DNA from: Ligustrum vulgare
Taxonomy: Eukaryota; Streptophyta; Magnoliopsida; Lamiales; Oleaceae
Assembly: GCA_963555705.1 (NCBI GenBank)
Contig: OY743182.1
Span: 55,317,092 to 55,381,091, forward strand
Direction of reading: 5' to 3'
Length of the DNA: 64,000 bases
Shown: in pieces, positions 1 to 64,000 of the stretch
How positions within the stretch are numbered: position 1 is the first letter of the stretch
Layout: the number at the start of each line of letters is the position of its first letter
Notes under the pieces: generated by a model
Told to the model about the DNA's origin: nothing
Database searches by the model: none
The model's input: only the letters and a program-made list of their open reading frames with translations
Position numbers and translations under genes: made by a program

Positions 1-2504
1 GATTTGAGTAAGATTTACACCAAAAGATGAGGACTGGTTTTCTCTCAGAACTAAAGAAGAAATGGTGGTTTGTGTGTTGCTTGCATTGAAGGGAACAACC
101 ATGGCTATGATACCAAGTTAAAAGAATGAAGACAATGATAATTGATTTTCGGGTGATGGAAAAGATCTCACATTGTGCTCTATTTAACAATCAAGAAGAA
201 TATTTTAGCTGCTAAATCTGCTGTGATCAAAATCGTTACATATGCAGACAAAGAAAAGAATAAAACAAAAGAAAGGGTATAAAAGACAAAAGCCAGCATA
301 TTTATGAAGTTGTATTTTTGAAAACGTAATAGAAGGAATAACACTTCTTCTTCATAGCGTCAACTGGGTCTTCCTTCATTCATGTCTGCAACTTGAGCTG
401 ATTCAAATGATCAATTTCAACTAATATACCAAAGTTACGAATAAATAACTTATTTATTTTATTGAGCTTAGCCATTAAATAAAAAAGAGTAAAAGAAATG
501 AATCAATACGAACCTATTCAAATGGAGTAATGGACACACATTTCCAAAATCTCGTCCATGAAAAAGATCTTTGCTAAATTTATCATATCTTGAATAGTAG
601 TAATTTCTAGATGCATAATGGGATTTGAATTTTGTGAGGATTGTTTTTTTTTTTTTTTTTGAAAGTGGTGAGGATTGATTTAAGGAGGAACAAACATAGA
701 AATGCCAAATATTAAATTGGTATTAACATTTATGAGACATTAAATGTTTGATGAAATAATAAGAAATAATATCAAACACCTAACAAAAATATTTTTCTAA
801 TGATAACTAATACATTTTAAACAATTTTAATCGAAGTAGGTCTTCATTGCAAATTTTTAAATCACTTGTTAAACCTTGAATAATTAATAGATATCTATTT
901 TTATTTATTTCATTCCCATCATTTCCACTTCATTTCCTTCCACTTATCAACCCATTGAAGAAATAGAGAAGAAATTTTAAATGATACCACATTAGCCTAT
1001 AATTCTCTCTTTCTTAATTTAAAATGACTAAACTCCACATAAATGACACTTAGAATCTAGATGTGTAACACTTTCAACAAGTGAGTGATCAATGCGTAAC
1101 ATTCTGATTCCTCGATGGTGCCACAGAAGTTCCTTTCAAATGTGGGAAAATACAGAAAAATCAAGTATTTGATAATGGTTACATGTTAGCCCATGCTAAA
1201 CTGTATTAGCCATAGCTGGATTTAGTTGAATGGAGTCCTCCCGTCACATACACTTCCTCGAAATTAACATTCAGATGCACAAGAACTTGTTGATGCAACT
1301 TACAGTTGAGACTACCATTACCATAGGCAAGTTGTATATATGTTAACACTAATGATAGCAACGAGGGCCGAGTTCGGGTCGGGTACCCCTGACTCGTGAC
1401 CCGCCCCGGGGGTAAAAAATTTTCCCAAACCCGTCACTCGTGCATGCAAATTTCGGGGCGGGTCAACTCCGTCCCCCTGTTTAATTTTTTAGGTATTTTT
1501 TTATTTTTTTCTTATTAATTTATTTATTTATTTATTCAGGGCGGGTTCGAGTCGAGGTGGCCAAAATCGCCCGCCCCTGCCGACCCGCGGGTGGTTCCCC
1601 CCCCCCCCCCATTCGTGGAGGGTTTGAGTGGTATTTTTTTGCCATATCTAATTGACACTGAATCAGCTGGCATCTAGCAATGGTAATCTCGTCGCTGCGT
1701 ATCTTCATTGCTACCTCGAATATGCGACGACACCGATTGTTCTTTTGTTTGTATATTTGTCTTTGGTTGATGTTGAGATTGAGTTGTGATTGTGGTGTGG
1801 AGGAAGCGATGGTGACTGTAGTGTTGAGATGGTGGCGGCGACGAGGAGTCGATTATGTGAGATAAAAACATTTGATTAATAATTTTGACATAATATTTTG
1901 GTAAACGTGACTTAAAAAAATTTATGATCTAATAATTGATAAGTTGCGACGTAGAAATAAAATAATTGTAACCTAATAATTTTATAAGATGTAACATAGA
2001 AATAAGTTCGGATATACTAATTTGACATTACGTGACCTATTAATTTGATAATCTGATACCTTTAAATCATTTGCTACTTAAAAACTTGTTACTGTGACCT
2101 AGAAATGATCTATTAATTTGATAATTTTGTGATTTGCTATTTTGATATTTTGTGACCTTGAAATCAATTTGTAACCAAAAAGATTTGTGTGTTGGGACTT
2201 GAAATTATAGTGTTGTAACCTTAATGTATAATAATAATTAATAATTTTTTTAATTATTTAATTAAATTAATTAATTCTAATTATAACATGATTTTTGAAA
2301 TTTGAAAACTATTTTGTCAACTTTGAAATTTGCATTTCTAACCCTTATTTATGTGTTGTTTCCATAAATGAATAATATTAATATGCATTTTTTTTATTCA
2401 CTGATTTTTTGAATTAACTTCTATTTATAAAATTAGTTTTGATAGTTATCCAAGCACGGCATATAGCTAATTATTAGCAGAGTTCATAGCTAACATATCC
2501 ATAG
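1..2504. other. AT-rich flank without recognisable gene
   Basis: I see no coding sequence that can be supported here. The stretch is AT-rich with a poly-T run near 638-660. From about 1880 to 2230 there are loosely repeated phrases around GTGACC or GTAACCTA followed by TAATTTGATA, which look like a degenerate satellite or old transposon tissue. Short ORFs near 1.7 kb on both strands overlap each other and show no protein character. Confidence 0.5.
1363..1620. repeat. GC-rich GGGTCGGG/CCCGACCC repeat, possible transposon fragment
   Basis: This is a sharply GC-rich island in AT-rich DNA. Both ends are rich in the same sequence in opposite orientation (GTCGGGTACCC near the left end, CCGACCCGCGGG near the right end), with a poly-C run at about 1598-1610. 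The inverted arrangement suggests a small DNA-transposon remnant. No target-site duplication was identified. Confidence 0.3.
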
Positions 2505-2507
2505 TTA

Positions 2508-2897
2508 GAGCATCTTTAATAGATTTTTTATATTTAAAGAGTATATTCTACATAATAGAAAATATTTTTAAATTTAAAGAGTAAATTTTTTTATTAACTC
2601 TAACAAACTCTTTATTTTTTGAGCTTTATTTTACTTTTACATGCAAATATTTTTTGTCTTTCTTTATAGCTAACATATCCATAGTTAATAAAGAAAGCTA
2701 ATATAGGAACATTGAAAATTGAAACTTTTTTAATGCATTTAATAATAGAGAATAAGGTTGACTTTCTAAATTTGGAGAGTCAAATCCACTATCTAAATTA
2801 AAATGTTAAAGTAAAGAGCCTATTAAAATAAAATTTTAAGGGTTAACTTTCGAAAATAAAGAGTATCTCAAGTTTAGAGAGCACATTAAAGATGTTC
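2508..2897. mobile_element. MITE, GAGCATC family, TSD TTA
   Basis: About 390 bp bounded by inverted termini. The left end reads GAGCATCTTTAAT and the right end, on the other strand, GAACATCTTTAAT. A three-base duplication TTA flanks it at 2505-2507 and 2898-2900. There is no coding capacity. TSDs of the TWA/TNA kind and short TIRs fit PIF/Harbinger-type MITEs, but the superfamily is inferred. Two further copies with the same terminus lie at 3010-3417 and 17637-18070. Confidence 0.7.
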
Positions 2898-3009
2898 TTA
2901 GGGACTTAATTGAATATTTTCGTGACATTGGTAATCGATTATTTATATTTGAGAAACATTCGGACTCTTAACATAATATTAAAATCATTAGTGGAGTGAG
3001 TATTATTAA

Positions 3010-3417
3010 GAGCATCTCTTCTCCAGTGGTGGTGTAAAAATAAATGTAAATTAGTATTTTTCCAAATTACTTTTGTGTCCTCATTGACATTTCGATGGTC
3101 TAAGTTAAAACTTTAATCCAATGGATGGATGGAAATTATAATATTTTAATTCATTTTTGCATAATTTTTTTAACTTGTAATATATATACACAAATAGATT
3201 GACCTAAAAATTTCAAAATTTAGTAAAGAAAACAAAAATGTTAAAAATGTGCAAATTAATATAAAAAACTCAAAATGTAATTGAATTAATATAATAAATT
3301 TAAATGATATGTCTCAATTGAAATTTAATTTACATATGGCGACAACTTTAGATTACAAATCACAAATAGCTCTAGTGTAGTATTGTACATCATAATTGAA
3401 GATGCTCTAATAAGTCC
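3010..3417. mobile_element. MITE, GAGCATC family, TSD TAA
   Basis: About 408 bp starting GAGCATCT and ending with its complement AGATGCTC, flanked by TAA at 3007-3009 and 3418-3420. It is non-coding. Its right end is about 30 bp upstream of the TATA-like box of the bHLH gene, so the DNA just upstream of that core promoter is transposon-derived. Confidence 0.7.
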
Positions 3418-3447
3418 CATGTTTATTTAATTATCTTATCATCATAG

Positions 3448-3454
3448 TATAAAT
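3448..3454 (+). promoter_or_regulatory. TATA-like box of the MYC2-type gene
   Basis: TATAAAT lies about 360 bp upstream of the start codon at 3811 and is followed by a pyrimidine-rich stretch of CT and CCA runs typical of a plant 5' leader. Initiation would be expected near 3480, giving a leader of about 330 nt. Position and composition support it; transcript data do not exist here. Confidence 0.5.
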
Positions 3455-3768
3455 GGCTCGGTTAAGTCGGCTGGCCTTCCGTATAACCAACATTTCCGTC
3501 CACTTTGTTTTTTTCCCCATCTAAACACTACTAAATTCAGCTCAAATTCATCCCAAATAAATTCGAAACCTAACTCAAATCATCCACCTAATCCAAATCC
3601 TCTCCCATTTCTCACCACCACCACTAGCCAGCCGCCCCCTACCTCCCTGATTCTTCTCTCTTAAAACTCCATTTCACACTATCTCTTTCCCCCAAAATCT
3701 AAAATCTGATTTGGCAACAAAACGAAGTTTGTTGTTGGGTTTGCCAGTTTCTTGATTCATTCTATCTA

Positions 3769-3801
3769 ATGATTTGTGATAGACTGCCGACGCCCAAGTA
3801 G
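3769..3801 (+). CDS. Upstream ORF in the bHLH leader (10 codons)
   Basis: This is the only ATG I find in the inferred leader before the main start. It opens a ten-codon frame encoding MICDRLPTPK, with a TAG at 3799-3801, nine bases before the main ATG at 3811. Short uORFs close to a main start commonly lower translation of plant transcription-factor mRNAs. An effect here is inferred, and the uORF matters only if transcription starts upstream of 3769. Confidence 0.5.
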   Translation: MICDRLPTPK

Positions 3802-3810
3802 CTTAATACG

Positions 3811-5793
3811 ATGAATCTATGGACAAGTAGCAGTACAACAAAAGCAGCAGCGACAACAATTATGACTACAGATGATAACGCGTCGATGATGGAGGCCTTT
3901 ATGTCATCTTCTTCCGATCTGTGTTCTTTTTGGCCCGCCCCAAATGCTTCAAATCCTGCTGACCAATCGAAATCCTCGGCGTCAGCGGCACAAGTTTTCA
4001 ATCAAGAAACGCTACAGCAGCGTCTGTCGGCGCTGATTGAGGGTGCCCATGAGAGCTGGACTTACGCGATTTTCTGGCAGTCCTCGGTGGTTGATTATGG
4101 TGGTCCGTCGCTACTGGGCTGGGGTGATGGGTACTATAAAGGCGAAGAAAATAAAGGGAAGCGCAAGACGGCAGCGTCACAGGCAGAGCAAGAGAACAGA
4201 AAGAAAGTGCTGAGAGAGTTGAATTCATTGATTTCAGACCCACAATCTTCGGCCGATGATGCTGTAGATGAAGAAGTGACTGATACGGAGTGGTTCTTTC
4301 TCATCTCCATGGCTCAGTCCTTTGAGAACGGGTCCGGGCTTCCCGGCCAGGCGTTGTACAGTTTGAGCCCTATCTGGATCGCTGGGGCGGATAGGTTGGC
4401 TGCTTATCACTGTGAGCGGGCCCGTCAGGCTCAGATCTTCGGGCTTGAGACCATGGTTTGCATACCTTCTTCAAACGGCGTCGTGGAGCTTGGTTCTACC
4501 GATATGATTTTCCAGAGTTCGGATCTCATGAACAAGGTTAGAGTTCTATTTAATTTCAATGGCATGGAAATGGGTTCGGCTGCTCCGGCCCCGGGTCTGG
4601 GGTCGGGCTCCTGGGCAGCTTTGGTGGAGAATGACCCGTCTGCTCAATGGTTGACCGACCCTTCGTCCTCGGGTGTGGAAATGAAGGATTCTTTGAATAA
4701 TAACAATGCTAGTGCTAATATTAATAATAATAATAATAATTGCCTGGGGAGTTCAATCCCTCCGGGTTCGGGTAGTGCTAGTAAAAAAAAATTGTTTGGG
4801 AATGAAAATCCCAGTACTAGTACTTTAACGGAGAATCCGCAGCTGCAATCGCCGGGTTTTTTTGCTAAAGAGTTGAACTTTTCCGAATATGGATTAGATG
4901 GAGATAGTCTTAGGAATGTGACTTGTAAGCCGGAGTCAGGCGAGATTTTGAATTTTGGGGAGAGTACTAAAAGGAGTGGAAGTTTGTTTGGGATTCAAGA
5001 GGAGAATAATAAAAACAATAATGTTGGCAACAAGAACAAGAATAAGAAGACGTCCCCAACCTCGAGGGGGAGTAACGAGGAGGGCATACTTTCGTTTACT
5101 TCGGGTGCTGGGAAGACGAGTAATGGTGGTGGTGGGGAATTGGATCATTCAGATCTCGAGACATCTGTGGTTAAAGAGGCGGATAGTAGCAGAATTGTTG
5201 ACCCTGAGAAACGGCCTAGAAAAAGGGGTAGGAAGCCTGCAAATGGGAGGGAGGAGCCTTTAAATCACGTGGAAGCCGAGAGGCAGAGGAGAGAGAAGTT
5301 GAATCAAAAGTTTTATGCACTTAGAGCTGTTGTTCCGAATGTGTCCAAGATGGACAAGGCTTCACTTTTAGGAGATGCAATATCATATATTAATGAGTTG
5401 AAATCGAAGCTTCAGAATATAGAGTTGGACAAGGAGGAATTGAAAGACCACTTGGAGTCCGTGAAGAAGGAGCTGGTGACTAAAGAGCCTCGAGCTCCAG
5501 CTCCTCTACCGGAGCAAGATATCAAAATGCCAAACCACAAAATTGATGTTGACGTAGAAGTTAAGATCATTGGTTGGGATGCAATGATACGGGTTCAATC
5601 TAGTAAAAAGAACCACCCGGCCGCAAGGTTGATGATGGCCTTTAAGGAACTAGACCTAGATGTTCATCACGCCAGTGTGTCAGTGGTAAATGATTTGATG
5701 ATCCAGCAGGCCACGGTGAATATGGGAAGCCGATTTTACACAAAAGATCAGCTTAGGGTTGCATTGACATCAAAAGTTGGTGAAAATCGATAA
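3811..5793 (+). CDS. MYC2-type bHLH transcription factor (jasmonate signalling)
   Basis: A 660-residue intronless protein matching the MYC2/MYC3/MYC4 group, nuclear regulators that bind G-box DNA and are restrained by JAZ repressors until jasmonate-Ile triggers JAZ loss. The bHLH-MYC_N region spans roughly residues 70-255 ([18 protein letters not shown]). The conserved acidic JAZ-interacting and activation stretch is at about 153-172 ([16 protein letters not shown]). The basic helix-loop-helix starts near residue 486 ([15 protein letters not shown], with the H-E-R contact pattern), followed by a leucine-rich second helix and a C-terminal ACT-like dimerisation region. Poly-Asn tracts near residues 297-310 come from AAT/AAC repeats. 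The single-exon structure is usual for this family. The start was chosen because it is the first long-frame ATG and the N-terminus is family-like. Which MYC paralogue it is cannot be told, so no symbol is given. Confidence 0.93.
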
Positions 5794-6107
5794 ATTACTA
5801 TCTCTGTACAATATTTGATTTTGAACTTGTGTTTTACTATTTTTAGGGCTTTGAAGGTAGAATTTTGAAAGGCTGGGCTACCTCAGCTTTCCATTTTTCT
5901 TTTGCTTTGTCTAGTTTTGTGGTTAGTATCCAGCTTGTGTACATGTGTATAAAACCCAATAAAATTATTTGGGCTCGTATTTATGTTTTAGACATTGCTA
6001 AGTTCTTCTTGGGGTTAATTGCATAAATTACTCCTTTAAAGTCCCAAAATTGATATTTACGACACCAAAAAAAAAAAATGAAAAATACTGAGGACGTGTT
6101 GCTCGTC

Positions 6108-6235
6108 TTCTTCCCCAAGCCTACCCTCCACAGTCCACCGCTACCACCCGCATCATTATAAACCATGCTGCTCGTCTTCTTCCACAAGCCTACCACCAAC
6201 TCTCCATAGTCCACCATCATCACCCGCATCATTAT
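6108..6235. repeat. Imperfect tandem duplication (about 65 bp, two copies)
   Basis: The phrase TGCTCGTCTTCTTCC followed by an AAGCCTACC and CCACCCGCATCATTAT block occurs twice in succession, beginning near 6108 and 6170. It is low-complexity pyrimidine-rich DNA. Confidence 0.5.
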
Positions 6236-6844
6236 CAACCACCAACCCCTCTCCCCAACCAACACCACCCCTACCTCAATCACCACCAAACCACCACCAC
6301 AGCACCACCGAACCACCACCGTTCACTTCCCCAAAAACCCACACACGACAAGATAAGAGAATCAGTCGGCTGTTCAATTTAATAATCTGTCTCCCGATGA
6401 TGTTAATTCCAGAATCTCCGAACAAAATAAAACGCAGCACTATCGTCGCTACCACTGAAGCATCAATCCACCATCACCATCAACCACGGTGGTTGAACCA
6501 CCTGCATCGCAACTAAGTTGGTCCATATCAAGCTTGGGGAGTGTGGGCAGTGGGAACTTCCAAAAGTCTGGGCAGTGTGCTTGCCTGGAAGGAAAGGGCA
6601 GACTGACAGCAAGAAAGAAGGATTGATGGGCTCTTCCATATCCAGTTTGGGGAGTGGGGGCAGTAGCTCGGTTGAACTCAGAAAGTTTATGGACTTCGGT
6701 GCTGTGCGGAAATGTGGAGAATAAATTTCTTGGAAGCATGGCAGATGCTTTATCAATTTAGGTGAAAGTTGTCCATTGAGTTTGAAATTGTACGAAAAGT
6801 GTTTGATTTTATGTCTGAGACAAAGTATCATAAAATTTTATAAA

Positions 6845-7062
6845 GTATCAAGTTGTGATATTAAAAAAAAGTGTATGAAAAGTGTTTGGTTTTATGTCGG
6901 AAACAAAGTATCATAAAAATTTGTAAAGTATCAAGTTGTAATATTAGAAAAAATTGAAAAGTATCATAAGTATCACATTGTGATACTAAAAAAATTGAAA
7001 AGTATCACAAGTATCATAACGTGATACCAATATAATCATAAGTATCATACTGTGATACTAAC
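6845..7062. repeat. Cluster of GTATCA...TGATAC inverted repeats
   Basis: The segment is built from AAGTATCA phrases. Three 17-bp near-palindromes occur at 6970-6986 (GTATCACATTGTGATAC), 7011-7027 and 7042-7058, with decayed versions upstream. Each can fold into a 6-7 bp stem. No protein-coding signal was seen. Confidence 0.6.
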
Positions 7063-7423
7063 ATATTTAAAAAGTATCATAAGTATTTTTCAATTTTTAA
7101 GATTTTATTATAAGTAATTTTCAAGTTTTATAAAATGTAAGTAAATTTCAATTTGATTCCTAAAAGTATTATATTTTTGTGAAGAGCCCTTCTTCTTGTT
7201 TGTAAAATTTAATCTGTTGAATCTTTCAACACTATTATGGATTAACTCAGCAATGTGTATTTTTGCCACCACTTTAGCTATAAGTTAGACGTCATACCGA
7301 AGGTATCCTAATACTTTATATCTATTGGGAATTTACTCCAAACAGTTAGAACATCTGCAATGAATGTATTAACTTTTATTGGTTAAACACTGTTACGTAA
7401 ACAATATAAATGATGTTAAGAGG

Positions 7424-7592
7424 TTATTTGGTAAAGGAAAAAAATATCATCACAATTTTTCAAACTCAATCTCAACCATCTATTTTTAGTCAAGCTCACA
7501 ATTTTTGACTTTTCAAATATTTTTCAACCACACATCCATAAAAAAACCTAAAATAAATCAAAAAAATCAAAAAATTTCACATTATCAAACAG
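7424..7592. repeat. MITE-like repeat, TTTGG...CCAAA family, copy 1
   Basis: The unit opens with a TTATTTGGTAAAG-like end, carries the shared internal phrase TTTTCAACCACACAT and ends ATCAAACAGG. Copies with the same ends and internal phrase occur at 12238-12374 and 17651-17809, which is the main support that this is a dispersed element. No TSD was defined. Confidence 0.45.
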
Positions 7593-7799
7593 GCTCTAAA
7601 TGTCATATCTACATGTTAACTATAACTATTATATGAGTGTCACATTGGATATGTTAAATTTAATCATCAATAACTAAATTAACTAATCAATAATCATTTA
7701 ATGTTTCTTTCTCTCTTATTTTTCTCTTCTGTTTTCAACATAAATTATTATGTCACATGTTAAAATGTTTGTTGACTTTAACAAACAAATTAACAATAC

Positions 7800-7824
7800 A
7801 CCAAAAAAAAAAAAAAAAAAAAAA
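7800..7824. repeat. Poly-A run
   Basis: A homopolymer of more than 20 adenines within AT-rich DNA. It could be a retroposon tail, but no body was recognised next to it. Confidence 0.6.
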
Positions 7825-8487
7825 CTTTAACAAACATGTTAATATACTATTAATTAATATATATGATACAAATAAATATTTTAACACATTTATTGTTGTT
7901 GCTCTTAGCGAAGTCCTTTTGTTCACCCACCATGCATACTTTTGCATTATACATCACCATGCTCCCTCCGATATTATAAAGCCAAAATAACGAAAGCTGA
8001 ATTGGTATATGATGAATGAGAGATATTTTCTTTAGTTGCATAGAATGAGAAAGATGTCCACCACATAAATGACCTACTATTTGAGCACAGTGATTAAAAT
8101 CTGATATGGTATGGCAGTGGTTTCTTGGCTTATTGCATGAGTCACTGTCAAGTGTCAAGTTGTAAGATCTGCATCGTATAAATGGATTCTCGTGGGTTTA
8201 ATTTTGAGCAATGTTACTCATACAGACACAGTTACAAATTGGTTGATAAATAGTAATGTTTAGAAAATTGGATTGGACCGACTGATTTAATCGGGAAAAT
8301 TGAGAATCGGTCGAAAAATTGATCCGATTGACCTTAAAAATTGGACGGTAAAAAATAGGCAAGAAAACCCGATTTTTAATGGGTTTAACCAGGAAAATCG
8401 GGAACCAGCCGATTTTTTAAACCCGATTTTCAATTTTTTTTGCTTTTTTTGTTGTTTTGCTTTTCTCTAGTTATTATAAGCTACTTT

Positions 8488-8999
8488 TGTAACGCCCCGA
8501 ATTCCGCGGAGCCCCGAACGCCACTTCGTCCTTTAAAACTAACTTTATTGCGGAAAATAAATTTAATTCAAAGCATCACATTCATCATTTGAAAACTTCA
8601 GCGGAAATTTGATTAATTTAAATAAAGAACAATTCGTAAAAATTTAATCCCAATTATTTAAATGAAATTAACGATAAATAATTTAACGAGTAACATTCGT
8701 AAAATTGTCTAATAACATCATCATTTATTTAATTTGTCACGGCTCCCATTTCATTCGCCGCCTTCTCCGAGATCTGTAAAAACTGTTAAAATAATGGAAT
8801 GAGTATTTCGAAAAATACTCAGTAGACTCATCGCCATTAATTAATTTACAGAATAATTGAACACGATAAATTTAAATAATTTAAATTTTAACTTAAATGG
8901 CTAGATGAAAATGTGTTTAAAATAAATAGGTAAAGTCGTAGCGACACGTTTTAGATAATATTTATTTAAATAAGTCATGGAAAATTCTTGGTCGCTACA
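8488..8999 (-). repeat. LTR (downstream copy) of the non-autonomous element
   Basis: Nearly identical to 9617-10128, with TG...CA ends. On the minus strand it is preceded by the purine-rich AAGGTGGTAGGG, a plausible polypurine tract, which marks it as the 3' LTR. Confidence 0.8.
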
Positions 9000-9160
9000 A
9001 CCCTACCACCTTAAAATAATTTCGTCCTCGAAATTTAAAATTTTCTTGATTTAAAATAATTGGATAATTCAAAATTTCTTCTTTCTTAAAATCTTAAAAT
9101 AATTAATATGACTAGACGAGAGCGTTGATTTTGAATAAAAATCGTTAAGGTTGGAGAGTC

Positions 9161-9262
9161 GTAGCGACAAGTTTGATAAAACAAGTCTTTTAAGTTTGAA
9201 AATTTTCCGGTCGCTACAACCTTCTCCACTTAAAATAATTTCGTCCTCGAAATTTTAAACTT
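9161..9262 (-). repeat. Internal duplicate of an LTR edge plus polypurine tract
   Basis: GGTCGCTACAACC followed by CACTTAAAATAATTTCGTCC repeats the sequence found at the junction of the downstream LTR and internal region (about 8990-9039). It is preceded by GTCGTAGCGACA, like the LTR interior. It is a truncated extra copy of the U3 edge inside the element. Confidence 0.55.
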
Positions 9263-9488
9263 TTTTGATCTAAATATATCTGGGTATTAAGCCAGACTTC
9301 TTTCTTCTTTCTTATTTTCTTTCATATTTCGGGTACAAAAATCTTTCTCATCAAATTCTCAAAATATTTCATTTCTCATGTATCCGAAATCATCATAACA
9401 TAAACTTCATGATAAAATCATTTACCTTCGGAGTTGGCGGAGCGAACGATGGCAGTGACAAAAGTATTCAAAACATTGTCGTCAAAAC

Positions 9489-9492
9489 ATTA

Positions 9493-9543
<51 letters not shown>

Positions 9544-9545
9544 TT
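9489..9545. repeat. TTA trinucleotide microsatellite
   Basis: A poly-T run is followed by about 15 uninterrupted TAT/ATT units and then poly-A, inside the non-autonomous LTR element. It is expected to be polymorphic. Confidence 0.85.
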
Positions 9546-9616
9546 CTTTAAAAAAAAAAATTTCTCTTTTCAAAATTTGCAAGTCTACAGAAACGTAGAC
9601 CCGCTCTGATACCACC

Positions 9617-10128
9617 TGTAACGCCCCGAATTCCGCGGAGCCCGGGACGCCACTTCGTCCTTTAAAACTGACTTTATTGCGGAAAATAAATTTAATTCAA
9701 AGCATCACATTCATCATTTGAAAACTTCAGCGAAAATTTGATTAATTTAAATAAAGAACAATTCGTAAAAAATTAATCCCAATTATTTAAATGAAATTAA
9801 CAATAAATAATTTAACGAGTAACATTCGTAAAATTGTCTAATAACATCATCATTTATTTAATTTGCCACCGCTCCCATTTCATTCGTCACCTTCTCCGAG
9901 ATCTGCAAAAACTGTTAAAATAATGGAATGAGTATTTCGAAAAATACTCAGTAGACTCATCGCCATTAATTAATTTACAGAATAATTGAACACGATAAAT
10001 TTAAATAATTTAAATTTTAACTTAAATGACTAGATGAAAATGTGTTTAAAATAAATAGGTAAAGTCGTAGAGACACGTTTTAGATAATATTTATTTAAAT
10101 AAGTCATGAAAAATTCTTGATCGCTACA
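9617..10128 (-). repeat. LTR (upstream copy) of the non-autonomous element
   Basis: 512 bp with TG...CA ends, adjacent to the minus-strand tRNA-iMet-type primer-binding site at 9601-9614, which marks it as the 5' LTR. Confidence 0.8.
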
Positions 10129-10133
10129 ACTTT

Positions 10134-13100
10134 TGTTTATAATTTTATAGGGTTGCACAAAAAAATCGTGAAACCGCAAACCGAATCTAACTCGTTGGTT
10201 TGAAATTGTTGATTTGAAACCGTATGGACCCGTGGTTTTATTTTCCTCAAACTGAACCAAACCGTTTGAAAATGGTTTGATTTAGGTTTTGATTTTAAAA
10301 AATCGTAAAAAATCGAACCAAAACGCTTTTTTAATTAAAAAATTAATTTTATTAATTTGAAATTACTTTCCACTAAAAATAAAATTCTCATTTATATCTT
10401 TTTTTGTTTATATATTTTCTCATTTTCATTGTATTGCATTGTGATGATCTCAAAAAAGACTGCTAGTGTTTGTAGTTGTAGATTTCGTTTCTTCTTTACA
10501 TAGGAATAAATTTCATTAACCATCTAACGTGAATTTCCTACGAATTCCTACAATCCCAATTAATTGTTTAGCAACCTTAATATCCCGATAAAGGATTTTT
10601 ACAAAGTTTTGTAAGCCGTCTAAATCACGAATGCCCTTCCTACTCAACTTTGTAAGAGATAAATGATGCAATCTAGGTAAAATTAAAGTTCTTGAAAATT
10701 TATCTCCTTCATGAGGGCATTCCTAGGAGTAATTGATACCTCAATGATAACCTCTATAGTTTGAGAAAGAAGTTCCATTATCGGACCAAGAGACGGATTA
10801 TTTACGACATATATTACTATTTTCTTACTAACTAACTAGTTCTTACCCATGCGTTGAACGGCAATTGTAGTTTTTATGAGTGGTTCCAAAAGAAAACATT
10901 ATGATGTTTCAATGTTCACATAATAAAGTAAATAATTCATACATAATCTCATACAATATTAATAATTTCTACTGAATTTTGAAAGTTCAACAAAATTATT
11001 CTAAGTTCTGGAAAACTTGGAAAACTACATTTGTGGTCGATTTTATTGATTGCCCATCTTTAATACAAATTAGTATCTTCAATCCAGCACAATTGATAAC
11101 TTCAGAGACTGTTACATAGAATTATCCATGACTAAAGAAAATTAACTATATTTGACAACAAATCATGCAACAAATATATCACATTTTCTTAAAGTCCTAC
11201 AAATTTATGTGCAGCAAAACTGCATGAATTACAAAACCATAAAAAATACATGGGTAGGGGACACATATCTAAAGGAAAGACATTTTAGATTATATCCTCC
11301 AAATATCAACAGTTTCAAGAAGTATAAACAGCACGATATAACCCAATATGGACCTTCATGGTTTGCTCATAAGTCAAGAACATACACATCATTGTCACTT
11401 CAAAAACCCTCTTCTACACTCTCTCAAATTACTGGGAATAATCAATACAGAATCAAAAAAAGTCCCCCTTTCGAATGTGTGCAGTCGATTTGTTTCATTG
11501 AAAATCTCACTTCAATCTCGAAATTCAATTCACTAACTATGAATTCACTTACATTGTAATCTATCCAGCAGCCACGCTTGTGGCTCTCATTTGCCCCATC
11601 TTGTTCAGTATCATCTAAAAAGCACTTAGTCGATGCTTGCTGACCATCTGAAGTAGACAATTCAAATCATACTGGTTTTATATCCCAACCATGAGTCTGT
11701 TCAAAATTGCAAACACGGTGTCCAAGTTGTTTGTAAAATTTTCCAATGTGAATCCTGAACGACAAAGTGTATATATAAGGATGGAAAGGGAACTTCATCA
11801 CACCAGTTATTTCAAACCACCAGATTTGCCACAAATAGGCTATAACAGGAAATCTGAAATAAAAAGGCAGCATAGATGAGATAATTCCATTTTCTAAAAC
11901 AGCTCCAATCTCCTTGCAATATATATAAAGAAATGTGGGCAAGCTGGTTAAATTGGCAGATGGTATAATTTTTGGTGCCATATATTTCATGCAGAATGCT
12001 AATTTACATTCTACAATATACAAACAGAAAGTTTCTCAACATATAGAACATAACATTTCAAATAGACAAAAAAGATTTCTTTATACTATAAAACATTAGT
12101 CATTGCTTGCAGATAACCTCAGGGCACCAAACATGTTAGACACAAGATTTTGCAAGTCCAATAAAGCCCCTTTCACCCTGATTTGTTCAGCAGCAAACAG
12201 ATTTTGCAGTTCGTGTAGATACTAGTAAGATTTGACCCATGTTTGGCCCATTTTCTAAAACTTATTTTTTCCTCGAACTCATTTTCAACAGCTTTATAAA
12301 CTTTTCAACCACACATTTCATCAAATTTTATTAAAATCTTCTAAAAATTTGACTTTTTATCTAAACCAAACAGGGGCTTCATGATTCCAGTGTGAACTGC
12401 AAAGCAGAGTAAAACTAAAACTCGGTTGATTATAGTCATTTGGCTTATAGGTTTTACAACTATGCCATAAAAAGTGAGATTGGCAAGATTGAAAATAATA
12501 CATGTAGCTCATGCGTAATAGTATAGCCCCATAAAGGAAGACATAAACCAAGGTATACACGAAAACTTTTAAGTTTTTATAAGCCAATACAGGTCAGAAA
12601 TATACAGCTATCTAGTAAAACAAAGGTAGAAGGATCTATTGTTTCATCTGATCCTTGATAAAAAAACTCTTGGGAAAAGCCTTCAGGCACTGAACATAAA
12701 ATTACAAATATATTTATGTCATCAATATAAACATGATGGCTTCATTTTTCAACGAAGTTGTAGGAGCAAAAAAAAGTTCTTTACTTATAAATTACACATG
12801 CTCGGCAATTTGTCTACCTCGACACAGCAACACCTTATTGCTACCCTGACCACATTCTCATCCACATACAAAGACAGATAATAATCTGAGTCTAACAAAC
12901 TGAGTCTTACTTTTTTTTATCCAAACTAAAATTATCTTACCCGATCAGCTACAACTTGCATAAAGTAATTTTTCTCCGGTGTTTACTTAGATATCTTTCT
13001 TTCAGCAAAATATGTAAGCAGCTGAAATATTGCAAAAGTTGGATAAACGATCAGTAAGAAGAACACAACAGAAGCCTTTATCATCAACTGAGCCTTTGCT

Positions 13101-14465
13101 TCAACTTTCACATGCATTTCAGTATCACATAGACAGATATATATGAAGTACCTCATCACCCAATTGTTCTAGTCTTAGGCTTTCCTTTGTCAATGATGAC
13201 CAAGGGAAATTGATTTTGGTATGCTGACAGACACCGGGAGAAAATTTTGTGTTGTCTGCAAATACCTTCAATCAGTATTACCATCTGCTAAAGGAATATG
13301 ATTTTTAAGTAGTCGAACAGAGGGTTATCCAAACCATGCACCTGGCCTGCCCATCCACATTTTAGACAAAAACATCTCCACATTGCAAAGTTCCTTTAAT
13401 ACCATATAAACTGTCATGAATACCCATCTTGAGAAAATCTGGCATGATATTTAGAAACTAAAATACCGGTTTTGGCTGATGTGAAATGATAGACTCCTCT
13501 CCATTGAACGCCCACCCCTGCACTGACCCGCAAGTAGTATTCCTCAGTATTAAATAGTGACACTGACATAAATTGAAGTAATCAAAATATATTGCATTTT
13601 TTTGTGCGTAAATTAAAATATTGTATTGCTCACTCCACTCTCCAACAGTCCAAGTAAGATGTATTATACACACATTGATAAATTTGTGCACATTCATGAG
13701 CACACGCACACGCAAAACTCTGAAATAAATTATCAAGACAAACAGATTTTTTTGGACACAAAAACTTGAATGCTTTAAATTTCCTTTTTTTTTTTTTTTA
13801 TATCAATTTGAAATTGAAAGTTTCCCTTTTTTTATGAAATTAAGACAAAATATTCCTGGCTCCCTGAGTAAAACATTCATTTAAGATATTTATGTAATAT
13901 ACATAAATATCTTAAAGTTTACTATTAATGTGCAGTAAACATGAATCAAGAAAAAAAAAAATTAAGATTTTAGTGAAACAATGTAAAAGAAAACAATATT
14001 GACCGAATAATCACATGTTGATCTGTTTAATCAATTCATTACCGCTCATTTGTTACATTAATCAACTCAGACAATTTATTTTGAACTGGTCAATTGAGGC
14101 CAAAATATAAGTAAAAACCACAAACCCAAGCTTCATAGTATAACAAACTGGAATCCAAGCTTCATAGTATGATGTTTACTTTGTGAAGTAGTTTCGCAGC
14201 CTAACTAACAAATAAATTAGTATATTTCAGTCAAACCAACAAAATGAATTTGATATGAACACCTAATGATAACTCAATCAAGAAGTTCAATGTGAGTTCA
14301 TGCATAAAGCACCAAATACCAGTGCAATAAGAGAGCATATAAATAATACAATACTTAAAGATTATTCCCCATAGGAAATAGGAAGTTTGTCAGACACTAA
14401 ATATCTACTTTTATTTGAATTATCCAAAAAATATTTTTCATCTTCTATCTGTCAGAATTGCTATG
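10134..14465. other. Long AT-rich intergenic stretch
   Basis: No gene can be supported over about 4.3 kb. The first 300 bp contain repeated AACCG and GGTTTG phrases, also seen at 18.9-19.25 kb, which look like transposon remnants. Short ORFs at 11.15-12.9 kb have no recognisable domains and overlap on opposite strands. Unspliced exons of an unknown gene cannot be excluded. Confidence 0.4.
12238..12374. repeat. MITE-like repeat, TTTGG...CCAAA family, copy 2
   Basis: It begins TGTTTGGCCCATTTT and ends TAAACCAAACAGGGG, so the ends are inverted (TGTTTGG and CCAAACA). It contains the internal phrase TTTTCAACCACACATTTC shared with the copies at 7.4 and 17.65 kb. Confidence 0.5.
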
Positions 14466-14659
14466 CCACTTGATAAGTGTGATATTTACGTTTATTTTAT
14501 GCACTTATATCCTTGAATAAGTCATAATGGGATTCTATCTAAATATTATTAATGCATTTTATGTTTCATGTTGTATAGGATCCTAAAAGAGGAGAAAAGA
14601 AGAAAAAATGACCAAATTGCACTAAAAATTGAAGTTTGGGGACTTAGGTGCAAATAGAG

Positions 14660-14892
14660 TTACGGCCGCAAGACAAATCATTACGGCCGTAAGAGCATGT
14701 TGAATCAGAAAAAAATAAGCAGAAAAGATGTTACGGCCGTAAGATATATCTTTACAGCCGTAACCCTCAAAAGGTGAAAAATGCGCAGAAACATCTTTAC
14801 GGCCGTAAATCAAAAGTTACAACCGTAACTTCAATTTTTGAGAAATCAGCAGAAACCTCTTTACGGCCGTAAAGGAAAACTTACGGCCGTAA
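14660..14892. promoter_or_regulatory. Paired-palindrome array TTACGGCCGTAA in U3
   Basis: Eight 12-mers start at 14660, 14681, 14731, 14752, 14797, 14817, 14861 and 14881. They form four pairs with in-pair spacing of 21, 21, 20 and 20 bp, and pairs recur every 64-71 bp. Five are exact palindromes. Three have one or two changes, all of the C-to-T or G-to-A type (for example CAGCCG, CAACCG). The linkers share a CAGAAA-type phrase. The position just upstream of the TATA box suggests a transcription-factor binding platform, which is inference. Confidence 0.75.
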
Positions 14893-14977
14893 GTCTCCAG
14901 TCAAAAATTCCATATTTTAAATTCTTTCCATAATTTTGGGATTTCTTGCTCCCAAAGCTAGGGCACGAAATTAAGGC

Positions 14978-14984
14978 TATAAAA
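14978..14984 (+). promoter_or_regulatory. TATA box of the solo LTR
   Basis: TATAAAA followed by AGGG, 86 bp after the last palindrome. In the related LTR at 52841-54282 the same position reads TACAAAA, apparently mutated. Confidence 0.6.
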
Positions 14985-15791
14985 AGGGAATTCTAGGACA
15001 GAAAAAGGTGTGAAAAAATTATTGAAAGAGGCGCGGCTCGCTTGCAGAATTGGAAGAAGAATTAAGCAACTCGAGAAGGTGAATCAAGAAAGAAAATTCT
15101 AGAATTCTTCATGACTATGCTCGGCTAAGCTTCCATACCTAGTTCGAAGGGGAAGTTGTATTTCATATCAATTTGTTATTGATTTTCCAAACTAGTAACG
15201 TTGTTCTAAATTCTTTACTTTGATTTGTTGGATTCTTATGCGTTTTTGATTTAATCAATGCAATTTTTTATTTGATTAAGGCCTTATCATTTAATGTGTT
15301 GTATTAAGATTTGCTATTTTGAATGATTGGATCCGTAAACATCTTTTTATTCAAATCATATTAGCAATTGGAAATTTAATATTTTCATAAAGAATTCCAA
15401 CTTAGGTTAATTGTCGTGAGCTTGTGTGATTGATAATCTAATTCATCCAAATTCTTCTCAACCAATATATAGTTGTTGTCTTAAATCTAAAGAGCTTGTT
15501 TTAGGTTATTCAATGGCTAATGTTTGATTAGAGAGCTTATTCTAATTAAATGCAATTAAGGTAGAATAGGAATAGTTAGAGCTTATTAACGTTTTTACTT
15601 TATTTTCACGATATTTACAATTCTTGAACTCGAAACCCCCCCCCCCCAATCTATTCTAATTGACAAAGCACTACTTTAGTTCCCGTTCCTCGTGGGATCG
15701 ACTCTTACTTCCGGTATTACAATCAAATCTGATAATTTGCGAGTAAGATATTTATTTATTATTTTGGTGCATTGCGACACGCATCACCACT

Positions 15792-17324
15792 AAAATTACT
15801 TTTTAGAATTGCAAAGGTAGATAAGCCCATTGTAAGGTTGAAAAACATGGCCTGGCATATCTAAGACAAATAGTATTTAAGCAAGACTCTCAAACAGAAT
15901 AAGAGATGCCTTTTGCTGTCCAGTATCATATAAGGTTTGCTCATAACATTAAAGTAATGACATTATTACATTATCAAATGAAATATTAATAATAAAATCA
16001 ATCCCTCTATCAGATAACCCAAAAAATTAACATAATGCAAGAATATCTCAGTACTCAGTACCATTTATGATTTAAAAAATGTTCCTTTTGATATGTCAGT
16101 CTCCAATTTCATTTGCTACCCTTCATAATGGATTAATATAGGGGAATAATTATCCTGTCCAGAACTTAATATGTTTGAATGTTTCTATAGGTTCCAATAG
16201 AACTCGCATTTTGCTCAGACTTATGCGTAAGATTAGTAACGTCTTCAGCATGTCAAAGCCGTCATAAGTGTTACTATAGAAAGAATTAATTTCATTAATT
16301 AGCTTACAATTCCCCAGAACATACGTGCCAAAGTAGTAGTTCCATGATCTAGTAATTCTTCAAAACGCATTTCCATCATCAAAACTCACAATAAATTTTT
16401 CTAATGTCATTGTCCATTTTGTCCAAAGTTCTATCTTAATTTAGCAAGTCCAATTTAGATGAGAGATAATTTCTAAAATACTGAATCTTAAAACTTTTTC
16501 AATGTCATTGTTCATGTGGCTATTTAAGGTCACTCTTCACAACCTCTTTTCTTCTAACTCAGACCTTTCTCTGTGCATGTGAGTGAGACATTATATCTTG
16601 TAACGTTCCGTATCAATAGAAAAATGACAAAGCAAATCAACAACCGGAAAATCAGACCTATTTAATCAATGTTTAAGCAAAATCACATTATCAATGAGAA
16701 ACCCCAATTCCCTCTTTTGTTTTCTTACAGCATTCCAGATTCAAAAAAAGAATCCATAGAAGTTAACAGAATCTACAGAAGTAATGAATATTTATAGAAG
16801 AGAGGTAAAATGAGAAGAAAAAATTAAACACCATAACTCAGAGAGAGCTTTGACTCTCCAATTGTGTTTATGCATAATGGGTTGAACCTGTTTGGCGACT
16901 CTTTCCAGAATATGTCAAGCTTCTCCTTCATTTGGCTTTCATTTTAGGGCCTTGATTTCCCTTAAATTATTCAAATCCCCCAAATCCACGTTTTCAACCT
17001 AACATTAAATTCTGGTAAACACAAATTACAGTCGATGTATGTGAAATTGCTATCGGATACAGAAAATTCAGAGAATCAATAAAGAAGAAGAAGAAGAAGA
17101 ACTTACTGAGTCCGTGCTACCCCATTATCGTCTTACTGTTCAGAATTTGGTAGGCTCTAACTCGTGCAGAACGAAGCTCTCGAAGAGGAGAATGGATCTA
17201 AGTATGAGTGATTGAGAAAAAGAGAATGACATGTGAAAGGCAGTGAGAAGCTTCTCGAGGAAGCTTTCATCCTCATTGCAGAAGAAAAATCAGGTAATAC
17301 TTTAGAATACTCTCAGCAGGCAAG
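15792..17324. other. AT-rich stretch without supported gene
   Basis: I see nothing that can be called a gene. An AGA trinucleotide run lies at about 17083-17102. Good splice-like sites occur on the minus strand (for example GTAAGTTC near 17100), so this could include leader exons of a minus-strand gene connected to the ORF at 17325-17546, but no reading frame confirms it. Confidence 0.35.
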
Positions 17325-17546
17325 TTAACGTGCAGTAACCGTGAGGGGTTCAAGAATTTGAAATCTAATTTCAAGCTTACTATACCCCTTCTCTCTAGCA
17401 GTCTCTGGTAGTAGTACCTCCACAATGTCCTCCTCGACGAAGTGCCCAAAAGCTGATTTCAAGCTCCCGGACTTCCTTATCTTCGCCGGAAGCTTCACCG
17501 GAATCTCACCAAAAGTCGGCTCATTATTAGAGTGTCCGTATAACAT
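17325..17546 (-). CDS. Unrecognised short ORF (73 residues), possible exon
   Basis: I do not recognise this protein. The frame starts at an ATG and stands out from its surroundings by higher GC content and a balanced, charged composition. Residues 11-50 contain the phrases FGEIPVKLPAKIRKSG and SAFGHFVEEDIVEVLLP. No domain, signal peptide or membrane segment is visible. A GTACTACT donor-like site lies within it, so it may be the first exon of a spliced gene or a remnant of one. No partner exon was found. Confidence 0.3.
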   Translation of the reverse strand: MLYGHSNNEPTFGEIPVKLPAKIRKSGSLKSAFGHFVEEDIVEVLLPETAREKGYSKLEIRFQILEPLTVTAR

Positions 17547-17636
17547 GACTTATCCTCTTGTTTTAAATTATCGATTTTTTCAATGTTGAGATGATAAAAT
17601 GTCTGTACTGCAATCTGTGAGGGTTTCAAGAACTGA

Positions 17637-18070
17637 GAGCATCTTTAAAAATGTTTGGGAAACAAGTTTTTAAACATATTTTTTCCTACACAATTTCTCA
17701 AATCACTTTTTAACCACACATATTTTCTCTCTTCAATTTTCAACCACACATTTTACCTAAAAAAACACAAAAAAATATGTTTTTAAACAAAAAACTTTTA
17801 ACAAACATGGGCTTCAACGCTGCAAGTTCGGTCCTGTTGTGAATAGTGCAACTTTGTAAGAGAGAGAAAGTAAAAGAAGAGAGAGAACAGAACGGTGAGA
17901 GAAAAGGGAAGAGAGAGAGAGAGGGACACATTTTTTCTCCAAAGATCTATGTACAAGTCGAGAAGTGGACCTTCAACCTGACTTTGTGGTGTATTTTTTA
18001 ATATTTTAATAATATTTTGATTTTCACGTGGGCAAAGATCTTGGACTGACACTTTGTGTTAAAGATGCTT
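17637..18070. mobile_element. MITE, GAGCATC family, TSD TGA
   Basis: 434 bp with inverted ends GAGCATCTTTAA and, at the right end on the other strand, AAGCATCTTTAA. TGA flanks it at 17634-17636 and 18071-18073. It contains the TTTGG-type repeat at 17651-17809 just inside its left end. It is the third copy of this family in the window. Confidence 0.65.
17651..17809. repeat. MITE-like repeat, TTTGG...CCAAA family, copy 3
   Basis: It begins ATGTTTGGGAAACAAG and ends with ACTTTTAACAAACAT, giving inverted termini. It also shares the internal TTTTTAACCACACAT phrase with the other two copies. It may be part of, or nested in, the GAGCATC MITE. Confidence 0.45.
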
Positions 18071-18073
18071 TGA

Positions 18074-20280
18074 GCGGAAGAAAAGGTAATGCCCGACCGG
18101 CCAATTTCAAATCAATATAGGCATTGCAACGTATCATGCACAGTTTTAGAGGCAATATTGGTTTGAATTTGAATTGCTAATTTTTTAGTTGAACAAATTT
18201 GATATATATATATATATATTTTAAGGGGACGGTTTTGGGGGAAGTTTGGGTGAGAATTTCTCTCCCCACTCTTATCTTTTTATATATTAAAAATAGATGA
18301 TTTTTATGGACCAGTATGATGACCAATCTCATGCAAGGAAATCCACAAACCACTCAACCGAAGAAGCTGCTCAATCAAATTTACTATAACCTCAAATAAC
18401 TTGCATTAGAAAGGTACTAAAAAACCATTGACAAGAAAGAAGGCAATCAAAAAATAAAATCAAGATTCTCAACTTCATATTATACTTAAAATTTTATATA
18501 ACTACCCCCCTCCCTCTCCCCCTCCCCCCTCTCGGCCCAAATAATGCTCAATTCCAGTACGTCAAAATTTTAATTCATCGATCAGAAGTCAATCAATTGT
18601 TTAAGCTCATCTCTTACTGCATGGTAGCAACATGCATTTATTGCCCCATTTATTGCCCAAGTGAGATTGCCATCAAAAGAGAAATTGTTAATAGTATAAT
18701 GTGCTTTATGAATAATAATCAATTACAATTAGATGTATATGTATATGTGTCTGGTGCATTTAGTGCTATGTTTTCACCCGCAATGGTAACGAGGTAAACA
18801 AAGAATCAAAGAATGTTACCATATATTAGTTCATATTAATTTATTTTAGCTTATATGTTTAGAAATACGAATTAGTTTGACATTTAAAATATGTTATATT
18901 ATGTCGATAGGTAAATTGCGGATTAAAATCGAACCAAACTGCAAAAAAAATGGTTTGGTTTGGTTTGAAAAAATGTCAAACCAATTGAAATGGTTTGGTT
19001 TGAAAATATGTCACAAACCGTCCAAATCAGACCGCGTTCACCCCTATTATTTTGTTTTCTAAATGAGTGAATATTATTTTATTTGTAAAATAACTTTTTT
19101 TTTTTAGAAATTTTTGTGATTTTTAGAATAATTTTTTATGTTTTAATTGAAACCGGTTTGATCCGGTTGGATATTTTGACCATTAACCTGTTATCTTTTT
19201 CAGTTCGAACTGGTTTCTGAGTTTTCGTTTTTTAAAACAGTAGTAAATAGGTGAGTTGACGACAATTTTTTTTTTCACCCATTACATTACTTACAAAATC
19301 AACAGCTACAATTTTGCCACGTTCATATGTTAATTTTTAATGTCGTGGAGATGCATGAATAATGATTGTCTCCGTGTTCAGGGGCAGACCAGGATTTCAT
19401 TTTAGTGGGAGGGGGGGGGGGGGGGGGCAAAGGGGTTCACAAACGAACAATTTTTAAATAAAATACCTATAAATTTGTTCTTTGCGAGTTTTTCATAATT
19501 TTTCCTACTAAAATAAACTAGTTATAATTAGACTCACAAATGAACTTCACAAAACACAAACCAAAAATCTTAAATTAAATCAAATCAACAAACCACAAAT
19601 CTCAACTTACAAAAATTCAAACAAAGCTAATTAGTAATCAAATCAATAAAAAATGTCCCCAATTCCAAATCAATATAAGTGGACAACAAGCCGTTAATCA
19701 CTAATTACAGTCATTAATCAATCTCATTTTCAGTTTTTTCACAATTTCAGATTCATAAATAAGTAAATATGCTCAAAAATGCCACTAAAAATGTGGAAAC
19801 CCTTTAGCGAAAAAAAAATGTGGAAACCCACTAACAGAATCAAATCCAACAAAGGAAAAGCAGAAATGAATAAATATTAATGTGGATTGGAGATGAGACC
19901 TCTGTAGTCGGAGCCAACATAACCCACGCGCGTTACGACTTTCTATTTACGAATGGGTTCCCATTTCTGGGCAGTGTTTGAAGGCGTCGCAAACTTCGTG
20001 GCAACTATGGGAGGCTCGACAGAAGATGAAGTGGAGACACGACACAAAGTTATTCTCAAATGTTCTTTGTGGCTTGCGAAGAGTATGTTAATTTTTCGTT
20101 TCAGACGTTGTGGGTTAGGGTGAGGACTGAGGAGTTTTGCTGCTTCAGTCGAGATTTATCAAATTTTTTTTTTTTTTTTGTTTGGGCTGGACTTGGGGCA
20201 ACCCAAAAGTCCAGTGCAGTCCATGGACCGTTCTGGGCTTGAACCAGCTTCGCCCCCATCAATGTCAACAAATATAATAA
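18074..20280. other. AT-rich stretch with simple repeats
   Basis: No gene is supported. It contains a TA run (about 18201-18222), C/T-rich DNA (18504-18536), AACCAAACC/GGTTTGG-rich DNA at 18.93-19.25 kb and a poly-G run (about 19409-19427). Confidence 0.4.
19381..20262. repeat. Possible DNA-transposon remnant with GGGGC ends
   Basis: The left edge reads GGGGCAGACCAGGATTT and the right edge, on the other strand, GGGGCGAAGCTGGTTC, an imperfect inverted terminal pair about 880 bp apart. No clear TSD and no transposase were seen. Confidence 0.3.
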
Positions 20281-22050
20281 ATCGTTCAATACAATTTTTT
20301 GATATTATAATTGTTTCAGTTCAAATTAAAACTACAACGACATATATATCATTTCGTTTCAAACATAACGACATTGATATCTTTGTATATCAAACTCACG
20401 AAAAACATAACGAGATCCATATTGATTCAGTACAATTTTGTTGACATTGGAATCGTTCCAATTCAAATCATAACTACAACATCATAGATATCGTTTCTTT
20501 TCATACATACGACATTAATGTCATTGTGCCACAAACTTACAAAACAACATAACGAGATCCACACAATTCCAATAAAATTTTGTTGACATTGAAATCGTTC
20601 TAGTTCAAATCATGACTGCGACGACATAGATATCGTTTCTTTTGAAGTAACATGACAATTATATCATTTTGGCTCAAAATGACGATTTGACTGTCCACGA
20701 TCACCAGACATGACTGACATACGTAGGACAACCGAAGAGGTCATCAAGTGGGTTTGATCTTGCTCAAAATAAAGTATTGTAAACCTTTGATATTCATATA
20801 TTTGTCTACCACATTCCAACTATTCCAATGAAAATAAAATATCTTCATTCACGCTCTTTCTAATCCATTCGAGTGGTATCAATCAACTTGTTGACCTCTT
20901 TCGATCGTTCTACTTATGTTGGAGGCATGTCAAGTGGTCGTGGACATTTGAATCAACGTTTTAGTTTGAACAATTGATATGATCCGGACCAGGCATAGAA
21001 GGGAGAAGTCAAGCCATCGAAAATACGACAGTGATCTACGAGAGAAGCGGATCAAGTCACGTGTTGGCACGAACCAAGAATCAAACCGGGTCACGTTGTT
21101 TCAAAAGGAAGAAAAAAGATGCAGCCGAGACAGCCACGCGATCACGTGGTGAAAATGAGCGCGCGATCGCGCGATGACATCAACATTCCACCCGAGAGAT
21201 TCAGGCGACTCCACACGATCGCTAAAGGTTTGCCTACGCGATCGCACGGTTGTGACGAAACCAGATTTTTGCGTTTTTTTAATTATTTAATGCTTTCTTT
21301 TATTATTTTCCATTTTTTAATTCTTAGCGGTTAGGGTTAGACGCATTTTTTACATTATATTATGAAGTTTCTATCCTTGTAAAGAATAGTTTTGATGATT
21401 ATTGATTAAATTGAGAGATTTTCTCTTGTTGAAAAGGTTGAGAATTCACTTTTTGTGTTCTTCAAAGAACAACCAAATGAATTTATCAAATATTGTGATA
21501 TATTTGTGGCGTTCCCATCAGAAACTTATCAAGGAAATTGACAAGTCCTTATAGTGTTTCGAAAACCTTGGATCTTTAATCTGCATCGTCGAATCTTCGC
21601 GTCGTGATTGTCGGGTCAATGTCCTATCGTCAATTTTTATCTTTTCCAGTTATTTTATTTTATTTTTTTCTTGTGTTTGTGTTTGGCTGAATCTGGATCT
21701 TTCCTATTATTGTGTCGTTTAATTCCGCGCTTCGATTCGTATCAACAATATAATTATCGTTTTTATAAAAAGAACTGATATCCATGTCATAGTTATTATC
21801 TGAACTGGAATGATTCCAATGTCGTTCAAATTATACTGAAATGATATGAATGTCATTATGTTATTTCGTGATCTTGATAAACGACAATAACATTGTCTTT
21901 TTTTAATAAAAAGAAACGATATTATATATGTCGTCATAAATATGATCATAATTGGAACGATTCTAATGTCGTTAAAATTGTATTGAAACGATATGAATAT
22001 CGTTATATTATTTTTTGGGTTTGATACACAACGATATCGTTATCTTATTG
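20281..22050. repeat. Fold-back repeat with tandem units in both arms
   Basis: The left arm (20281-20690) holds about three tandem units of roughly 142 bp (recurring AACGAGATCC, TTGTTGACATTG and ATCGTTCC phrases). The right arm (about 21750-22050) carries two such units in reverse complement (GGAACGATTC, GAAACGATAT phrases). The arms are separated by about 285 bp of original loop plus a solo LTR. This is the organisation of fold-back elements. No coding sequence was seen. Confidence 0.6.
20970..21749 (+). mobile_element. Solo LTR, TSD ACAAT, with GCGATCGC palindromes
   Basis: The 770-bp unit 20975-21744 runs from TGATATGATCC to GATTCGTATCA, with ACAAT on both sides (20970-20974, 21745-21749). 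Palindromic 14-mers related to CACGCGATCGCGTG start at 21135, 21160, 21212 and 21235, in two pairs spaced 25 and 23 bp, with the pairs 77 bp apart. A weak TATA-like stretch lies near 21356. No PBS or internal region follows, so it is a solo LTR. The parent family is not identified. Confidence 0.8.
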
Positions 22051-22497
22051 ATATATATTTTTTTTAAATTAGTGATAATATTTACGTTTCGATATTAATT
22101 CTTTATTTTAGATAAAATTAAAGTTTTAAAGTTATTAATTATTTTTATATCTTTAAATTATTGATTTTTTGAATTTAATGATAATAGTTACGTTTTGATA
22201 TTATCATTTTATACATTAGATTTAAAAAATTATATTTTTATATTTTTGTTATATAACAATCATTATTAGTAATCAACCAGTAATCTATACGTATTAAATA
22301 TTAAATTTATGTTAACAAAATAATTTTTCATTTAATAAGTTTATAAAATAATTTTTTGTTAATATAAAATGAAGTAAAATGTTGAACTTCAATTTTTTTT
22401 TTCAAAATATTTTTAGAAAACATTATTTATTAGATATAACTTATTAAACAAAGTGGTGTTGGTTCAAGCTGTTTGATTTTTAACCTTCTTAACTAAT
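22051..22497. other. Very AT-rich spacer
   Basis: Almost entirely A and T, with TTATTTT and AATTTA phrases. Nothing recognisable lies between the fold-back repeat and the Tat-lineage element. Confidence 0.5.
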
Positions 22498-22502
22498 GGT
22501 GC

Positions 22503-23090
22503 TGATGAACAGTAATTTTGTAAGGGCTCGAACACGACCATGATACATATACCCCGACCACGATCAATCATGATCTGGTTGTTGTTTCTCTCCCTCGAGC
22601 TATGTTTATCCCCCGAGGATCAATTGTCCCCGAGGATCCACATTCCTTCAAAAACGGTCGTATTGTCCTCGGGGTAATTTCTGCTCGGGGTGACTCTTAC
22701 GTCCCCGGACATAATCTGGTCTATCTTCCTAGTCCTAAGAGGGCTCGTTCCCTTTGGATTCCCATTCAAGGTTTACAACCCTATCCCTAACAATTAGGAG
22801 GATGGTTCCTAACGTGACTCTACCAATGAAGGTATTTCAGTCCTATTGTAACTCGTTTATATCTCTCTATAAATACATAATTCTCAAACACAATACAGAT
22901 AGACAATTCTTATTTTTCCAGTTTATAGCCTCTTGCATAAATTTTCTTCCTCTTTACTGACTTAAGCATCGGAGGGGCGGGGCGACGAGGACACACCTCC
23001 TCGCCTTTATTGCAGGTATTCAGAGTTCAAGTTCGTGCCAGTCTGCTGCTCGAGCTCGGAATATCTGAGGTACAATTTTTTGCATCATCA
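22503..23090 (+). repeat. 5' LTR of the Tat-lineage element
   Basis: 588 bp, TG...CA. A promoter-like TATAAATA lies at 22868-22875. It is rich in CTCGGGG and CCCCGAGG phrases in U3. It has a 5-bp GGGGC-type duplication near 22978 that is absent from the 3' copy. Confidence 0.92.
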
Positions 23091-23091
23091 T

Positions 23092-23108
23092 TGGCGCCGT
23101 CTGTGGGA
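23092..23108 (+). promoter_or_regulatory. Primer-binding site of the Tat-lineage element
   Basis: TGGCGCCGTCTGTGGGA starts one base after the LTR end. Its first ten bases match the TGGCGCCGTT-type plant PBS associated with tRNA-Asp except at the last position. The exact tRNA is not certain. Confidence 0.7.
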
Positions 23109-23124
23109 ACCAGAGCTAGAAGCC

Positions 23125-25512
23125 ATGGTTAATACACGTTCTGTACTTCCGCAAGCAAACTTACCTGCCCATGATCACACCGTTGGAGGGGAGCAGGTAC
23201 CCCAAGCAACCCCCCGCGACCAGTCTACGCTGCCAGGAAACCAGACATCACCCCAGCAACCCGCTGCTGATACTCAGGCAGCATTGGAAGAGCTCCGTTA
23301 TTAGGTTGCTACCCTTACGCAGATGCTCACGCAGCAGAGCAAGCGCGGTACCCTGACCTCCGAGGAGGGGAACGCTTCAAGGGTCCAGCCACAGAACCAC
23401 GCCCCTAACATTGGTAGGGCCAGTGCTTCGGGGTTGCCGCCGTCGCCACCAAACGTTATGAGTTCAAGAACGGTGCTCATGCCCCCTGCCGAGCTCGCCA
23501 GAATTATCCAGGATGGAATAGCAGCGGGAATGCGACAAAACACACAGGCCCCGGCAGGGTTCACCTCGAGCACACCATTCAAGCCCGATGTTTTGGCCTT
23601 TCCCCTACCGGATAGGTTCAAGTTCCCGAGGATAAAAGAATATGATGGTACAACCGATCCAGTGAACCATCTTAATATATACACTGACGTCATGAACTTG
23701 CAAGTTGCCCCCGATCAGGTTATGTGCAAGGCTTTCCCCCAAACTCTGACAAGTGCCGCTAGAGATTGGTTCTATACTCTTGAACCAAACTCCATTCCAA
23801 CATTCACAGACCTTGCTAACAAATTTTCGGCCTTCTTTGCAAGTAGTAAGCGTATAAAGAAGACAGATGCTTCGCTCATGAGACTCACCCAGGGACAGAA
23901 TGAGACATTGCGCGAATTCATGACCAGGTTCAACGCAGAAAGGTTACAAGTTCCCGACCTTCATATTTCTGCTGCTGTATCAGCTCTTACTCAGGCTGTG
24001 AGGTGTGAGGCCTTCAAGATGTCCCTATCAAAAACACCGCCAAAATCTGTAACTGACCTTCTCACTCGGGCTGAGAAGTACGTGAATATGGAGGAAGCTA
24101 TGAATCCGAAGAGGAGCGATACAACCCCCGAAAAGTCTGAATGGAAGGATAGTAGAAACGATCGAAAGAGACAGCGTGAGGAGAGTCCGAGGCAGGGGCG
24201 TGATCGAGATGATCGGGGAAAAGGAAGGGCCGAGCAGCCGCCTCCCTTCACTCCACTGAATGCCCCTCGGGCTGACATTCTTATGGAAATCAAAGATATG
24301 AAGGAATTGAAGTGGCCAGCCAGAATCAGGTCCCCGCCAGATAAGCGCGACAAGAGCAAGTACTGTGATTTTCATCGTGATCATGGGCACACTACAGAGA
24401 CTTGCTATGCCTTACAGCGAGAGATAGAAGCATTGATAAAAAGGGGTTTCCTGAAAACATATGTGGGGAATGACAAACGACCGAAGCACAATCATGAGCA
24501 TGATCATCCGCCAAGGAATAACAAGCCAACAGCAGGAACAATCAACGTTATCATAGGTGGAACAACTTCGGGAGGAGATTCGCAAAATGGGCGCAAAACA
24601 TATGCTAGGCAGTCTTCGGGGACAGAGCCTGATTGCCACCCTGACATCACCTTTGGCTATGATGATATGGAAGCAGTGATCACTCCTCACGACGATGCTA
24701 TGGTAGTTACAGCAATCATAGCTAACTACGAGGTGAGGAGGATACTGGTAGACAATGGAAGTGCAGCTAATGTCTTATCACATGAAGCTTTCATTAAAAT
24801 GGGAATATCAACAAGCAGCTTAAGGCCTATCAGGACTCCCTTGCAGGGGTTTGGGGGAAGTATCATCATGCCTGAAGGCACCACCGAACTCCCTTTGACA
24901 TTGGGGACAAACCCCAAGCAGGTAACGGAGATCACAATGTTTCATGTTGTAAGGGCTCCAATGGCATACAACGCAATACTTGGCCAACCATTGTTGAACA
25001 GAATCAAAGCAATAGTGTCAATGTTCCATCTTGCCATGAAATTTCCAACAGCAGAAGGTGTGGGAGTTGTTCGGGGAGACCAGACAGTAGCAAGGCAGTG
25101 TTATGTTACTAGTGTCAAGAACCTCCCAGCAGAGGTCGCACAGGTGGATACGATGGAGCCCGACCTCGAGCACCGAGGTAGGCTATCGCCGGTTGAGGAA
25201 TTGTTGGAGGTCGAGGTCGGACCTGGGAAAAATGTCATCATTGGTCGGGATCTCGATGACGATCTGAAAATCGTGCTCACACGGTTTTTAAGAGAAAACA
25301 TTGATGTATTCGCCTGGAGTGTTGAGGACATGCCTGGAATTGAGCCCAAGATTGCCGCGCACAGTTTAAATGTGAATCCCGACGCACGGCCCATTAAACA
25401 AAGGAAGAGACAGTTCGCCCATGAACGTCGAACTGTGATCCAAGAGGAGATTGGTAAACTCTTAAAGGCAGGATTCATTACCCAGACTGGCTTGCAAACG
25501 TGGTCTTGGTAA
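23125..25512 (+). pseudogene. Gag-protease of the Tat-lineage element, interrupted
   Basis: Gag starts at ATG 23125 (MVNTRS) and is cut by an in-frame TAG at 23302-23304. The same frame then continues to 25512. It would make the capsid and the protease that matures it. The gag core lies near 23620-23860 (DWFYTLEPNS, FSAFFASSKR). A CX2HX4HX4C knuckle (CDFHRDHGHTTETC) is near 24362-24403. The aspartic protease motif LVDNGSAANVL is near 24745, with N in place of the usual S or T as is normal for Tat elements. The frame runs into the start of RT and ends in the wrong frame after GFI near 25478: compared with the family, about four residues plus one base are missing, so the RT frame is displaced. 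An ORF-internal restart at 23323 would yield a shortened Gag. Confidence 0.85.
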
Positions 25513-28385
25513 AAAAGAGCAATGGCAAGTGGCGAGTCTGTGTGGACTATACAGACCTGAATAAAGTATGCCCCAAGGACAGCTATCCATTACCGCGAAT
25601 TGACAACCTCGTGGACAGCACCTCGGGCCATAGGATGTACAGCTTCCTTGACGCATTTTCAGGTTATCATCAAATCCCAATGGCAGAGGATGATCAGGAA
25701 AAAACGTCGTTCATGGCCGATTCAGCGATCTATTGTTATAAGGTCATGCCCTTTGGCCTAAAGAATGCTGGGGCAACTTACCAAAGGTTGATAAACAAGG
25801 TATTTGCAGGATTGATTGGGAAAAACGTTGAGGCATATGTTGATGACATGGTCGTCAAGAGCACAGAAGTTGACAGACACGTTCAAGACCTCGAGGAAGT
25901 GTTCTTTACGCTCAGGAAATACAAGATGAAATTAAATCCAGCTAAATACGTGTTTGGGGTATCATCGGGAAAGTTCTTGGGCTTCATGATCACTCATCGA
26001 GGTATAGAGGCCAACCCCGATAAAATACAGGCTCTAGTTTCAATGGAGTCCCCCAAAAGTAGAAAAGATGTTCAGAAGCTGACAGGTCGAGTAGCAGCAC
26101 TTAACAGGTTCATGTCAAGAGCAGCCGACAAGTGTTTTCCTTTTTTCAGAATATTAAGGGGAAATAAGGGCTTCGAATGGAATGAAGAGTGTGAGCAGGC
26201 GCTGCAACATCTGAAGGAATCCTTAGCGATACCCCCTGTTCTTACAAAACCAAGTCCAGGAGATGTGCTATCCCTATACTTGGCTGTCTCTCAGAATGCA
26301 GTAAGCGCAGTGCTCGTCAAGGAGGTTGGTCGGGCCCAGCAGCCCATATATTATGTTAGCAAAGTCCTCCTTGACGCCGAAACCCGTTACACCATTGCAG
26401 AGCAATTGGCATTGGCACTAGTTGTAGCTGCAAGGAAGTTGAGGCAGTACTTCCAATCACATACAATCTTGGTACTTACAAATCAGCCCTTGAAGCATAT
26501 ACTCCAGAAGCCAGATGTCTCCTGGAGATTGCTAAAATGGGCCATTGAACTTGGCGAGTTTGATATTGAGTTCAAACCCCGACCATCGATAAAGGCACAG
26601 GCCTTGGCGGACTTTATTGCGGAGCTCACACCAAGGCCTCGGGGGCCAGTGGATAGCCTGAGCATATCCGAGCGCTATTGGAAAATTTTTGTGGATGGTG
26701 CATCCAACTCCTCGGGCTCGGGTGCAGGGGTAATTCTTATAAGCCCGGACCAACAGGTTGAAATACAGTGCGCTTTGAGATTTGAGTTTGAAACAACAAA
26801 CAACGAAGCAGAATATGAAGCTGTCATCATTGGGCTTGAGGTCGCTCATGGCCTTGAACTTGATCATGTAAAGGTATACAGTGATTCCCAGCTTGTGGTT
26901 GGGCAGATCGATGGCACATTCGAAAAGAAAGAGGAGAAGATGAGTCTATACTGCTTGCGTGTTCATGACCTGCAGAGAATGTTCAGAAGTTGTGAGATCT
27001 TGAAAATACCAAGATCAGAAAACATCAAGGCCGATTCACTCTCTAGACTTGTGTTCATAAGTGTTGATAACCTGGACAGAACTGTTCATATGAAATACGT
27101 AACGCACCCCAGTATTCACCCGAGGCCTGAAATTATGGACATCGATCATGAGCCATCGTGGATGGAACCCATCATTAAGTTTTTAACTGAAGGAAGTCTC
27201 CCCGATGACCAGAGGGAGGCCAGGACCGTGAAGCAAAGAGCAGCAAGGTACTGCATGATAAACAGAGTTCTTTTCAGAAGGAGCTTTACCTTGCCATATC
27301 TCAGGTGCCTCAAATCTTCTGAAGCTGCTCAAGCTCTAGCAGAAGTACATGAAGGCATGTGTGGAAATCACCAGGGCGCTAGGTCATTAGCCCACAGACT
27401 CCTCAGATACGGATACTATTGGCCGACCATGAGGACAGATGCTGTAAATTATGTGAAGAAATGTGACAAGTGTCAGAGGCACGGAAATATCATGCACCGA
27501 CCAGCCGAAGATCTAACTCCTATTCCGTGTCTAGGACCGTTTGAACAGTGGGGGATCGATATCTTGTGTCCTTTTCCCATTGCATGGGGACAGTTGAAGT
27601 TCATAGCTGTAGCAGTTGAATATTTCACTAAGTGGGTGGAGGCTGAACCCCTAGCAACAATTTCAGAGCCCAAACTAAGATCCTTCGTTTGGAAATCTAT
27701 CATATGCAGGTTCGGCATACCAAGAGTGTTGATAACGGACAATGGAAGGAAGTTTGATAATACACAGTTCAAAAATTTCTGCGCAAGGCTTCATATTGAT
27801 CACCGTCTGACGTCTGTTGTGCACCCCCAGAGTAATGGGCTCGCAGAAGTGACGAACAGGTTAATACTCCAAGACCTTCGCATGAGGATAGGAGAAGCAC
27901 GAGGCTCTTGGCCCGAGGAACTACCAGCCATACTTTGGTCTTATAGGACCACACACCGAACAGCTACCGGGGAAACTCCTTTCATGCTTGCCTTCGGGAT
28001 AGAGGCGACAATCCCCGTTGAAGTAGGCTTGCCCAGTTACAGGCGTCTTTTCCCGAGTATAGAAGAAAGGGAATGTACTGGCGGACACCTTGACTTGCTT
28101 GAAGAAGTTCGTGAGCAGGCAAGCACAAGGATAGCATCATACCAGAATAGGACGACCAAGTACTTCAACAGCAAGGTCACACCAAGAAAGTTTAGGGTAG
28201 GAGATCTTGTGTTGAGGAAGGCAGGAGCAGCTGGTCATCCACCAGGTAAGCTCGGGCCAGTTTGGGAAGGGCCCTACGAAGTTATACGACAGACCCGAGG
28301 AGGATCGTACAGTCTTCGGGATCTCAAAGGAACGCCATTACCAAGACCTTGGAATGCAGATAACCTCAAAATCTACTACAAGTAG
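25500..28385 (+). CDS. RT - RNase H - archaeal-type RNase H - integrase of the Tat-lineage element
   Basis: This open frame of about 960 codons carries the replication enzymes that copy element RNA into DNA and insert it. RT lies at about 25500-26120, with VDYTDLNKVCPKDSYPLP and the catalytic YVDD near 25837. The first RNase H is at about 26260-26600. The second, archaeal-type RNase H is at about 26680-27060 (FVDGASNSSGSG, TTNNEAEYEA, YSDSQLVVGQ). Integrase has an HHCC zinc finger (HQGARSLAH, CDKCQRHG) near 27360-27480 and a D-D-E core (WGIDIL, ITDNGRKF, SNGLAEVTNR). The frame has no ATG start of its own. It is the continuation of gag-pol after the frameshift near 25478, so it would not be translated as a fusion in this copy. 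Confidence 0.9.
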   Translation: MVLVKKSNGKWRVCVDYTDLNKVCPKDSYPLPRIDNLVDSTSGHRMYSFLDAFSGYHQIPMAEDDQEKTSFMADSAIYCYKVMPFGLKNAGATYQRLINKVFAGLIGKNVEAYVDDMVVKSTEVDRHVQDLEEVFFTLRKYKMKLNPAKYVFGVSSGKFLGFMITHRGIEANPDKIQALVSMESPKSRKDVQKLTGRVAALNRFMSRAADKCFPFFRILRGNKGFEWNEECEQALQHLKESLAIPPVLTKPSPGDVLSLYLAVSQNAVSAVLVKEVGRAQQPIYYVSKVLLDAETRYTIAEQLALALVVAARKLRQYFQSHTILVLTNQPLKHILQKPDVSWRLLKWAIELGEFDIEFKPRPSIKAQALADFIAELTPRPRGPVDSLSISERYWKIFVDGASNSSGSGAGVILISPDQQVEIQCALRFEFETTNNEAEYEAVIIGLEVAHGLELDHVKVYSDSQLVVGQIDGTFEKKEEKMSLYCLRVHDLQRMFRSCEILKIPRSENIKADSLSRLVFISVDNLDRTVHMKYVTHPSIHPRPEIMDIDHEPSWMEPIIKFLTEGSLPDDQREARTVKQRAARYCMINRVLFRRSFTLPYLRCLKSSEAAQALAEVHEGMCGNHQGARSLAHRLLRYGYYWPTMRTDAVNYVKKCDKCQRHGNIMHRPAEDLTPIPCLGPFEQWGIDILCPFPIAWGQLKFIAVAVEYFTKWVEAEPLATISEPKLRSFVWKSIICRFGIPRVLITDNGRKFDNTQFKNFCARLHIDHRLTSVVHPQSNGLAEVTNRLILQDLRMRIGEARGSWPEELPAILWSYRTTHRTATGETPFMLAFGIEATIPVEVGLPSYRRLFPSIEERECTGGHLDLLEEVREQASTRIASYQNRTTKYFNSKVTPRKFRVGDLVLRKAGAAGHPPGKLGPVWEGPYEVIRQTRGGSYSLRDLKGTPLPRPWNADNLKIYYK

Positions 28386-28520
28386 CAGAATCAAACTTCG
28401 GAGTTTATTCCTTTACTGTGTTTTATTTTTTTAATTTTTTAAGGCCTGAGCGCCAACTTTTATTTTTCTAAGAATATATCTGAATAAAAGGTACTTCTCA
28501 CCAATTATGTTGTTCACCTC

Positions 28521-28838
28521 CGAAAGCCTTCCCCACGAGGAAGCACACAAAGTCTTGCCCACGAGCAAGCACTCGAAAGCCTTCCCCACGAGGAAGCATA
28601 CAAAGTCTTGCCCACGAGCAAGCACTCGAAAGCCTTCCCCACGAGGAAGCACACCAAGTCTTGCCCACGAGCAAGCACTCGAAAGCCTTCCCCATGAAGA
28701 AGCACACCAAGTCTTGCCCACGAGCAAGCACTCGAAAGCCTTCCCCACGGGAAGCACACCAAGTCTAGCCCACGAGCAAGCACTCGAAAGCCTTCCCCAC
28801 CGGGAAGCCCGCCAATCTTAGCCCGCGAGCAAGGCATT
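28521..28838. repeat. 53-bp tandem repeat, six copies
   Basis: Units start at 28521, 28574, 28627, 28680, 28733 and 28785. Each reads CGAAAGCCTTCCCCACGAGG followed by AAGCACAC(C/A)AAGTCTTGCCC and ACGAGCAAGCACT. Each unit itself has two halves built around a (C)CCACGAG(C/G)AAGCAC phrase. It lies just after the integrase stop. Open frames through it on both strands simply reflect the repeat. Confidence 0.9.
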
Positions 28839-28916
28839 CAAGTACTAACCCCGAGCATCACCAACAACACTTTCATCGTAATTACGATGTTTAATGATCG
28901 GGGTAACAAAAACGCT

Positions 28917-29371
28917 CGGGGTTATTACTTAATGTTCGCAAAATAATCCTTGATCGGGGTTATTACTTAATGTTCACAAAATAATCCTTGATCGGGGTTA
29001 GTGCTTAATGTTCATTAATAATCCTTTGCTCGGGGTTATTACTTGGCGTTAATTAATAATCCTTTGCTCGGGGATATTACTTGACGTTCATTAATGATCC
29101 TTTTCTCGGGGTTATTACTTAATGTTCGCAAAATAATCCTTGATCGGGGTTATTACTTAATGTTAACAAAATAATCCTTGATCGGGGTTAGTGCTTACTG
29201 TTCATTAATAATCCTTTGCTCGGGGTTATTACTTGGCGTTCATTAATAATCCTTTACTCGGGGATATTACTTGGCGTTCATTAATGATCCTCTTCTCGGG
29301 GTTATTACTTAATGTTCACTAATAATCCAAGCTCGGGGTTATTACTTGTGTTTACTATTAACCCCTCTGCT
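28917..29371. repeat. 38-bp tandem repeat, twelve copies, with 190-bp higher order
   Basis: Units beginning CGGGGTTATTACTT recur at 28917, 28955, 28993, 29031, 29069, 29107, 29145, 29183, 29221, 29259, 29297 and 29334. Units 1-5 and 6-10 match one to one in their private variants (for example GGTTAGTGC in units 3 and 8, GGATATTAC in units 5 and 10), so the array grew by duplicating a five-unit, 190-bp block. Confidence 0.9.
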
Positions 29372-29536
29372 CAAGGAACGTACATAATATTCATTATTGA
29401 TCCCGTGATCGGGGTTCAGACATTACCTTAAATTAATTGACGCTCGTACAACCACTGCTCGTACCCTTGATGTTCAAAATGCAAAATATTTCAATTGTGA
29501 TTATGTTCGGTACAAAAAGGGGTGGGGATACAAAAT

Positions 29537-31341
29537 TTAGCTAGGGGAATTCACGTCCTCAGGCTCGTCATTGTTACCATCTTCCTCCCCTTCCTCGGAC
29601 TTCGAAAGGACGAGGCCCTCTGTAACGTTAGGGTCAGAACTTATATCCTCGGGCCTAACCTCAGCTCCTTTCACTCGCAGTATGGCTCGGGCCTGTTTGA
29701 ATGCGTAGTTGTACGAGCCAGAGGCATATTCACCTTGCATGAGAGAGAACTCAGCTGATCTCTTAAAATTTTCAACTGCTAAGGCACAAGCAGTCTCCGC
29801 TGCAGATAATTTCTCCTCGAAATCTTTTTGGGTTCGCTCAAGCTCTAGTCTTAGCTCCTCAGCCTCGTCCTCTACTTCACCAAGCTTTGTTTTTAGAGCT
29901 TCATGCTCAAGATTGATCTTTTTCCGCTCATCCTCGAGCTTTCTGACCCTTATTTCCCGGCGTGCAATGGAACACCCCAGACCCTCGACCTTGTCTTCGT
30001 CGTCAATGGCCTTGAGAGCAAGTACTTGAGCAATACTAAGGGCCTGCAAGTGAAAATCCTCCGTTAGCTCGCGCAAAAAAGATCACGAACTTAACCATGT
30101 TACCTTGGTAAAGTAAGCCTCCAGATGCTTGATGCCTATGCTTGGAGGCACCTCGTTCCTATATTTTGAGACGACATCGGGCGCCTGAGAAGCGGCCTGA
30201 ATAGGGTCGTCATCGAGGTCAATGAAATCAGCAGGAGGTGCCTGATTGACTGGGGGCGCACGGGGAGGAGGATGAGGAACATTCTGCACATCCTCATCTC
30301 TGAGCATTGTGTTTGAACCTTCCCCGGGGCCGCTGGCCACATGCCTCGGCCGTTTTTTCGTCTTCTTCATAGGGGGTCTTCCACCAGCTCCCCCAGACTT
30401 TCCTTGAATAAAGTTCTTGAGTGACGATGGATCGAATGTCATTGCGTTTCCTGCAAAAAATACGTCATTAGCAAGAGCATAAAAACACGTCATTAGCATG
30501 AGCATTATTAAAGAAGAAGGGCTGGCCTCCTACCCCCGAAGTTCCTGACTCCAGCGAGGTCGAGGACTTCATCCCCGAGCATGTCATCCAAATTATCAAC
30601 CATTGGATCAAGGGCCTCGAGCAACTGCCTATCACGCTCTAACACCTCAAAATAGGCCTGACACTCGTTAAACTTCGTAGTGTCAGGCGTAACCCAGCTC
30701 GACCAAAAGGGATGCCCGGGCTCTTGAGGGGCCACGTAAAAGTATTTCTCCTTCCAACCCCGAAGAGAGCTGGGCATCCTAGGTAATTTAAATCTCCCCC
30801 TACTAGAGAGGTAGGCAAAGCATGAGAAATGAGGAAGTTGTTTCAGTTCGAATATCATTCTACATAGATCAAGTCGGGGCTCTATACCTAACACCCTACA
30901 TGCAATGAAAAAATACACGAGCATTCTCCAACCGTTGGGCACTAGTTGCCCCGGACACATGGAATGCTCAACTAGAAACCCTATGAAGAAAGGATGCAAC
31001 GGCCACCTAAACTCGGCCTTCAACGAGTCCCTATAAACCAAAAATTCCCCATCCCGGGCTGTTACAATATTATCCTCGGGGGTGGGGGCCCTAACGTCGC
31101 ACATGGGCATTAACCCGAACTCCCTCGCAACCTCAATGACCTTGTGCTCTTTGTATATACACCTAAGGTCGGGGTAGGTTAGCACGTCATCATCTCCAGT
31201 TGCCCGGGGTCTTACGTCTACAGGGTCCACCATTGGGATCATAGTATTACCTACGTTTTCTAGCCTAACTTGCTCGCTACTCGAACTGCTAGAGCTATCC
31301 GAGCTACTACTATTACTAGTTGTACTGCTGCTGCTAGACAT
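29537..31341 (-). CDS. Spliced antisense gene of the Tat-lineage element (gypsy-type putative transposase domain)
   Basis: Three exons are predicted on the strand opposite to gag-pol: 31341-30534, 30450-30104 and 30043-29537. The introns are GT-AG (30533-30451 and 30103-30044); exon phases 1 and 0 fit, and the total is 1662 nt for 553 residues. Exon 1 starts with a Ser-rich run and holds a region resembling the plant 'putative gypsy type transposon' domain (WPLHPFFIGFLVEH, VPNGWRMLVYFFI). Exon 2 is basic and proline-rich (KKTKKRPR, a possible nuclear signal). Exon 3 is a long coiled coil followed by an acidic tail. Such antisense ORFs are known in Tat-lineage elements; their function is unknown. 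A TATAAATGG box lies about 160 bp upstream of the ATG on this strand. Frames extending past the exon ends terminate quickly, which supports splicing. Confidence 0.78.
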
Positions 31342-31498
31342 CTCCCACAGGAACGACTAGGAATTGATAACTTAAAAGGCTCAAAGATCTTACCTCGACC
31401 GACGATAAACTAAGGAATGAACTTCTAAAGCCCCGAGCACGAACTCTGTGATCTCTCTCTCAGAAGCAAAGGTAAAGGGGCAAATGGAGGAGGTTTGC

Positions 31499-31506
31499 CA
31501 TTTATA
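31499..31506 (-). promoter_or_regulatory. TATA-like box of the antisense gene
   Basis: On the minus strand the sequence reads CACTATAAATGG, about 160 bp upstream of the ATG at 31341. It lies between the 3' LTR and the antisense gene, so the gene appears to have its own promoter. Confidence 0.5.
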
Positions 31507-31722
31507 GTGGGTCAATGCACGAATACCAACGATCGTGTGATCTGAGCCATAAACGACGCCACATGTTGTCCATCCATGGCCCACGTGTCCTGCCAAACGT
31601 CACGTCGTTTCAGAACAACGTGGCACATGTCAGAAATCCTCCTCAGTGCCACGTCATCCCCGACCCTTTTTCATGATAGATCAAGGGCGCATCCACGCTC
31701 TCCCAGAGCTTGAGCATGGATG

Positions 31723-31734
31723 CGCGGGGGCCAG
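31723..31734 (+). promoter_or_regulatory. Polypurine tract of the Tat-lineage element
   Basis: GCGGGGGCCAG lies immediately before the 3' LTR start at 31735, the expected place for plus-strand priming. Confidence 0.65.
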
Positions 31735-32317
31735 TGATGAACAGTAATTTTGTAAGGGCTCGAACACGACCATGATACGTATACCCCGACCACGATCAAT
31801 CATGATCTGGCTGTTGTTTCTCTCCCTCGAGCTATGTTTATCCCCCGAGGATCAATTGTCCCCGAGGATCCACATTCCTTCAAAAACGGTCGTATTGTCC
31901 TCGGGGTAATTTCTGCTCGGGGTGACTCTTACGTCCCCGGACATAATCTGGTCTATCTTCCTAGTCCTAAGAGGGCTCGTTCCCTTTGGATTCCCATTCA
32001 AGGTTTACAACCCTATCCCTAAAAATTAGGAGGATGGTTCCTAACGTGACTCTACCAATGAAGGTATTTCAGTCCTATTGTAACTCGTTTATATCTCTCT
32101 ATAAATACATAATTCTCAAACACAATACAGATAGACAATTCTTATTTTTCCAGTTTATAGAGTCTTGCATAAATTTTCTTCCTCTTTACTGACTTAAGCA
32201 TCGGAGGGGCGACGAGGACACACCTCCTCGCCTTTATTGCAGGTATTCGGAGTTCAAGTTCGTGCCAGTCTATTGCTCGAGCTCGGAATATCTGAGGTAC
32301 AATTTTTTGCATCATCA
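31735..32317 (+). repeat. 3' LTR of the Tat-lineage element
   Basis: 583 bp, differing from the 5' copy by about eight substitutions and a 5-bp deletion. It is followed directly by the target duplication GGTGC. Confidence 0.92.
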
Positions 32318-32682
32318 GGTGCGAAGTTCAATTCTTAACTTAAATTTATGAATAATGAATTCACGTCCCTTCTAACTGCCCATTATTCGGTTTATTTCCA
32401 AGATTCAGTACCATTGATCGATCATCTACACCATTGACTTGTTGGTCCAAAATGTATTTACTTCTTGATTGACTAGTTTTCATATTATACAAATGATTAA
32501 GAACCCACCAAATTTAATGGTGGACCGATGATGTCGGATTTGTACAAATAAAGGCTAGTATTAAGGAACGAAATATTCTCCATGCAGGGAAAATTGCTCC
32601 AGTTTTCAACCATCCGCTTCAACTCAATTCTTTCTTGCCTTTAAAAATTTACACCACAAGTCTCGATTGCCAAAAAACAGAC

Positions 32683-32949
32683 ATGAACAAAGAACGTTGT
32701 AATAGATTGAATTTGGAGCAACCAAGTTTCAGCCTGTGTTTGGGGATGAAGGAATACAGAACCTGGTCAGGAAATTTGGAAGCCAGCTCCAGTTATGACA
32801 AAATAAGAAGTGAGTCCGATCCCGGGCCTGGGAAAAGCAGGGGACCCAATCCTTTTGACACCGGGGTTGCTACGCCGAGGCTGGCGAGGAGCAGTGGGAT
32901 GAGAAGAGATTGGAGCTTCGAGGATGTCAGAAGAATGGTTCAAGGATAA
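32683..32949 (+). CDS. Unrecognised small protein (88 residues)
   Basis: I do not recognise it. The ATG at 32683 follows a pyrimidine-rich leader-like stretch. The C-terminal half is Pro-, Gly- and Arg-rich with the phrases SDPGPGKSRGPNPFDTG and SSGMRRDWSFEDVRRMV, which look like real protein rather than a chance frame. There is no signal peptide or membrane segment. The Tat element is inserted about 360 bp upstream. It could be a complete small gene or the last exon of one. The same frame is open upstream to 32635. Confidence 0.4.
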   Translation: MNKERCNRLNLEQPSFSLCLGMKEYRTWSGNLEASSSYDKIRSESDPGPGKSRGPNPFDTGVATPRLARSSGMRRDWSFEDVRRMVQG

Positions 32950-33279
32950 TATATAAGAGATTAAACGATATTTTAGATTGTTGGGTTGTGTCATTATTCA
33001 TGCATTTCTCCGGTATTTGAAATAAATAATGCGTATACATACATTTATTTAGTCGTCGTCGTCGTCTGTCATCATGTTGAAGGAAGTTTCTAACCAGTTG
33101 CTCGTGTAACTGGCCTGGCAAATGTTTATTGATTAATTGTTCTTTTCTTTATGTATTTTGGATTAGTTTAGATGTCTTTTTCTAGTTTTATGCCTCCCAC
33201 CATTTTTCTTTATTGCTCGAATCGGGCACAGTATGCCCGATTCAGGCGTACACGTTCAGGTGAATGTGCACATGTTGGC

Positions 33280-33470
33280 GCGAACATGTGCATGAATTGG
33301 ACAGCATAATATGCCGGATTCGGGTAATAGATCAACACATTTTTCTTTGTTTTTCAAAATCAGAATTGCTCATGGTGCGCGAACATGTGCATGAATTGGG
33401 CAGGCATATTATCAACACATTTTTCTTTATTTTTCAAAATCAGAATTGCTCACGATGGCTGCGAAGCAAA
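33280..33470. repeat. Tandem duplication, about 99 bp, two copies
   Basis: GCGAACATGTGCATGAATTG and the following ATCAACACATTTTTCTTT and TTTTCAAAATCAGAATTGCT phrases occur twice, starting near 33280 and 33379. Confidence 0.75.
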
Positions 33471-34697
33471 AGATTTTTGGCGTTTCTTTAAGAATCCAAG
33501 GGGAGAATTTGGAGTTTTGTTGGTGGTTGGCATGGTTGAAAAGGAGTGGCAGAGATCGAGTCATCTATATATAATAATTAGATTGTAACACACAACAAAA
33601 TCATAACCTTGAGCTGGAAAGGGATCCGGTGAAACAGACATGAACAAATAATATAGTATGAAGCCATGGTCGAGGTCTCATATAACCACATAATTGATCC
33701 ATAGACACTTTGGTCAAGGAGTTAGATCCTTGACAGCTCTATTTTATCACGTTTATACTATGCAGGAGGAGTGGATATACGCACAAGAGTTTTGAATACT
33801 GCCACGGAGTGGAGCTGTGGAGAGATAGCAACCAAATCTGCAAATTACGATACTAGCCACACAAAAATGTGATTTTTGAGGGATTCATTCATAACTTTGT
33901 GTTTATAGATAGATGACATTAATTCTCAATTATAGGAGGAAATCACAAGAAGCAAATTCTTGTCCAAAGTAATCAATAGCCTAGTATAGAAACCTTGATA
34001 ATCAATCAATGCATATACATGGTTGCTAAACAGCTGTTGTCTGAAAAATATGTAGTTGAGATGTAATAAAGACACGAAGAGCAAAGGATGTTAAAACTTG
34101 TGGAATATAGTGGTGGTCCACTTAATCCACATGGCACCCTATGATTGGGACTTCACTTACCCATGGGATTTGAATTTTGAATAAGAGGGGGAAACCTTTC
34201 TTGTTTCAAAGAGTCTTGGCACATACTTGGGTGGAGAGGTAGAAGTGGGAGAGGTCCAATATTTCCGACGAAATCTTGCTACCTCCGGCGAACCTAGATC
34301 CGGTTGCCATTTCTCGAGGATGACGGTGCCATGTTCCAGTGTGTTTAAGTGGTCATAAACTGAGCTCAAACAAGTAACAAGCAAACAGGCTGGGATCGGT
34401 TCTTGCTGGACATTCTTCTTGTTGCTGGTTCTTCTTCTTCAATCTGTGACAAAAGGAGCTTGGGAGCTCAACAAAACTCACACATCAATGAGAAAAAAAA
34501 AGTATGCTAATCTTTAATTTCTTTATATTATTTCGTATTTTTCTTATTTGGATTATATAACCAAATCAAAGGGATACGGTTTTGATCCAAACAATGAATC
34601 TTGTTTGACATTGTCTTAAGGCCTGCCTGCCTGAAAAACTCTTGTATTTATTAATACTCCTCTCCCAGCCCTCTTCTTTGTCCCTGGCTGGCCAGAA

Positions 34698-35085
34698 TGG
34701 TGAGTCTTTTCTTCAATGCATATCTTTTCCTTTTGGCACTCTGATATGATTCTTGGAATTTTGATTTTGTTAGGCAACATGCTGCAGAGAGAGAGCTGTA
34801 TTGGTGGCAGTTTACGTAGAGAGGCCGACCAGTAATTACCAGCAGCACTTCCGCCAGGCTAATCGTGCTGCTGGTGGTAGAAGGTACAATAGGAGCTGCT
34901 TGACTATGCTAGAGACCTGCGAACATCTTCACGATCAGGGGCATCCTCAACACTACATTCGAGTTCACACATCATACAACCACGTGCAGTTCAGATTACT
35001 CCGCCTCAAAGAAAGACGAGAAAAACAACTTTTCCAACTTGTTTGGGAAACTGGAAGTTGTTATTACCGAGCTTTCTCAACTTGA
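34698..35085 (+). CDS. Possible two-exon small gene, unrecognised
   Basis: ATG at 34698 is followed at once by a good donor (ATG|GTGAGT). An acceptor (TTTTGTTAG|GCAAC) at about 34773 would join it in frame to an ORF ending at 35085, with N-terminus MATCCRERAVLVAV and many Arg, Gln and His residues. In another frame a lysine- and acid-rich stretch (NLFGKLEVVITELSQLDD) ends at the TAA at 35129-35131 and looks at least as protein-like, so the correct exon structure is uncertain. No domain is recognised. Confidence 0.25.
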
Positions 35086-35532
35086 CGACAGCCTCAAGAA
35101 CATCAAAAAGGATGAAGAAAACCAAGAATAAGAATAGTGGATCCACAATTACTAAGATCACAACCGTGTTGAAACGCCTCCAGGTAACTTGCAGCACTCA
35201 AAGCATCCTTTATTATGAGCTACATCATCTGATTTCAGATTACATTGTAGTTCTTTTTCAGATGCAGAAAAAGAAGAATTTCTTGTCAAAATTGTTTGCA
35301 AAACTACGGGATCATCGCTAGAAAAGACATTCAGATGATACAAATCCATCAAATTATTCAAAACTCGTGTGAAAGTATGCAGCTCTCTCTTAAATCTAAC
35401 TTGTACAAGAACAGATTGCTTTGAACAAGATGGTGATAACTATTTTTGAGAGAATTCATATGCCTGCAAATCAAATACATTACAAAAGACTGATATCACA
35501 GAATTAAGATCTTGATCTCTGAAGAAACGACA

Positions 35533-38500
35533 TCAAAATCCTAATGTGCTGCTTACATAGACAGCTATAGGAACTCTAACTACATGATTGTTATTTCCCT
35601 CGAGCACCATCTCGCCAAATGTGTAAGCATTAGTTGTCTGAGTAGCAACCAAGAAAAGTGTAATGTGCCTCGAAGCATTGACGCTGATCTTAAAAGATTG
35701 CGGTGTCGCAGTAATGTTCACTCCAAAAGGCTCTCTCACAAGCACTGTGTACTTCTCAACTATCTCACCTACATTAGTCACCCTTCTAGTCACTTTCCTG
35801 GATCCCACCAAATTCGAAACTGTCACGCTTGCTGTGTTCAAATCCGAACACCAGTCTGTTTTCTTTGTTGGGCAACCGACTCCCACTGCTCGTCTCACTG
35901 ACATATCGTCCACCCCAGGAACTGTGCATAAGAATTGTACATAGTGTTTGAAGTAAATGTCGAATATGAGTCCTGGATCAATTGCTTTGGAAGGATTGAT
36001 GGAACCTGCTCCAAAGTCAAATGGGGTGGCAGGAGATAACTTGTTTTTCTGTTGGGCTAGAATCGGAGCACCAGAAGTAGAGGTGATATTGGCCGTTGTC
36101 ATCATTGCTGAAGTGATGGCTGCAGGACTCCAGTCAGGGTGTTTTTGCTTTATCAATGCAGCAATACCGGCAATGTGCGGTGTAGCCATGCTAGTTCCAG
36201 ACAATAACGCGAAATTTTGCCCTGAAGGAGAAGATATTAGTAAAACAAAATTCAGAAGTCCAATTTATTGAGATTATAGTGAGTGAGTGAGATCACAGCT
36301 ATAGCATAGCATTTTATTTCATGAAAAAAAGAAAGAAAGAAAAACTCTGGACAACTCTTTAAGGCAGCCGTAATGCTATATGTCATTTTTGATCTTTCAC
36401 GTCAACGGGGCTTAGTTCTGGTGCTTTATAGTTAGCAAATAAAATCATTTTTTAGCCAAATCACGCTCGTGATATTTGATATGTTATATTCTCTATACAA
36501 GACATTCGATGGATCTTTTGTATGAGATGATGAATATGTTTTGGAAATGATCCTAGTCATATTATTTTCACCCACCTTTGATGTATTGATCTCCTTCACT
36601 ATTAGGACTCCAGGCAGCCCATATTGAGGAGCCTGGAGCCATGATAGTAGGTTTGAGGACATCTGCAGTTTCCAAAAGTGCATTATTAACATCAGGACCT
36701 CTTGATGAGTATGATGCCACGACTGGAGCCTGCCCGGTATAAGTGGCCTCCCTGCCATCTAAAATCCTTGCGGTTGCTCGAAAACCTATAGCAATTCCAC
36801 TTCTGCTCCTTATCGTATTCGAATTGTAATATTCCCACAGAGACTGCACCAAAACAAAATTTATCTAGACAATGTTAAAGAAAATATATAATGTTTTATA
36901 TGATGTCAAGAGAGATACCGAAGAGGATTCCATGTTGTTTAGAATGACTCCAGGGATTTGCAAGGGTACTGTGGCACCCTTGATCTTCTCAGAACCAATG
37001 TCAGGATCCATGGTTAGTATAAAACCAGCTGCCCCAATTTTAATTATAGTGTCTGCAACTGTAGCAATAGACGCTGCCTCAGATTCAAAGTCAAAGGTAT
37101 ACGTGCAGATGATTAGCCTCCCACGAACTAAGGAACGAACGAATGGATCTGAATTCTGACAGCTTTCTACGAGACCCGCTGTAATGTTTCTTTGACAAAC
37201 ATCAGCAGCAGCAGCGACCGGGAAAAAAACTCCTCCAACCGTTGGAGCTTCAATACATGGGAGAGTTGGTATTTTCAGAACGTATAATAAGCAATTTCTA
37301 AATTAAAACTGGTAAGTAAACTTACGTGCGAGTCCAGTTCCAATTAAGCTTTGGCCATCTCCCAGTCTGATTGAATTATTGTATCTCCGATCAGTCAAGG
37401 AGGCCGCAACACTGGTGATCCATGGACTAAAAGAAAGGATTGAACTAGAAGAAGGCCCTCCATTTCCAGCAGCTTGAACAACCAGAACACCTGCTTTTGT
37501 TGCAAATAAGAGTTCCAGTTCCAGCACGTTTAAGAATGCAGAAGGGCCAGAAGGAACGCTTGCTGGCCCTATAGAAAGACTTAATACATCAACCCCATCT
37601 TCTACAGCCTTTACATAAACAAAAACTTCAGATACTTAAAATTCACCCACTTTTTCCTAAGAAACTACACATCTAAACAGAATAAAGTTTAGTCAATATA
37701 TACCTGATCAACTGCAGCTACAACGTCAGACATGTAACCTCCAAAAGGATAAAGAGCTTTGTACACAGCAATCCTGCAATGCCAAGATAGTCTATAAATT
37801 AATCATTCATTAAGTTATGCGGATTGTGATCCAACTTGGAGAAATGAAAAAAAAAAAAAAAAAATAGTTCGCTATATATTTATTTAGGAAAGATAAGAAA
37901 TGAATCAGTTTATTACTGTGCTCCTGGTGCCATGCCGCTTGCAAATCCATAGTTGAAGTTATTAGCTATCACAGGGATACCATGGTTTCCAGCTGCTGTC
38001 GAGGCTGTATGGCTGTTGAAATACCCCAACTTCAATGAATCAACAATCCAAAATAATACATATCACTACTTGGAGTATTTTTTTGATTACATGATACTTG
38101 CCTTCCATGGCCATCAGCATCGAAGGGAGAATCAAAGTCACGAGTGGAATTAAATTCTCCAGCTGCAATTGCAGCTCTTGCGAAATACTGTGCTCCAACT
38201 ATTTTGCAACTGCACGCTGATGGTGGGAATTGCTCACCAGTCCAACATTTCCCTTTAAACTTAGTTTTGGTAAATGAACACGCAGGGCCATTTAAACCTT
38301 CATTTGTAAAGCTTGGATGGAAAGGATTGATTCCCGTGTCTATGAGGCCGATAACCACTCCTTCGCCTGCAAGCATAGCTCCACCTAATGATGGCCAAAC
38401 ACCAGTAGTAATTCCTAGAAGTTCAGGTGTATGCGTTGTAAGTTTCTGCAATTTTGTGTCTTGGTGGACCAATCGAACTTTTTCCGCGCTCTTCAGCATG

Positions 38501-38924
38501 TGAAGCACCTGCTGGAAACTACATGTTTGTTTAACGTTTCTCTGTCTGAAACAAAATCTCTATAAAAAAAAAATTTACCTTCTTGTCTGTAGCATAAATC
38601 GCAAAGCCATTCAACAAATGAGTGTAGCTATAAAGCTTGATGTATGTCCCTTTCTCTAGAAGCGATTCTAGGAAAATATCGTGCTGTCTCGTCATTCTCT
38701 CCTTGTAGATGGCAATATTTTCATCATTCCTAACCAAAGCAGAGAATTAGTCAGCAATTGAAGGGTTGTTAGAGAAGAAAAATATCATAACTAAGTACAT
38801 ATGACCTCAGTGACATCATGACAACAGGATCATCCTCCATCAAAGCCACCAAGACCTTTGCTGATACGAGCTTCCATGTTGAGATGAAAGAAACAAGGAT
38901 AACAAATAGGAGCACAGGTTTCAT
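35533..38924 (-). CDS. Subtilisin-like serine protease, SBT2 type, nine exons
   Basis: Predicted exons (minus strand): 38924-38806, 38729-38579, 38511-38102, 38012-37917, 37773-37704, 37608-37326, 37247-36919, 36843-36576 and 36221-35533. The phases close exactly to 2415 nt, 804 residues, a normal SBT2 length. Order: signal peptide (MKPVLLFVILVSFISTWKLVSA split by a K-L-rich core, about 22 residues), I9 propeptide, then catalytic Asp148 (GLIDTG), His228 (DGHGSH), oxyanion Asn331 (AAGNGG) and Ser586 (SGTSMATPH), with a PA domain between Asn and Ser and an Fn3-like C-terminus. It should be secreted to the cell wall and cleave peptide precursors or wall proteins. The phrase TTHTPELLGI-TGVWP marks subfamily SBT2. 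Intron 3 is GC-AG and splits the Ser codon before the catalytic His. All exons are intact, so the gene is probably functional. Its substrate cannot be told. Confidence 0.9.
38102..38103 (-). other. Non-canonical GC-AG splice donor in the protease gene
   Basis: Exon 3 ends GGAAG followed by GCAAGT at 38101-38096, and intron 3 runs to 38013. Only this donor joins to exon 4 (CCATACAGCC) in the frame that gives GHGSHTAS, the conserved histidine motif. The nearby GT sites shift the frame. AG|GCAAGT is the strong consensus seen at GC-AG introns. Confidence 0.85.
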
Positions 38925-39003
38925 GGACGAATAATAAAAGGGAAAAATTGAAGGACGCGATTTGTGGTAGAAAGTATGGCAGCTGATATAATGGCAGAAG
39001 AAG

Positions 39004-39011
39004 CATGCATG
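39004..39011. promoter_or_regulatory. RY element CATGCATG upstream of the protease gene
   Basis: CATGCATG lies 80 bp upstream of the protease ATG, with another ATGCAT nearby (about 39042-39047). RY elements bind B3-domain seed regulators such as ABI3 and FUS3. Function here is inferred from sequence alone. Confidence 0.4.
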
Positions 39012-39115
39012 TGTTTTGCATTTTCAAACCACCCCACTCCATGCATTAGGTGTCAAATGGTATCAACAATATAGAGCCAGTAAAGATATTAACTTGTTGA
39101 CCATTTTGTGCTTAC

Positions 39116-39622
39116 TGTGGAAAATAAAGCCATTTGTTGAATTTGGTGAGCCAACTTTGTTGAATTTGGTAAGCCACCAATAGCTCACAAATTTAGCCTA
39201 CAATCTAGTCTATGTTCACACCTATTTTATTCCTTCCATTGTTGATTTTTTGTCCAAACTTTCCCTATAAATAGAGGGCAAAACCTCAGTGGAAAATGCA
39301 CCAAGTAGAGAGGAAAATAGAGAGTGAAAGTAGTAGAGAGAAATTTGTTAGAAGAGAGAAATATTAGAGAGAAATAAATTGTTTTCTCCTAAGTATTTTC
39401 CTACTTTGTTTTCTCCTATTATAAGAGAGGTTAAATATTGTTATCTCCTTATATTTAGAGAGAAGGTTGTTGTAATTCTCCTACTATAGTGAAATCCTCC
39501 TATACTTGCCCGTGGACGTAGCCATTATTGGTGAACCACGTAAATACTTGTGTTCCATTTTAACCGCATTTTCTCAATTCCACTATACTTGTTGACCAAC
39601 GTGATCCACGCCTTTCCTAACA
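39116..39622 (+). repeat. 5' LTR of copia element 1
   Basis: 507 bp, TG...CA, with a CCCTATAAATAGAGG promoter core near 39263-39277. Its left end faces the protease gene start. Confidence 0.93.
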
Positions 39623-39624
39623 AG

Positions 39625-39637
39625 TGGTATCAGAGCC
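39625..39637 (+). promoter_or_regulatory. tRNA-iMet primer-binding site, copia element 1
   Basis: TGGTATCAGAGCC lies two bases after the LTR end and is the standard initiator-Met PBS of plant LTR elements. Confidence 0.88.
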
Positions 39638-39780
39638 TGGTTACATCTTTTGAAATTCTTAGTATGCTCTGTGGTTGCAGCTTTGTCTGATCTTCCACAT
39701 CAGAAAAGATTTCTTGAGATTGTTTTGCGTAGGGTTGGTGTTCACTATCACTCGGTATTATTACCAAGTCGTGAACAAAA

Positions 39781-42700
39781 ATGGCAGCAAAGTATGAGGT
39801 TGAAAAGTTCAATGGGAACAATTTCTCGTTATGGAAAATGAGAATAAAAGCAGTTTTGAGAAAAGATAACTGCTTGGCGGCAATTGGAGAGAGACCCGCG
39901 GATATCACTGACGATGACAAGTGGAACGAGATGGATAGCAATGCAATTGCTAATCTACACTTAGCACTTGCTGATGGAGTATTGTCAAGTGTGGAGGAAA
40001 AGAAAACAGCAAATGAGATATGGGACACCCTAACGAAGCTCTACGAGGCCAAATCATTACACAACAAAATTTTCCTAAAGAGACGGCTTTACACCCTTCG
40101 GATGATGGAGTCAACTACAGTGACAGACCACATCAACACCCTCAACACTCTATTTTCACAGCTCACATCAATGGGCCATAAAATAGAGGCAGGGGAACGT
40201 GCTGAAATTCTACTTCAAAGTCTACCAGATTCGTATGATCAACTCATCATCAACTTAACTAACAACATAGAAGATCTAGTCTTCGATGATATTGCAGCTG
40301 CGGTTCTTGAAGAGGAAAGTCGGCGCAAGAACAAGGAGAACGGACTATCTAGTTCACAGCAGGCGGAAGCCTTGACGATGATGAGAGGGAGATCAACGGA
40401 ACGTGGCCCCAGTGGGAGTCATACCCAAGGTAGATCTAAATCCAGAAGTAAGAAGAATGCCAAGTGTCATTACTGTGGCAAGAAAGGGCACTTAAAAAGG
40501 GATTGTTGGAGTCTTAAGAGAAATGAAGAAGCCAAAGGGAAGGCACATGAGATACCAAAAGCTCAGGGTTGTGTAGCAAGCACCTCATATGATGGAGAAA
40601 TTTTATACAGCGAGGCAACGACTGTTGTTGAAGGCAGAAAGCATTTCACCGATGTCTGGCTCATCGATTCAGGAGATACTCTACAAGAAGGAGAAGCATC
40701 TGTTGCATCGGCAGGTTCAGTAGAAGAATTAACAATGATGTGGCACCGAAAACTTAGCCACATGTCTGAACGTGGTATGAAAATTCTCTCTGAACAAGAT
40801 CTTCTTCCAGGGCTCAAAAATGTATCATTACCCTTTTGTGAGCATTGTATCACTAGTAAGCAGCACAGATTGAAGTTTAGCACTTCTACTACTAGAAGTA
40901 AAGCTATCTTGGAATTGGTTCATTCTGATGTTTGGCAAGCACCGGTTATGTCCCTAGGAGGTGCAAAATATTTTGTATCTTTTATTGATGATTACTCCAG
41001 GAGATGTTGGGTGTATCCAATCAAGAAGAAGGCTGATGTGTTTGAAGTCTTCAAAATCTACAAAGCGCGGGTAGAACTTGAATCTGAGAAGAAGATCAAG
41101 TGTTTGAGGACGGACAATGGAGGAGAATATACTGGTAATGAATTTAATATTTTTTGTCAACAAGAAGGTATTAAAAGACATTTCACGACGGCATATACTC
41201 CACAACAAAATGGAGTGGCAGAGCGGATGAACAGAACATTGTTAGAAAGAACGAGAGCAATGTTGAGAACTGCAGGGTTAGCTAAATCATTTTGGGCTGA
41301 AGCAGTCAAAACCGCCTGTTATGTGATCAACCGGTCACCATCAACCGCGATTGATCTGAAGACGCCGATGGAGATGTGGACAGGGAAGCCAGCCGATTAT
41401 TCTCACTTACATGTCTTTGGAAGTCCTGTGTACGTTATGTACAATGCCCAGGAAACATCAAAGTTGGATTCAAAATCCAGAAAATGCATTTTCTTGGGGT
41501 ATGCTGATGGAATCAAGGGGTACCGCCTGTGGGATCCCACTGCCCACAAGGTGATAATCAGCAGAGACGTGATATTCACGGAAGGCAAGGTACAAGAAAA
41601 TGATAGCACTTTAAAAGAACCAGAAACTACTACGGTTGAAGTTGAAGTTGAAAATAGAGAAGAACAAGAAGTCTGGGATTCTTCTGAAGCAGTACCGGAG
41701 CATGAAGAAGGAGAACAAGCTGAGTTTACAGTTCCTGAAATCAGACGATCAACTCGAGAGAGGAGAGAACCAGCTTGGCACTCTGAGTACATTATGGAGA
41801 GCAATGTTGCATACTGTCTACTGACGGAGGATGGAGAGCCATCAACTTTCCATGAGGCTTTAAATAGTCAAGAAGTTTCGCAGTGGATGGAAGCTATGCA
41901 GGAAGAAATTGAGGCTCTTCATAAAAACAAGACATGGGATCTTGTTTCGCTACCACAAGGAAGGAAAGCCATTGGAAATAAATGGGTCTACAAGATCAAA
42001 CGTAATGGAAATGACCACGTGGAGCGGTATCGTGCTAGACTGGTGGTAAAGGGATATGCTCAGAAAGAAGGCATTGACTTCAACGAAATATTCTCTCCTG
42101 TTGTTCGACTCACGACAGTTCGAGTATTATTGGCGATGTGTGCTACATTAGACTTGCACCTGGAGCAGTTAGATGTGAAAACTGCATTTCTTCATGGTGA
42201 GCTTGAAGAAGAAATTTATATGCTCCAACCAGAAGGTTTTGAAGAAAAAGGAAAAGAGAACTTGGTTTGCAGGTTGAACAAATCTCTATACGGTCTCAAA
42301 CAGGCGCCGAGGTGTTGGTATAAGAGATTTGATTCCTTCATTATGAGCCTTGGAAACAACAGACTTAGTGCAGATCCTTGTGCTTATTGCAAGAGATTTG
42401 GTGATGGTAATTTCATTATCTTGCTGTTGTATGTTGACGACATGTTGGTAGCAGGCCCCAACAAAGATTGTCTTAAAGATTTGAAGGCACAGTTGGCTAG
42501 GGAGTTTGAAATGAAGGACTTGGGAACCGCAAACAAGATTCTAGGGATGCAAATTCACCGAGACAGAAATAATAGGAAGATTTGGCTTAGTCAGAAGAAC
42601 TACTTGAAGAAAATCTTGCAACGCTTCAATATGCAAGATTGTAAGCCAATTTCTACCCCTCTTCTTATTAATTTCAAGTTATCCTCAAGTATGAGTCCTA

Positions 42701-43395
42701 GCAGTGAAGCAGAGAGGATGGAGATGTCTCGAGTACCGTATGCATCAGCAGTGGGTAGCCTAATGTTTGCTATGATCTGTACAAGACCAGACATTGCACA
42801 AGCAGTGGGAGCGGTTAGTAGATATATGGCAAATCCTGGTAGAGAGCATTGGAATATGGTGAAGAGGATCCTAAGATATGTCAAGGGTACCTCAAATGTT
42901 GCATTATGCTATGGAGGATCAGAATTTAATGTTAGAGGCTATGTAGATTCAGATTATGCAGGTGATCCTGATAAAAGCAAATCCACCACTGGATATGTGT
43001 TTACTCTTGCTAGAGGAGCTGTAAGCTGGGGTTCAAAACTGCAGTCTATCGTGACTACTTCTACGACGGAAGCAGAATATGTGGCGGCTACACAAGCTAG
43101 AAAAGAGGCAATATGGTTGCAAATGTTAATGGAAGAACTCGGACACAAACAAGAGAAGATTTCTCTATTTTGTGATAGTCAGAGTGCTTTGCACTTAGCA
43201 AAGAATCCAGCATTTCATCCAAGGACGAAACATATTAGAGTACAATATCACTTTGTACGAGAGAAGGTGGAAGAAGGAAGTGTGGATATCCAGAAGATTC
43301 ATACGGAGGACAACCTAGCGGATATGTTCACAAAGCCGATCAACACTGATAAGTTCACATGGAGCCGATCCTCTATCGGCCTAGCAGAAGCATAA
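39781..43395 (+). CDS. Copia Gag-Pol polyprotein with protease deletion (1204 residues)
   Basis: The ORF is open end to end. Gag (UBN2-type, about residues 1-195) precedes a CCHC knuckle CHYCGKKGHLKRDC near residue 230. The protease begins WLIDSG near 296 but then jumps straight to DTLQEGE, a sequence that normally follows the protease, so roughly 110 or more residues are missing in frame. The GAG-pre-integrase region follows (MWHRKLSH). Integrase has VHSDVW, RTDNGGEY and QNGVAERMNR. RT has LLLYVDDMLVAG. RNase H has YVDSDYAGDPDKSK and STTEAEYVA. The C-terminus DMFTKPI is family-typical. Without protease it could not mature its own particles and would depend on another copy. The low LTR divergence indicates recent movement. 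Confidence 0.92.
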   Translation: MAAKYEVEKFNGNNFSLWKMRIKAVLRKDNCLAAIGERPADITDDDKWNEMDSNAIANLHLALADGVLSSVEEKKTANEIWDTLTKLYEAKSLHNKIFLKRRLYTLRMMESTTVTDHINTLNTLFSQLTSMGHKIEAGERAEILLQSLPDSYDQLIINLTNNIEDLVFDDIAAAVLEEESRRKNKENGLSSSQQAEALTMMRGRSTERGPSGSHTQGRSKSRSKKNAKCHYCGKKGHLKRDCWSLKRNEEAKGKAHEIPKAQGCVASTSYDGEILYSEATTVVEGRKHFTDVWLIDSGDTLQEGEASVASAGSVEELTMMWHRKLSHMSERGMKILSEQDLLPGLKNVSLPFCEHCITSKQHRLKFSTSTTRSKAILELVHSDVWQAPVMSLGGAKYFVSFIDDYSRRCWVYPIKKKADVFEVFKIYKARVELESEKKIKCLRTDNGGEYTGNEFNIFCQQEGIKRHFTTAYTPQQNGVAERMNRTLLERTRAMLRTAGLAKSFWAEAVKTACYVINRSPSTAIDLKTPMEMWTGKPADYSHLHVFGSPVYVMYNAQETSKLDSKSRKCIFLGYADGIKGYRLWDPTAHKVIISRDVIFTEGKVQENDSTLKEPETTTVEVEVENREEQEVWDSSEAVPEHEEGEQAEFTVPEIRRSTRERREPAWHSEYIMESNVAYCLLTEDGEPSTFHEALNSQEVSQWMEAMQEEIEALHKNKTWDLVSLPQGRKAIGNKWVYKIKRNGNDHVERYRARLVVKGYAQKEGIDFNEIFSPVVRLTTVRVLLAMCATLDLHLEQLDVKTAFLHGELEEEIYMLQPEGFEEKGKENLVCRLNKSLYGLKQAPRCWYKRFDSFIMSLGNNRLSADPCAYCKRFGDGNFIILLLYVDDMLVAGPNKDCLKDLKAQLAREFEMKDLGTANKILGMQIHRDRNNRKIWLSQKNYLKKILQRFNMQDCKPISTPLLINFKLSSSMSPSSEAERMEMSRVPYASAVGSLMFAMICTRPDIAQAVGAVSRYMANPGREHWNMVKRILRYVKGTSNVALCYGGSEFNVRGYVDSDYAGDPDKSKSTTGYVFTLARGAVSWGSKLQSIVTTSTTEAEYVAATQARKEAIWLQMLMEELGHKQEKISLFCDSQSALHLAKNPAFHPRTKHIRVQYHFVREKVEEGSVDIQKIHTEDNLADMFTKPINTDKFTWSRSSIGLAEA

Positions 43396-43463
43396 GCAGC
43401 ATGAGAATGGCAAGTGTGGGAAGGATGGCATGTTACAACAAAAGTGACTTTAAGTGGGAGAAA

Positions 43464-43970
43464 TGTGGAAAATAAAGCCATTTGTTGAATTTGGTGAGCC
43501 AACTTTGTTGAATTTGGTAAGCCACCAATAGCCCACAAATTTAGCCTACAATCTAGTCTATGTTCACACCTATTTTATTCCTTCCATTGTTGATTTTTTG
43601 TCCAAACTTTCCCTATAAATAGAGGGCAAAACCTCAATGGAAAATGCACCAAGTAGAGAGGAAAATAGAGAGTGAAAGTAGTAGAGAGAAATTTGTTAGA
43701 AGAGAGAAATATTAGAGAGAAATAAATTGTTTTCTCCTAAGTATTTTCCTACTTTGTTTTCTCCTATTATAAGAGAGGTTAAATATTGTTATCTCCTTAT
43801 ATTTAGAGAGAAGGTTGTTGTAATTCTCCTACTATAGTGAAATCCTCCTATACTTGCCCGTGGACGTAGCCATTATTGGTGAACCACGTAAATAATTGTG
43901 TTCCATTTTAACCGCATTTTCTCAATTCCACTATACTTGTTGACCAACGTGATCCACGCCTTTCCTAACA
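43464..43970 (+). repeat. 3' LTR of copia element 1
   Basis: 507 bp, differing from the 5' LTR at three positions by eye. It is preceded by the purine-rich AAGTGGGAGAAA. Confidence 0.93.
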
Positions 43971-43975
43971 CTTAC

Positions 43976-44037
43976 AAGCTCTAGACCGGTCCCTTCACAA
44001 GATATAAATGTGCTACCAAGTTATATCCCATTAAAGA
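43976..44037. other. Native island between two copia elements
   Basis: About 62 bp of original DNA plus the AAAGA target copy. It continues the sequence left of 39116 and right of 50348 once both elements are removed, so it belongs to the original upstream region of the protease gene. Confidence 0.75.
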
Positions 44038-44886
44038 TGAAGAAGTGCTACTCTCTTGACTTAATAAGCCAAACATGTTTTCTCTTTATTGGGCTGAAAA
44101 TGGGTAAAGCCCAAAACTTGGGCTGCTGGACTATATATCTATTCGCAGGCTTCATTTAGTTGATAAATCGACTGAAATAGAAAAGAAGCACAGACCGAAC
44201 ACAAGCAGACTGAAAAAAAAGAAAAGAAAAATTAACGCAGCTTCTTCCCTTCTCTCGATCGGGTGATTTTCTTAGGGTTTGAAGGGTGTTTGATTTTTCT
44301 TGGTGAGAAGCAATAAAGGCAGTTGGGCAGAACAAAAGGCAACAGAACGCATCTCTCTTCTCTCTCAAACCAGGCGACATTTTAGGGCACGAAGGTGTTC
44401 GTACAATTCTTCTTGGTGAAGATAAATTGGTGCTCTCTCTTCCTTTCTTCTTTTCTTGGTGATTAGATAGATTGTAATAGGTGTAATTTTTGTGAAAGGG
44501 AGTATTTCTTGGTGATATCTCGGTCGATTTGTAGTACCGATTGTAGCTTTGGTTTTGGGTTTCTCTTGGTGAATATAGTGTGGTTTACAATAGGTGTATT
44601 CCATTAGTGAAGGGAGTATTTCTTGGTGAAATATTGTGTGTTGTCTGTCGTGCCTCTGCTTCGATTTTGTGGATTTTGAGAAATTTTGGGATTGATTGTA
44701 ATTTGCTTTGAACATTGCTTTGTACCTAGTGGATTTGAGCGTGAATCCAAATTTAATGGATTGTTCAATGGGGGAGTAGGAAATTCTTTGAATTACCGAA
44801 CCTCCGGGGTCTTCGGACCGAAAATTCTTTGTGTTCTTGCGTTACTTTCATGTTATTTTTCGTTATTGTTCATTTTCGATCCAACA
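44038..44886 (+). repeat. 5' LTR of copia element 2
   Basis: 849 bp with TG...CA ends. It contains many TTTCTTGGTGA repeats in its second half (for example near 44290, 44399, 44452, 44507 and 44620). Confidence 0.92.
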
Positions 44887-44888
44887 AG

Positions 44889-44899
44889 TGGTATCAGAG
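44889..44899 (+). promoter_or_regulatory. tRNA-iMet primer-binding site, copia element 2
   Basis: TGGTATCAGAG lies two bases after the LTR end. Confidence 0.85.
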
Positions 44900-45350
44900 A
44901 TTGTGTACTGGCTGAAATCCAATTTCTTGACTTTGCAGGTTCATAATTTGGTGGCTGCAGGTTTTTTTTTGTGACTGCCTGCACTTCCTTTTGCCCCTGT
45001 ATTGAACAATTTCGAATTCTTGGTAACTTCTATCCTTATCTTGCTTCGGTTTTTGGAATATTATATATATTGATATATATATCTTGGTATCCACATCCGT
45101 TTTTGATAAGTGAATCAATTGAAGTTAATTTTAGGGAATTACAATAATCTGATATATTCTTGAATTCTTGCATAATTGTTTCATTTATATAATTTTGTTG
45201 AAATATTGCATGTTTTAATAATCTGCACTATTTTTAAATATTTTTATATACTTGGACTTTGTTGCTTTATTTCTTGATATATAGGTTAGATTTTGTGATT
45301 TCAAATTTTTTGGTGACTTGCTTTGTGAAACTTGACGTTTCTTTCTCAAA

Positions 45351-47288
45351 ATGTCTCCTACTAAATTTGAAATAGAGGTGTGGACTGGAAAATGTGATTT
45401 TAGTCTATGGAGACAAAAGATTAGGGCTCTTTTACTTCAACAAAAATGTGCATATGCTATTACTGAAAATTGGCCTACTGAATTTAGTCCTTTTAGAAGG
45501 CAAGAACTAGATGAACAAGCATGGAGCACTATTTTTCTTCATCTCTCTGATGTTGTCCTTAGAAAAGTAGGTGAAACAAAAACGACTGTTGAATTATGGC
45601 AAAAGTTAGAAGATTTATATCTATCTAAATCCATTCTCGATAAGTGTTTTCTATTGAAACAGTTTTTTGCTTTTAGGTTTGAACCATCTCAGGATCTCGA
45701 GTCTAATCTTGATAGATTTAATAAGCTTACACAAGACTTGTCTAATTGTGATGAAAAGATATCTGAAGATCAATTGTGTATTGCTTTATTAAATGCTGTA
45801 GGTGATAGGTATAAAGATGTGAAATATGCTCTTGAATATGGTAGAGATACACTTAGCCTTGATATTATTACCTCTTCCTTAAGAAATAGAGATTTGGAAT
45901 TGAAATCTGAAATTAAAAGAAGTCATCAAGGAGAAGTTTTAATTGCTAAATCTAAAAGACCATTCAAGCCACATCAAAACACCTATAACAATAATACCCA
46001 AAGAAAAGGAAAATCTCCTACAAATAAGAAACTAGATTTCTCCAAATCCCGGGATAAATCAATCAAGAAATGCTATTATTGTGAGAAACCTGGACATTAC
46101 ATTAAAGATTGTCTCAAGAGATTAAATGATCTTAAGAACAAACCAAGACACAATAATGAGTGTGATGATAATAATGGTGCCGTTTATACGGTGAATACTC
46201 AAGACACTCATCAATCTTGGGTATTGGATTCTGGGTGCACATATCATGTGTGTCCCGAAAGAGAATGGTTCAATAATTTCACACCTACAGATAAAGGGAG
46301 TGTTTACATGGAAAACAATTTTCCTTATAAGATACGTGGTGTTGGTGACATTGTCTTAAAACTTGAAAATGATAAATTTCTCAAATTGGAACAAACTAGG
46401 TATGTTCCCGAGGTTGACAAGAACCTCATTTCTTTAGGAATCTTGGATTCTAATAATTTTGAGATTTGCTTTAAGAATGGGTTTTGCAAAATTCAAAAGG
46501 ATTCTTCTGAAATCATAAATGTTTCAAAAACAAATGGTCTTTACAAAATTTATGCTACTCCTCAGAAAGAAGAATGCCTATCTGTCTTACACTCTCAAAA
46601 CAGAAACTCTTCCTTATGGCATCGAAGACTTGGCCATATAGGAGATAAATCTCTTAAGTCACTAAGCAATGATGGGGTTATAGGAAATGTCAATTTAGAC
46701 AAGGAAGATTTTTGTGAAGAATGTATTTTGGGAAAACAAACAAAACTACCTTTCAAATCTGGTATTCATAAATCCACCTCCATTCTTGAACATCTTCATA
46801 CTGACCTATGGGGTCCAACATCCACTCAAACTGCTTCTGGTTTCAAATATTACTTGTTGATTATTGATGAGTTTTCAAGAAAGGTTTGGACTTTTTTACT
46901 AAAATCAAAAGATGAGACTTTTCAAAATTTTAAGGATTGGAAAATCTTAATTGAAAACCAAACCAACAAGAAAATAAAGGTTTTGAAAACTGATAATGGA
47001 TTGGAGTTTTGTAATACCATATTTGATGAGTTTTGTAAACAAAATGGAATTTTAAGACATAGGACTGTCACCTACACACCACAACAAAATGGGACAGCTG
47101 AGAGAATGAATAGGACCTTATTAAATAAAGTGAGGTGTATGTTGTTGAGCTCTGGTCTCCCAAAATGTTTTTGGGGAGAGGCAGTAAAGACTGCCACTTA
47201 TTTGGTTAATTTGAGCCCTTCAAGGGCTACAGGTTTTAAAACTCCTGAATTTATTTGGTCTGGTAAACACCCCACTATTCCTCCTTAA
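45351..47288 (+). CDS. Copia element 2 Gag - protease - integrase (645 codons, truncated by frameshift)
   Basis: Gag occupies about residues 1-200. A CCHC knuckle CYYCEKPGHYIKDC is near 240. An intact aspartic protease (WVLDSGCTYHVC) is near 292. GAG-pre-integrase (LWHRRLGH) is near 425 and the integrase core (HTDLWGP, KTDNGLEF, QNGTAERMNR) follows. The frame ends at TAA 47286-47288 after a one-base loss near 47274; the downstream frame resumes at once with LKVFGCAAYA. Unlike copia element 1, this protease is present, so the two elements are broken in different places. Confidence 0.9.
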   Translation: MSPTKFEIEVWTGKCDFSLWRQKIRALLLQQKCAYAITENWPTEFSPFRRQELDEQAWSTIFLHLSDVVLRKVGETKTTVELWQKLEDLYLSKSILDKCFLLKQFFAFRFEPSQDLESNLDRFNKLTQDLSNCDEKISEDQLCIALLNAVGDRYKDVKYALEYGRDTLSLDIITSSLRNRDLELKSEIKRSHQGEVLIAKSKRPFKPHQNTYNNNTQRKGKSPTNKKLDFSKSRDKSIKKCYYCEKPGHYIKDCLKRLNDLKNKPRHNNECDDNNGAVYTVNTQDTHQSWVLDSGCTYHVCPEREWFNNFTPTDKGSVYMENNFPYKIRGVGDIVLKLENDKFLKLEQTRYVPEVDKNLISLGILDSNNFEICFKNGFCKIQKDSSEIINVSKTNGLYKIYATPQKEECLSVLHSQNRNSSLWHRRLGHIGDKSLKSLSNDGVIGNVNLDKEDFCEECILGKQTKLPFKSGIHKSTSILEHLHTDLWGPTSTQTASGFKYYLLIIDEFSRKVWTFLLKSKDETFQNFKDWKILIENQTNKKIKVLKTDNGLEFCNTIFDEFCKQNGILRHRTVTYTPQQNGTAERMNRTLLNKVRCMLLSSGLPKCFWGEAVKTATYLVNLSPSRATGFKTPEFIWSGKHPTIPP

Positions 47289-49353
47289 AGGTTTTTGGAT
47301 GTGCTGCATATGCAAACCAAAATCAAGGAAAACTCGACCCCAGGTCTAAAAGATGTGTTTTCTTAGGTTATGGAGAAGGTGTAAAAGGTTACAGGTTGTG
47401 GGTAAAAGAAGATCAGGGTTTTAAAATAATAATAAGCAGGAATGTTGTGTTTAAGGAAGATTTAATGCCTTGCCTTATCAAAACTGAATCTAAAGCTGAT
47501 AATCTTAAAAGGATGAAAACTGTCATATGGGACTTGAATGATCTCAGTCTTGATACACAACTACACAAGCTCCTCTTGAGGTGGAGCACTTGAATCAGAA
47601 CGACCAAAATGAAAACATGGATCAAGAGGATACTGATTCTAATACTGAAGGTGGACTTAGTCAAACTCATGATCTATCCAACTATCAGTTAATTAGAGAT
47701 AGGGTGAGAAGGGAAGTAAGACCTTCCACTAGGTATAACAATGATGATTTTATGTCTCTCTTCACTGATTGTGATAATCTGTGTCCTGAACCAGCTTCTT
47801 ATGAAGAAGCTATATCTTGTCCTGAATCTAAAAATTGGCTTGCAGCTATGAATGATGAAATGAATTCTTTACATAAGAATAAAACTTAGATATTGGTTAA
47901 AAGGCCTAAAGATCATAAAGTCATAGATTGTAAGTGGATTTTTAAGATTAAGGAAGGTGACTCCAGCAAACATGGCGTTAAGTACAAAGCCAGACTAGTA
48001 GCTAAGGGCTTTTCCCAAAAGGAAGGTATAGACTATAATGAAATTTTCTCAACTGTCGTCAAGTACACATCTATTAGGATCCTTTTGGCCTTAGTTGCTC
48101 ATTTTGACTGGGAGTTAGAACAGCTTGATGTCAAAACTGCTTTCCTTTATGGTGAATTAGATGAAACTATATATATGCAACAACCTAAAAGATTTGAGCA
48201 AAAGGGTAAGACTGAAACTGTTTGTCTTTTAAAGAGGTCTCTATATGGTTTAAAACAAGCTCCTAGGTAATGGTATAGGAGATCTGAATCCTACATGAAG
48301 GTATTAGGCTTCAAGAAAAGTAATTATGATTCATGCTTGTTTTATGATGAAAATGGAGGACCTGATTCTGTTTATCTGCTATTATATGTGGATGATATGC
48401 TTTTAGCTTGTCATGATATTAATAAAATAAACTCAGTTAAACAGAAATTAAATTCTGAATTTGAAATGAAGGATCTTGGCCCTGCCAAGAGAATTTTGGG
48501 TATGAACATAAAAAGGGATAGGACTAATAGTACCTTGTTTTTAAATCAATCTGCCTACATTTCTAAAGTGGTTGAAAAATTTTCTATGATGCATGCTAAA
48601 TCCTGTTCATTACCTTTGTCAAACCATTTGAAACTTTCATCTGATCAATCTCCTAAAACACATGAAGATTTCATTAGGATGAATAAAGTACCTTATGTTA
48701 ATGTGATTGGTTCTGTTATGTTTTTAATGGTATGCACTAGACTCGATTTAGCATATTCTATGAGTACTCTTAGCAGGTTTATGTCCAATCCCGGTGAACT
48801 TCATTGGGAAGCATTAAAAGGTATGCTTAGATACCTAAAAGGTACTGAAACTGTTGGTTTGCATTATTCCAAATGCAAAGAAGGTATAATCTTAAAAGGG
48901 TATTGTGACTCTGATTTTGCGGGTGATTTAGATAAAAGAAGAAGTACATCATCATATGTTTTTACTTTATGTAATTCATGCATTAGTTGGAAATCCCAGT
49001 TGCAAATGGTAGTTGCACTATCATCCACTGAGGCTGAATATATTGCTGCATGTGAAGCATTAAAGGAGGGGCTTTGGGTGAGGGGTTTATTGCATGAATT
49101 GAACTTTATTGATAATAATGTACTTCTATTTTCTGATAATCAGAGTGCCATTCATCTTAGTAAGAATCCCATGTTTCATGATAGGACTAAGCATGTAGAT
49201 ATTAAGTATCATTTTATAAGGGACATGGTTGAAAATGGAATGGTTAAAATTGAAAAGATACCAACACTTTTAAATCCTTCGGATATGGGAACAAATGTAT
49301 TACCCATTAATAGATTTAAGGATTGCATGAAAATGCTGAACATTGATTCTTAA
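47289..49353 (+). pseudogene. Copia element 2 RT - RNase H, broken
   Basis: The continuation of pol is scattered over frames. The integrase C-terminus is in one frame to about 47560, then a one-base shift leads to a second frame. In that frame TAG at 47887-47889 replaces a tryptophan (NKT-stop-ILVKRP) and TAA at 48268-48270 replaces a probable glutamine (QAPR-stop-WY). RT shows KARLVAKGFSQKEGIDYNE and LLLYVDDMLLAC. RNase H shows GYCDSDFAGDLDKRRS and SSTEAEYIA. The last stop is at 49351-49353. No functional polyprotein can be made. Confidence 0.9.
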
Positions 49354-49495
49354 GAATCAATATTCAGTCCTTGTTTAACTTTTGAAAAACTAATACTTTG
49401 TTTTTTCCTTTTACAGGTATTTATGAGCAAGATGATATTGAATTGGTTGCTCAAATCCACTAATGGTGCACTCAAGTTCGTAGCAAGGTGGAGAA

Positions 49496-50343
49496 TGAAG
49501 AAGTGCTACTCTCTTGACTTAATAAGCCAAACACGTTTTCTCTTTATTGGGCTGAAAATGGGTAAAGCCCAAAACTTGGGCTGCTGGACTATATATCTAT
49601 TCCCAGGCTTCATTCAATTGATATATCGGCTGAAATAGAAAAGAAGCACAGACAGAACACAAGCAGACTGAAAAAAAAGAAAAGAAAAATTAACGCAGCT
49701 TCTTCCCTTCTCTCGATCGGGTGATTTTCTTAGGGCTTGAAGGGTGTTTGATTTTTCTTGGTGAGAAGCAATAAAGGCAGTTGGGCAGAACAAAAGGCAA
49801 CAGAACGCATCTCTCTTCTCTCTCAAACCAGACGACATTTTAGGGCACGAAGGTGTTCGTACGATTCTTCTTGGTGAAGATAAATTGGTGCTCTCTCTTC
49901 CTTTCTTCTTTTCTTGGTGATTAGATAGATTGCAATAGGTGTAATTTTGTGAAAGGGAGTATTTCTTGGTGATATCTCGGCCGATTTGTAGTACCGATTG
50001 TAGCTTTGGTTTTGGGTTTCTCTTGGTGAATATAGTGTGGTTTACAATAGGTGTATTCCATTAGTGAAGGGAGTATTTCTTGGTGAAATATTGTGTGTTG
50101 TCTGTCGTGCCTCTGCTTCGATTTTTTGGATTTTGAGAAATTTTGGGATTGATTGTAATTTGCTTTGAACATTGCTTTGTACCTAGTGGATTTGAGCGTG
50201 AATCCAAATTTAATGGATTGTTCAACGAGGGAGTAGGAAATTCTTTGAATTACCGAACTTCCAGGGTCTTCGGACCGAAAATTCTTTGTGTTCTTGCGTT
50301 ACTTTCATGTTATTTTTCGTTATTGTTCATTTTCGATCCAACA
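49496..50343 (+). repeat. 3' LTR of copia element 2
   Basis: 848 bp, preceded by the purine-rich AAGGTGGAGAA and followed by AAAGA. Confidence 0.92.
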
Positions 50344-50348
50344 AAAGA

Positions 50349-50700
50349 GCACTTTGTTGTATAGTTAAATTAAATATCAGTAAAGAAGTTTGAAGGGGTA
50401 ACTTAGAATTTTCCTTGGCGACAAAAGTACATTTTTAGCCTTTTCTATATATCTATCTTGTTAAACCCGAGATAGCAATAATAAATACAAATATTCACAA
50501 AACTTTCCTATTTACAAGCTTGCAGAGCTTTTTCGAGTCAAGCCAGGATTCTTGTTAAAGATAAAGAGATGCAACGCAACACGAGACTTAAACTTGTTCT
50601 GCTGCTGTTTCAGCTTCCGAAAGGTAGTAAAAACAGTAAATTCCATGTTATCCTCGCTCGCTCCAGACCTTGGAAAAAAATCCAAAGTTCCACAAAGTCA

Positions 50701-50731
<31 letters not shown>

Positions 50732-50993
50732 ACGGTAAGAAGAGTGAAGCCTGTACCTAAAAAACCTATAGAATCTTACACGTAGCAGCAGCACGAGCAC
50801 TTATATTTGTTTTATTAAGCACCAAAATTTATTTACGTCACCATGACTAAATCTGATATCTTTGAAATCGGAAGGGTACTGCCTTTTCTAAAACTGACAC
50901 GTCAATGCATCTGATTTTGTGGGAAGTTGAGCAATTTTGTCTCCGTCTCCTGGAAGTACTGAACCAAATAGGGTGTATGAGTTTCTCCATTCT
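50349..50993. other. Spacer upstream of the second gypsy element
   Basis: Probably native DNA that once lay directly upstream of the protease gene. It has no convincing ORF. A TAT trinucleotide microsatellite of about ten units lies at 50701-50731. Confidence 0.5.
50701..50731. repeat. TAT trinucleotide microsatellite
   Basis: About ten TAT units without interruption. Confidence 0.85.
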
Positions 50994-51015
50994 TGATGAT
51001 TAGCTAGGCTTATAA

Positions 51016-51354
51016 AGAATTCTGGACCCGAGCCAACCCATGCTATCGAACCCTTTTGATGTGATCCAGACCACGGATACAAGTCCGCACAAAGATCCGT
51101 TGAAGATCCGAGGAGGGCCGATGACTCGATTGCAGACAAAGAGGGCCAAGGAAGCAATGGACAAGTTAGTTCAAGAAACAATGGTCAAAACAATGTTCGT
51201 GTCATCGAAAGAAACAAGTTCCATGTTGGGACCGAGCCAAAACGACGAGTGGATCAACCTCATTCAAGCCGTCAAAGAAGATTGCCAAATTTCAAGAATT
51301 ACGGCCGTAATTCATAATTCTCACGGCCGTAACCAACTTGCTGCTGAAAACTGA
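51016..51354 (+). pseudogene. Gypsy Pol C-terminal tail encoded inside the LTR
   Basis: The frame opens after a stop at 51013-51015 and reads RILDPSQPMLSNPFDV, then DPLKIRGGPMTR and TKRAKEAMDKLVQET. This resembles the extreme C-terminus of some plant Ty3/gypsy polyproteins. Because the segment lies within the LTR, pol of the intact element probably runs into its 3' LTR. In this 5' copy it is not connected to pol and is inert. The last part of the frame crosses the first palindromes and may not be protein. Confidence 0.5.
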
Positions 51355-51531
51355 ATTTTTGAAGAAATTGGACTTACGGCCGTAACTAATATTAATCACG
51401 GCCGTAACGCAGCCTCGGATCAAAAACAGAAATTTCAGAATTAAGGCTTACGGCCGTAAAAGGAGTCTCACGGCCGTAACGGTGAAACAGAATGAGTCTT
51501 ACGGCCGTAAGGAAATTAGTCACGGCCGTAA
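51299..51531. promoter_or_regulatory. Paired-palindrome array in the gypsy 5' LTR
   Basis: Eight 12-mers start at 51299, 51321, 51374, 51396, 51448, 51468, 51499 and 51520. In-pair spacing is 22, 22, 20 and 21 bp, and pair spacing 75, 74 and 51 bp. The first member of every pair is TTACGGCCGTAA and the second is TCACGGCCGTAA. The array ends about 93 bp before the TATA-like box. The LTR sequence around it is unrelated to the Athila-type LTRs that carry the same motif. Confidence 0.75.
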
Positions 51532-51932
51532 ATTCATATACGCGTGATTTTATTTAATTATTTCCTTATTTTTAAGTATTTGTCTCCTAATTTAATTAGA
51601 ACTCTTAAACCTAGTTTTGACTCTATTTATAGGGATGTAATTTTCATTATTCAATAGACAACTTTGATATTATTATTGAGAGGCAATTTGCTTTCATACT
51701 TTATTCTTCATTGAATAAAATCCGAACTTGCGAGTTTAATTCTTGTTTGTTCAAATCTTGCGTGAGATTTACTTTTATTGTGATCAAGAGGTCAGCATAT
51801 CTATTGATTGTATTGGTTGCTTGGTTCAATTAATTTGAATCAATCTCTAAATCGTGGTTCTTTGGCATTCTTGGGTCGATTCCAATAATTTGTGGGTTGC
51901 GTAGCTACAATTGCTACGTGGTTTGCATCATC

Positions 51933-51944
51933 TGGTATCAGAGC
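51933..51944 (+). promoter_or_regulatory. tRNA-iMet primer-binding site, interrupted gypsy element
   Basis: TGGTATCAGAGC lies two bases after the LTR end. Confidence 0.85.
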
Positions 51945-52507
51945 TTAGGCTCCAAAAATCAAGGTTATATCTTTGTTTTGTTTTCTTGAGTCTTCTTTAA
52001 TCTTGTTCTTCGTGTTCTTCCAGTTCTTGAGTCTTTAATCCAAAAAATGTCACAAAAAAATTCAATAGTCGTTATTTCCTTCGTTTGTTATCCAAATTAA
52101 ATTTCGTTTGTTTCATCTTTCTCGGAGTTGAATTTTCGAGAAATCAAAAAAAAAAAAAAACGAAAATTCTCAGTCCAATTACAATAGCAGTTATTTGATT
52201 TCCAAAAAAAATATATTCTTGACTCAATCCTAGTTTCCATAAAAATGTCAAGTTCTATATCGAGTCAAGTTCCATTCTCGAAAGGTCTTCTTTGAGTTTT
52301 CCAAACAGTTCATAAAATTCTCACTCTTACTCGATTTGAATCATTCGGGCTTAAACTTGTTTGAGTTCGGGTTCGTTCTTTGAAGCAATTGGGGTGAAAG
52401 CCATTGAGTGGAAAAAGGCAGAGAGGTGAGATCAATAGAGGGTAAAAGCCAAATTTGAGTGATACACGAGCGAAATACACGTGAGGCATATAATATTTAG
52501 CTTTAGG

Positions 52508-52840
52508 ATGTCTGAACAATCTGCTGCTACAAAAAATAACGATCGAGTCAACATGACGGAAGAGATGGTACAACGGTTTGAGTGGTTGTTTGGGGATGTG
52601 TTAGGTAGATTAGAAAGGCTTGAGCAACCTCGGGAAGTGCCTAATGCCCGTAGGCAAGGTGGGAAAGGTCGTAGAGTAGAGGAGATCGATGAGAATGAAG
52701 AAGGTAGTGATTTTGACAATAGAGTAGTTAGGCATGGAAGAAGGGATAGAGATCTTGGTGGCGATAGGATGGATGGTAGTATGAGCAACATCAAAATGAC
52801 AATTCCGTCATTCAAGGGTAGGAGTGATCCGGAAGCATAC
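52508..52840 (+). pseudogene. Gag N-terminus of the interrupted gypsy element
   Basis: ATG at 52508 opens MSEQSAATKNN. An acidic and arginine-rich stretch follows, and then TIPSFKGRSDPEAY, the start of the retrotransposon gag domain. The frame is cut by the LTR boundary at 52841 after 111 codons. It is the N-terminal part only, so no function is expected. Confidence 0.8.
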
Positions 52841-54282
52841 TGGTGCGTGTCGCAATGCACCAAAATAATAAATAATTCCTTACTCGCTAAATATTAATTG
52901 ATAATGTAGTAGTGAGAGTAAGGGTCGATCCCACGAGGAACGGGAACTAAAATAGTGCTTTGTCAATTAGAATAGATGGGGGGTTTTCGAGTTCAAATAT
53001 TGGAAATAACGTGAAAATAAAATAAAAACGTAAATTAGATAAAACAGAAGTCAATTATTTGCAAACCCTAGTTCTCAGGTTCAGTTGTATTCTATCGCAA
53101 TGTTCTCGCTTTCCAAGTAACGCGTGTTCAAATTCCCTATTTGATTTATCACCCGTAAATAGTTAATAAGTTCTAACTATTTCTATTCTTCCTTAATTGT
53201 ATTTAATTAGAATAAGCTTTCTAATCAAACATTAGCCATTGAATAACCTAAAACAAGCTCTTTAGGTTTAAGACAACAACTATGTATTGGTTGAGAAGAA
53301 TTAGGGTGAATTAGATTATCAATCACATAAGCTCGTGACAATTAACCCAAGTTGAAATTCTTTATGAAAATATTAAATTTCCAATTGCTACTATGATTTG
53401 AATAAACAGACAATTACGGATCCAATCATTCAAAATAGCAAATCTCAATACAACAAATTAATTGATAAGGCCTTAATCAAATAAAGAATTGCATTGATTG
53501 AATTAAAAACGCATAAGAATCCAACAAATCAAAGTCAAGAACTTAGAACTACGTTACTAGTTTGGAAAAGCAATAAAACAAATTGATATAAAATACAACT
53601 TCCCCTTCGAACTAGGTATGGAAGCTTAGCCGAGCATAGTCATGAAGAATTCTAGAATTTTCTGTCTTGATTCACCTTCTCGAATTTCTGAATTCTTCTT
53701 CCAAAAATTCAAACAAGCCGCGCCTCTTTTCAATAATTATCCCCTTTTTCTTGTCATGAAATTCTCTTTTTGTAGCCTCAATTTCGTGCCCTAGCTTTGG
53801 GACCAAGAAATCCCAAATTATGGAAAGAATTGAAATAAGGAAATTTTTTACTTGAATAGTTACGGCCGTAACTATCCATTTACGGCCGTAATTGGGTTTC
53901 TGCGTATTTTTCACAAAGTGAGGTTACGGCCGTAACTTATTATTTACGGCCGTAATTTGGGTTCTACTGATTTTCTACTTTTGAGGTTTACGGCCGTAAT
54001 GGATATGTCTTACGGCCGTAAATCTTTTCTGCTCATTTTTTTCCTGTTTCAACATGCGCTTACGGCCGTAAATATTTTTCTTGCGGCCGTAAATCTTATT
54101 TGCACCTAAGTCCCCAAACTTCAGTTTTTAGTGCAATTTGGTCCTTTTTTCTTCTTTTCTCTTCTTTTATGATCCTATACAATATAAAACATAAAATGCA
54201 TTAATAATACTTAAATAGAATCACATTATGGTATATTCAAGGATATAAACATATAAAATAAACGTTAATACAACACTTATCA
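52841..54282 (-). repeat. 3' LTR of the Athila-type element
   Basis: 1442 bp, ending ACACTTATCA on the plus strand (TGATAAGTGT on its own strand) and starting TGGTGCGTGTCGC. It is homologous to the solo LTR at 14471-15786 but carries an extra segment of about 120 bp at roughly 53040-53160 that the solo copy lacks. Confidence 0.85.
53860..54092. promoter_or_regulatory. Paired-palindrome array in the Athila-type LTR
   Basis: Eight 12-mers start at 53860, 53880, 53924, 53944, 53988, 54010, 54060 and 54081. In-pair spacing is 20, 20, 22 and 21 bp, and pair spacing 64, 64 and 72 bp. Seven are exact TTACGGCCGTAA and the last reads TTGCGGCCGTAA. Confidence 0.75.
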
Positions 54283-54295
54283 AATCCCCCCACAC
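54283..54295 (-). promoter_or_regulatory. Polypurine tract of the Athila-type element
   Basis: On the minus strand AGTGTGGGGGGATT lies immediately before the LTR start TGATAAG, as expected for a plus-strand primer. This is what shows that the LTR is a 3' LTR and not a solo LTR. Confidence 0.75.
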
Positions 54296-55756
54296 TTGAA
54301 CCATTGTTCGTCCTCGAACAAAGATTCGCAAAGAAAAGAATAGGACTCAAACAATAGATTACAATTTAGAGACTTGAGGTTACAACCCACTTTTCTTTAG
54401 CAAAAATGTTTCATTGCATGATCGGATTGTGTTCGTGTGTGCTAGAGATGCAACGCCCTTTAGTTCTCATCCCAATCATGGCTCGATATGGTTTATTTCC
54501 TTGCACCTCTCGTGTTTGCTCACATCCCAACCATTTATGAGTGACTACGAGGAGAATAATTTCAACCAACTCAAGTGGAAATCAATCACGAAAACCGAGT
54601 TGTTCATGACGTGAATTCAGTCAACACAGTACCCCCGACCACATTCATAGCACCAACCCTAGACCAAGCAATTCAAATTACTCATAAGCATATGTAATGG
54701 GTTTAACACCCTCACAAGATATTTCTCTCTTCGCACAAAGTGTATAAGGGTTAGAATTTTCGCTCAGCTCTCTGCATGGATAAGTCAGTACCACAGATTG
54801 CCTAACTGTCATAACCGGAGCCAACAATAACACAAGTGCAAAGCTAAGGTCTTTATTTGGTTGTAACGGGGCTTCAGGTCAGGTAGGATAAAATGATATA
54901 TTTAGGCTGAGTCGAGAAGGAACTTCGCAAACCAAGTCAATTCATAATGACATTACTTCCTTTTCCCCTTGATATGAACTTCATTGTTTCCCGCTACCCA
55001 ACTTATTCAAACTTGAATCTCTTCTTTTCTTTTCTTTTCTTTTCTTTTCTCCCCTTTTTTTCACAAGTTGAGTGTTTGACATCCTCAACTACTAATTTTC
55101 ATGATGAACCTCCTTTTCATTGCTTTTTCTCTTTCGATTTTTTTTTCCTCTCTCTTTTTTTTTTTTTTTTTCAAATAAGGAATTCAACTTTTTCTCAATC
55201 ACAAGATAGAATTTCAATCCCCTAAATTCAGTCCATTACACGGCCATCGCCCAACACAAGATAATCATTTTCAACTTCTTAGACTTAGACCATAGCACAA
55301 TCCTCAATCAACAAAAGCTTGCGAATCCCTTCTCTTATGGGTTCAAAACAGAGACAATGCGAAAGAAAGGGTATTCGTGGCTTGTAGCGTGGCATAAAAA
55401 TTCAAAGAAAGGCTAAGGTTCAAACGGGCTTCTAATGGTCCATGTAGCAAGGTAGGCTCTTTTAGCAAGTCAAATTTGGCTTAACCTATTGCCTTTACTA
55501 TAATTTGCACTTGAATCAAGAAGCTACAACTGTATGGACAAGAAAGCACATCCAAGCATAACCCAACCATGCAGGACACACATCAAAGAATTACGATCTC
55601 ATCAGTATTAAAAACAACTATTAGGTTCAAAAGCTCACAAATTATGGTATTCATGTGTTTTTCCCATCCAATTATGAGTTATAGGTCATTGCTTGATCTT
55701 CATTCCAAATCTAAGTCCATTGGTCAAGGATAACGGTTAAAAGTATTCAAACCATG
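54296..55756 (-). other. 3' untranslated region of the Athila-type element
   Basis: Non-coding, with a TTTTC run at about 55024-55050 and T-rich DNA to 55180. Long non-coding stretches between the last ORF and the polypurine tract are usual in Athila elements. No further ORF is supported. Confidence 0.6.
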
Positions 55757-57258
55757 ACTACTGTTCACCTGATATCTCGCGATGCGAGATATCCCCGCAA
55801 GTGCACGGGTCGTGAGAAGTAATAAAATGGACCTTAGAGCCCGAATTATCGTTCCCACGAGGACTGCTATTAATTACCGAAATATTTCAGTTCTTAACTT
55901 TATTTGAACAAATGAAAATCGTTTTAAGAATAAAAATCTAGAATTAAGAAATTGAACTAATGAATTAAAAAGAATTGTTAATTTGTTTTGTTTTCAAATA
56001 AGATTGTAAAGTAGTTGGGATTCACGAATTCACCTAACTAATTAAATCAATTCCAATTCCAGTTTTATTTCCTATTTGTGTGTTCGGTCGAATTCACTAA
56101 TTTCAATTGAGATTCATCTCTCGAGTTTAAATCAATCCTACCTAAATAAGTCAACCTTGTATCTCTACAGCGGGTCCGAATATTCACACACGACCGCAAT
56201 AATTACAAGAGTATATCTCTATCTCTCGTTCAATTACCGGATTTATTACCTAGATCTATGTTATTAACTCACCTCTCGGATTATGGAAATAACACATGAA
56301 ATCATGAATAAGTGGCCAGTTCAATCACGCATTAAACGCAATAATAAATCAACACATGCATTAAAGCGTGAAAATACGGAATATGGAATTAAAATAATTA
56401 ACTAGGCTACATCGTTCATCCCAACATTAAAATTAGTTACACATCATCATGAAATAACAAAAACAGTAAAAATAAACGTTCATTGAAAAACAATATAAAG
56501 AATGGAAAGATTGCACCAATTATCAATTCTTCAATTGTTTTCAATTCACGCCCCTCTGCTATGCTTGATTCTCCAAGAATTTGATGTTGAATTCTGTGTT
56601 GTAGCTCGTTCTATGGAGAGGCAAAGGTCCCATATTCGTGCCTCTTATGTTGTATATATATCTTTTGGAGAAAACCTAGGTCAAGAAGAGAAAAGTCTGA
56701 TAAAAATCGCGAGAAAAAGCCCACAGTTGGCCCAGCCGGATACTCACGCGATCGCGTGGTATCAACCCTAGCGATCGCGTGGACTTCATTAAAACTCTCG
56801 GGTTACAATTTTGAGTCTTCTCGCGATCGCTTGGTGTGTGACCAGCGATCGCGACTTCATCATTCTTCCGGCTGTGCAAGTTAGTCCCTGACTTTTAATT
56901 GCACCTTCATTCCTCAACTTTCAATTGTTGCAATTTAGTCCCCAAACTTTATCTTCTTCTCGGTTTGACCATTCAAGCTCTTAATTCATTCAATTAGGTC
57001 CTCCAACCTCTGATTTAGTCACTTTGGCACCAAGCATGTTTCCCGGCTGTTGTCACAAACTCCTCACTTGTCCAATTTAGCTCCAATTAACATCCAATCG
57101 TGTCATTTTTCCATTAATTGCTTCATTCTTCTTCAATTGGGACATTTTCTGAAAGGTAAACAAATAAACATAAATTAAATAGAAAATATTCCCAAATGAC
57201 AATAATTAATCCTAATTTAGACATACAAATAAGTGTATAAAATACACTTATCAACTAC
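55757..57258 (-). mobile_element. Solo LTR nested in the Athila-type element, TSD ACTAC
   Basis: The 1492-bp unit 55762-57253 (TGTTCACC...ACTTATCA on the plus strand) is flanked by ACTAC at 55757-55761 and 57254-57258. On its own strand it starts TGATAAGTGT, like the Athila-type LTRs, but the body is different. GCGATCGC cores at 56748, 56771, 56823 and 56845 form two pairs spaced 23 and 22 bp, with the pairs 75 bp apart. A TATA-like TATATATAC lies at about 56652-56662, roughly 90 bp downstream on its strand. Confidence 0.85.
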
Positions 57259-57686
57259 TCACAAAAGTATAACAATTGGGACATTCAGGGTTATATATGT
57301 AGGAATAATCTGTCTATCGTAGGTTGGGTTGACTCGGTTGTAGATATTTGACAATTTTACTTTTCATTTCCAACCTATTTGTGAAGTTTTGGACGAGATG
57401 ATCTCTACGTGCTCAATTTATATCCAATTATGCAATGATTTTTTTCAAAAATTGCACCAAAAGTGGGGTTGCTTCCTATCAAAGTATGGTTTAGGACCTA
57501 AGTCGCATAGATAGGTAGCAAAAACAGCTAACAAGATCAAAATGAATTTTAAAGATTCGATTACAGAGAGAAATTGAATTAGATAAGCTTACAGTCAAGT
57601 TAATCCCCCCCCCCACACTTAGACAATACAATGTCCACATTGAAAAGTAAAACAATAAAAGGGAAAAAAGAAGAAACTCCCTCGGT

Positions 57687-59561
57687 CTATTGTGGAGGTT
57701 GATCATCTCGAGCTCTCTGCAATTGCCGAATCTCCTCCCGAATGGCCCGCTGCTCCTCTAGTAGAAGCTGCTGATCTTCTTGCATGGCATTCAGCTGGGT
57801 TTGGAAGGCTTGCATCATGCCTAGCATCTGTAGCTCAAAAGGGGTAGGAGCATTTGGCTGTTGTGGCGCTTCCCGTGCTGCGGGTTCCTCGGCGCCCTGA
57901 TCATCATCGGAGTCCCCTGATTCATTATCCCCGTGACCCCGCTTCGCGGTGATCTGCCTATGAGCATTCTCCAAACTCGCCTTAGTGAGGAGATTCCCAT
58001 GCCCCAAGGTGTCGTCACTTACTGCAGCGGGAACCCTTTGAGCCCGGCATAAGGCGGTGATTAAACATGGGAACGGCATGCCTCGCTTCTGCGGTATCAA
58101 GCTGGCGTATATGGATATCGTATCATAGATGTGCTGCCCCAAGTCAAACTTGATCCCCATGGTAATGTCATAGTAGACCCGGAGGTAGCGAATAGACACC
58201 GTGGTGAGGCTAGTAGAGGGGAAGAGACTCCCCAACCCCCACTGATGCAGGTACCAGGCGTCCTACTGTAGATCCCGATTCTTATAGTGTGGAAGAATGA
58301 TATTCAGGGAGTCATGGAGTTCAGGCTTCAGAGCCCAATGGAGCACCTCCTGATCCGAAAAGAAAACGCCCGCATTCGATGTCATGGGGACAGATCCAGT
58401 GCCATTTAACCCCAAGTGGTGTTCCACCACTTCCTTATCAAATTTGATTCTCTTCCCCTCAACTCTAGTGTGGTGAAAGTCAAGGGAACCCTCGTCACCA
58501 ATTTCTTTGTTGAACTGGGTGTAGAATTTGTACACCAGCGGGGGGTTCCCAAACGGTAAATCACTCACGAATTTGATCCATCCGAATTCAACGAAGAGGG
58601 ACCAAAATCGGCGCGGGGCAATGATGGTGTCAGCGCTCCTCCATTCCTGAAAGTCCTCTGGGAGGAATAGCCGCTCCTTTATGCAAAGCTTAGACTGGCT
58701 CTTCTCCTGGCGGGGCTCAGATGAGGAGTCCCCCACCACTTGCTTTCCTTTCTTTGCCAGTGGAGCCATAGAAAATCCTGCAAAAGGAAAAAATTACGAA
58801 TGACTAAGTCGAGCAGAATAGGAATGTAAAAGAAAACGCGTGCAAAGTAAGTACTGCATGGCGGTTAAAGCCTAAAATCGGAAAACAATGCCAACACGAA
58901 AGGCAGAGTGCACAAGCAAGACATGGAAGGAACCAAATCTTGGGAAGAAGTGTATAAATAATTGTAGATGCTCCCATATCACATGACGGAAGATGGCATA
59001 AGTACAAGGGTCTAACGTGATTTCGTTATATGGCACACATCAAGTGTAAGGCATGCGATATTTGTCAACCCCATGTGACACTATCCAATATGACAAACCA
59101 AAACAAAGGTGTAGAGTCACAATCGAAGCCAATGCGGGTTTAAAGAGTGGAGTACAGAACTTAAATAACCATTAAACATATATAACAAGTGATGAAGAAT
59201 ATGCAAAGTACCCCAAGACCTCAACAAGATCAAGCACCAAACTTTCCTCACCATTGAACTCCTATCACGACGTGAAAACACTTATACTAGCATAATAGGG
59301 AGATTGGAGTTGAAGTTGGAAGCTAACCAACACTTCAAGCTCTCCTCAACATTTCATCGAACACTTAGAGTGCATACATATAGGAGATGGTATGGATGAG
59401 AAGTACATAGAAAGGCCATGCCCCAAATCACAAACATATAATCAAAAAGCACAGACAATCATTGGAAGGGCGAGAAAAATTCGAAACATCCATATATGTA
59501 AGGAACCATTACCCAAGCCAAAAGGAAGAAGAAGGATATAGGAAGGCATACCTTGCACCAT
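57687..59561 (-). pseudogene. Spliced accessory ORF downstream of Athila pol, interrupted by a stop
   Basis: Main frame 58769-57687 (360 codons) sits where Athila elements carry their extra or env-position ORF. Residues 30-165 resemble the 'putative plant transposon protein' domain (IAPRRFWSLFVEFGWIKF, PLVYKFYTQFNKEIGD, VEHHLGLNG). The C-terminal part has an acidic linker and a coiled coil (QLNAMQEDQQLLLEEQRAIR). No signal peptide or membrane segment is visible, so an envelope role is not supported. An in-frame TAG at 58263-58265 splits it. Upstream, exon 1 with an ATG at 59561-59559 and donor CAAG|GTATGCC (59551), plus acceptor TTTTGCAG|GATTTT (exon 2 from 58777), would add six residues in frame before the internal ATG at 58769. 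The intron is 773 bp. The function is unknown. Confidence 0.75.
58778..59551 (-). other. Predicted leader intron of the Athila accessory gene
   Basis: GT at 59551-59550 and AG at 58779-58778. The donor context CAAG|GTATG and acceptor TTCCTTTTGCAG|G are both strong. The interior has no supported ORF; short frames near 58.8-59.0 and 59.45-59.68 kb are not protein-like. Confidence 0.6.
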
Positions 59562-59703
59562 GGAAACAAGAGAAGTATGGGATGAAGGAGAGACCAAATA
59601 TCTTCTTCGTGCCAACAGATTGACGGGGTAGATAATGGAGAAATGGCGAGGAAGAAAAGTGGACGGAGAGGGGGACACAAAGAGAGGTTATGCGCGAGGG
59701 TTG

Positions 59704-59713
59704 CCTTTTAAAA
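59704..59713 (-). promoter_or_regulatory. TATA-like box of the Athila accessory gene
   Basis: TTTTAAAAGG on the minus strand lies about 18 bp after the last palindrome of the array at 59731-59872 and about 145 bp upstream of the exon 1 ATG. It is the proposed core promoter. Confidence 0.45.
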
Positions 59714-59730
59714 TTCTGAAAAAACCAGAC

Positions 59731-59872
59731 TCACGGCCGTGAATGTATGACTTATGGCCGTAAGTCACATTCTGAAAAAAAAAATTCAAAGAAACAATTA
59801 CGGCCGTAATGAGGCCTCTGTGTAAAAACTGAAAATGAGTTACGGCCGTAAAAAGTTATCTTACGGCCGTAA
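59731..59872. promoter_or_regulatory. Paired-palindrome array inside the Athila element, after pol
   Basis: 12-mers start at 59731 (TCACGGCCGTGA, itself a perfect palindrome), 59752 (TTATGGCCGTAA), 59798, 59840 and 59861. In-pair spacing is 21 and 21 bp; the 59798 copy has lost its partner. The array lies between the pol stop and the accessory gene's TATA-like box, not in an LTR. Confidence 0.75.
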
Positions 59873-60059
59873 CAAGGCCACTGTAAAATCCATCTTTCTT
59901 TTTTCTTTTTTTTTTTGGAACTGACTAAATAGACTAAAATTAACCAAAAATGAAACTACGAGAATAAAAATTTGAGGAGATAAAGGAACTCCCCTCTCGG
60001 GTTGCCTCCCGAGCAGCGCCTTTGTTTACCGTCGTTGGCTCGACTGTGTCCGTGCGGAA

Positions 60060-63000
60060 CTATTGCCCTTTGTTGGCGTTTTCCAGTGCAATCACCTCCA
60101 AGTTCTCAGTTTGGAATCCCTCATAATACGGCTTGAGACGGTGCCCATTGACCTTGAATTGTTTATCCGTGCGCAAGCTCCTAATATCGACTGCACCGTG
60201 GGGAGATACATTAGTAACAACAAATGGACCTACCCAACGAGAACGAAGCTTACCTGGGTGTAATTTGAGCCGGGATTGAAATAGTAGCACTTTCTGACCC
60301 TCACAAAAGCTCTTTCGAGAAATGCGTTGATCGTGGAAGGCTTTAGTTCGATCTTTATAGATCATTGCATTTTCATAAGCCTCATTCTGTATTTCGTCCA
60401 ATTCCTGCAATTGGAGCTTCCTATGATCTCCTACCGCGCCCCAATCCATATTACACTGCTTGATGGCCCAATAAGCTTTATGCTCGAGTTCCACCGGGAG
60501 GTGGCATGGTTTTCCAAATACCAATCGATATGGAGACATACCAATTGGTGTCTTGTAAGCGGTTCTGTAGGCCCATAAAGCATCATCGAGGCGAATGCTC
60601 CAATCCTTCCGGTCCGGTTGAATTGTTTTCTCTAGGATGGACTTTACCTCCCTATTGGAAATTTCTGCCAGTCCGCTAGTTTGGGGGTGATACGCTGTTG
60701 ATACCCGGTGCATCACTCCATATTTCGGTAACAAGGCTTCAATGGTTCGGTTGCAAAAGTGCGTCCCTCTGTCACTGATCATAGCTCGGGGTATTCCAAA
60801 CCTGCTAAAAATGACAGTTTTTACAAAATCCGCAACCACTTTAGCGTCATTAGTATGGGTGGCCTTTGCCTCCACCCATTTTGAAACATAATCGACATCT
60901 AAAAGGATGTAATTACAACCAAACGACGAGGGAAAGGGTCCCATGAAACCAATGCCCCAAACGTCAAAAATCTCACATACAATAATGGGGTTTTGAGGCA
61001 TTTGATCTCGTTGGGATAAGTTACCTATTCTTTGGCAATTATCGCAGGACTTACAAAAAATGTACACATCCTTGAAAAGGTTCGGCCAAAAGAACCCACT
61101 CTCCAATACCTTTTGCGCCGTCCTTCTAGGTCCAAAATGGCCACCGCATGCATATGAATGGCAAAAGGTGAGGATGGATTGATGTTCTGATTCCGGCACG
61201 CACCTTCTAATGATTTGGTCGGGGCATCTCTTCCACAGGTACGGGTCATCCCAAATGTAATATTTAGCGTCGCTCCTCATCTTATGCTTTTGTGCTTGCA
61301 AAAAACCAGTAGGAATTAGTTTAGCAGTCATGTAATTTACCAAATCAGCATACCATGGGGGATTTGCTTCGATGGCAAATAAACCCTCATCTGGGAAGGT
61401 TTCACGCAGAGGTAGGTCGTCCTCTGGTTTTACTACCCGGCTAAGATGGTCGGCAACTACATTTTCAGACCCCACCTTATCTTTGATTTCCAAGTCAAAT
61501 TCTTTTAATAAAAGTATCCAGCGGATGATTCTAGGCTTCGCATCTTTTTTTACAAATAAGTGCCGTAAAGCTGCATGATCTGTAAAAATAATCACTTTAG
61601 TACCCAATAAATAAGGACGAAATTTTTCTAAAGCAAATACCACAGATAGAAGTTCCTTTTCAGTAGTGGTATAGTTGGCTTGAGCCTGATTCAGGGTTCG
61701 GGAGGTATAGTAAATCACATGGGCCGCTCTCCCAACCCGTTTCCCTAGAACTGCCCCCACTGCATAGTCACTGGCGTCACACATTATTTCGAATGGAAGA
61801 TCCCAGTTTGGCGGTTGAATGATCAGGGGTGTAGTTAGCCGCTCCTTTAGTTGGTCAAAGGCCTTTTTGCATAGCTCGGTGAAATTAAATGGAACATCAT
61901 TTTGCAACAAATTGCACAATGGTGATACAATTTTGGAAAAATCCTTGATGAACCTGCGATAGAACCCTGCATGCCCAAGAAAAGATCGTATATCCCGCAC
62001 ATTGGCGGGGTAAGGTAATGCAGATATGATGTCTACCTTAGCCTTATCAACTTCTATTCCCTTTTCCGACACTACGTGTCCTAGCACAATTCCCTTATCT
62101 ACCATAAAATGGCATTTTTCCCAATTTAAGACTAAGTTAGTGTCAATGCAACGTTTCAAAATTAATGAGAGATTATCCAGGCACGCATCAAATGAATCAC
62201 CCCACACACTAAAATCGTCCATAAACACTTCTATAATATGCCCTATGTATTCAGAAAAAATGCTCATCATACAACGTTGAAACGTTGCAGGAGCATTACA
62301 CAAACCGAAGGGCATTCTTCTATATGCAAACGTGCCAAATGGACAAGTAAAAGTGGTTTTCTCCTGATCTTCTGGAGTTATGACAATTTGAAAATATCCT
62401 GAGAAACCATCTAAAAAACAATAATGGGAATGACCAGCTAATTTCTCTAACATTTGATCTATGAAGGGAAGGGGAAAATGGTCTTTTCGAGTGTCAGCAT
62501 TTACCTTCCTGTAGTCGATGCATACCCGATAACTAGTTTGGACCCTAGTTGGTACAAGTTCCCCATCTTTGTTTTCTACCACCGTTACCCCGGATTTCTT
62601 TGGCACCACTTGGACTGGACTGATCCACTTGCTGTCTGAGATTGGGTAAATCATCCCTGCTCCTAGCAGTTTCAAAATTTCTTTCTTCACCACGTCCATC
62701 ATTGTCGGATTTAGCCTTCGCTGGGCTTGTCTCGATGGTTCAGCTCCTTCCTCAAGCAATATTCGATGCATGCAGAGTGACGGGCTGATTCCTTTGATAT
62801 CCGCGATGGTCCAACCAATCGCCTCCCTGTGCTCCCGAAGGACCCGAACAAGTTTGTCTTCTTCCAGATTGGTGAGGTTGGATGAAACAATTACGGGAAG
62901 AGATTCTTCATCACCAAGAAACACATATTTCAGATGGGCGGGGAGAGATTTCATTTCCACCACTGGGGCCAGCAAGATAGAAGGTAGCAATTTGTTAGGA

Positions 63001-64000
63001 TAGTCTGTCAGTTGAATTGTTTTTACGGTGTACCTGTGTGGTGTAGGCCTCAGTGAATCAAGTGCAGTAATTTCATCCTGTAATTCCTTGCTTATACCCA
63101 TGTCGCTGTCATCATCTTGCCTGAGCGACTCCACGATAGCTGTTTCTAGCTCGTCCCTGCAATTTAACTTGAAAATTTTCTGCACAGCAGGGGTAATGTC
63201 ATTAATAGAATAAACAGCACATACATCATTTGGGTGTTTCATGGCGTCGTAGATATTAAATTGCACTACTTCCCCATTGAATTCCATGGTCAACACCCCT
63301 TTTCTTACATCAATAATGGTTTGGGAGGTCCACAAAAATGGTCTTCCTAACAGTATAGGGGTAGAATTAGGGGAGTGATCATCATTCATATCTAATATGT
63401 AAAAGTCTGCCGGAAACACCAACCCCCCTACTTGCACTAAAACGTCCTCAACTACCCCGTCTGGATATGCATTGGAACGGTCGGCTAGTTGGATGATAAC
63501 ATCTGTTTTAGTCATTTTGGTAAGATTTAATGCAATGTAAGTGGATCTAGGCATTACATTAATGGATGCTCCTAAATCTATTAGTGCATGATTTACCTTG
63601 GTGTTACCTATTTGACATGGCACAGTGAACATACCGGGATCCTTACCCTTTTGAGGCAATTTCCTTTGAAATAAGGCCGAAACGCTTTCCCCCATTCTTA
63701 CCTTCTCGTTTCCCACCAGTCTCCGTTTTCTAGTGCATAAATCCTTTAAAAATTTTGCATACCGGGGGACTTGCTTGATGGCCTCTAGTAGCGGGATATT
63801 GATTTCAACCTTTCTGAACATCTCCAACATCTCTTTTTCTTTGCTTTCCTTGTTCGTCTTTGCTAACCTGCTAGGAAAAGGTGGAGGTGTTAGTTTAACA
63901 TTTAAATGGGAGTCAGTTTTTACCTCAGGTTTTTGCGAAGCGTCGTTTCTTTTCCCGACTCCTTCCGTTTCGGGTGCAGCCGGTTCCAATTGCGGACCCT
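60060..64000 (-). CDS. Athila-lineage Pol: protease - RT - RNase H - integrase, partial
   Basis: One uninterrupted frame of more than 1300 codons, still open at the window edge, so the true start and gag are outside. The aspartic protease is near 63590 ([13 protein letters not shown], the DLGAS form typical of Athila). RT runs from about 62680 to 62080 ([25 protein letters not shown]). RNase H is at about 61800-61450 ([12 protein letters not shown]). Integrase has an HHCC finger ([22 protein letters not shown]) near 61160-61030 and a D-D-E core ([11 protein letters not shown], with G at the usual first Asp position; [21 protein letters not shown]). The apparent change of the first catalytic Asp (WGIDF to WGIGF) may inactivate integration. 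Otherwise no stop or frameshift is visible. Confidence 0.9.

Follow-up and report, generated by a model that had tools for sequence, protein, structure and literature searches.

Paired palindromes common to the LTRs of two Ty3/gypsy lineages in Ligustrum vulgare, with a further array between pol and a putative env-like ORF

Palindrome arrays and the elements that carry them

The window analysed here, a stretch of 64,000 nucleotides of the Ligustrum vulgare genome, contains three long terminal repeats (LTRs) with arrays of the palindrome TTACGGCCGTAA (Table 1). At up to two mismatches the palindrome is matched 29 times in the window versus 1.13 matches expected, a count reached by 0 of 100 shuffles, and no palindrome array turned up when five block-shuffled sets were searched de novo; a chance origin of the arrays was rejected on these grounds. 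As had been predicted, each of the three LTRs holds four pairs (eight sites apiece), the members of a pair are offset by 20–22 bp in all three arrays, and successive pairs mostly follow one another at 64–75 bp (71, 66, and 64 bp in the solo LTR; 75, 74, and 51 bp in the gypsy LTR; 64, 64, and 72 bp in the Athila-type 3' LTR). The palindromes of these arrays have a CGGCCG core, and sampled LTR arrays elsewhere in the genome comprise three to eight sites. Two parts of the original prediction need qualification, in that TTACGGCCGTAA occurs in the arrays but the second member of the gypsy LTR pairs is TCACGGCCGTAA, and in that the three LTR arrays lie in U3 but a fourth array lies outside any LTR. 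The paired-palindrome observation itself is confirmed, and it was smaller than the actual extent of the arrays.

Table 1. Features of the palindrome-bearing elements in the window
Feature	Position	Strand	Basis or remark
Solo Athila-type LTR	14471..15786	+	flanking 5-bp target duplication CCACT
Four palindrome pairs in U3 of solo LTR	14660..14892	+	motif scan
TATA box CTATAAAAAG, 85 bp past solo-LTR array	14977..14986	+	
LTR stretch with group A backbone, array uses CGCGATCGCG	20975..21670	+	78-83% to L016/L022 segments
Two pairs of CGCGATCGCG-type palindromes	21137..21246	+	offsets 25, 52, 23
Ty3/gypsy 5' LTR	50994..51930	+	iMet-type primer site follows at 51933
Four pairs, each TTACGGCCGTAA then TCACGGCCGTAA	51299..51531	+	motif scan
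TATA-like CTATTTATAG, 92 bp past gypsy array	51623..51632	+	
Primer binding site TGGTATCAGAGC	51933..51944	+	sequence reading
Athila-type 3' LTR, reverse orientation	52841..54282	-	
Four palindrome pairs in U3 of Athila-type 3' LTR	53860..54092	-	motif scan
Polypurine tract TGTGGGGGGATT adjoining 3' LTR	54283..54294	-	
Second array with two CGCGATCGCG pairs	56747..56853	.	offsets 23, 52, 22
Env-like ORF pieces, by position	57690..58793	-	weak PF20167 Transposase_32 matches below Pfam cut-off
Putative splice acceptor TTTTGCAG/GA	58776..58785	-	just ahead of ATGGCTCC (58757-58769)
Putative splice donor CAAG/GTATGC of leader exon	59546..59555	-	
TATA-like TTTTAAAAGG, 17 bp past internal array	59704..59713	-	
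Fourth array, internal, between pol and env-like ORF	59731..59872	-	motif scan; offsets 21, 42, 46, 21
Athila-type pol ORF (protease, RVT_1, RNase H, integrase)	60063..63998	-	Pfam; cut by window end

The gypsy LTR is followed by TGGTATCAGAGC, which we take to be an initiator Met tRNA (iMet) primer site, and groups A and B, the LTRs of which are homologous, were filed simply as iMet-primed Ty3/gypsy rather than as chromoviruses. By Pfam, the pol of locus L010 combines RVT_1 with gypsy RNase H/integrase domains and L025 contains SH3_Tf2-1; no chromodomain appeared at E<=1 in the ORF pieces of these two loci, which may end before its position. L013 and L028 were put in group A on flank similarity alone, and an iMet primer site was not found at the junctions read in them, probably because the LTR ends were cut short. 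L014 was considered as a Tat-type element and left without assignment, its pol having RVT_3 but its array the opposite orientation. For groups C and D the Athila label, together with the meaning of the TGGCGCCGTTGCCGGGGA-type primer site, is our assumption; of the two features on which the label is based, the gypsy pol is encoded in the window and the primer site was read in L023.

In line with the original claim, no similarity was detected between the gypsy and Athila-type LTRs outside the motifs: motif-masked arrays with 100-bp flanks gave no hits at E<=0.01, and homology along the whole LTR was rejected over that same extent. The pol proteins of the two lineages are 31% identical over 780 aligned positions, and the palindrome, its pairing, and an associated CAG are common to both lineages without flank similarity. 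A TATA box about 90 bp past the array is found in the solo and gypsy LTRs, but not in every family. In the third window LTR it is degraded (CTACAAAAAG); group C has it 85 bp past the array in 5 of 11 arrays, intact CTATAAAAAG being absent from 6/11 Athila LTR arrays; group B has it at 93–99 bp in 6/6; and in group A, TATTTATA lies 122–135 bp past the array in 11 of 14 arrays and is missing from the other three.

The internal array of the Athila element lies between pol and an ORF that is env-like by position and matches PF20167 below the cut-off, and the TATA-like box and splice-like sites nearby point to a second, putative promoter inside the element. Among 12 internal copies, identity is 94.3% in the palindromes and 89.2% in the other array columns, a gap that is partly due to poorly aligning A/T runs. 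Similarity outside the motifs was not detected between the Athila LTR arrays and the internal arrays. Most of the other internal copies read hold one more site than the array in the window.

Polarity, phasing, and abundance of the paired module

The palindrome module is polar. A CAG starts exactly 11 bp ahead of the first palindrome in 33/65 modules (shuffle mean 0.86). Of 31 additional linkers, 23 have the CAG at this position too (23/30 versus 0.74 shuffled, plus one without CAG); it is absent from 32/65 modules, and group B has it in only 3/16. On the sense strand, the variant T2>C was counted 43 times versus five for A11>G, and 34 of 59 second pair members carry T2>C. Counts across families are not independent, because families in one lineage are related. 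The original prediction included neither this polarity with its CAG element, nor the array inside the Athila element, nor the exchange of palindromes described below.

The arrangement of sites on one DNA face, as proposed earlier, is borne out only approximately, since site spacings match a period of about 10.5 bp but imperfectly. In a phase test on eight layouts chosen by the analyst, P was 0.001 for inter-pair gaps and 0.00025 for all pairwise spacings, with a best in-phase period of 10.55 bp. A separate spacing analysis gave best periods of 10.9 for adjacent offsets and 11.0 for inter-pair offsets, the 44-bp gaps between sites amount to 4.2 turns and are off phase, and CGCGATCGCG pairs are spaced at 22–25 bp.

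A function at the RNA level would have each pair fold in the transcript into a 12-bp stem with a loop of 8–11 nt, serving as a packaging or small-RNA signal. Two consecutive self-complementary sites are able to pair, and palindrome-rich LTR regions of maize Copia elements are described, in the available part of the source, as small-RNA mapping hotspots (PMC5311732); but 640/708 stem positions pair versus 639.9 with reshuffled partners, and it is for this want of covariation that the stem-loop reading was rejected. The most frequent change, to TCACGG in a pair's second member, moreover gives a C–A mismatch in sense RNA, and folding leaves the spacing of separate pairs and the position of CAG unexplained. 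Such a function is considered very improbable.

Genome-wide, the palindrome is present in 74,995 exact copies versus 14 of its reversed control. Pair spacing is not random, with 10,815 exact pairs at the three offsets of 20–22 bp versus 12,301 over the thirty offsets from 23 to 52. Abundance outside LTRs was checked in part, and all 83 exact copies in 264 kb, 200 kb of which had been picked for the motif, fall within arrays, but the internal Athila array is itself non-LTR.

The palindromes can also be exchanged. On an LTR stretch homologous to group A, the array is built of CGCGATCGCG, and the original palindrome type occurs in 0/20 copies of this CGCGATCGCG-type LTR family. The CGCGATCGCG pairs have a layout similar to that of the TTACGGCCGTAA arrays, the palindromes having been exchanged as a set with the layout largely kept.

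A candidate activator module and competing explanations

We favor, with a probability of roughly 60%, the reading that the arrays are promoter-proximal activator modules at which a host factor would bind each palindrome as a dimer, the palindromes being swappable as a set. The docking platform for a dimeric factor originally suggested is the best fit to the sequence layout because of the dyad symmetry, the strict pairing, the place before TATA, the second place of the module, and the exchange as a set, although its placement on one face holds only approximately. Of the three outcomes named beforehand as refuting it, two, random pair spacing and full-length homology of the LTRs, were not borne out. 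Two dimers about two helix turns apart beside a fixed CAG would form an oriented complex, which in most arrays recurs two to four times. The LTR module would promote synthesis of the genomic RNA, directed by a TATA box some 85–135 bp downstream, and the second Athila module may give rise to a spliced RNA for the env-like ORF. That one site is common to two gypsy lineages makes a transcription factor of the host the likeliest binder, and elements might switch factor or specificity by replacing all palindromes while mostly keeping the layout. Imperfect phasing, missing CAG, missing TATA boxes, and the 17-bp internal TATA distance were counted against the activator reading.

The arrays could instead be the residue of a neutral history, in which an old LTR array spread via tandem duplication and inter-element recombination and has no present function. 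Array units of the Athila 3' LTR are partly duplicated (53859–54097 matches itself at about 64 bp, 75% identical), the A and B LTRs are homologous, and recombination between distant Athila families is reported for Arabidopsis in the portion of the source available (PMC2410132). This history is nevertheless unlikely, given that palindromes, spacing, and CAG persist without detected gypsy–Athila or Athila LTR–internal similarity outside the motifs and that a homologous LTR holds other palindromes in a similar layout.

An anti-silencing target is likewise improbable. Here an element-derived or element-specific protein would lift repression by acting on the arrays, like VANC for VANDAL, and the palindromes would change with the protein. 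The exchange on a homologous LTR does recall VANC targets, which in the available text differ between families, grow as tandem repeats, and include VANC6 motifs in the unrelated AT9TSD1 as well (PMC5735166); CpG-containing sites are also retained somewhat better, by a small difference in the internal region (106/118 versus 177/226, P=0.0075). A single palindrome, however, is in use in both gypsy lineages and also in short elements that lack pol, and the VANC targets, as far as that text describes them, are not dyad pairs ahead of a TATA box (PMC5735166). Pfam named neither an element-encoded DNA-binding protein nor a sequence-specific anti-silencing protein in 23 ORFs, several of which, however, had no Pfam match and among which those of L013 and L028 have no assigned identity.

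The activator reading has a bolder extension, which we advance tentatively and at less than even odds. The gypsy lineages may have converged on an oriented enhancer grammar, CAG–8 bp–palindrome–9 bp–palindrome on a lattice of about 10.5 bp, at both an LTR and an internal promoter; the palindromes would be cassettes that change together with a co-evolving or paralogous dimeric factor, and retrotransposons would be grouped by binding specificity, not descent.

Regulatory sites of LTR elements usually appear family-specific. The present case offers one composite site with a measurable grammar, common to lineages, at two places in one element, and with about 75,000 exact palindrome copies. The module is a direct bait for finding the binding factor, and through the palindrome exchange, co-evolution of elements with a protein that binds them becomes open to test. 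Should the host encode the factor, its sites, numbering tens of thousands, may in addition buffer host genes or rewire them.

Relation to known systems

No match was made between the palindrome and a known factor. NAC proteins, as dimeric plant factors whose CGT[G/A] core occurs within the half-sites here, offer a likeness, but their palindromic site, CGTN7-8ACG, has the opposite half-site order and TTACGG does not appear in the main text available (PMC4081100); identity with NAC sites was rejected for the incompatible order. VANDAL elements encode their own VANC protein, and its target motif YAGTATTAY is arrayed in one orientation (PMC5735166). Like the present elements, they have a short motif densely arrayed in their non-coding portions, and the motif differs between related families, whereas the dyad pairs seen here are not a feature of VANC targets as described in the portion available (PMC5735166).

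In literature coverage from which subscription papers were mostly missing, no description of arrays like these was seen: TTACGGCCGTAA was found just in a protease-engineering paper, no report was found of convergent U3 sites across LTR lineages, and for palindromic repeated motifs near TATA in gypsy LTRs only PMC2829016 was retrieved. That study, so far as its accessible text goes, describes repeated motifs (RM) in the LTRs of Sirevirus Ty1/copia elements that are palindromic with a CGG-CCG core, number eight or more per element, vary between elements, and lie mostly in the upper LTR half upstream of TATA, with extra copies upstream of env; they are termed Sirevirus-specific and absent from the classic retrotransposons of that study (PMC2829016). 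The copia element of the window (39775–43392, RVT_2) has LTRs without a motif match. The RM are the closest known parallel to the arrays described here, which resemble them as CGG-CCG palindromes, in their eight sites per window LTR array, in the TATA box 85–92 bp downstream in two of three, and in the use of different palindromes by different elements. The internal arrays, between pol and a downstream ORF that is putatively env-like by position and by sub-cut-off PF20167, may correspond to the RM copies upstream of env. The present arrays differ from the RM as that text presents them in that their hosts are Ty3/gypsy (with RVT_1 pol in L010 and in the window) and not Ty1/copia; in that their sites come in strict pairs, have a polarity marked by CAG at -11, and show a measured phasing of about 10.5 bp; and in that one palindrome is common to two lineages and a non-CGG-CCG palindrome has been exchanged onto a homologous LTR.

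Abundance and sequence contexts of the palindrome

The 12-mer TTACGGCCGTAA has 29 matches in the window at up to two mismatches, against 1.13 expected, a number reached in none of 100 shuffles. A motif scan of the window recovered the three predicted arrays, each with four pairs at in-pair offsets of 20-22 bp, together with a fourth array (see table). Exact copies total 74,995 across the assembly (1.385 Gb), versus 14 for the letters reversed; exact pairs number 10,815 at offsets 20-22 (about 3,600 per offset) and 12,301 at offsets 23-52 (about 410 per offset, some spanning an intermediate site). The sample, 20 stretches of 10 kb that carry L handles here, takes in every exact copy listed on one contig, C1, as far as position 857,583. 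Within the 264 kb of sample and window, all 83 exact copies have another site (up to three mismatches) within 120 bp and 77 have a partner at 19-24 bp; since the stretches were picked by motif, these counts show that copies occur in arrays and say nothing on array rarity.

By flanking similarity, the 34 arrays of sample and window fall into four groups: A and B consist of gypsy-element LTRs, C of LTRs of Athila type (L023 being the one whose primer site was read), and D lies in the interior of Athila-type elements. An initiator-Met-type primer site is present at the junctions of L010, L016, L017, L019, L022 and window 51930, and was not seen at the L013 and L028 junctions read. Group B includes gypsy pol (L010, L025), and the group A elements are short, with an L022 protease ORF 49% identical to L010 pol over 300 positions. 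Open frames of 347 aa (L013) and 363 aa (L028) within short group A elements gave no Pfam matches. The group B gypsy and Athila-type pol proteins are 31% identical. With motifs masked, A and B gave 37 hits to each other and none to C or D at E<=0.01, which bears out the predicted lack of relationship between gypsy and Athila LTRs around the motif, and C against D likewise gave none at that threshold. The motif thus occupies three contexts that could not be aligned with one another: A/B LTRs, Athila LTRs and Athila interior.

Elsewhere in the window, a gypsy pol that carries an additional RNase H (RVT_3) has two minisatellites directly downstream, their units about 53 bp and about 38 bp long. 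A Ty1/copia element looks young, with LTRs that are 99.4% identical and an open frame of 1206 aa, and has no palindrome matches.

Positions of arrays and neighbouring features
Feature	Location	Strand
Internal (fourth) array, Athila-type	window 59731-59872	minus
LTR with first CGCGATCGCG array	window 20975-21670	
Second CGCGATCGCG array	window 56747-56853	
Third CGCGATCGCG array	L009	
CGGTCGACCG-type palindromes	L026:83-175	
GTATCGATAC-type word array	L021:6158-6295	
GTATCGATAC-type word array	L018:209-293	
Palindrome pair, interior of Athila-like element	L012:2596-2628	
Minisatellites	window 28521-29416	
Ty1/copia element	window 39116-43970	
347-aa open frame	L013:3850-4890	
363-aa open frame	L028:4572-5660	

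Module organization and position

On the sense strand, the unit reads CAG, 8 bp, palindrome, 8-11 bp, palindrome. Among 65 modules from 19 arrays, hand-picked to represent the 34, 33 have CAG starting at exactly -11 from the first palindrome, whereas shuffles average 0.86 and never exceed 7. By group, the 33 divide into 12/23 in A, 3/16 in B, 12/20 in C and 6/6 in D; the runner-up position, -14, accounts for 5. A further set of 36 listed places on C1 (1.3 to 6.6 Mb, outside the sampled stretches), of which five are exact repeats and some come from the same families, has CAG at -11 in 23/31, on one strand only and never both (shuffles of 30 places, 23 with CAG: mean 0.74, maximum 5). The palindrome halves are treated unequally, with sense-strand T2>C seen 43 times versus 5 for A11>G, and 34 of the 43 T2>C variants fall in second members of 59 pairs. 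Spacers in the same 59 pairs measure 9 bp (33), 8 bp (15), 10 bp (9) or 11 bp (2).

Adjacent-site offsets group at 20-23, 29-32, 42-46 and 50-54 bp, and the 365 pairwise distances have a period peak at 10.5 bp (adjacent offsets alone 10.9, inter-pair gaps 11.0). Eight layouts hand-chosen as differing architectures have inter-pair gaps that keep phase at 10.5 bp (P=0.001 versus uniform gaps), and their 151 pairwise distances give a best period of 10.55 bp (P=0.00025 versus redrawn inter-pair gaps), P values that overstate the true weight because layouts are related within lineages. The original prediction of binding on one DNA face holds only approximately, since 44-bp gaps amount to 4.2 turns. 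The predicted distance of about 90 bp to TATA-like boxes suits group B, where TATTTATA starts at 93-99 bp in 6/6 arrays, and 5 of the 11 Athila LTR arrays, where CTATAAAAAG follows the last site by 85 bp (L020, both in L023, L027 and window 14660; missing after the other six), but not most group A arrays, in which TATTTATA starts at 122-135 bp (11/14). Neither word occurs within 260 bp after the three D arrays.

The internal array comes after the pol stop and is followed, in the manner of a putative second promoter, by TATA-like TTTTAAAAGG, a pyrimidine-rich stretch and splice-donor-like CAAG/GTATGC; 0.77 kb beyond lies acceptor-like TTTTGCAG/G and then the ATG of a putatively env-like ORF. 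A first look across the genome gave 1,791 candidates for the internal region; scoring covered 40 of them and reading 12, the window's own copy included. The splice-like sites were aligned in 6 of the 11 others, with the putative donor conserved in 6/6 and a CAG/G acceptor in 5/6; in the acceptor region L030 has diverged and L040 has CTTTCACAG/G. Over the 12 copies, palindrome columns are 94.3% identical and other array columns, which contain badly aligning A/T runs, 89.2%, while columns before the array, mostly pol end, also reach 94.3%; CpG is retained in 106/118 palindrome cells versus 177/226 others. These figures lend moderate support to constraint on the internal palindromes. Downstream of the internal pair in L012 comes a polypurine tract, GTGTGGGGGG, which may be an additional PPT.

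Palindrome exchange and relation to known repeats

The LTR with the first CGCGATCGCG array aligns to group A on either side of its array: 93 bp on the 5' side match L016/L022 at 82-83%, and 189 bp on the 3' side match L016 at 81%. The array itself consists of two CGCGATCGCG pairs, with offsets of 25, 52 and 23; a similar layout with another palindrome thus sits on the same LTR backbone. Among 20 copies of this LTR, taken from 41 listed matches, none is of the TTACGG type, and under the matching rule used 11/20 keep the exact layout, the remainder having 24, 52, 23 (1), the majority layout plus an extra upstream site (1), or sites lost or shifted (7). A CAG 17 bp before the palindrome centre, equivalent to -11 of the other type, is present in the window copy at the second pair, and among 18 copies with a recognised last pair 12 have it; neither the window copy's first pair nor the array at 56747 shows CAG at that position. 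Exact CGCGATCGCG pairs at offsets 20-25 number 1,106 genome-wide, and each of the 50 places listed has an offset of 23 or 24.

A de novo scan for palindromes with at least four sites and two offsets of 20-25 returned, from 21 sources, TACGGCCGTA in 17, CGCGATCGCG in two (three arrays), CGGTCGACCG in one and a doubtful AGCTCGAGCT in one, and no palindrome arrays in five block-shuffled sets. The L026 array comprises five CGGTCGACCG-type palindromes in 20-21 bp steps, two of them one base off. Words of the GTATCGATAC type also form arrays, with adjacent offsets of 13, 31, 21, 50 (L021) and 12, 51, 12 (L018).

The most economical account of the arrays, judged from sequence, is that they constitute a transcription-factor module, in which a dimer would bind dyad sites that are paired, oriented and promoter-proximal. 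The arrays occupy two positions within one element and are common to elements of differing ancestry. RNA folding as the function was not supported. Palindrome exchange would also fit anti-silencing in the manner of VANC, the VANDAL-encoded anti-silencing proteins, a reading we consider improbable.

The proposed transcription-factor module has its closest parallel in the repeated motifs (RMs) of Sireviruses, which belong to Ty1/copia and are described in the source as a Sirevirus feature; CGGTCGACCG is the RM printed there for Vitis Sirevirus (PMC2829016). The likeness extends to palindromy, the CGG-CCG core, copy number and placement before TATA, and the internal array recalls the additional RM copies upstream of env. 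Pairing, polarity, the CAG element and exchange are features of the present arrays that the consulted part of the source does not report for RMs (PMC2829016). Given these differences and the Ty1/copia affiliation of RMs, the palindrome module appears to work like Sirevirus RMs yet is not one.
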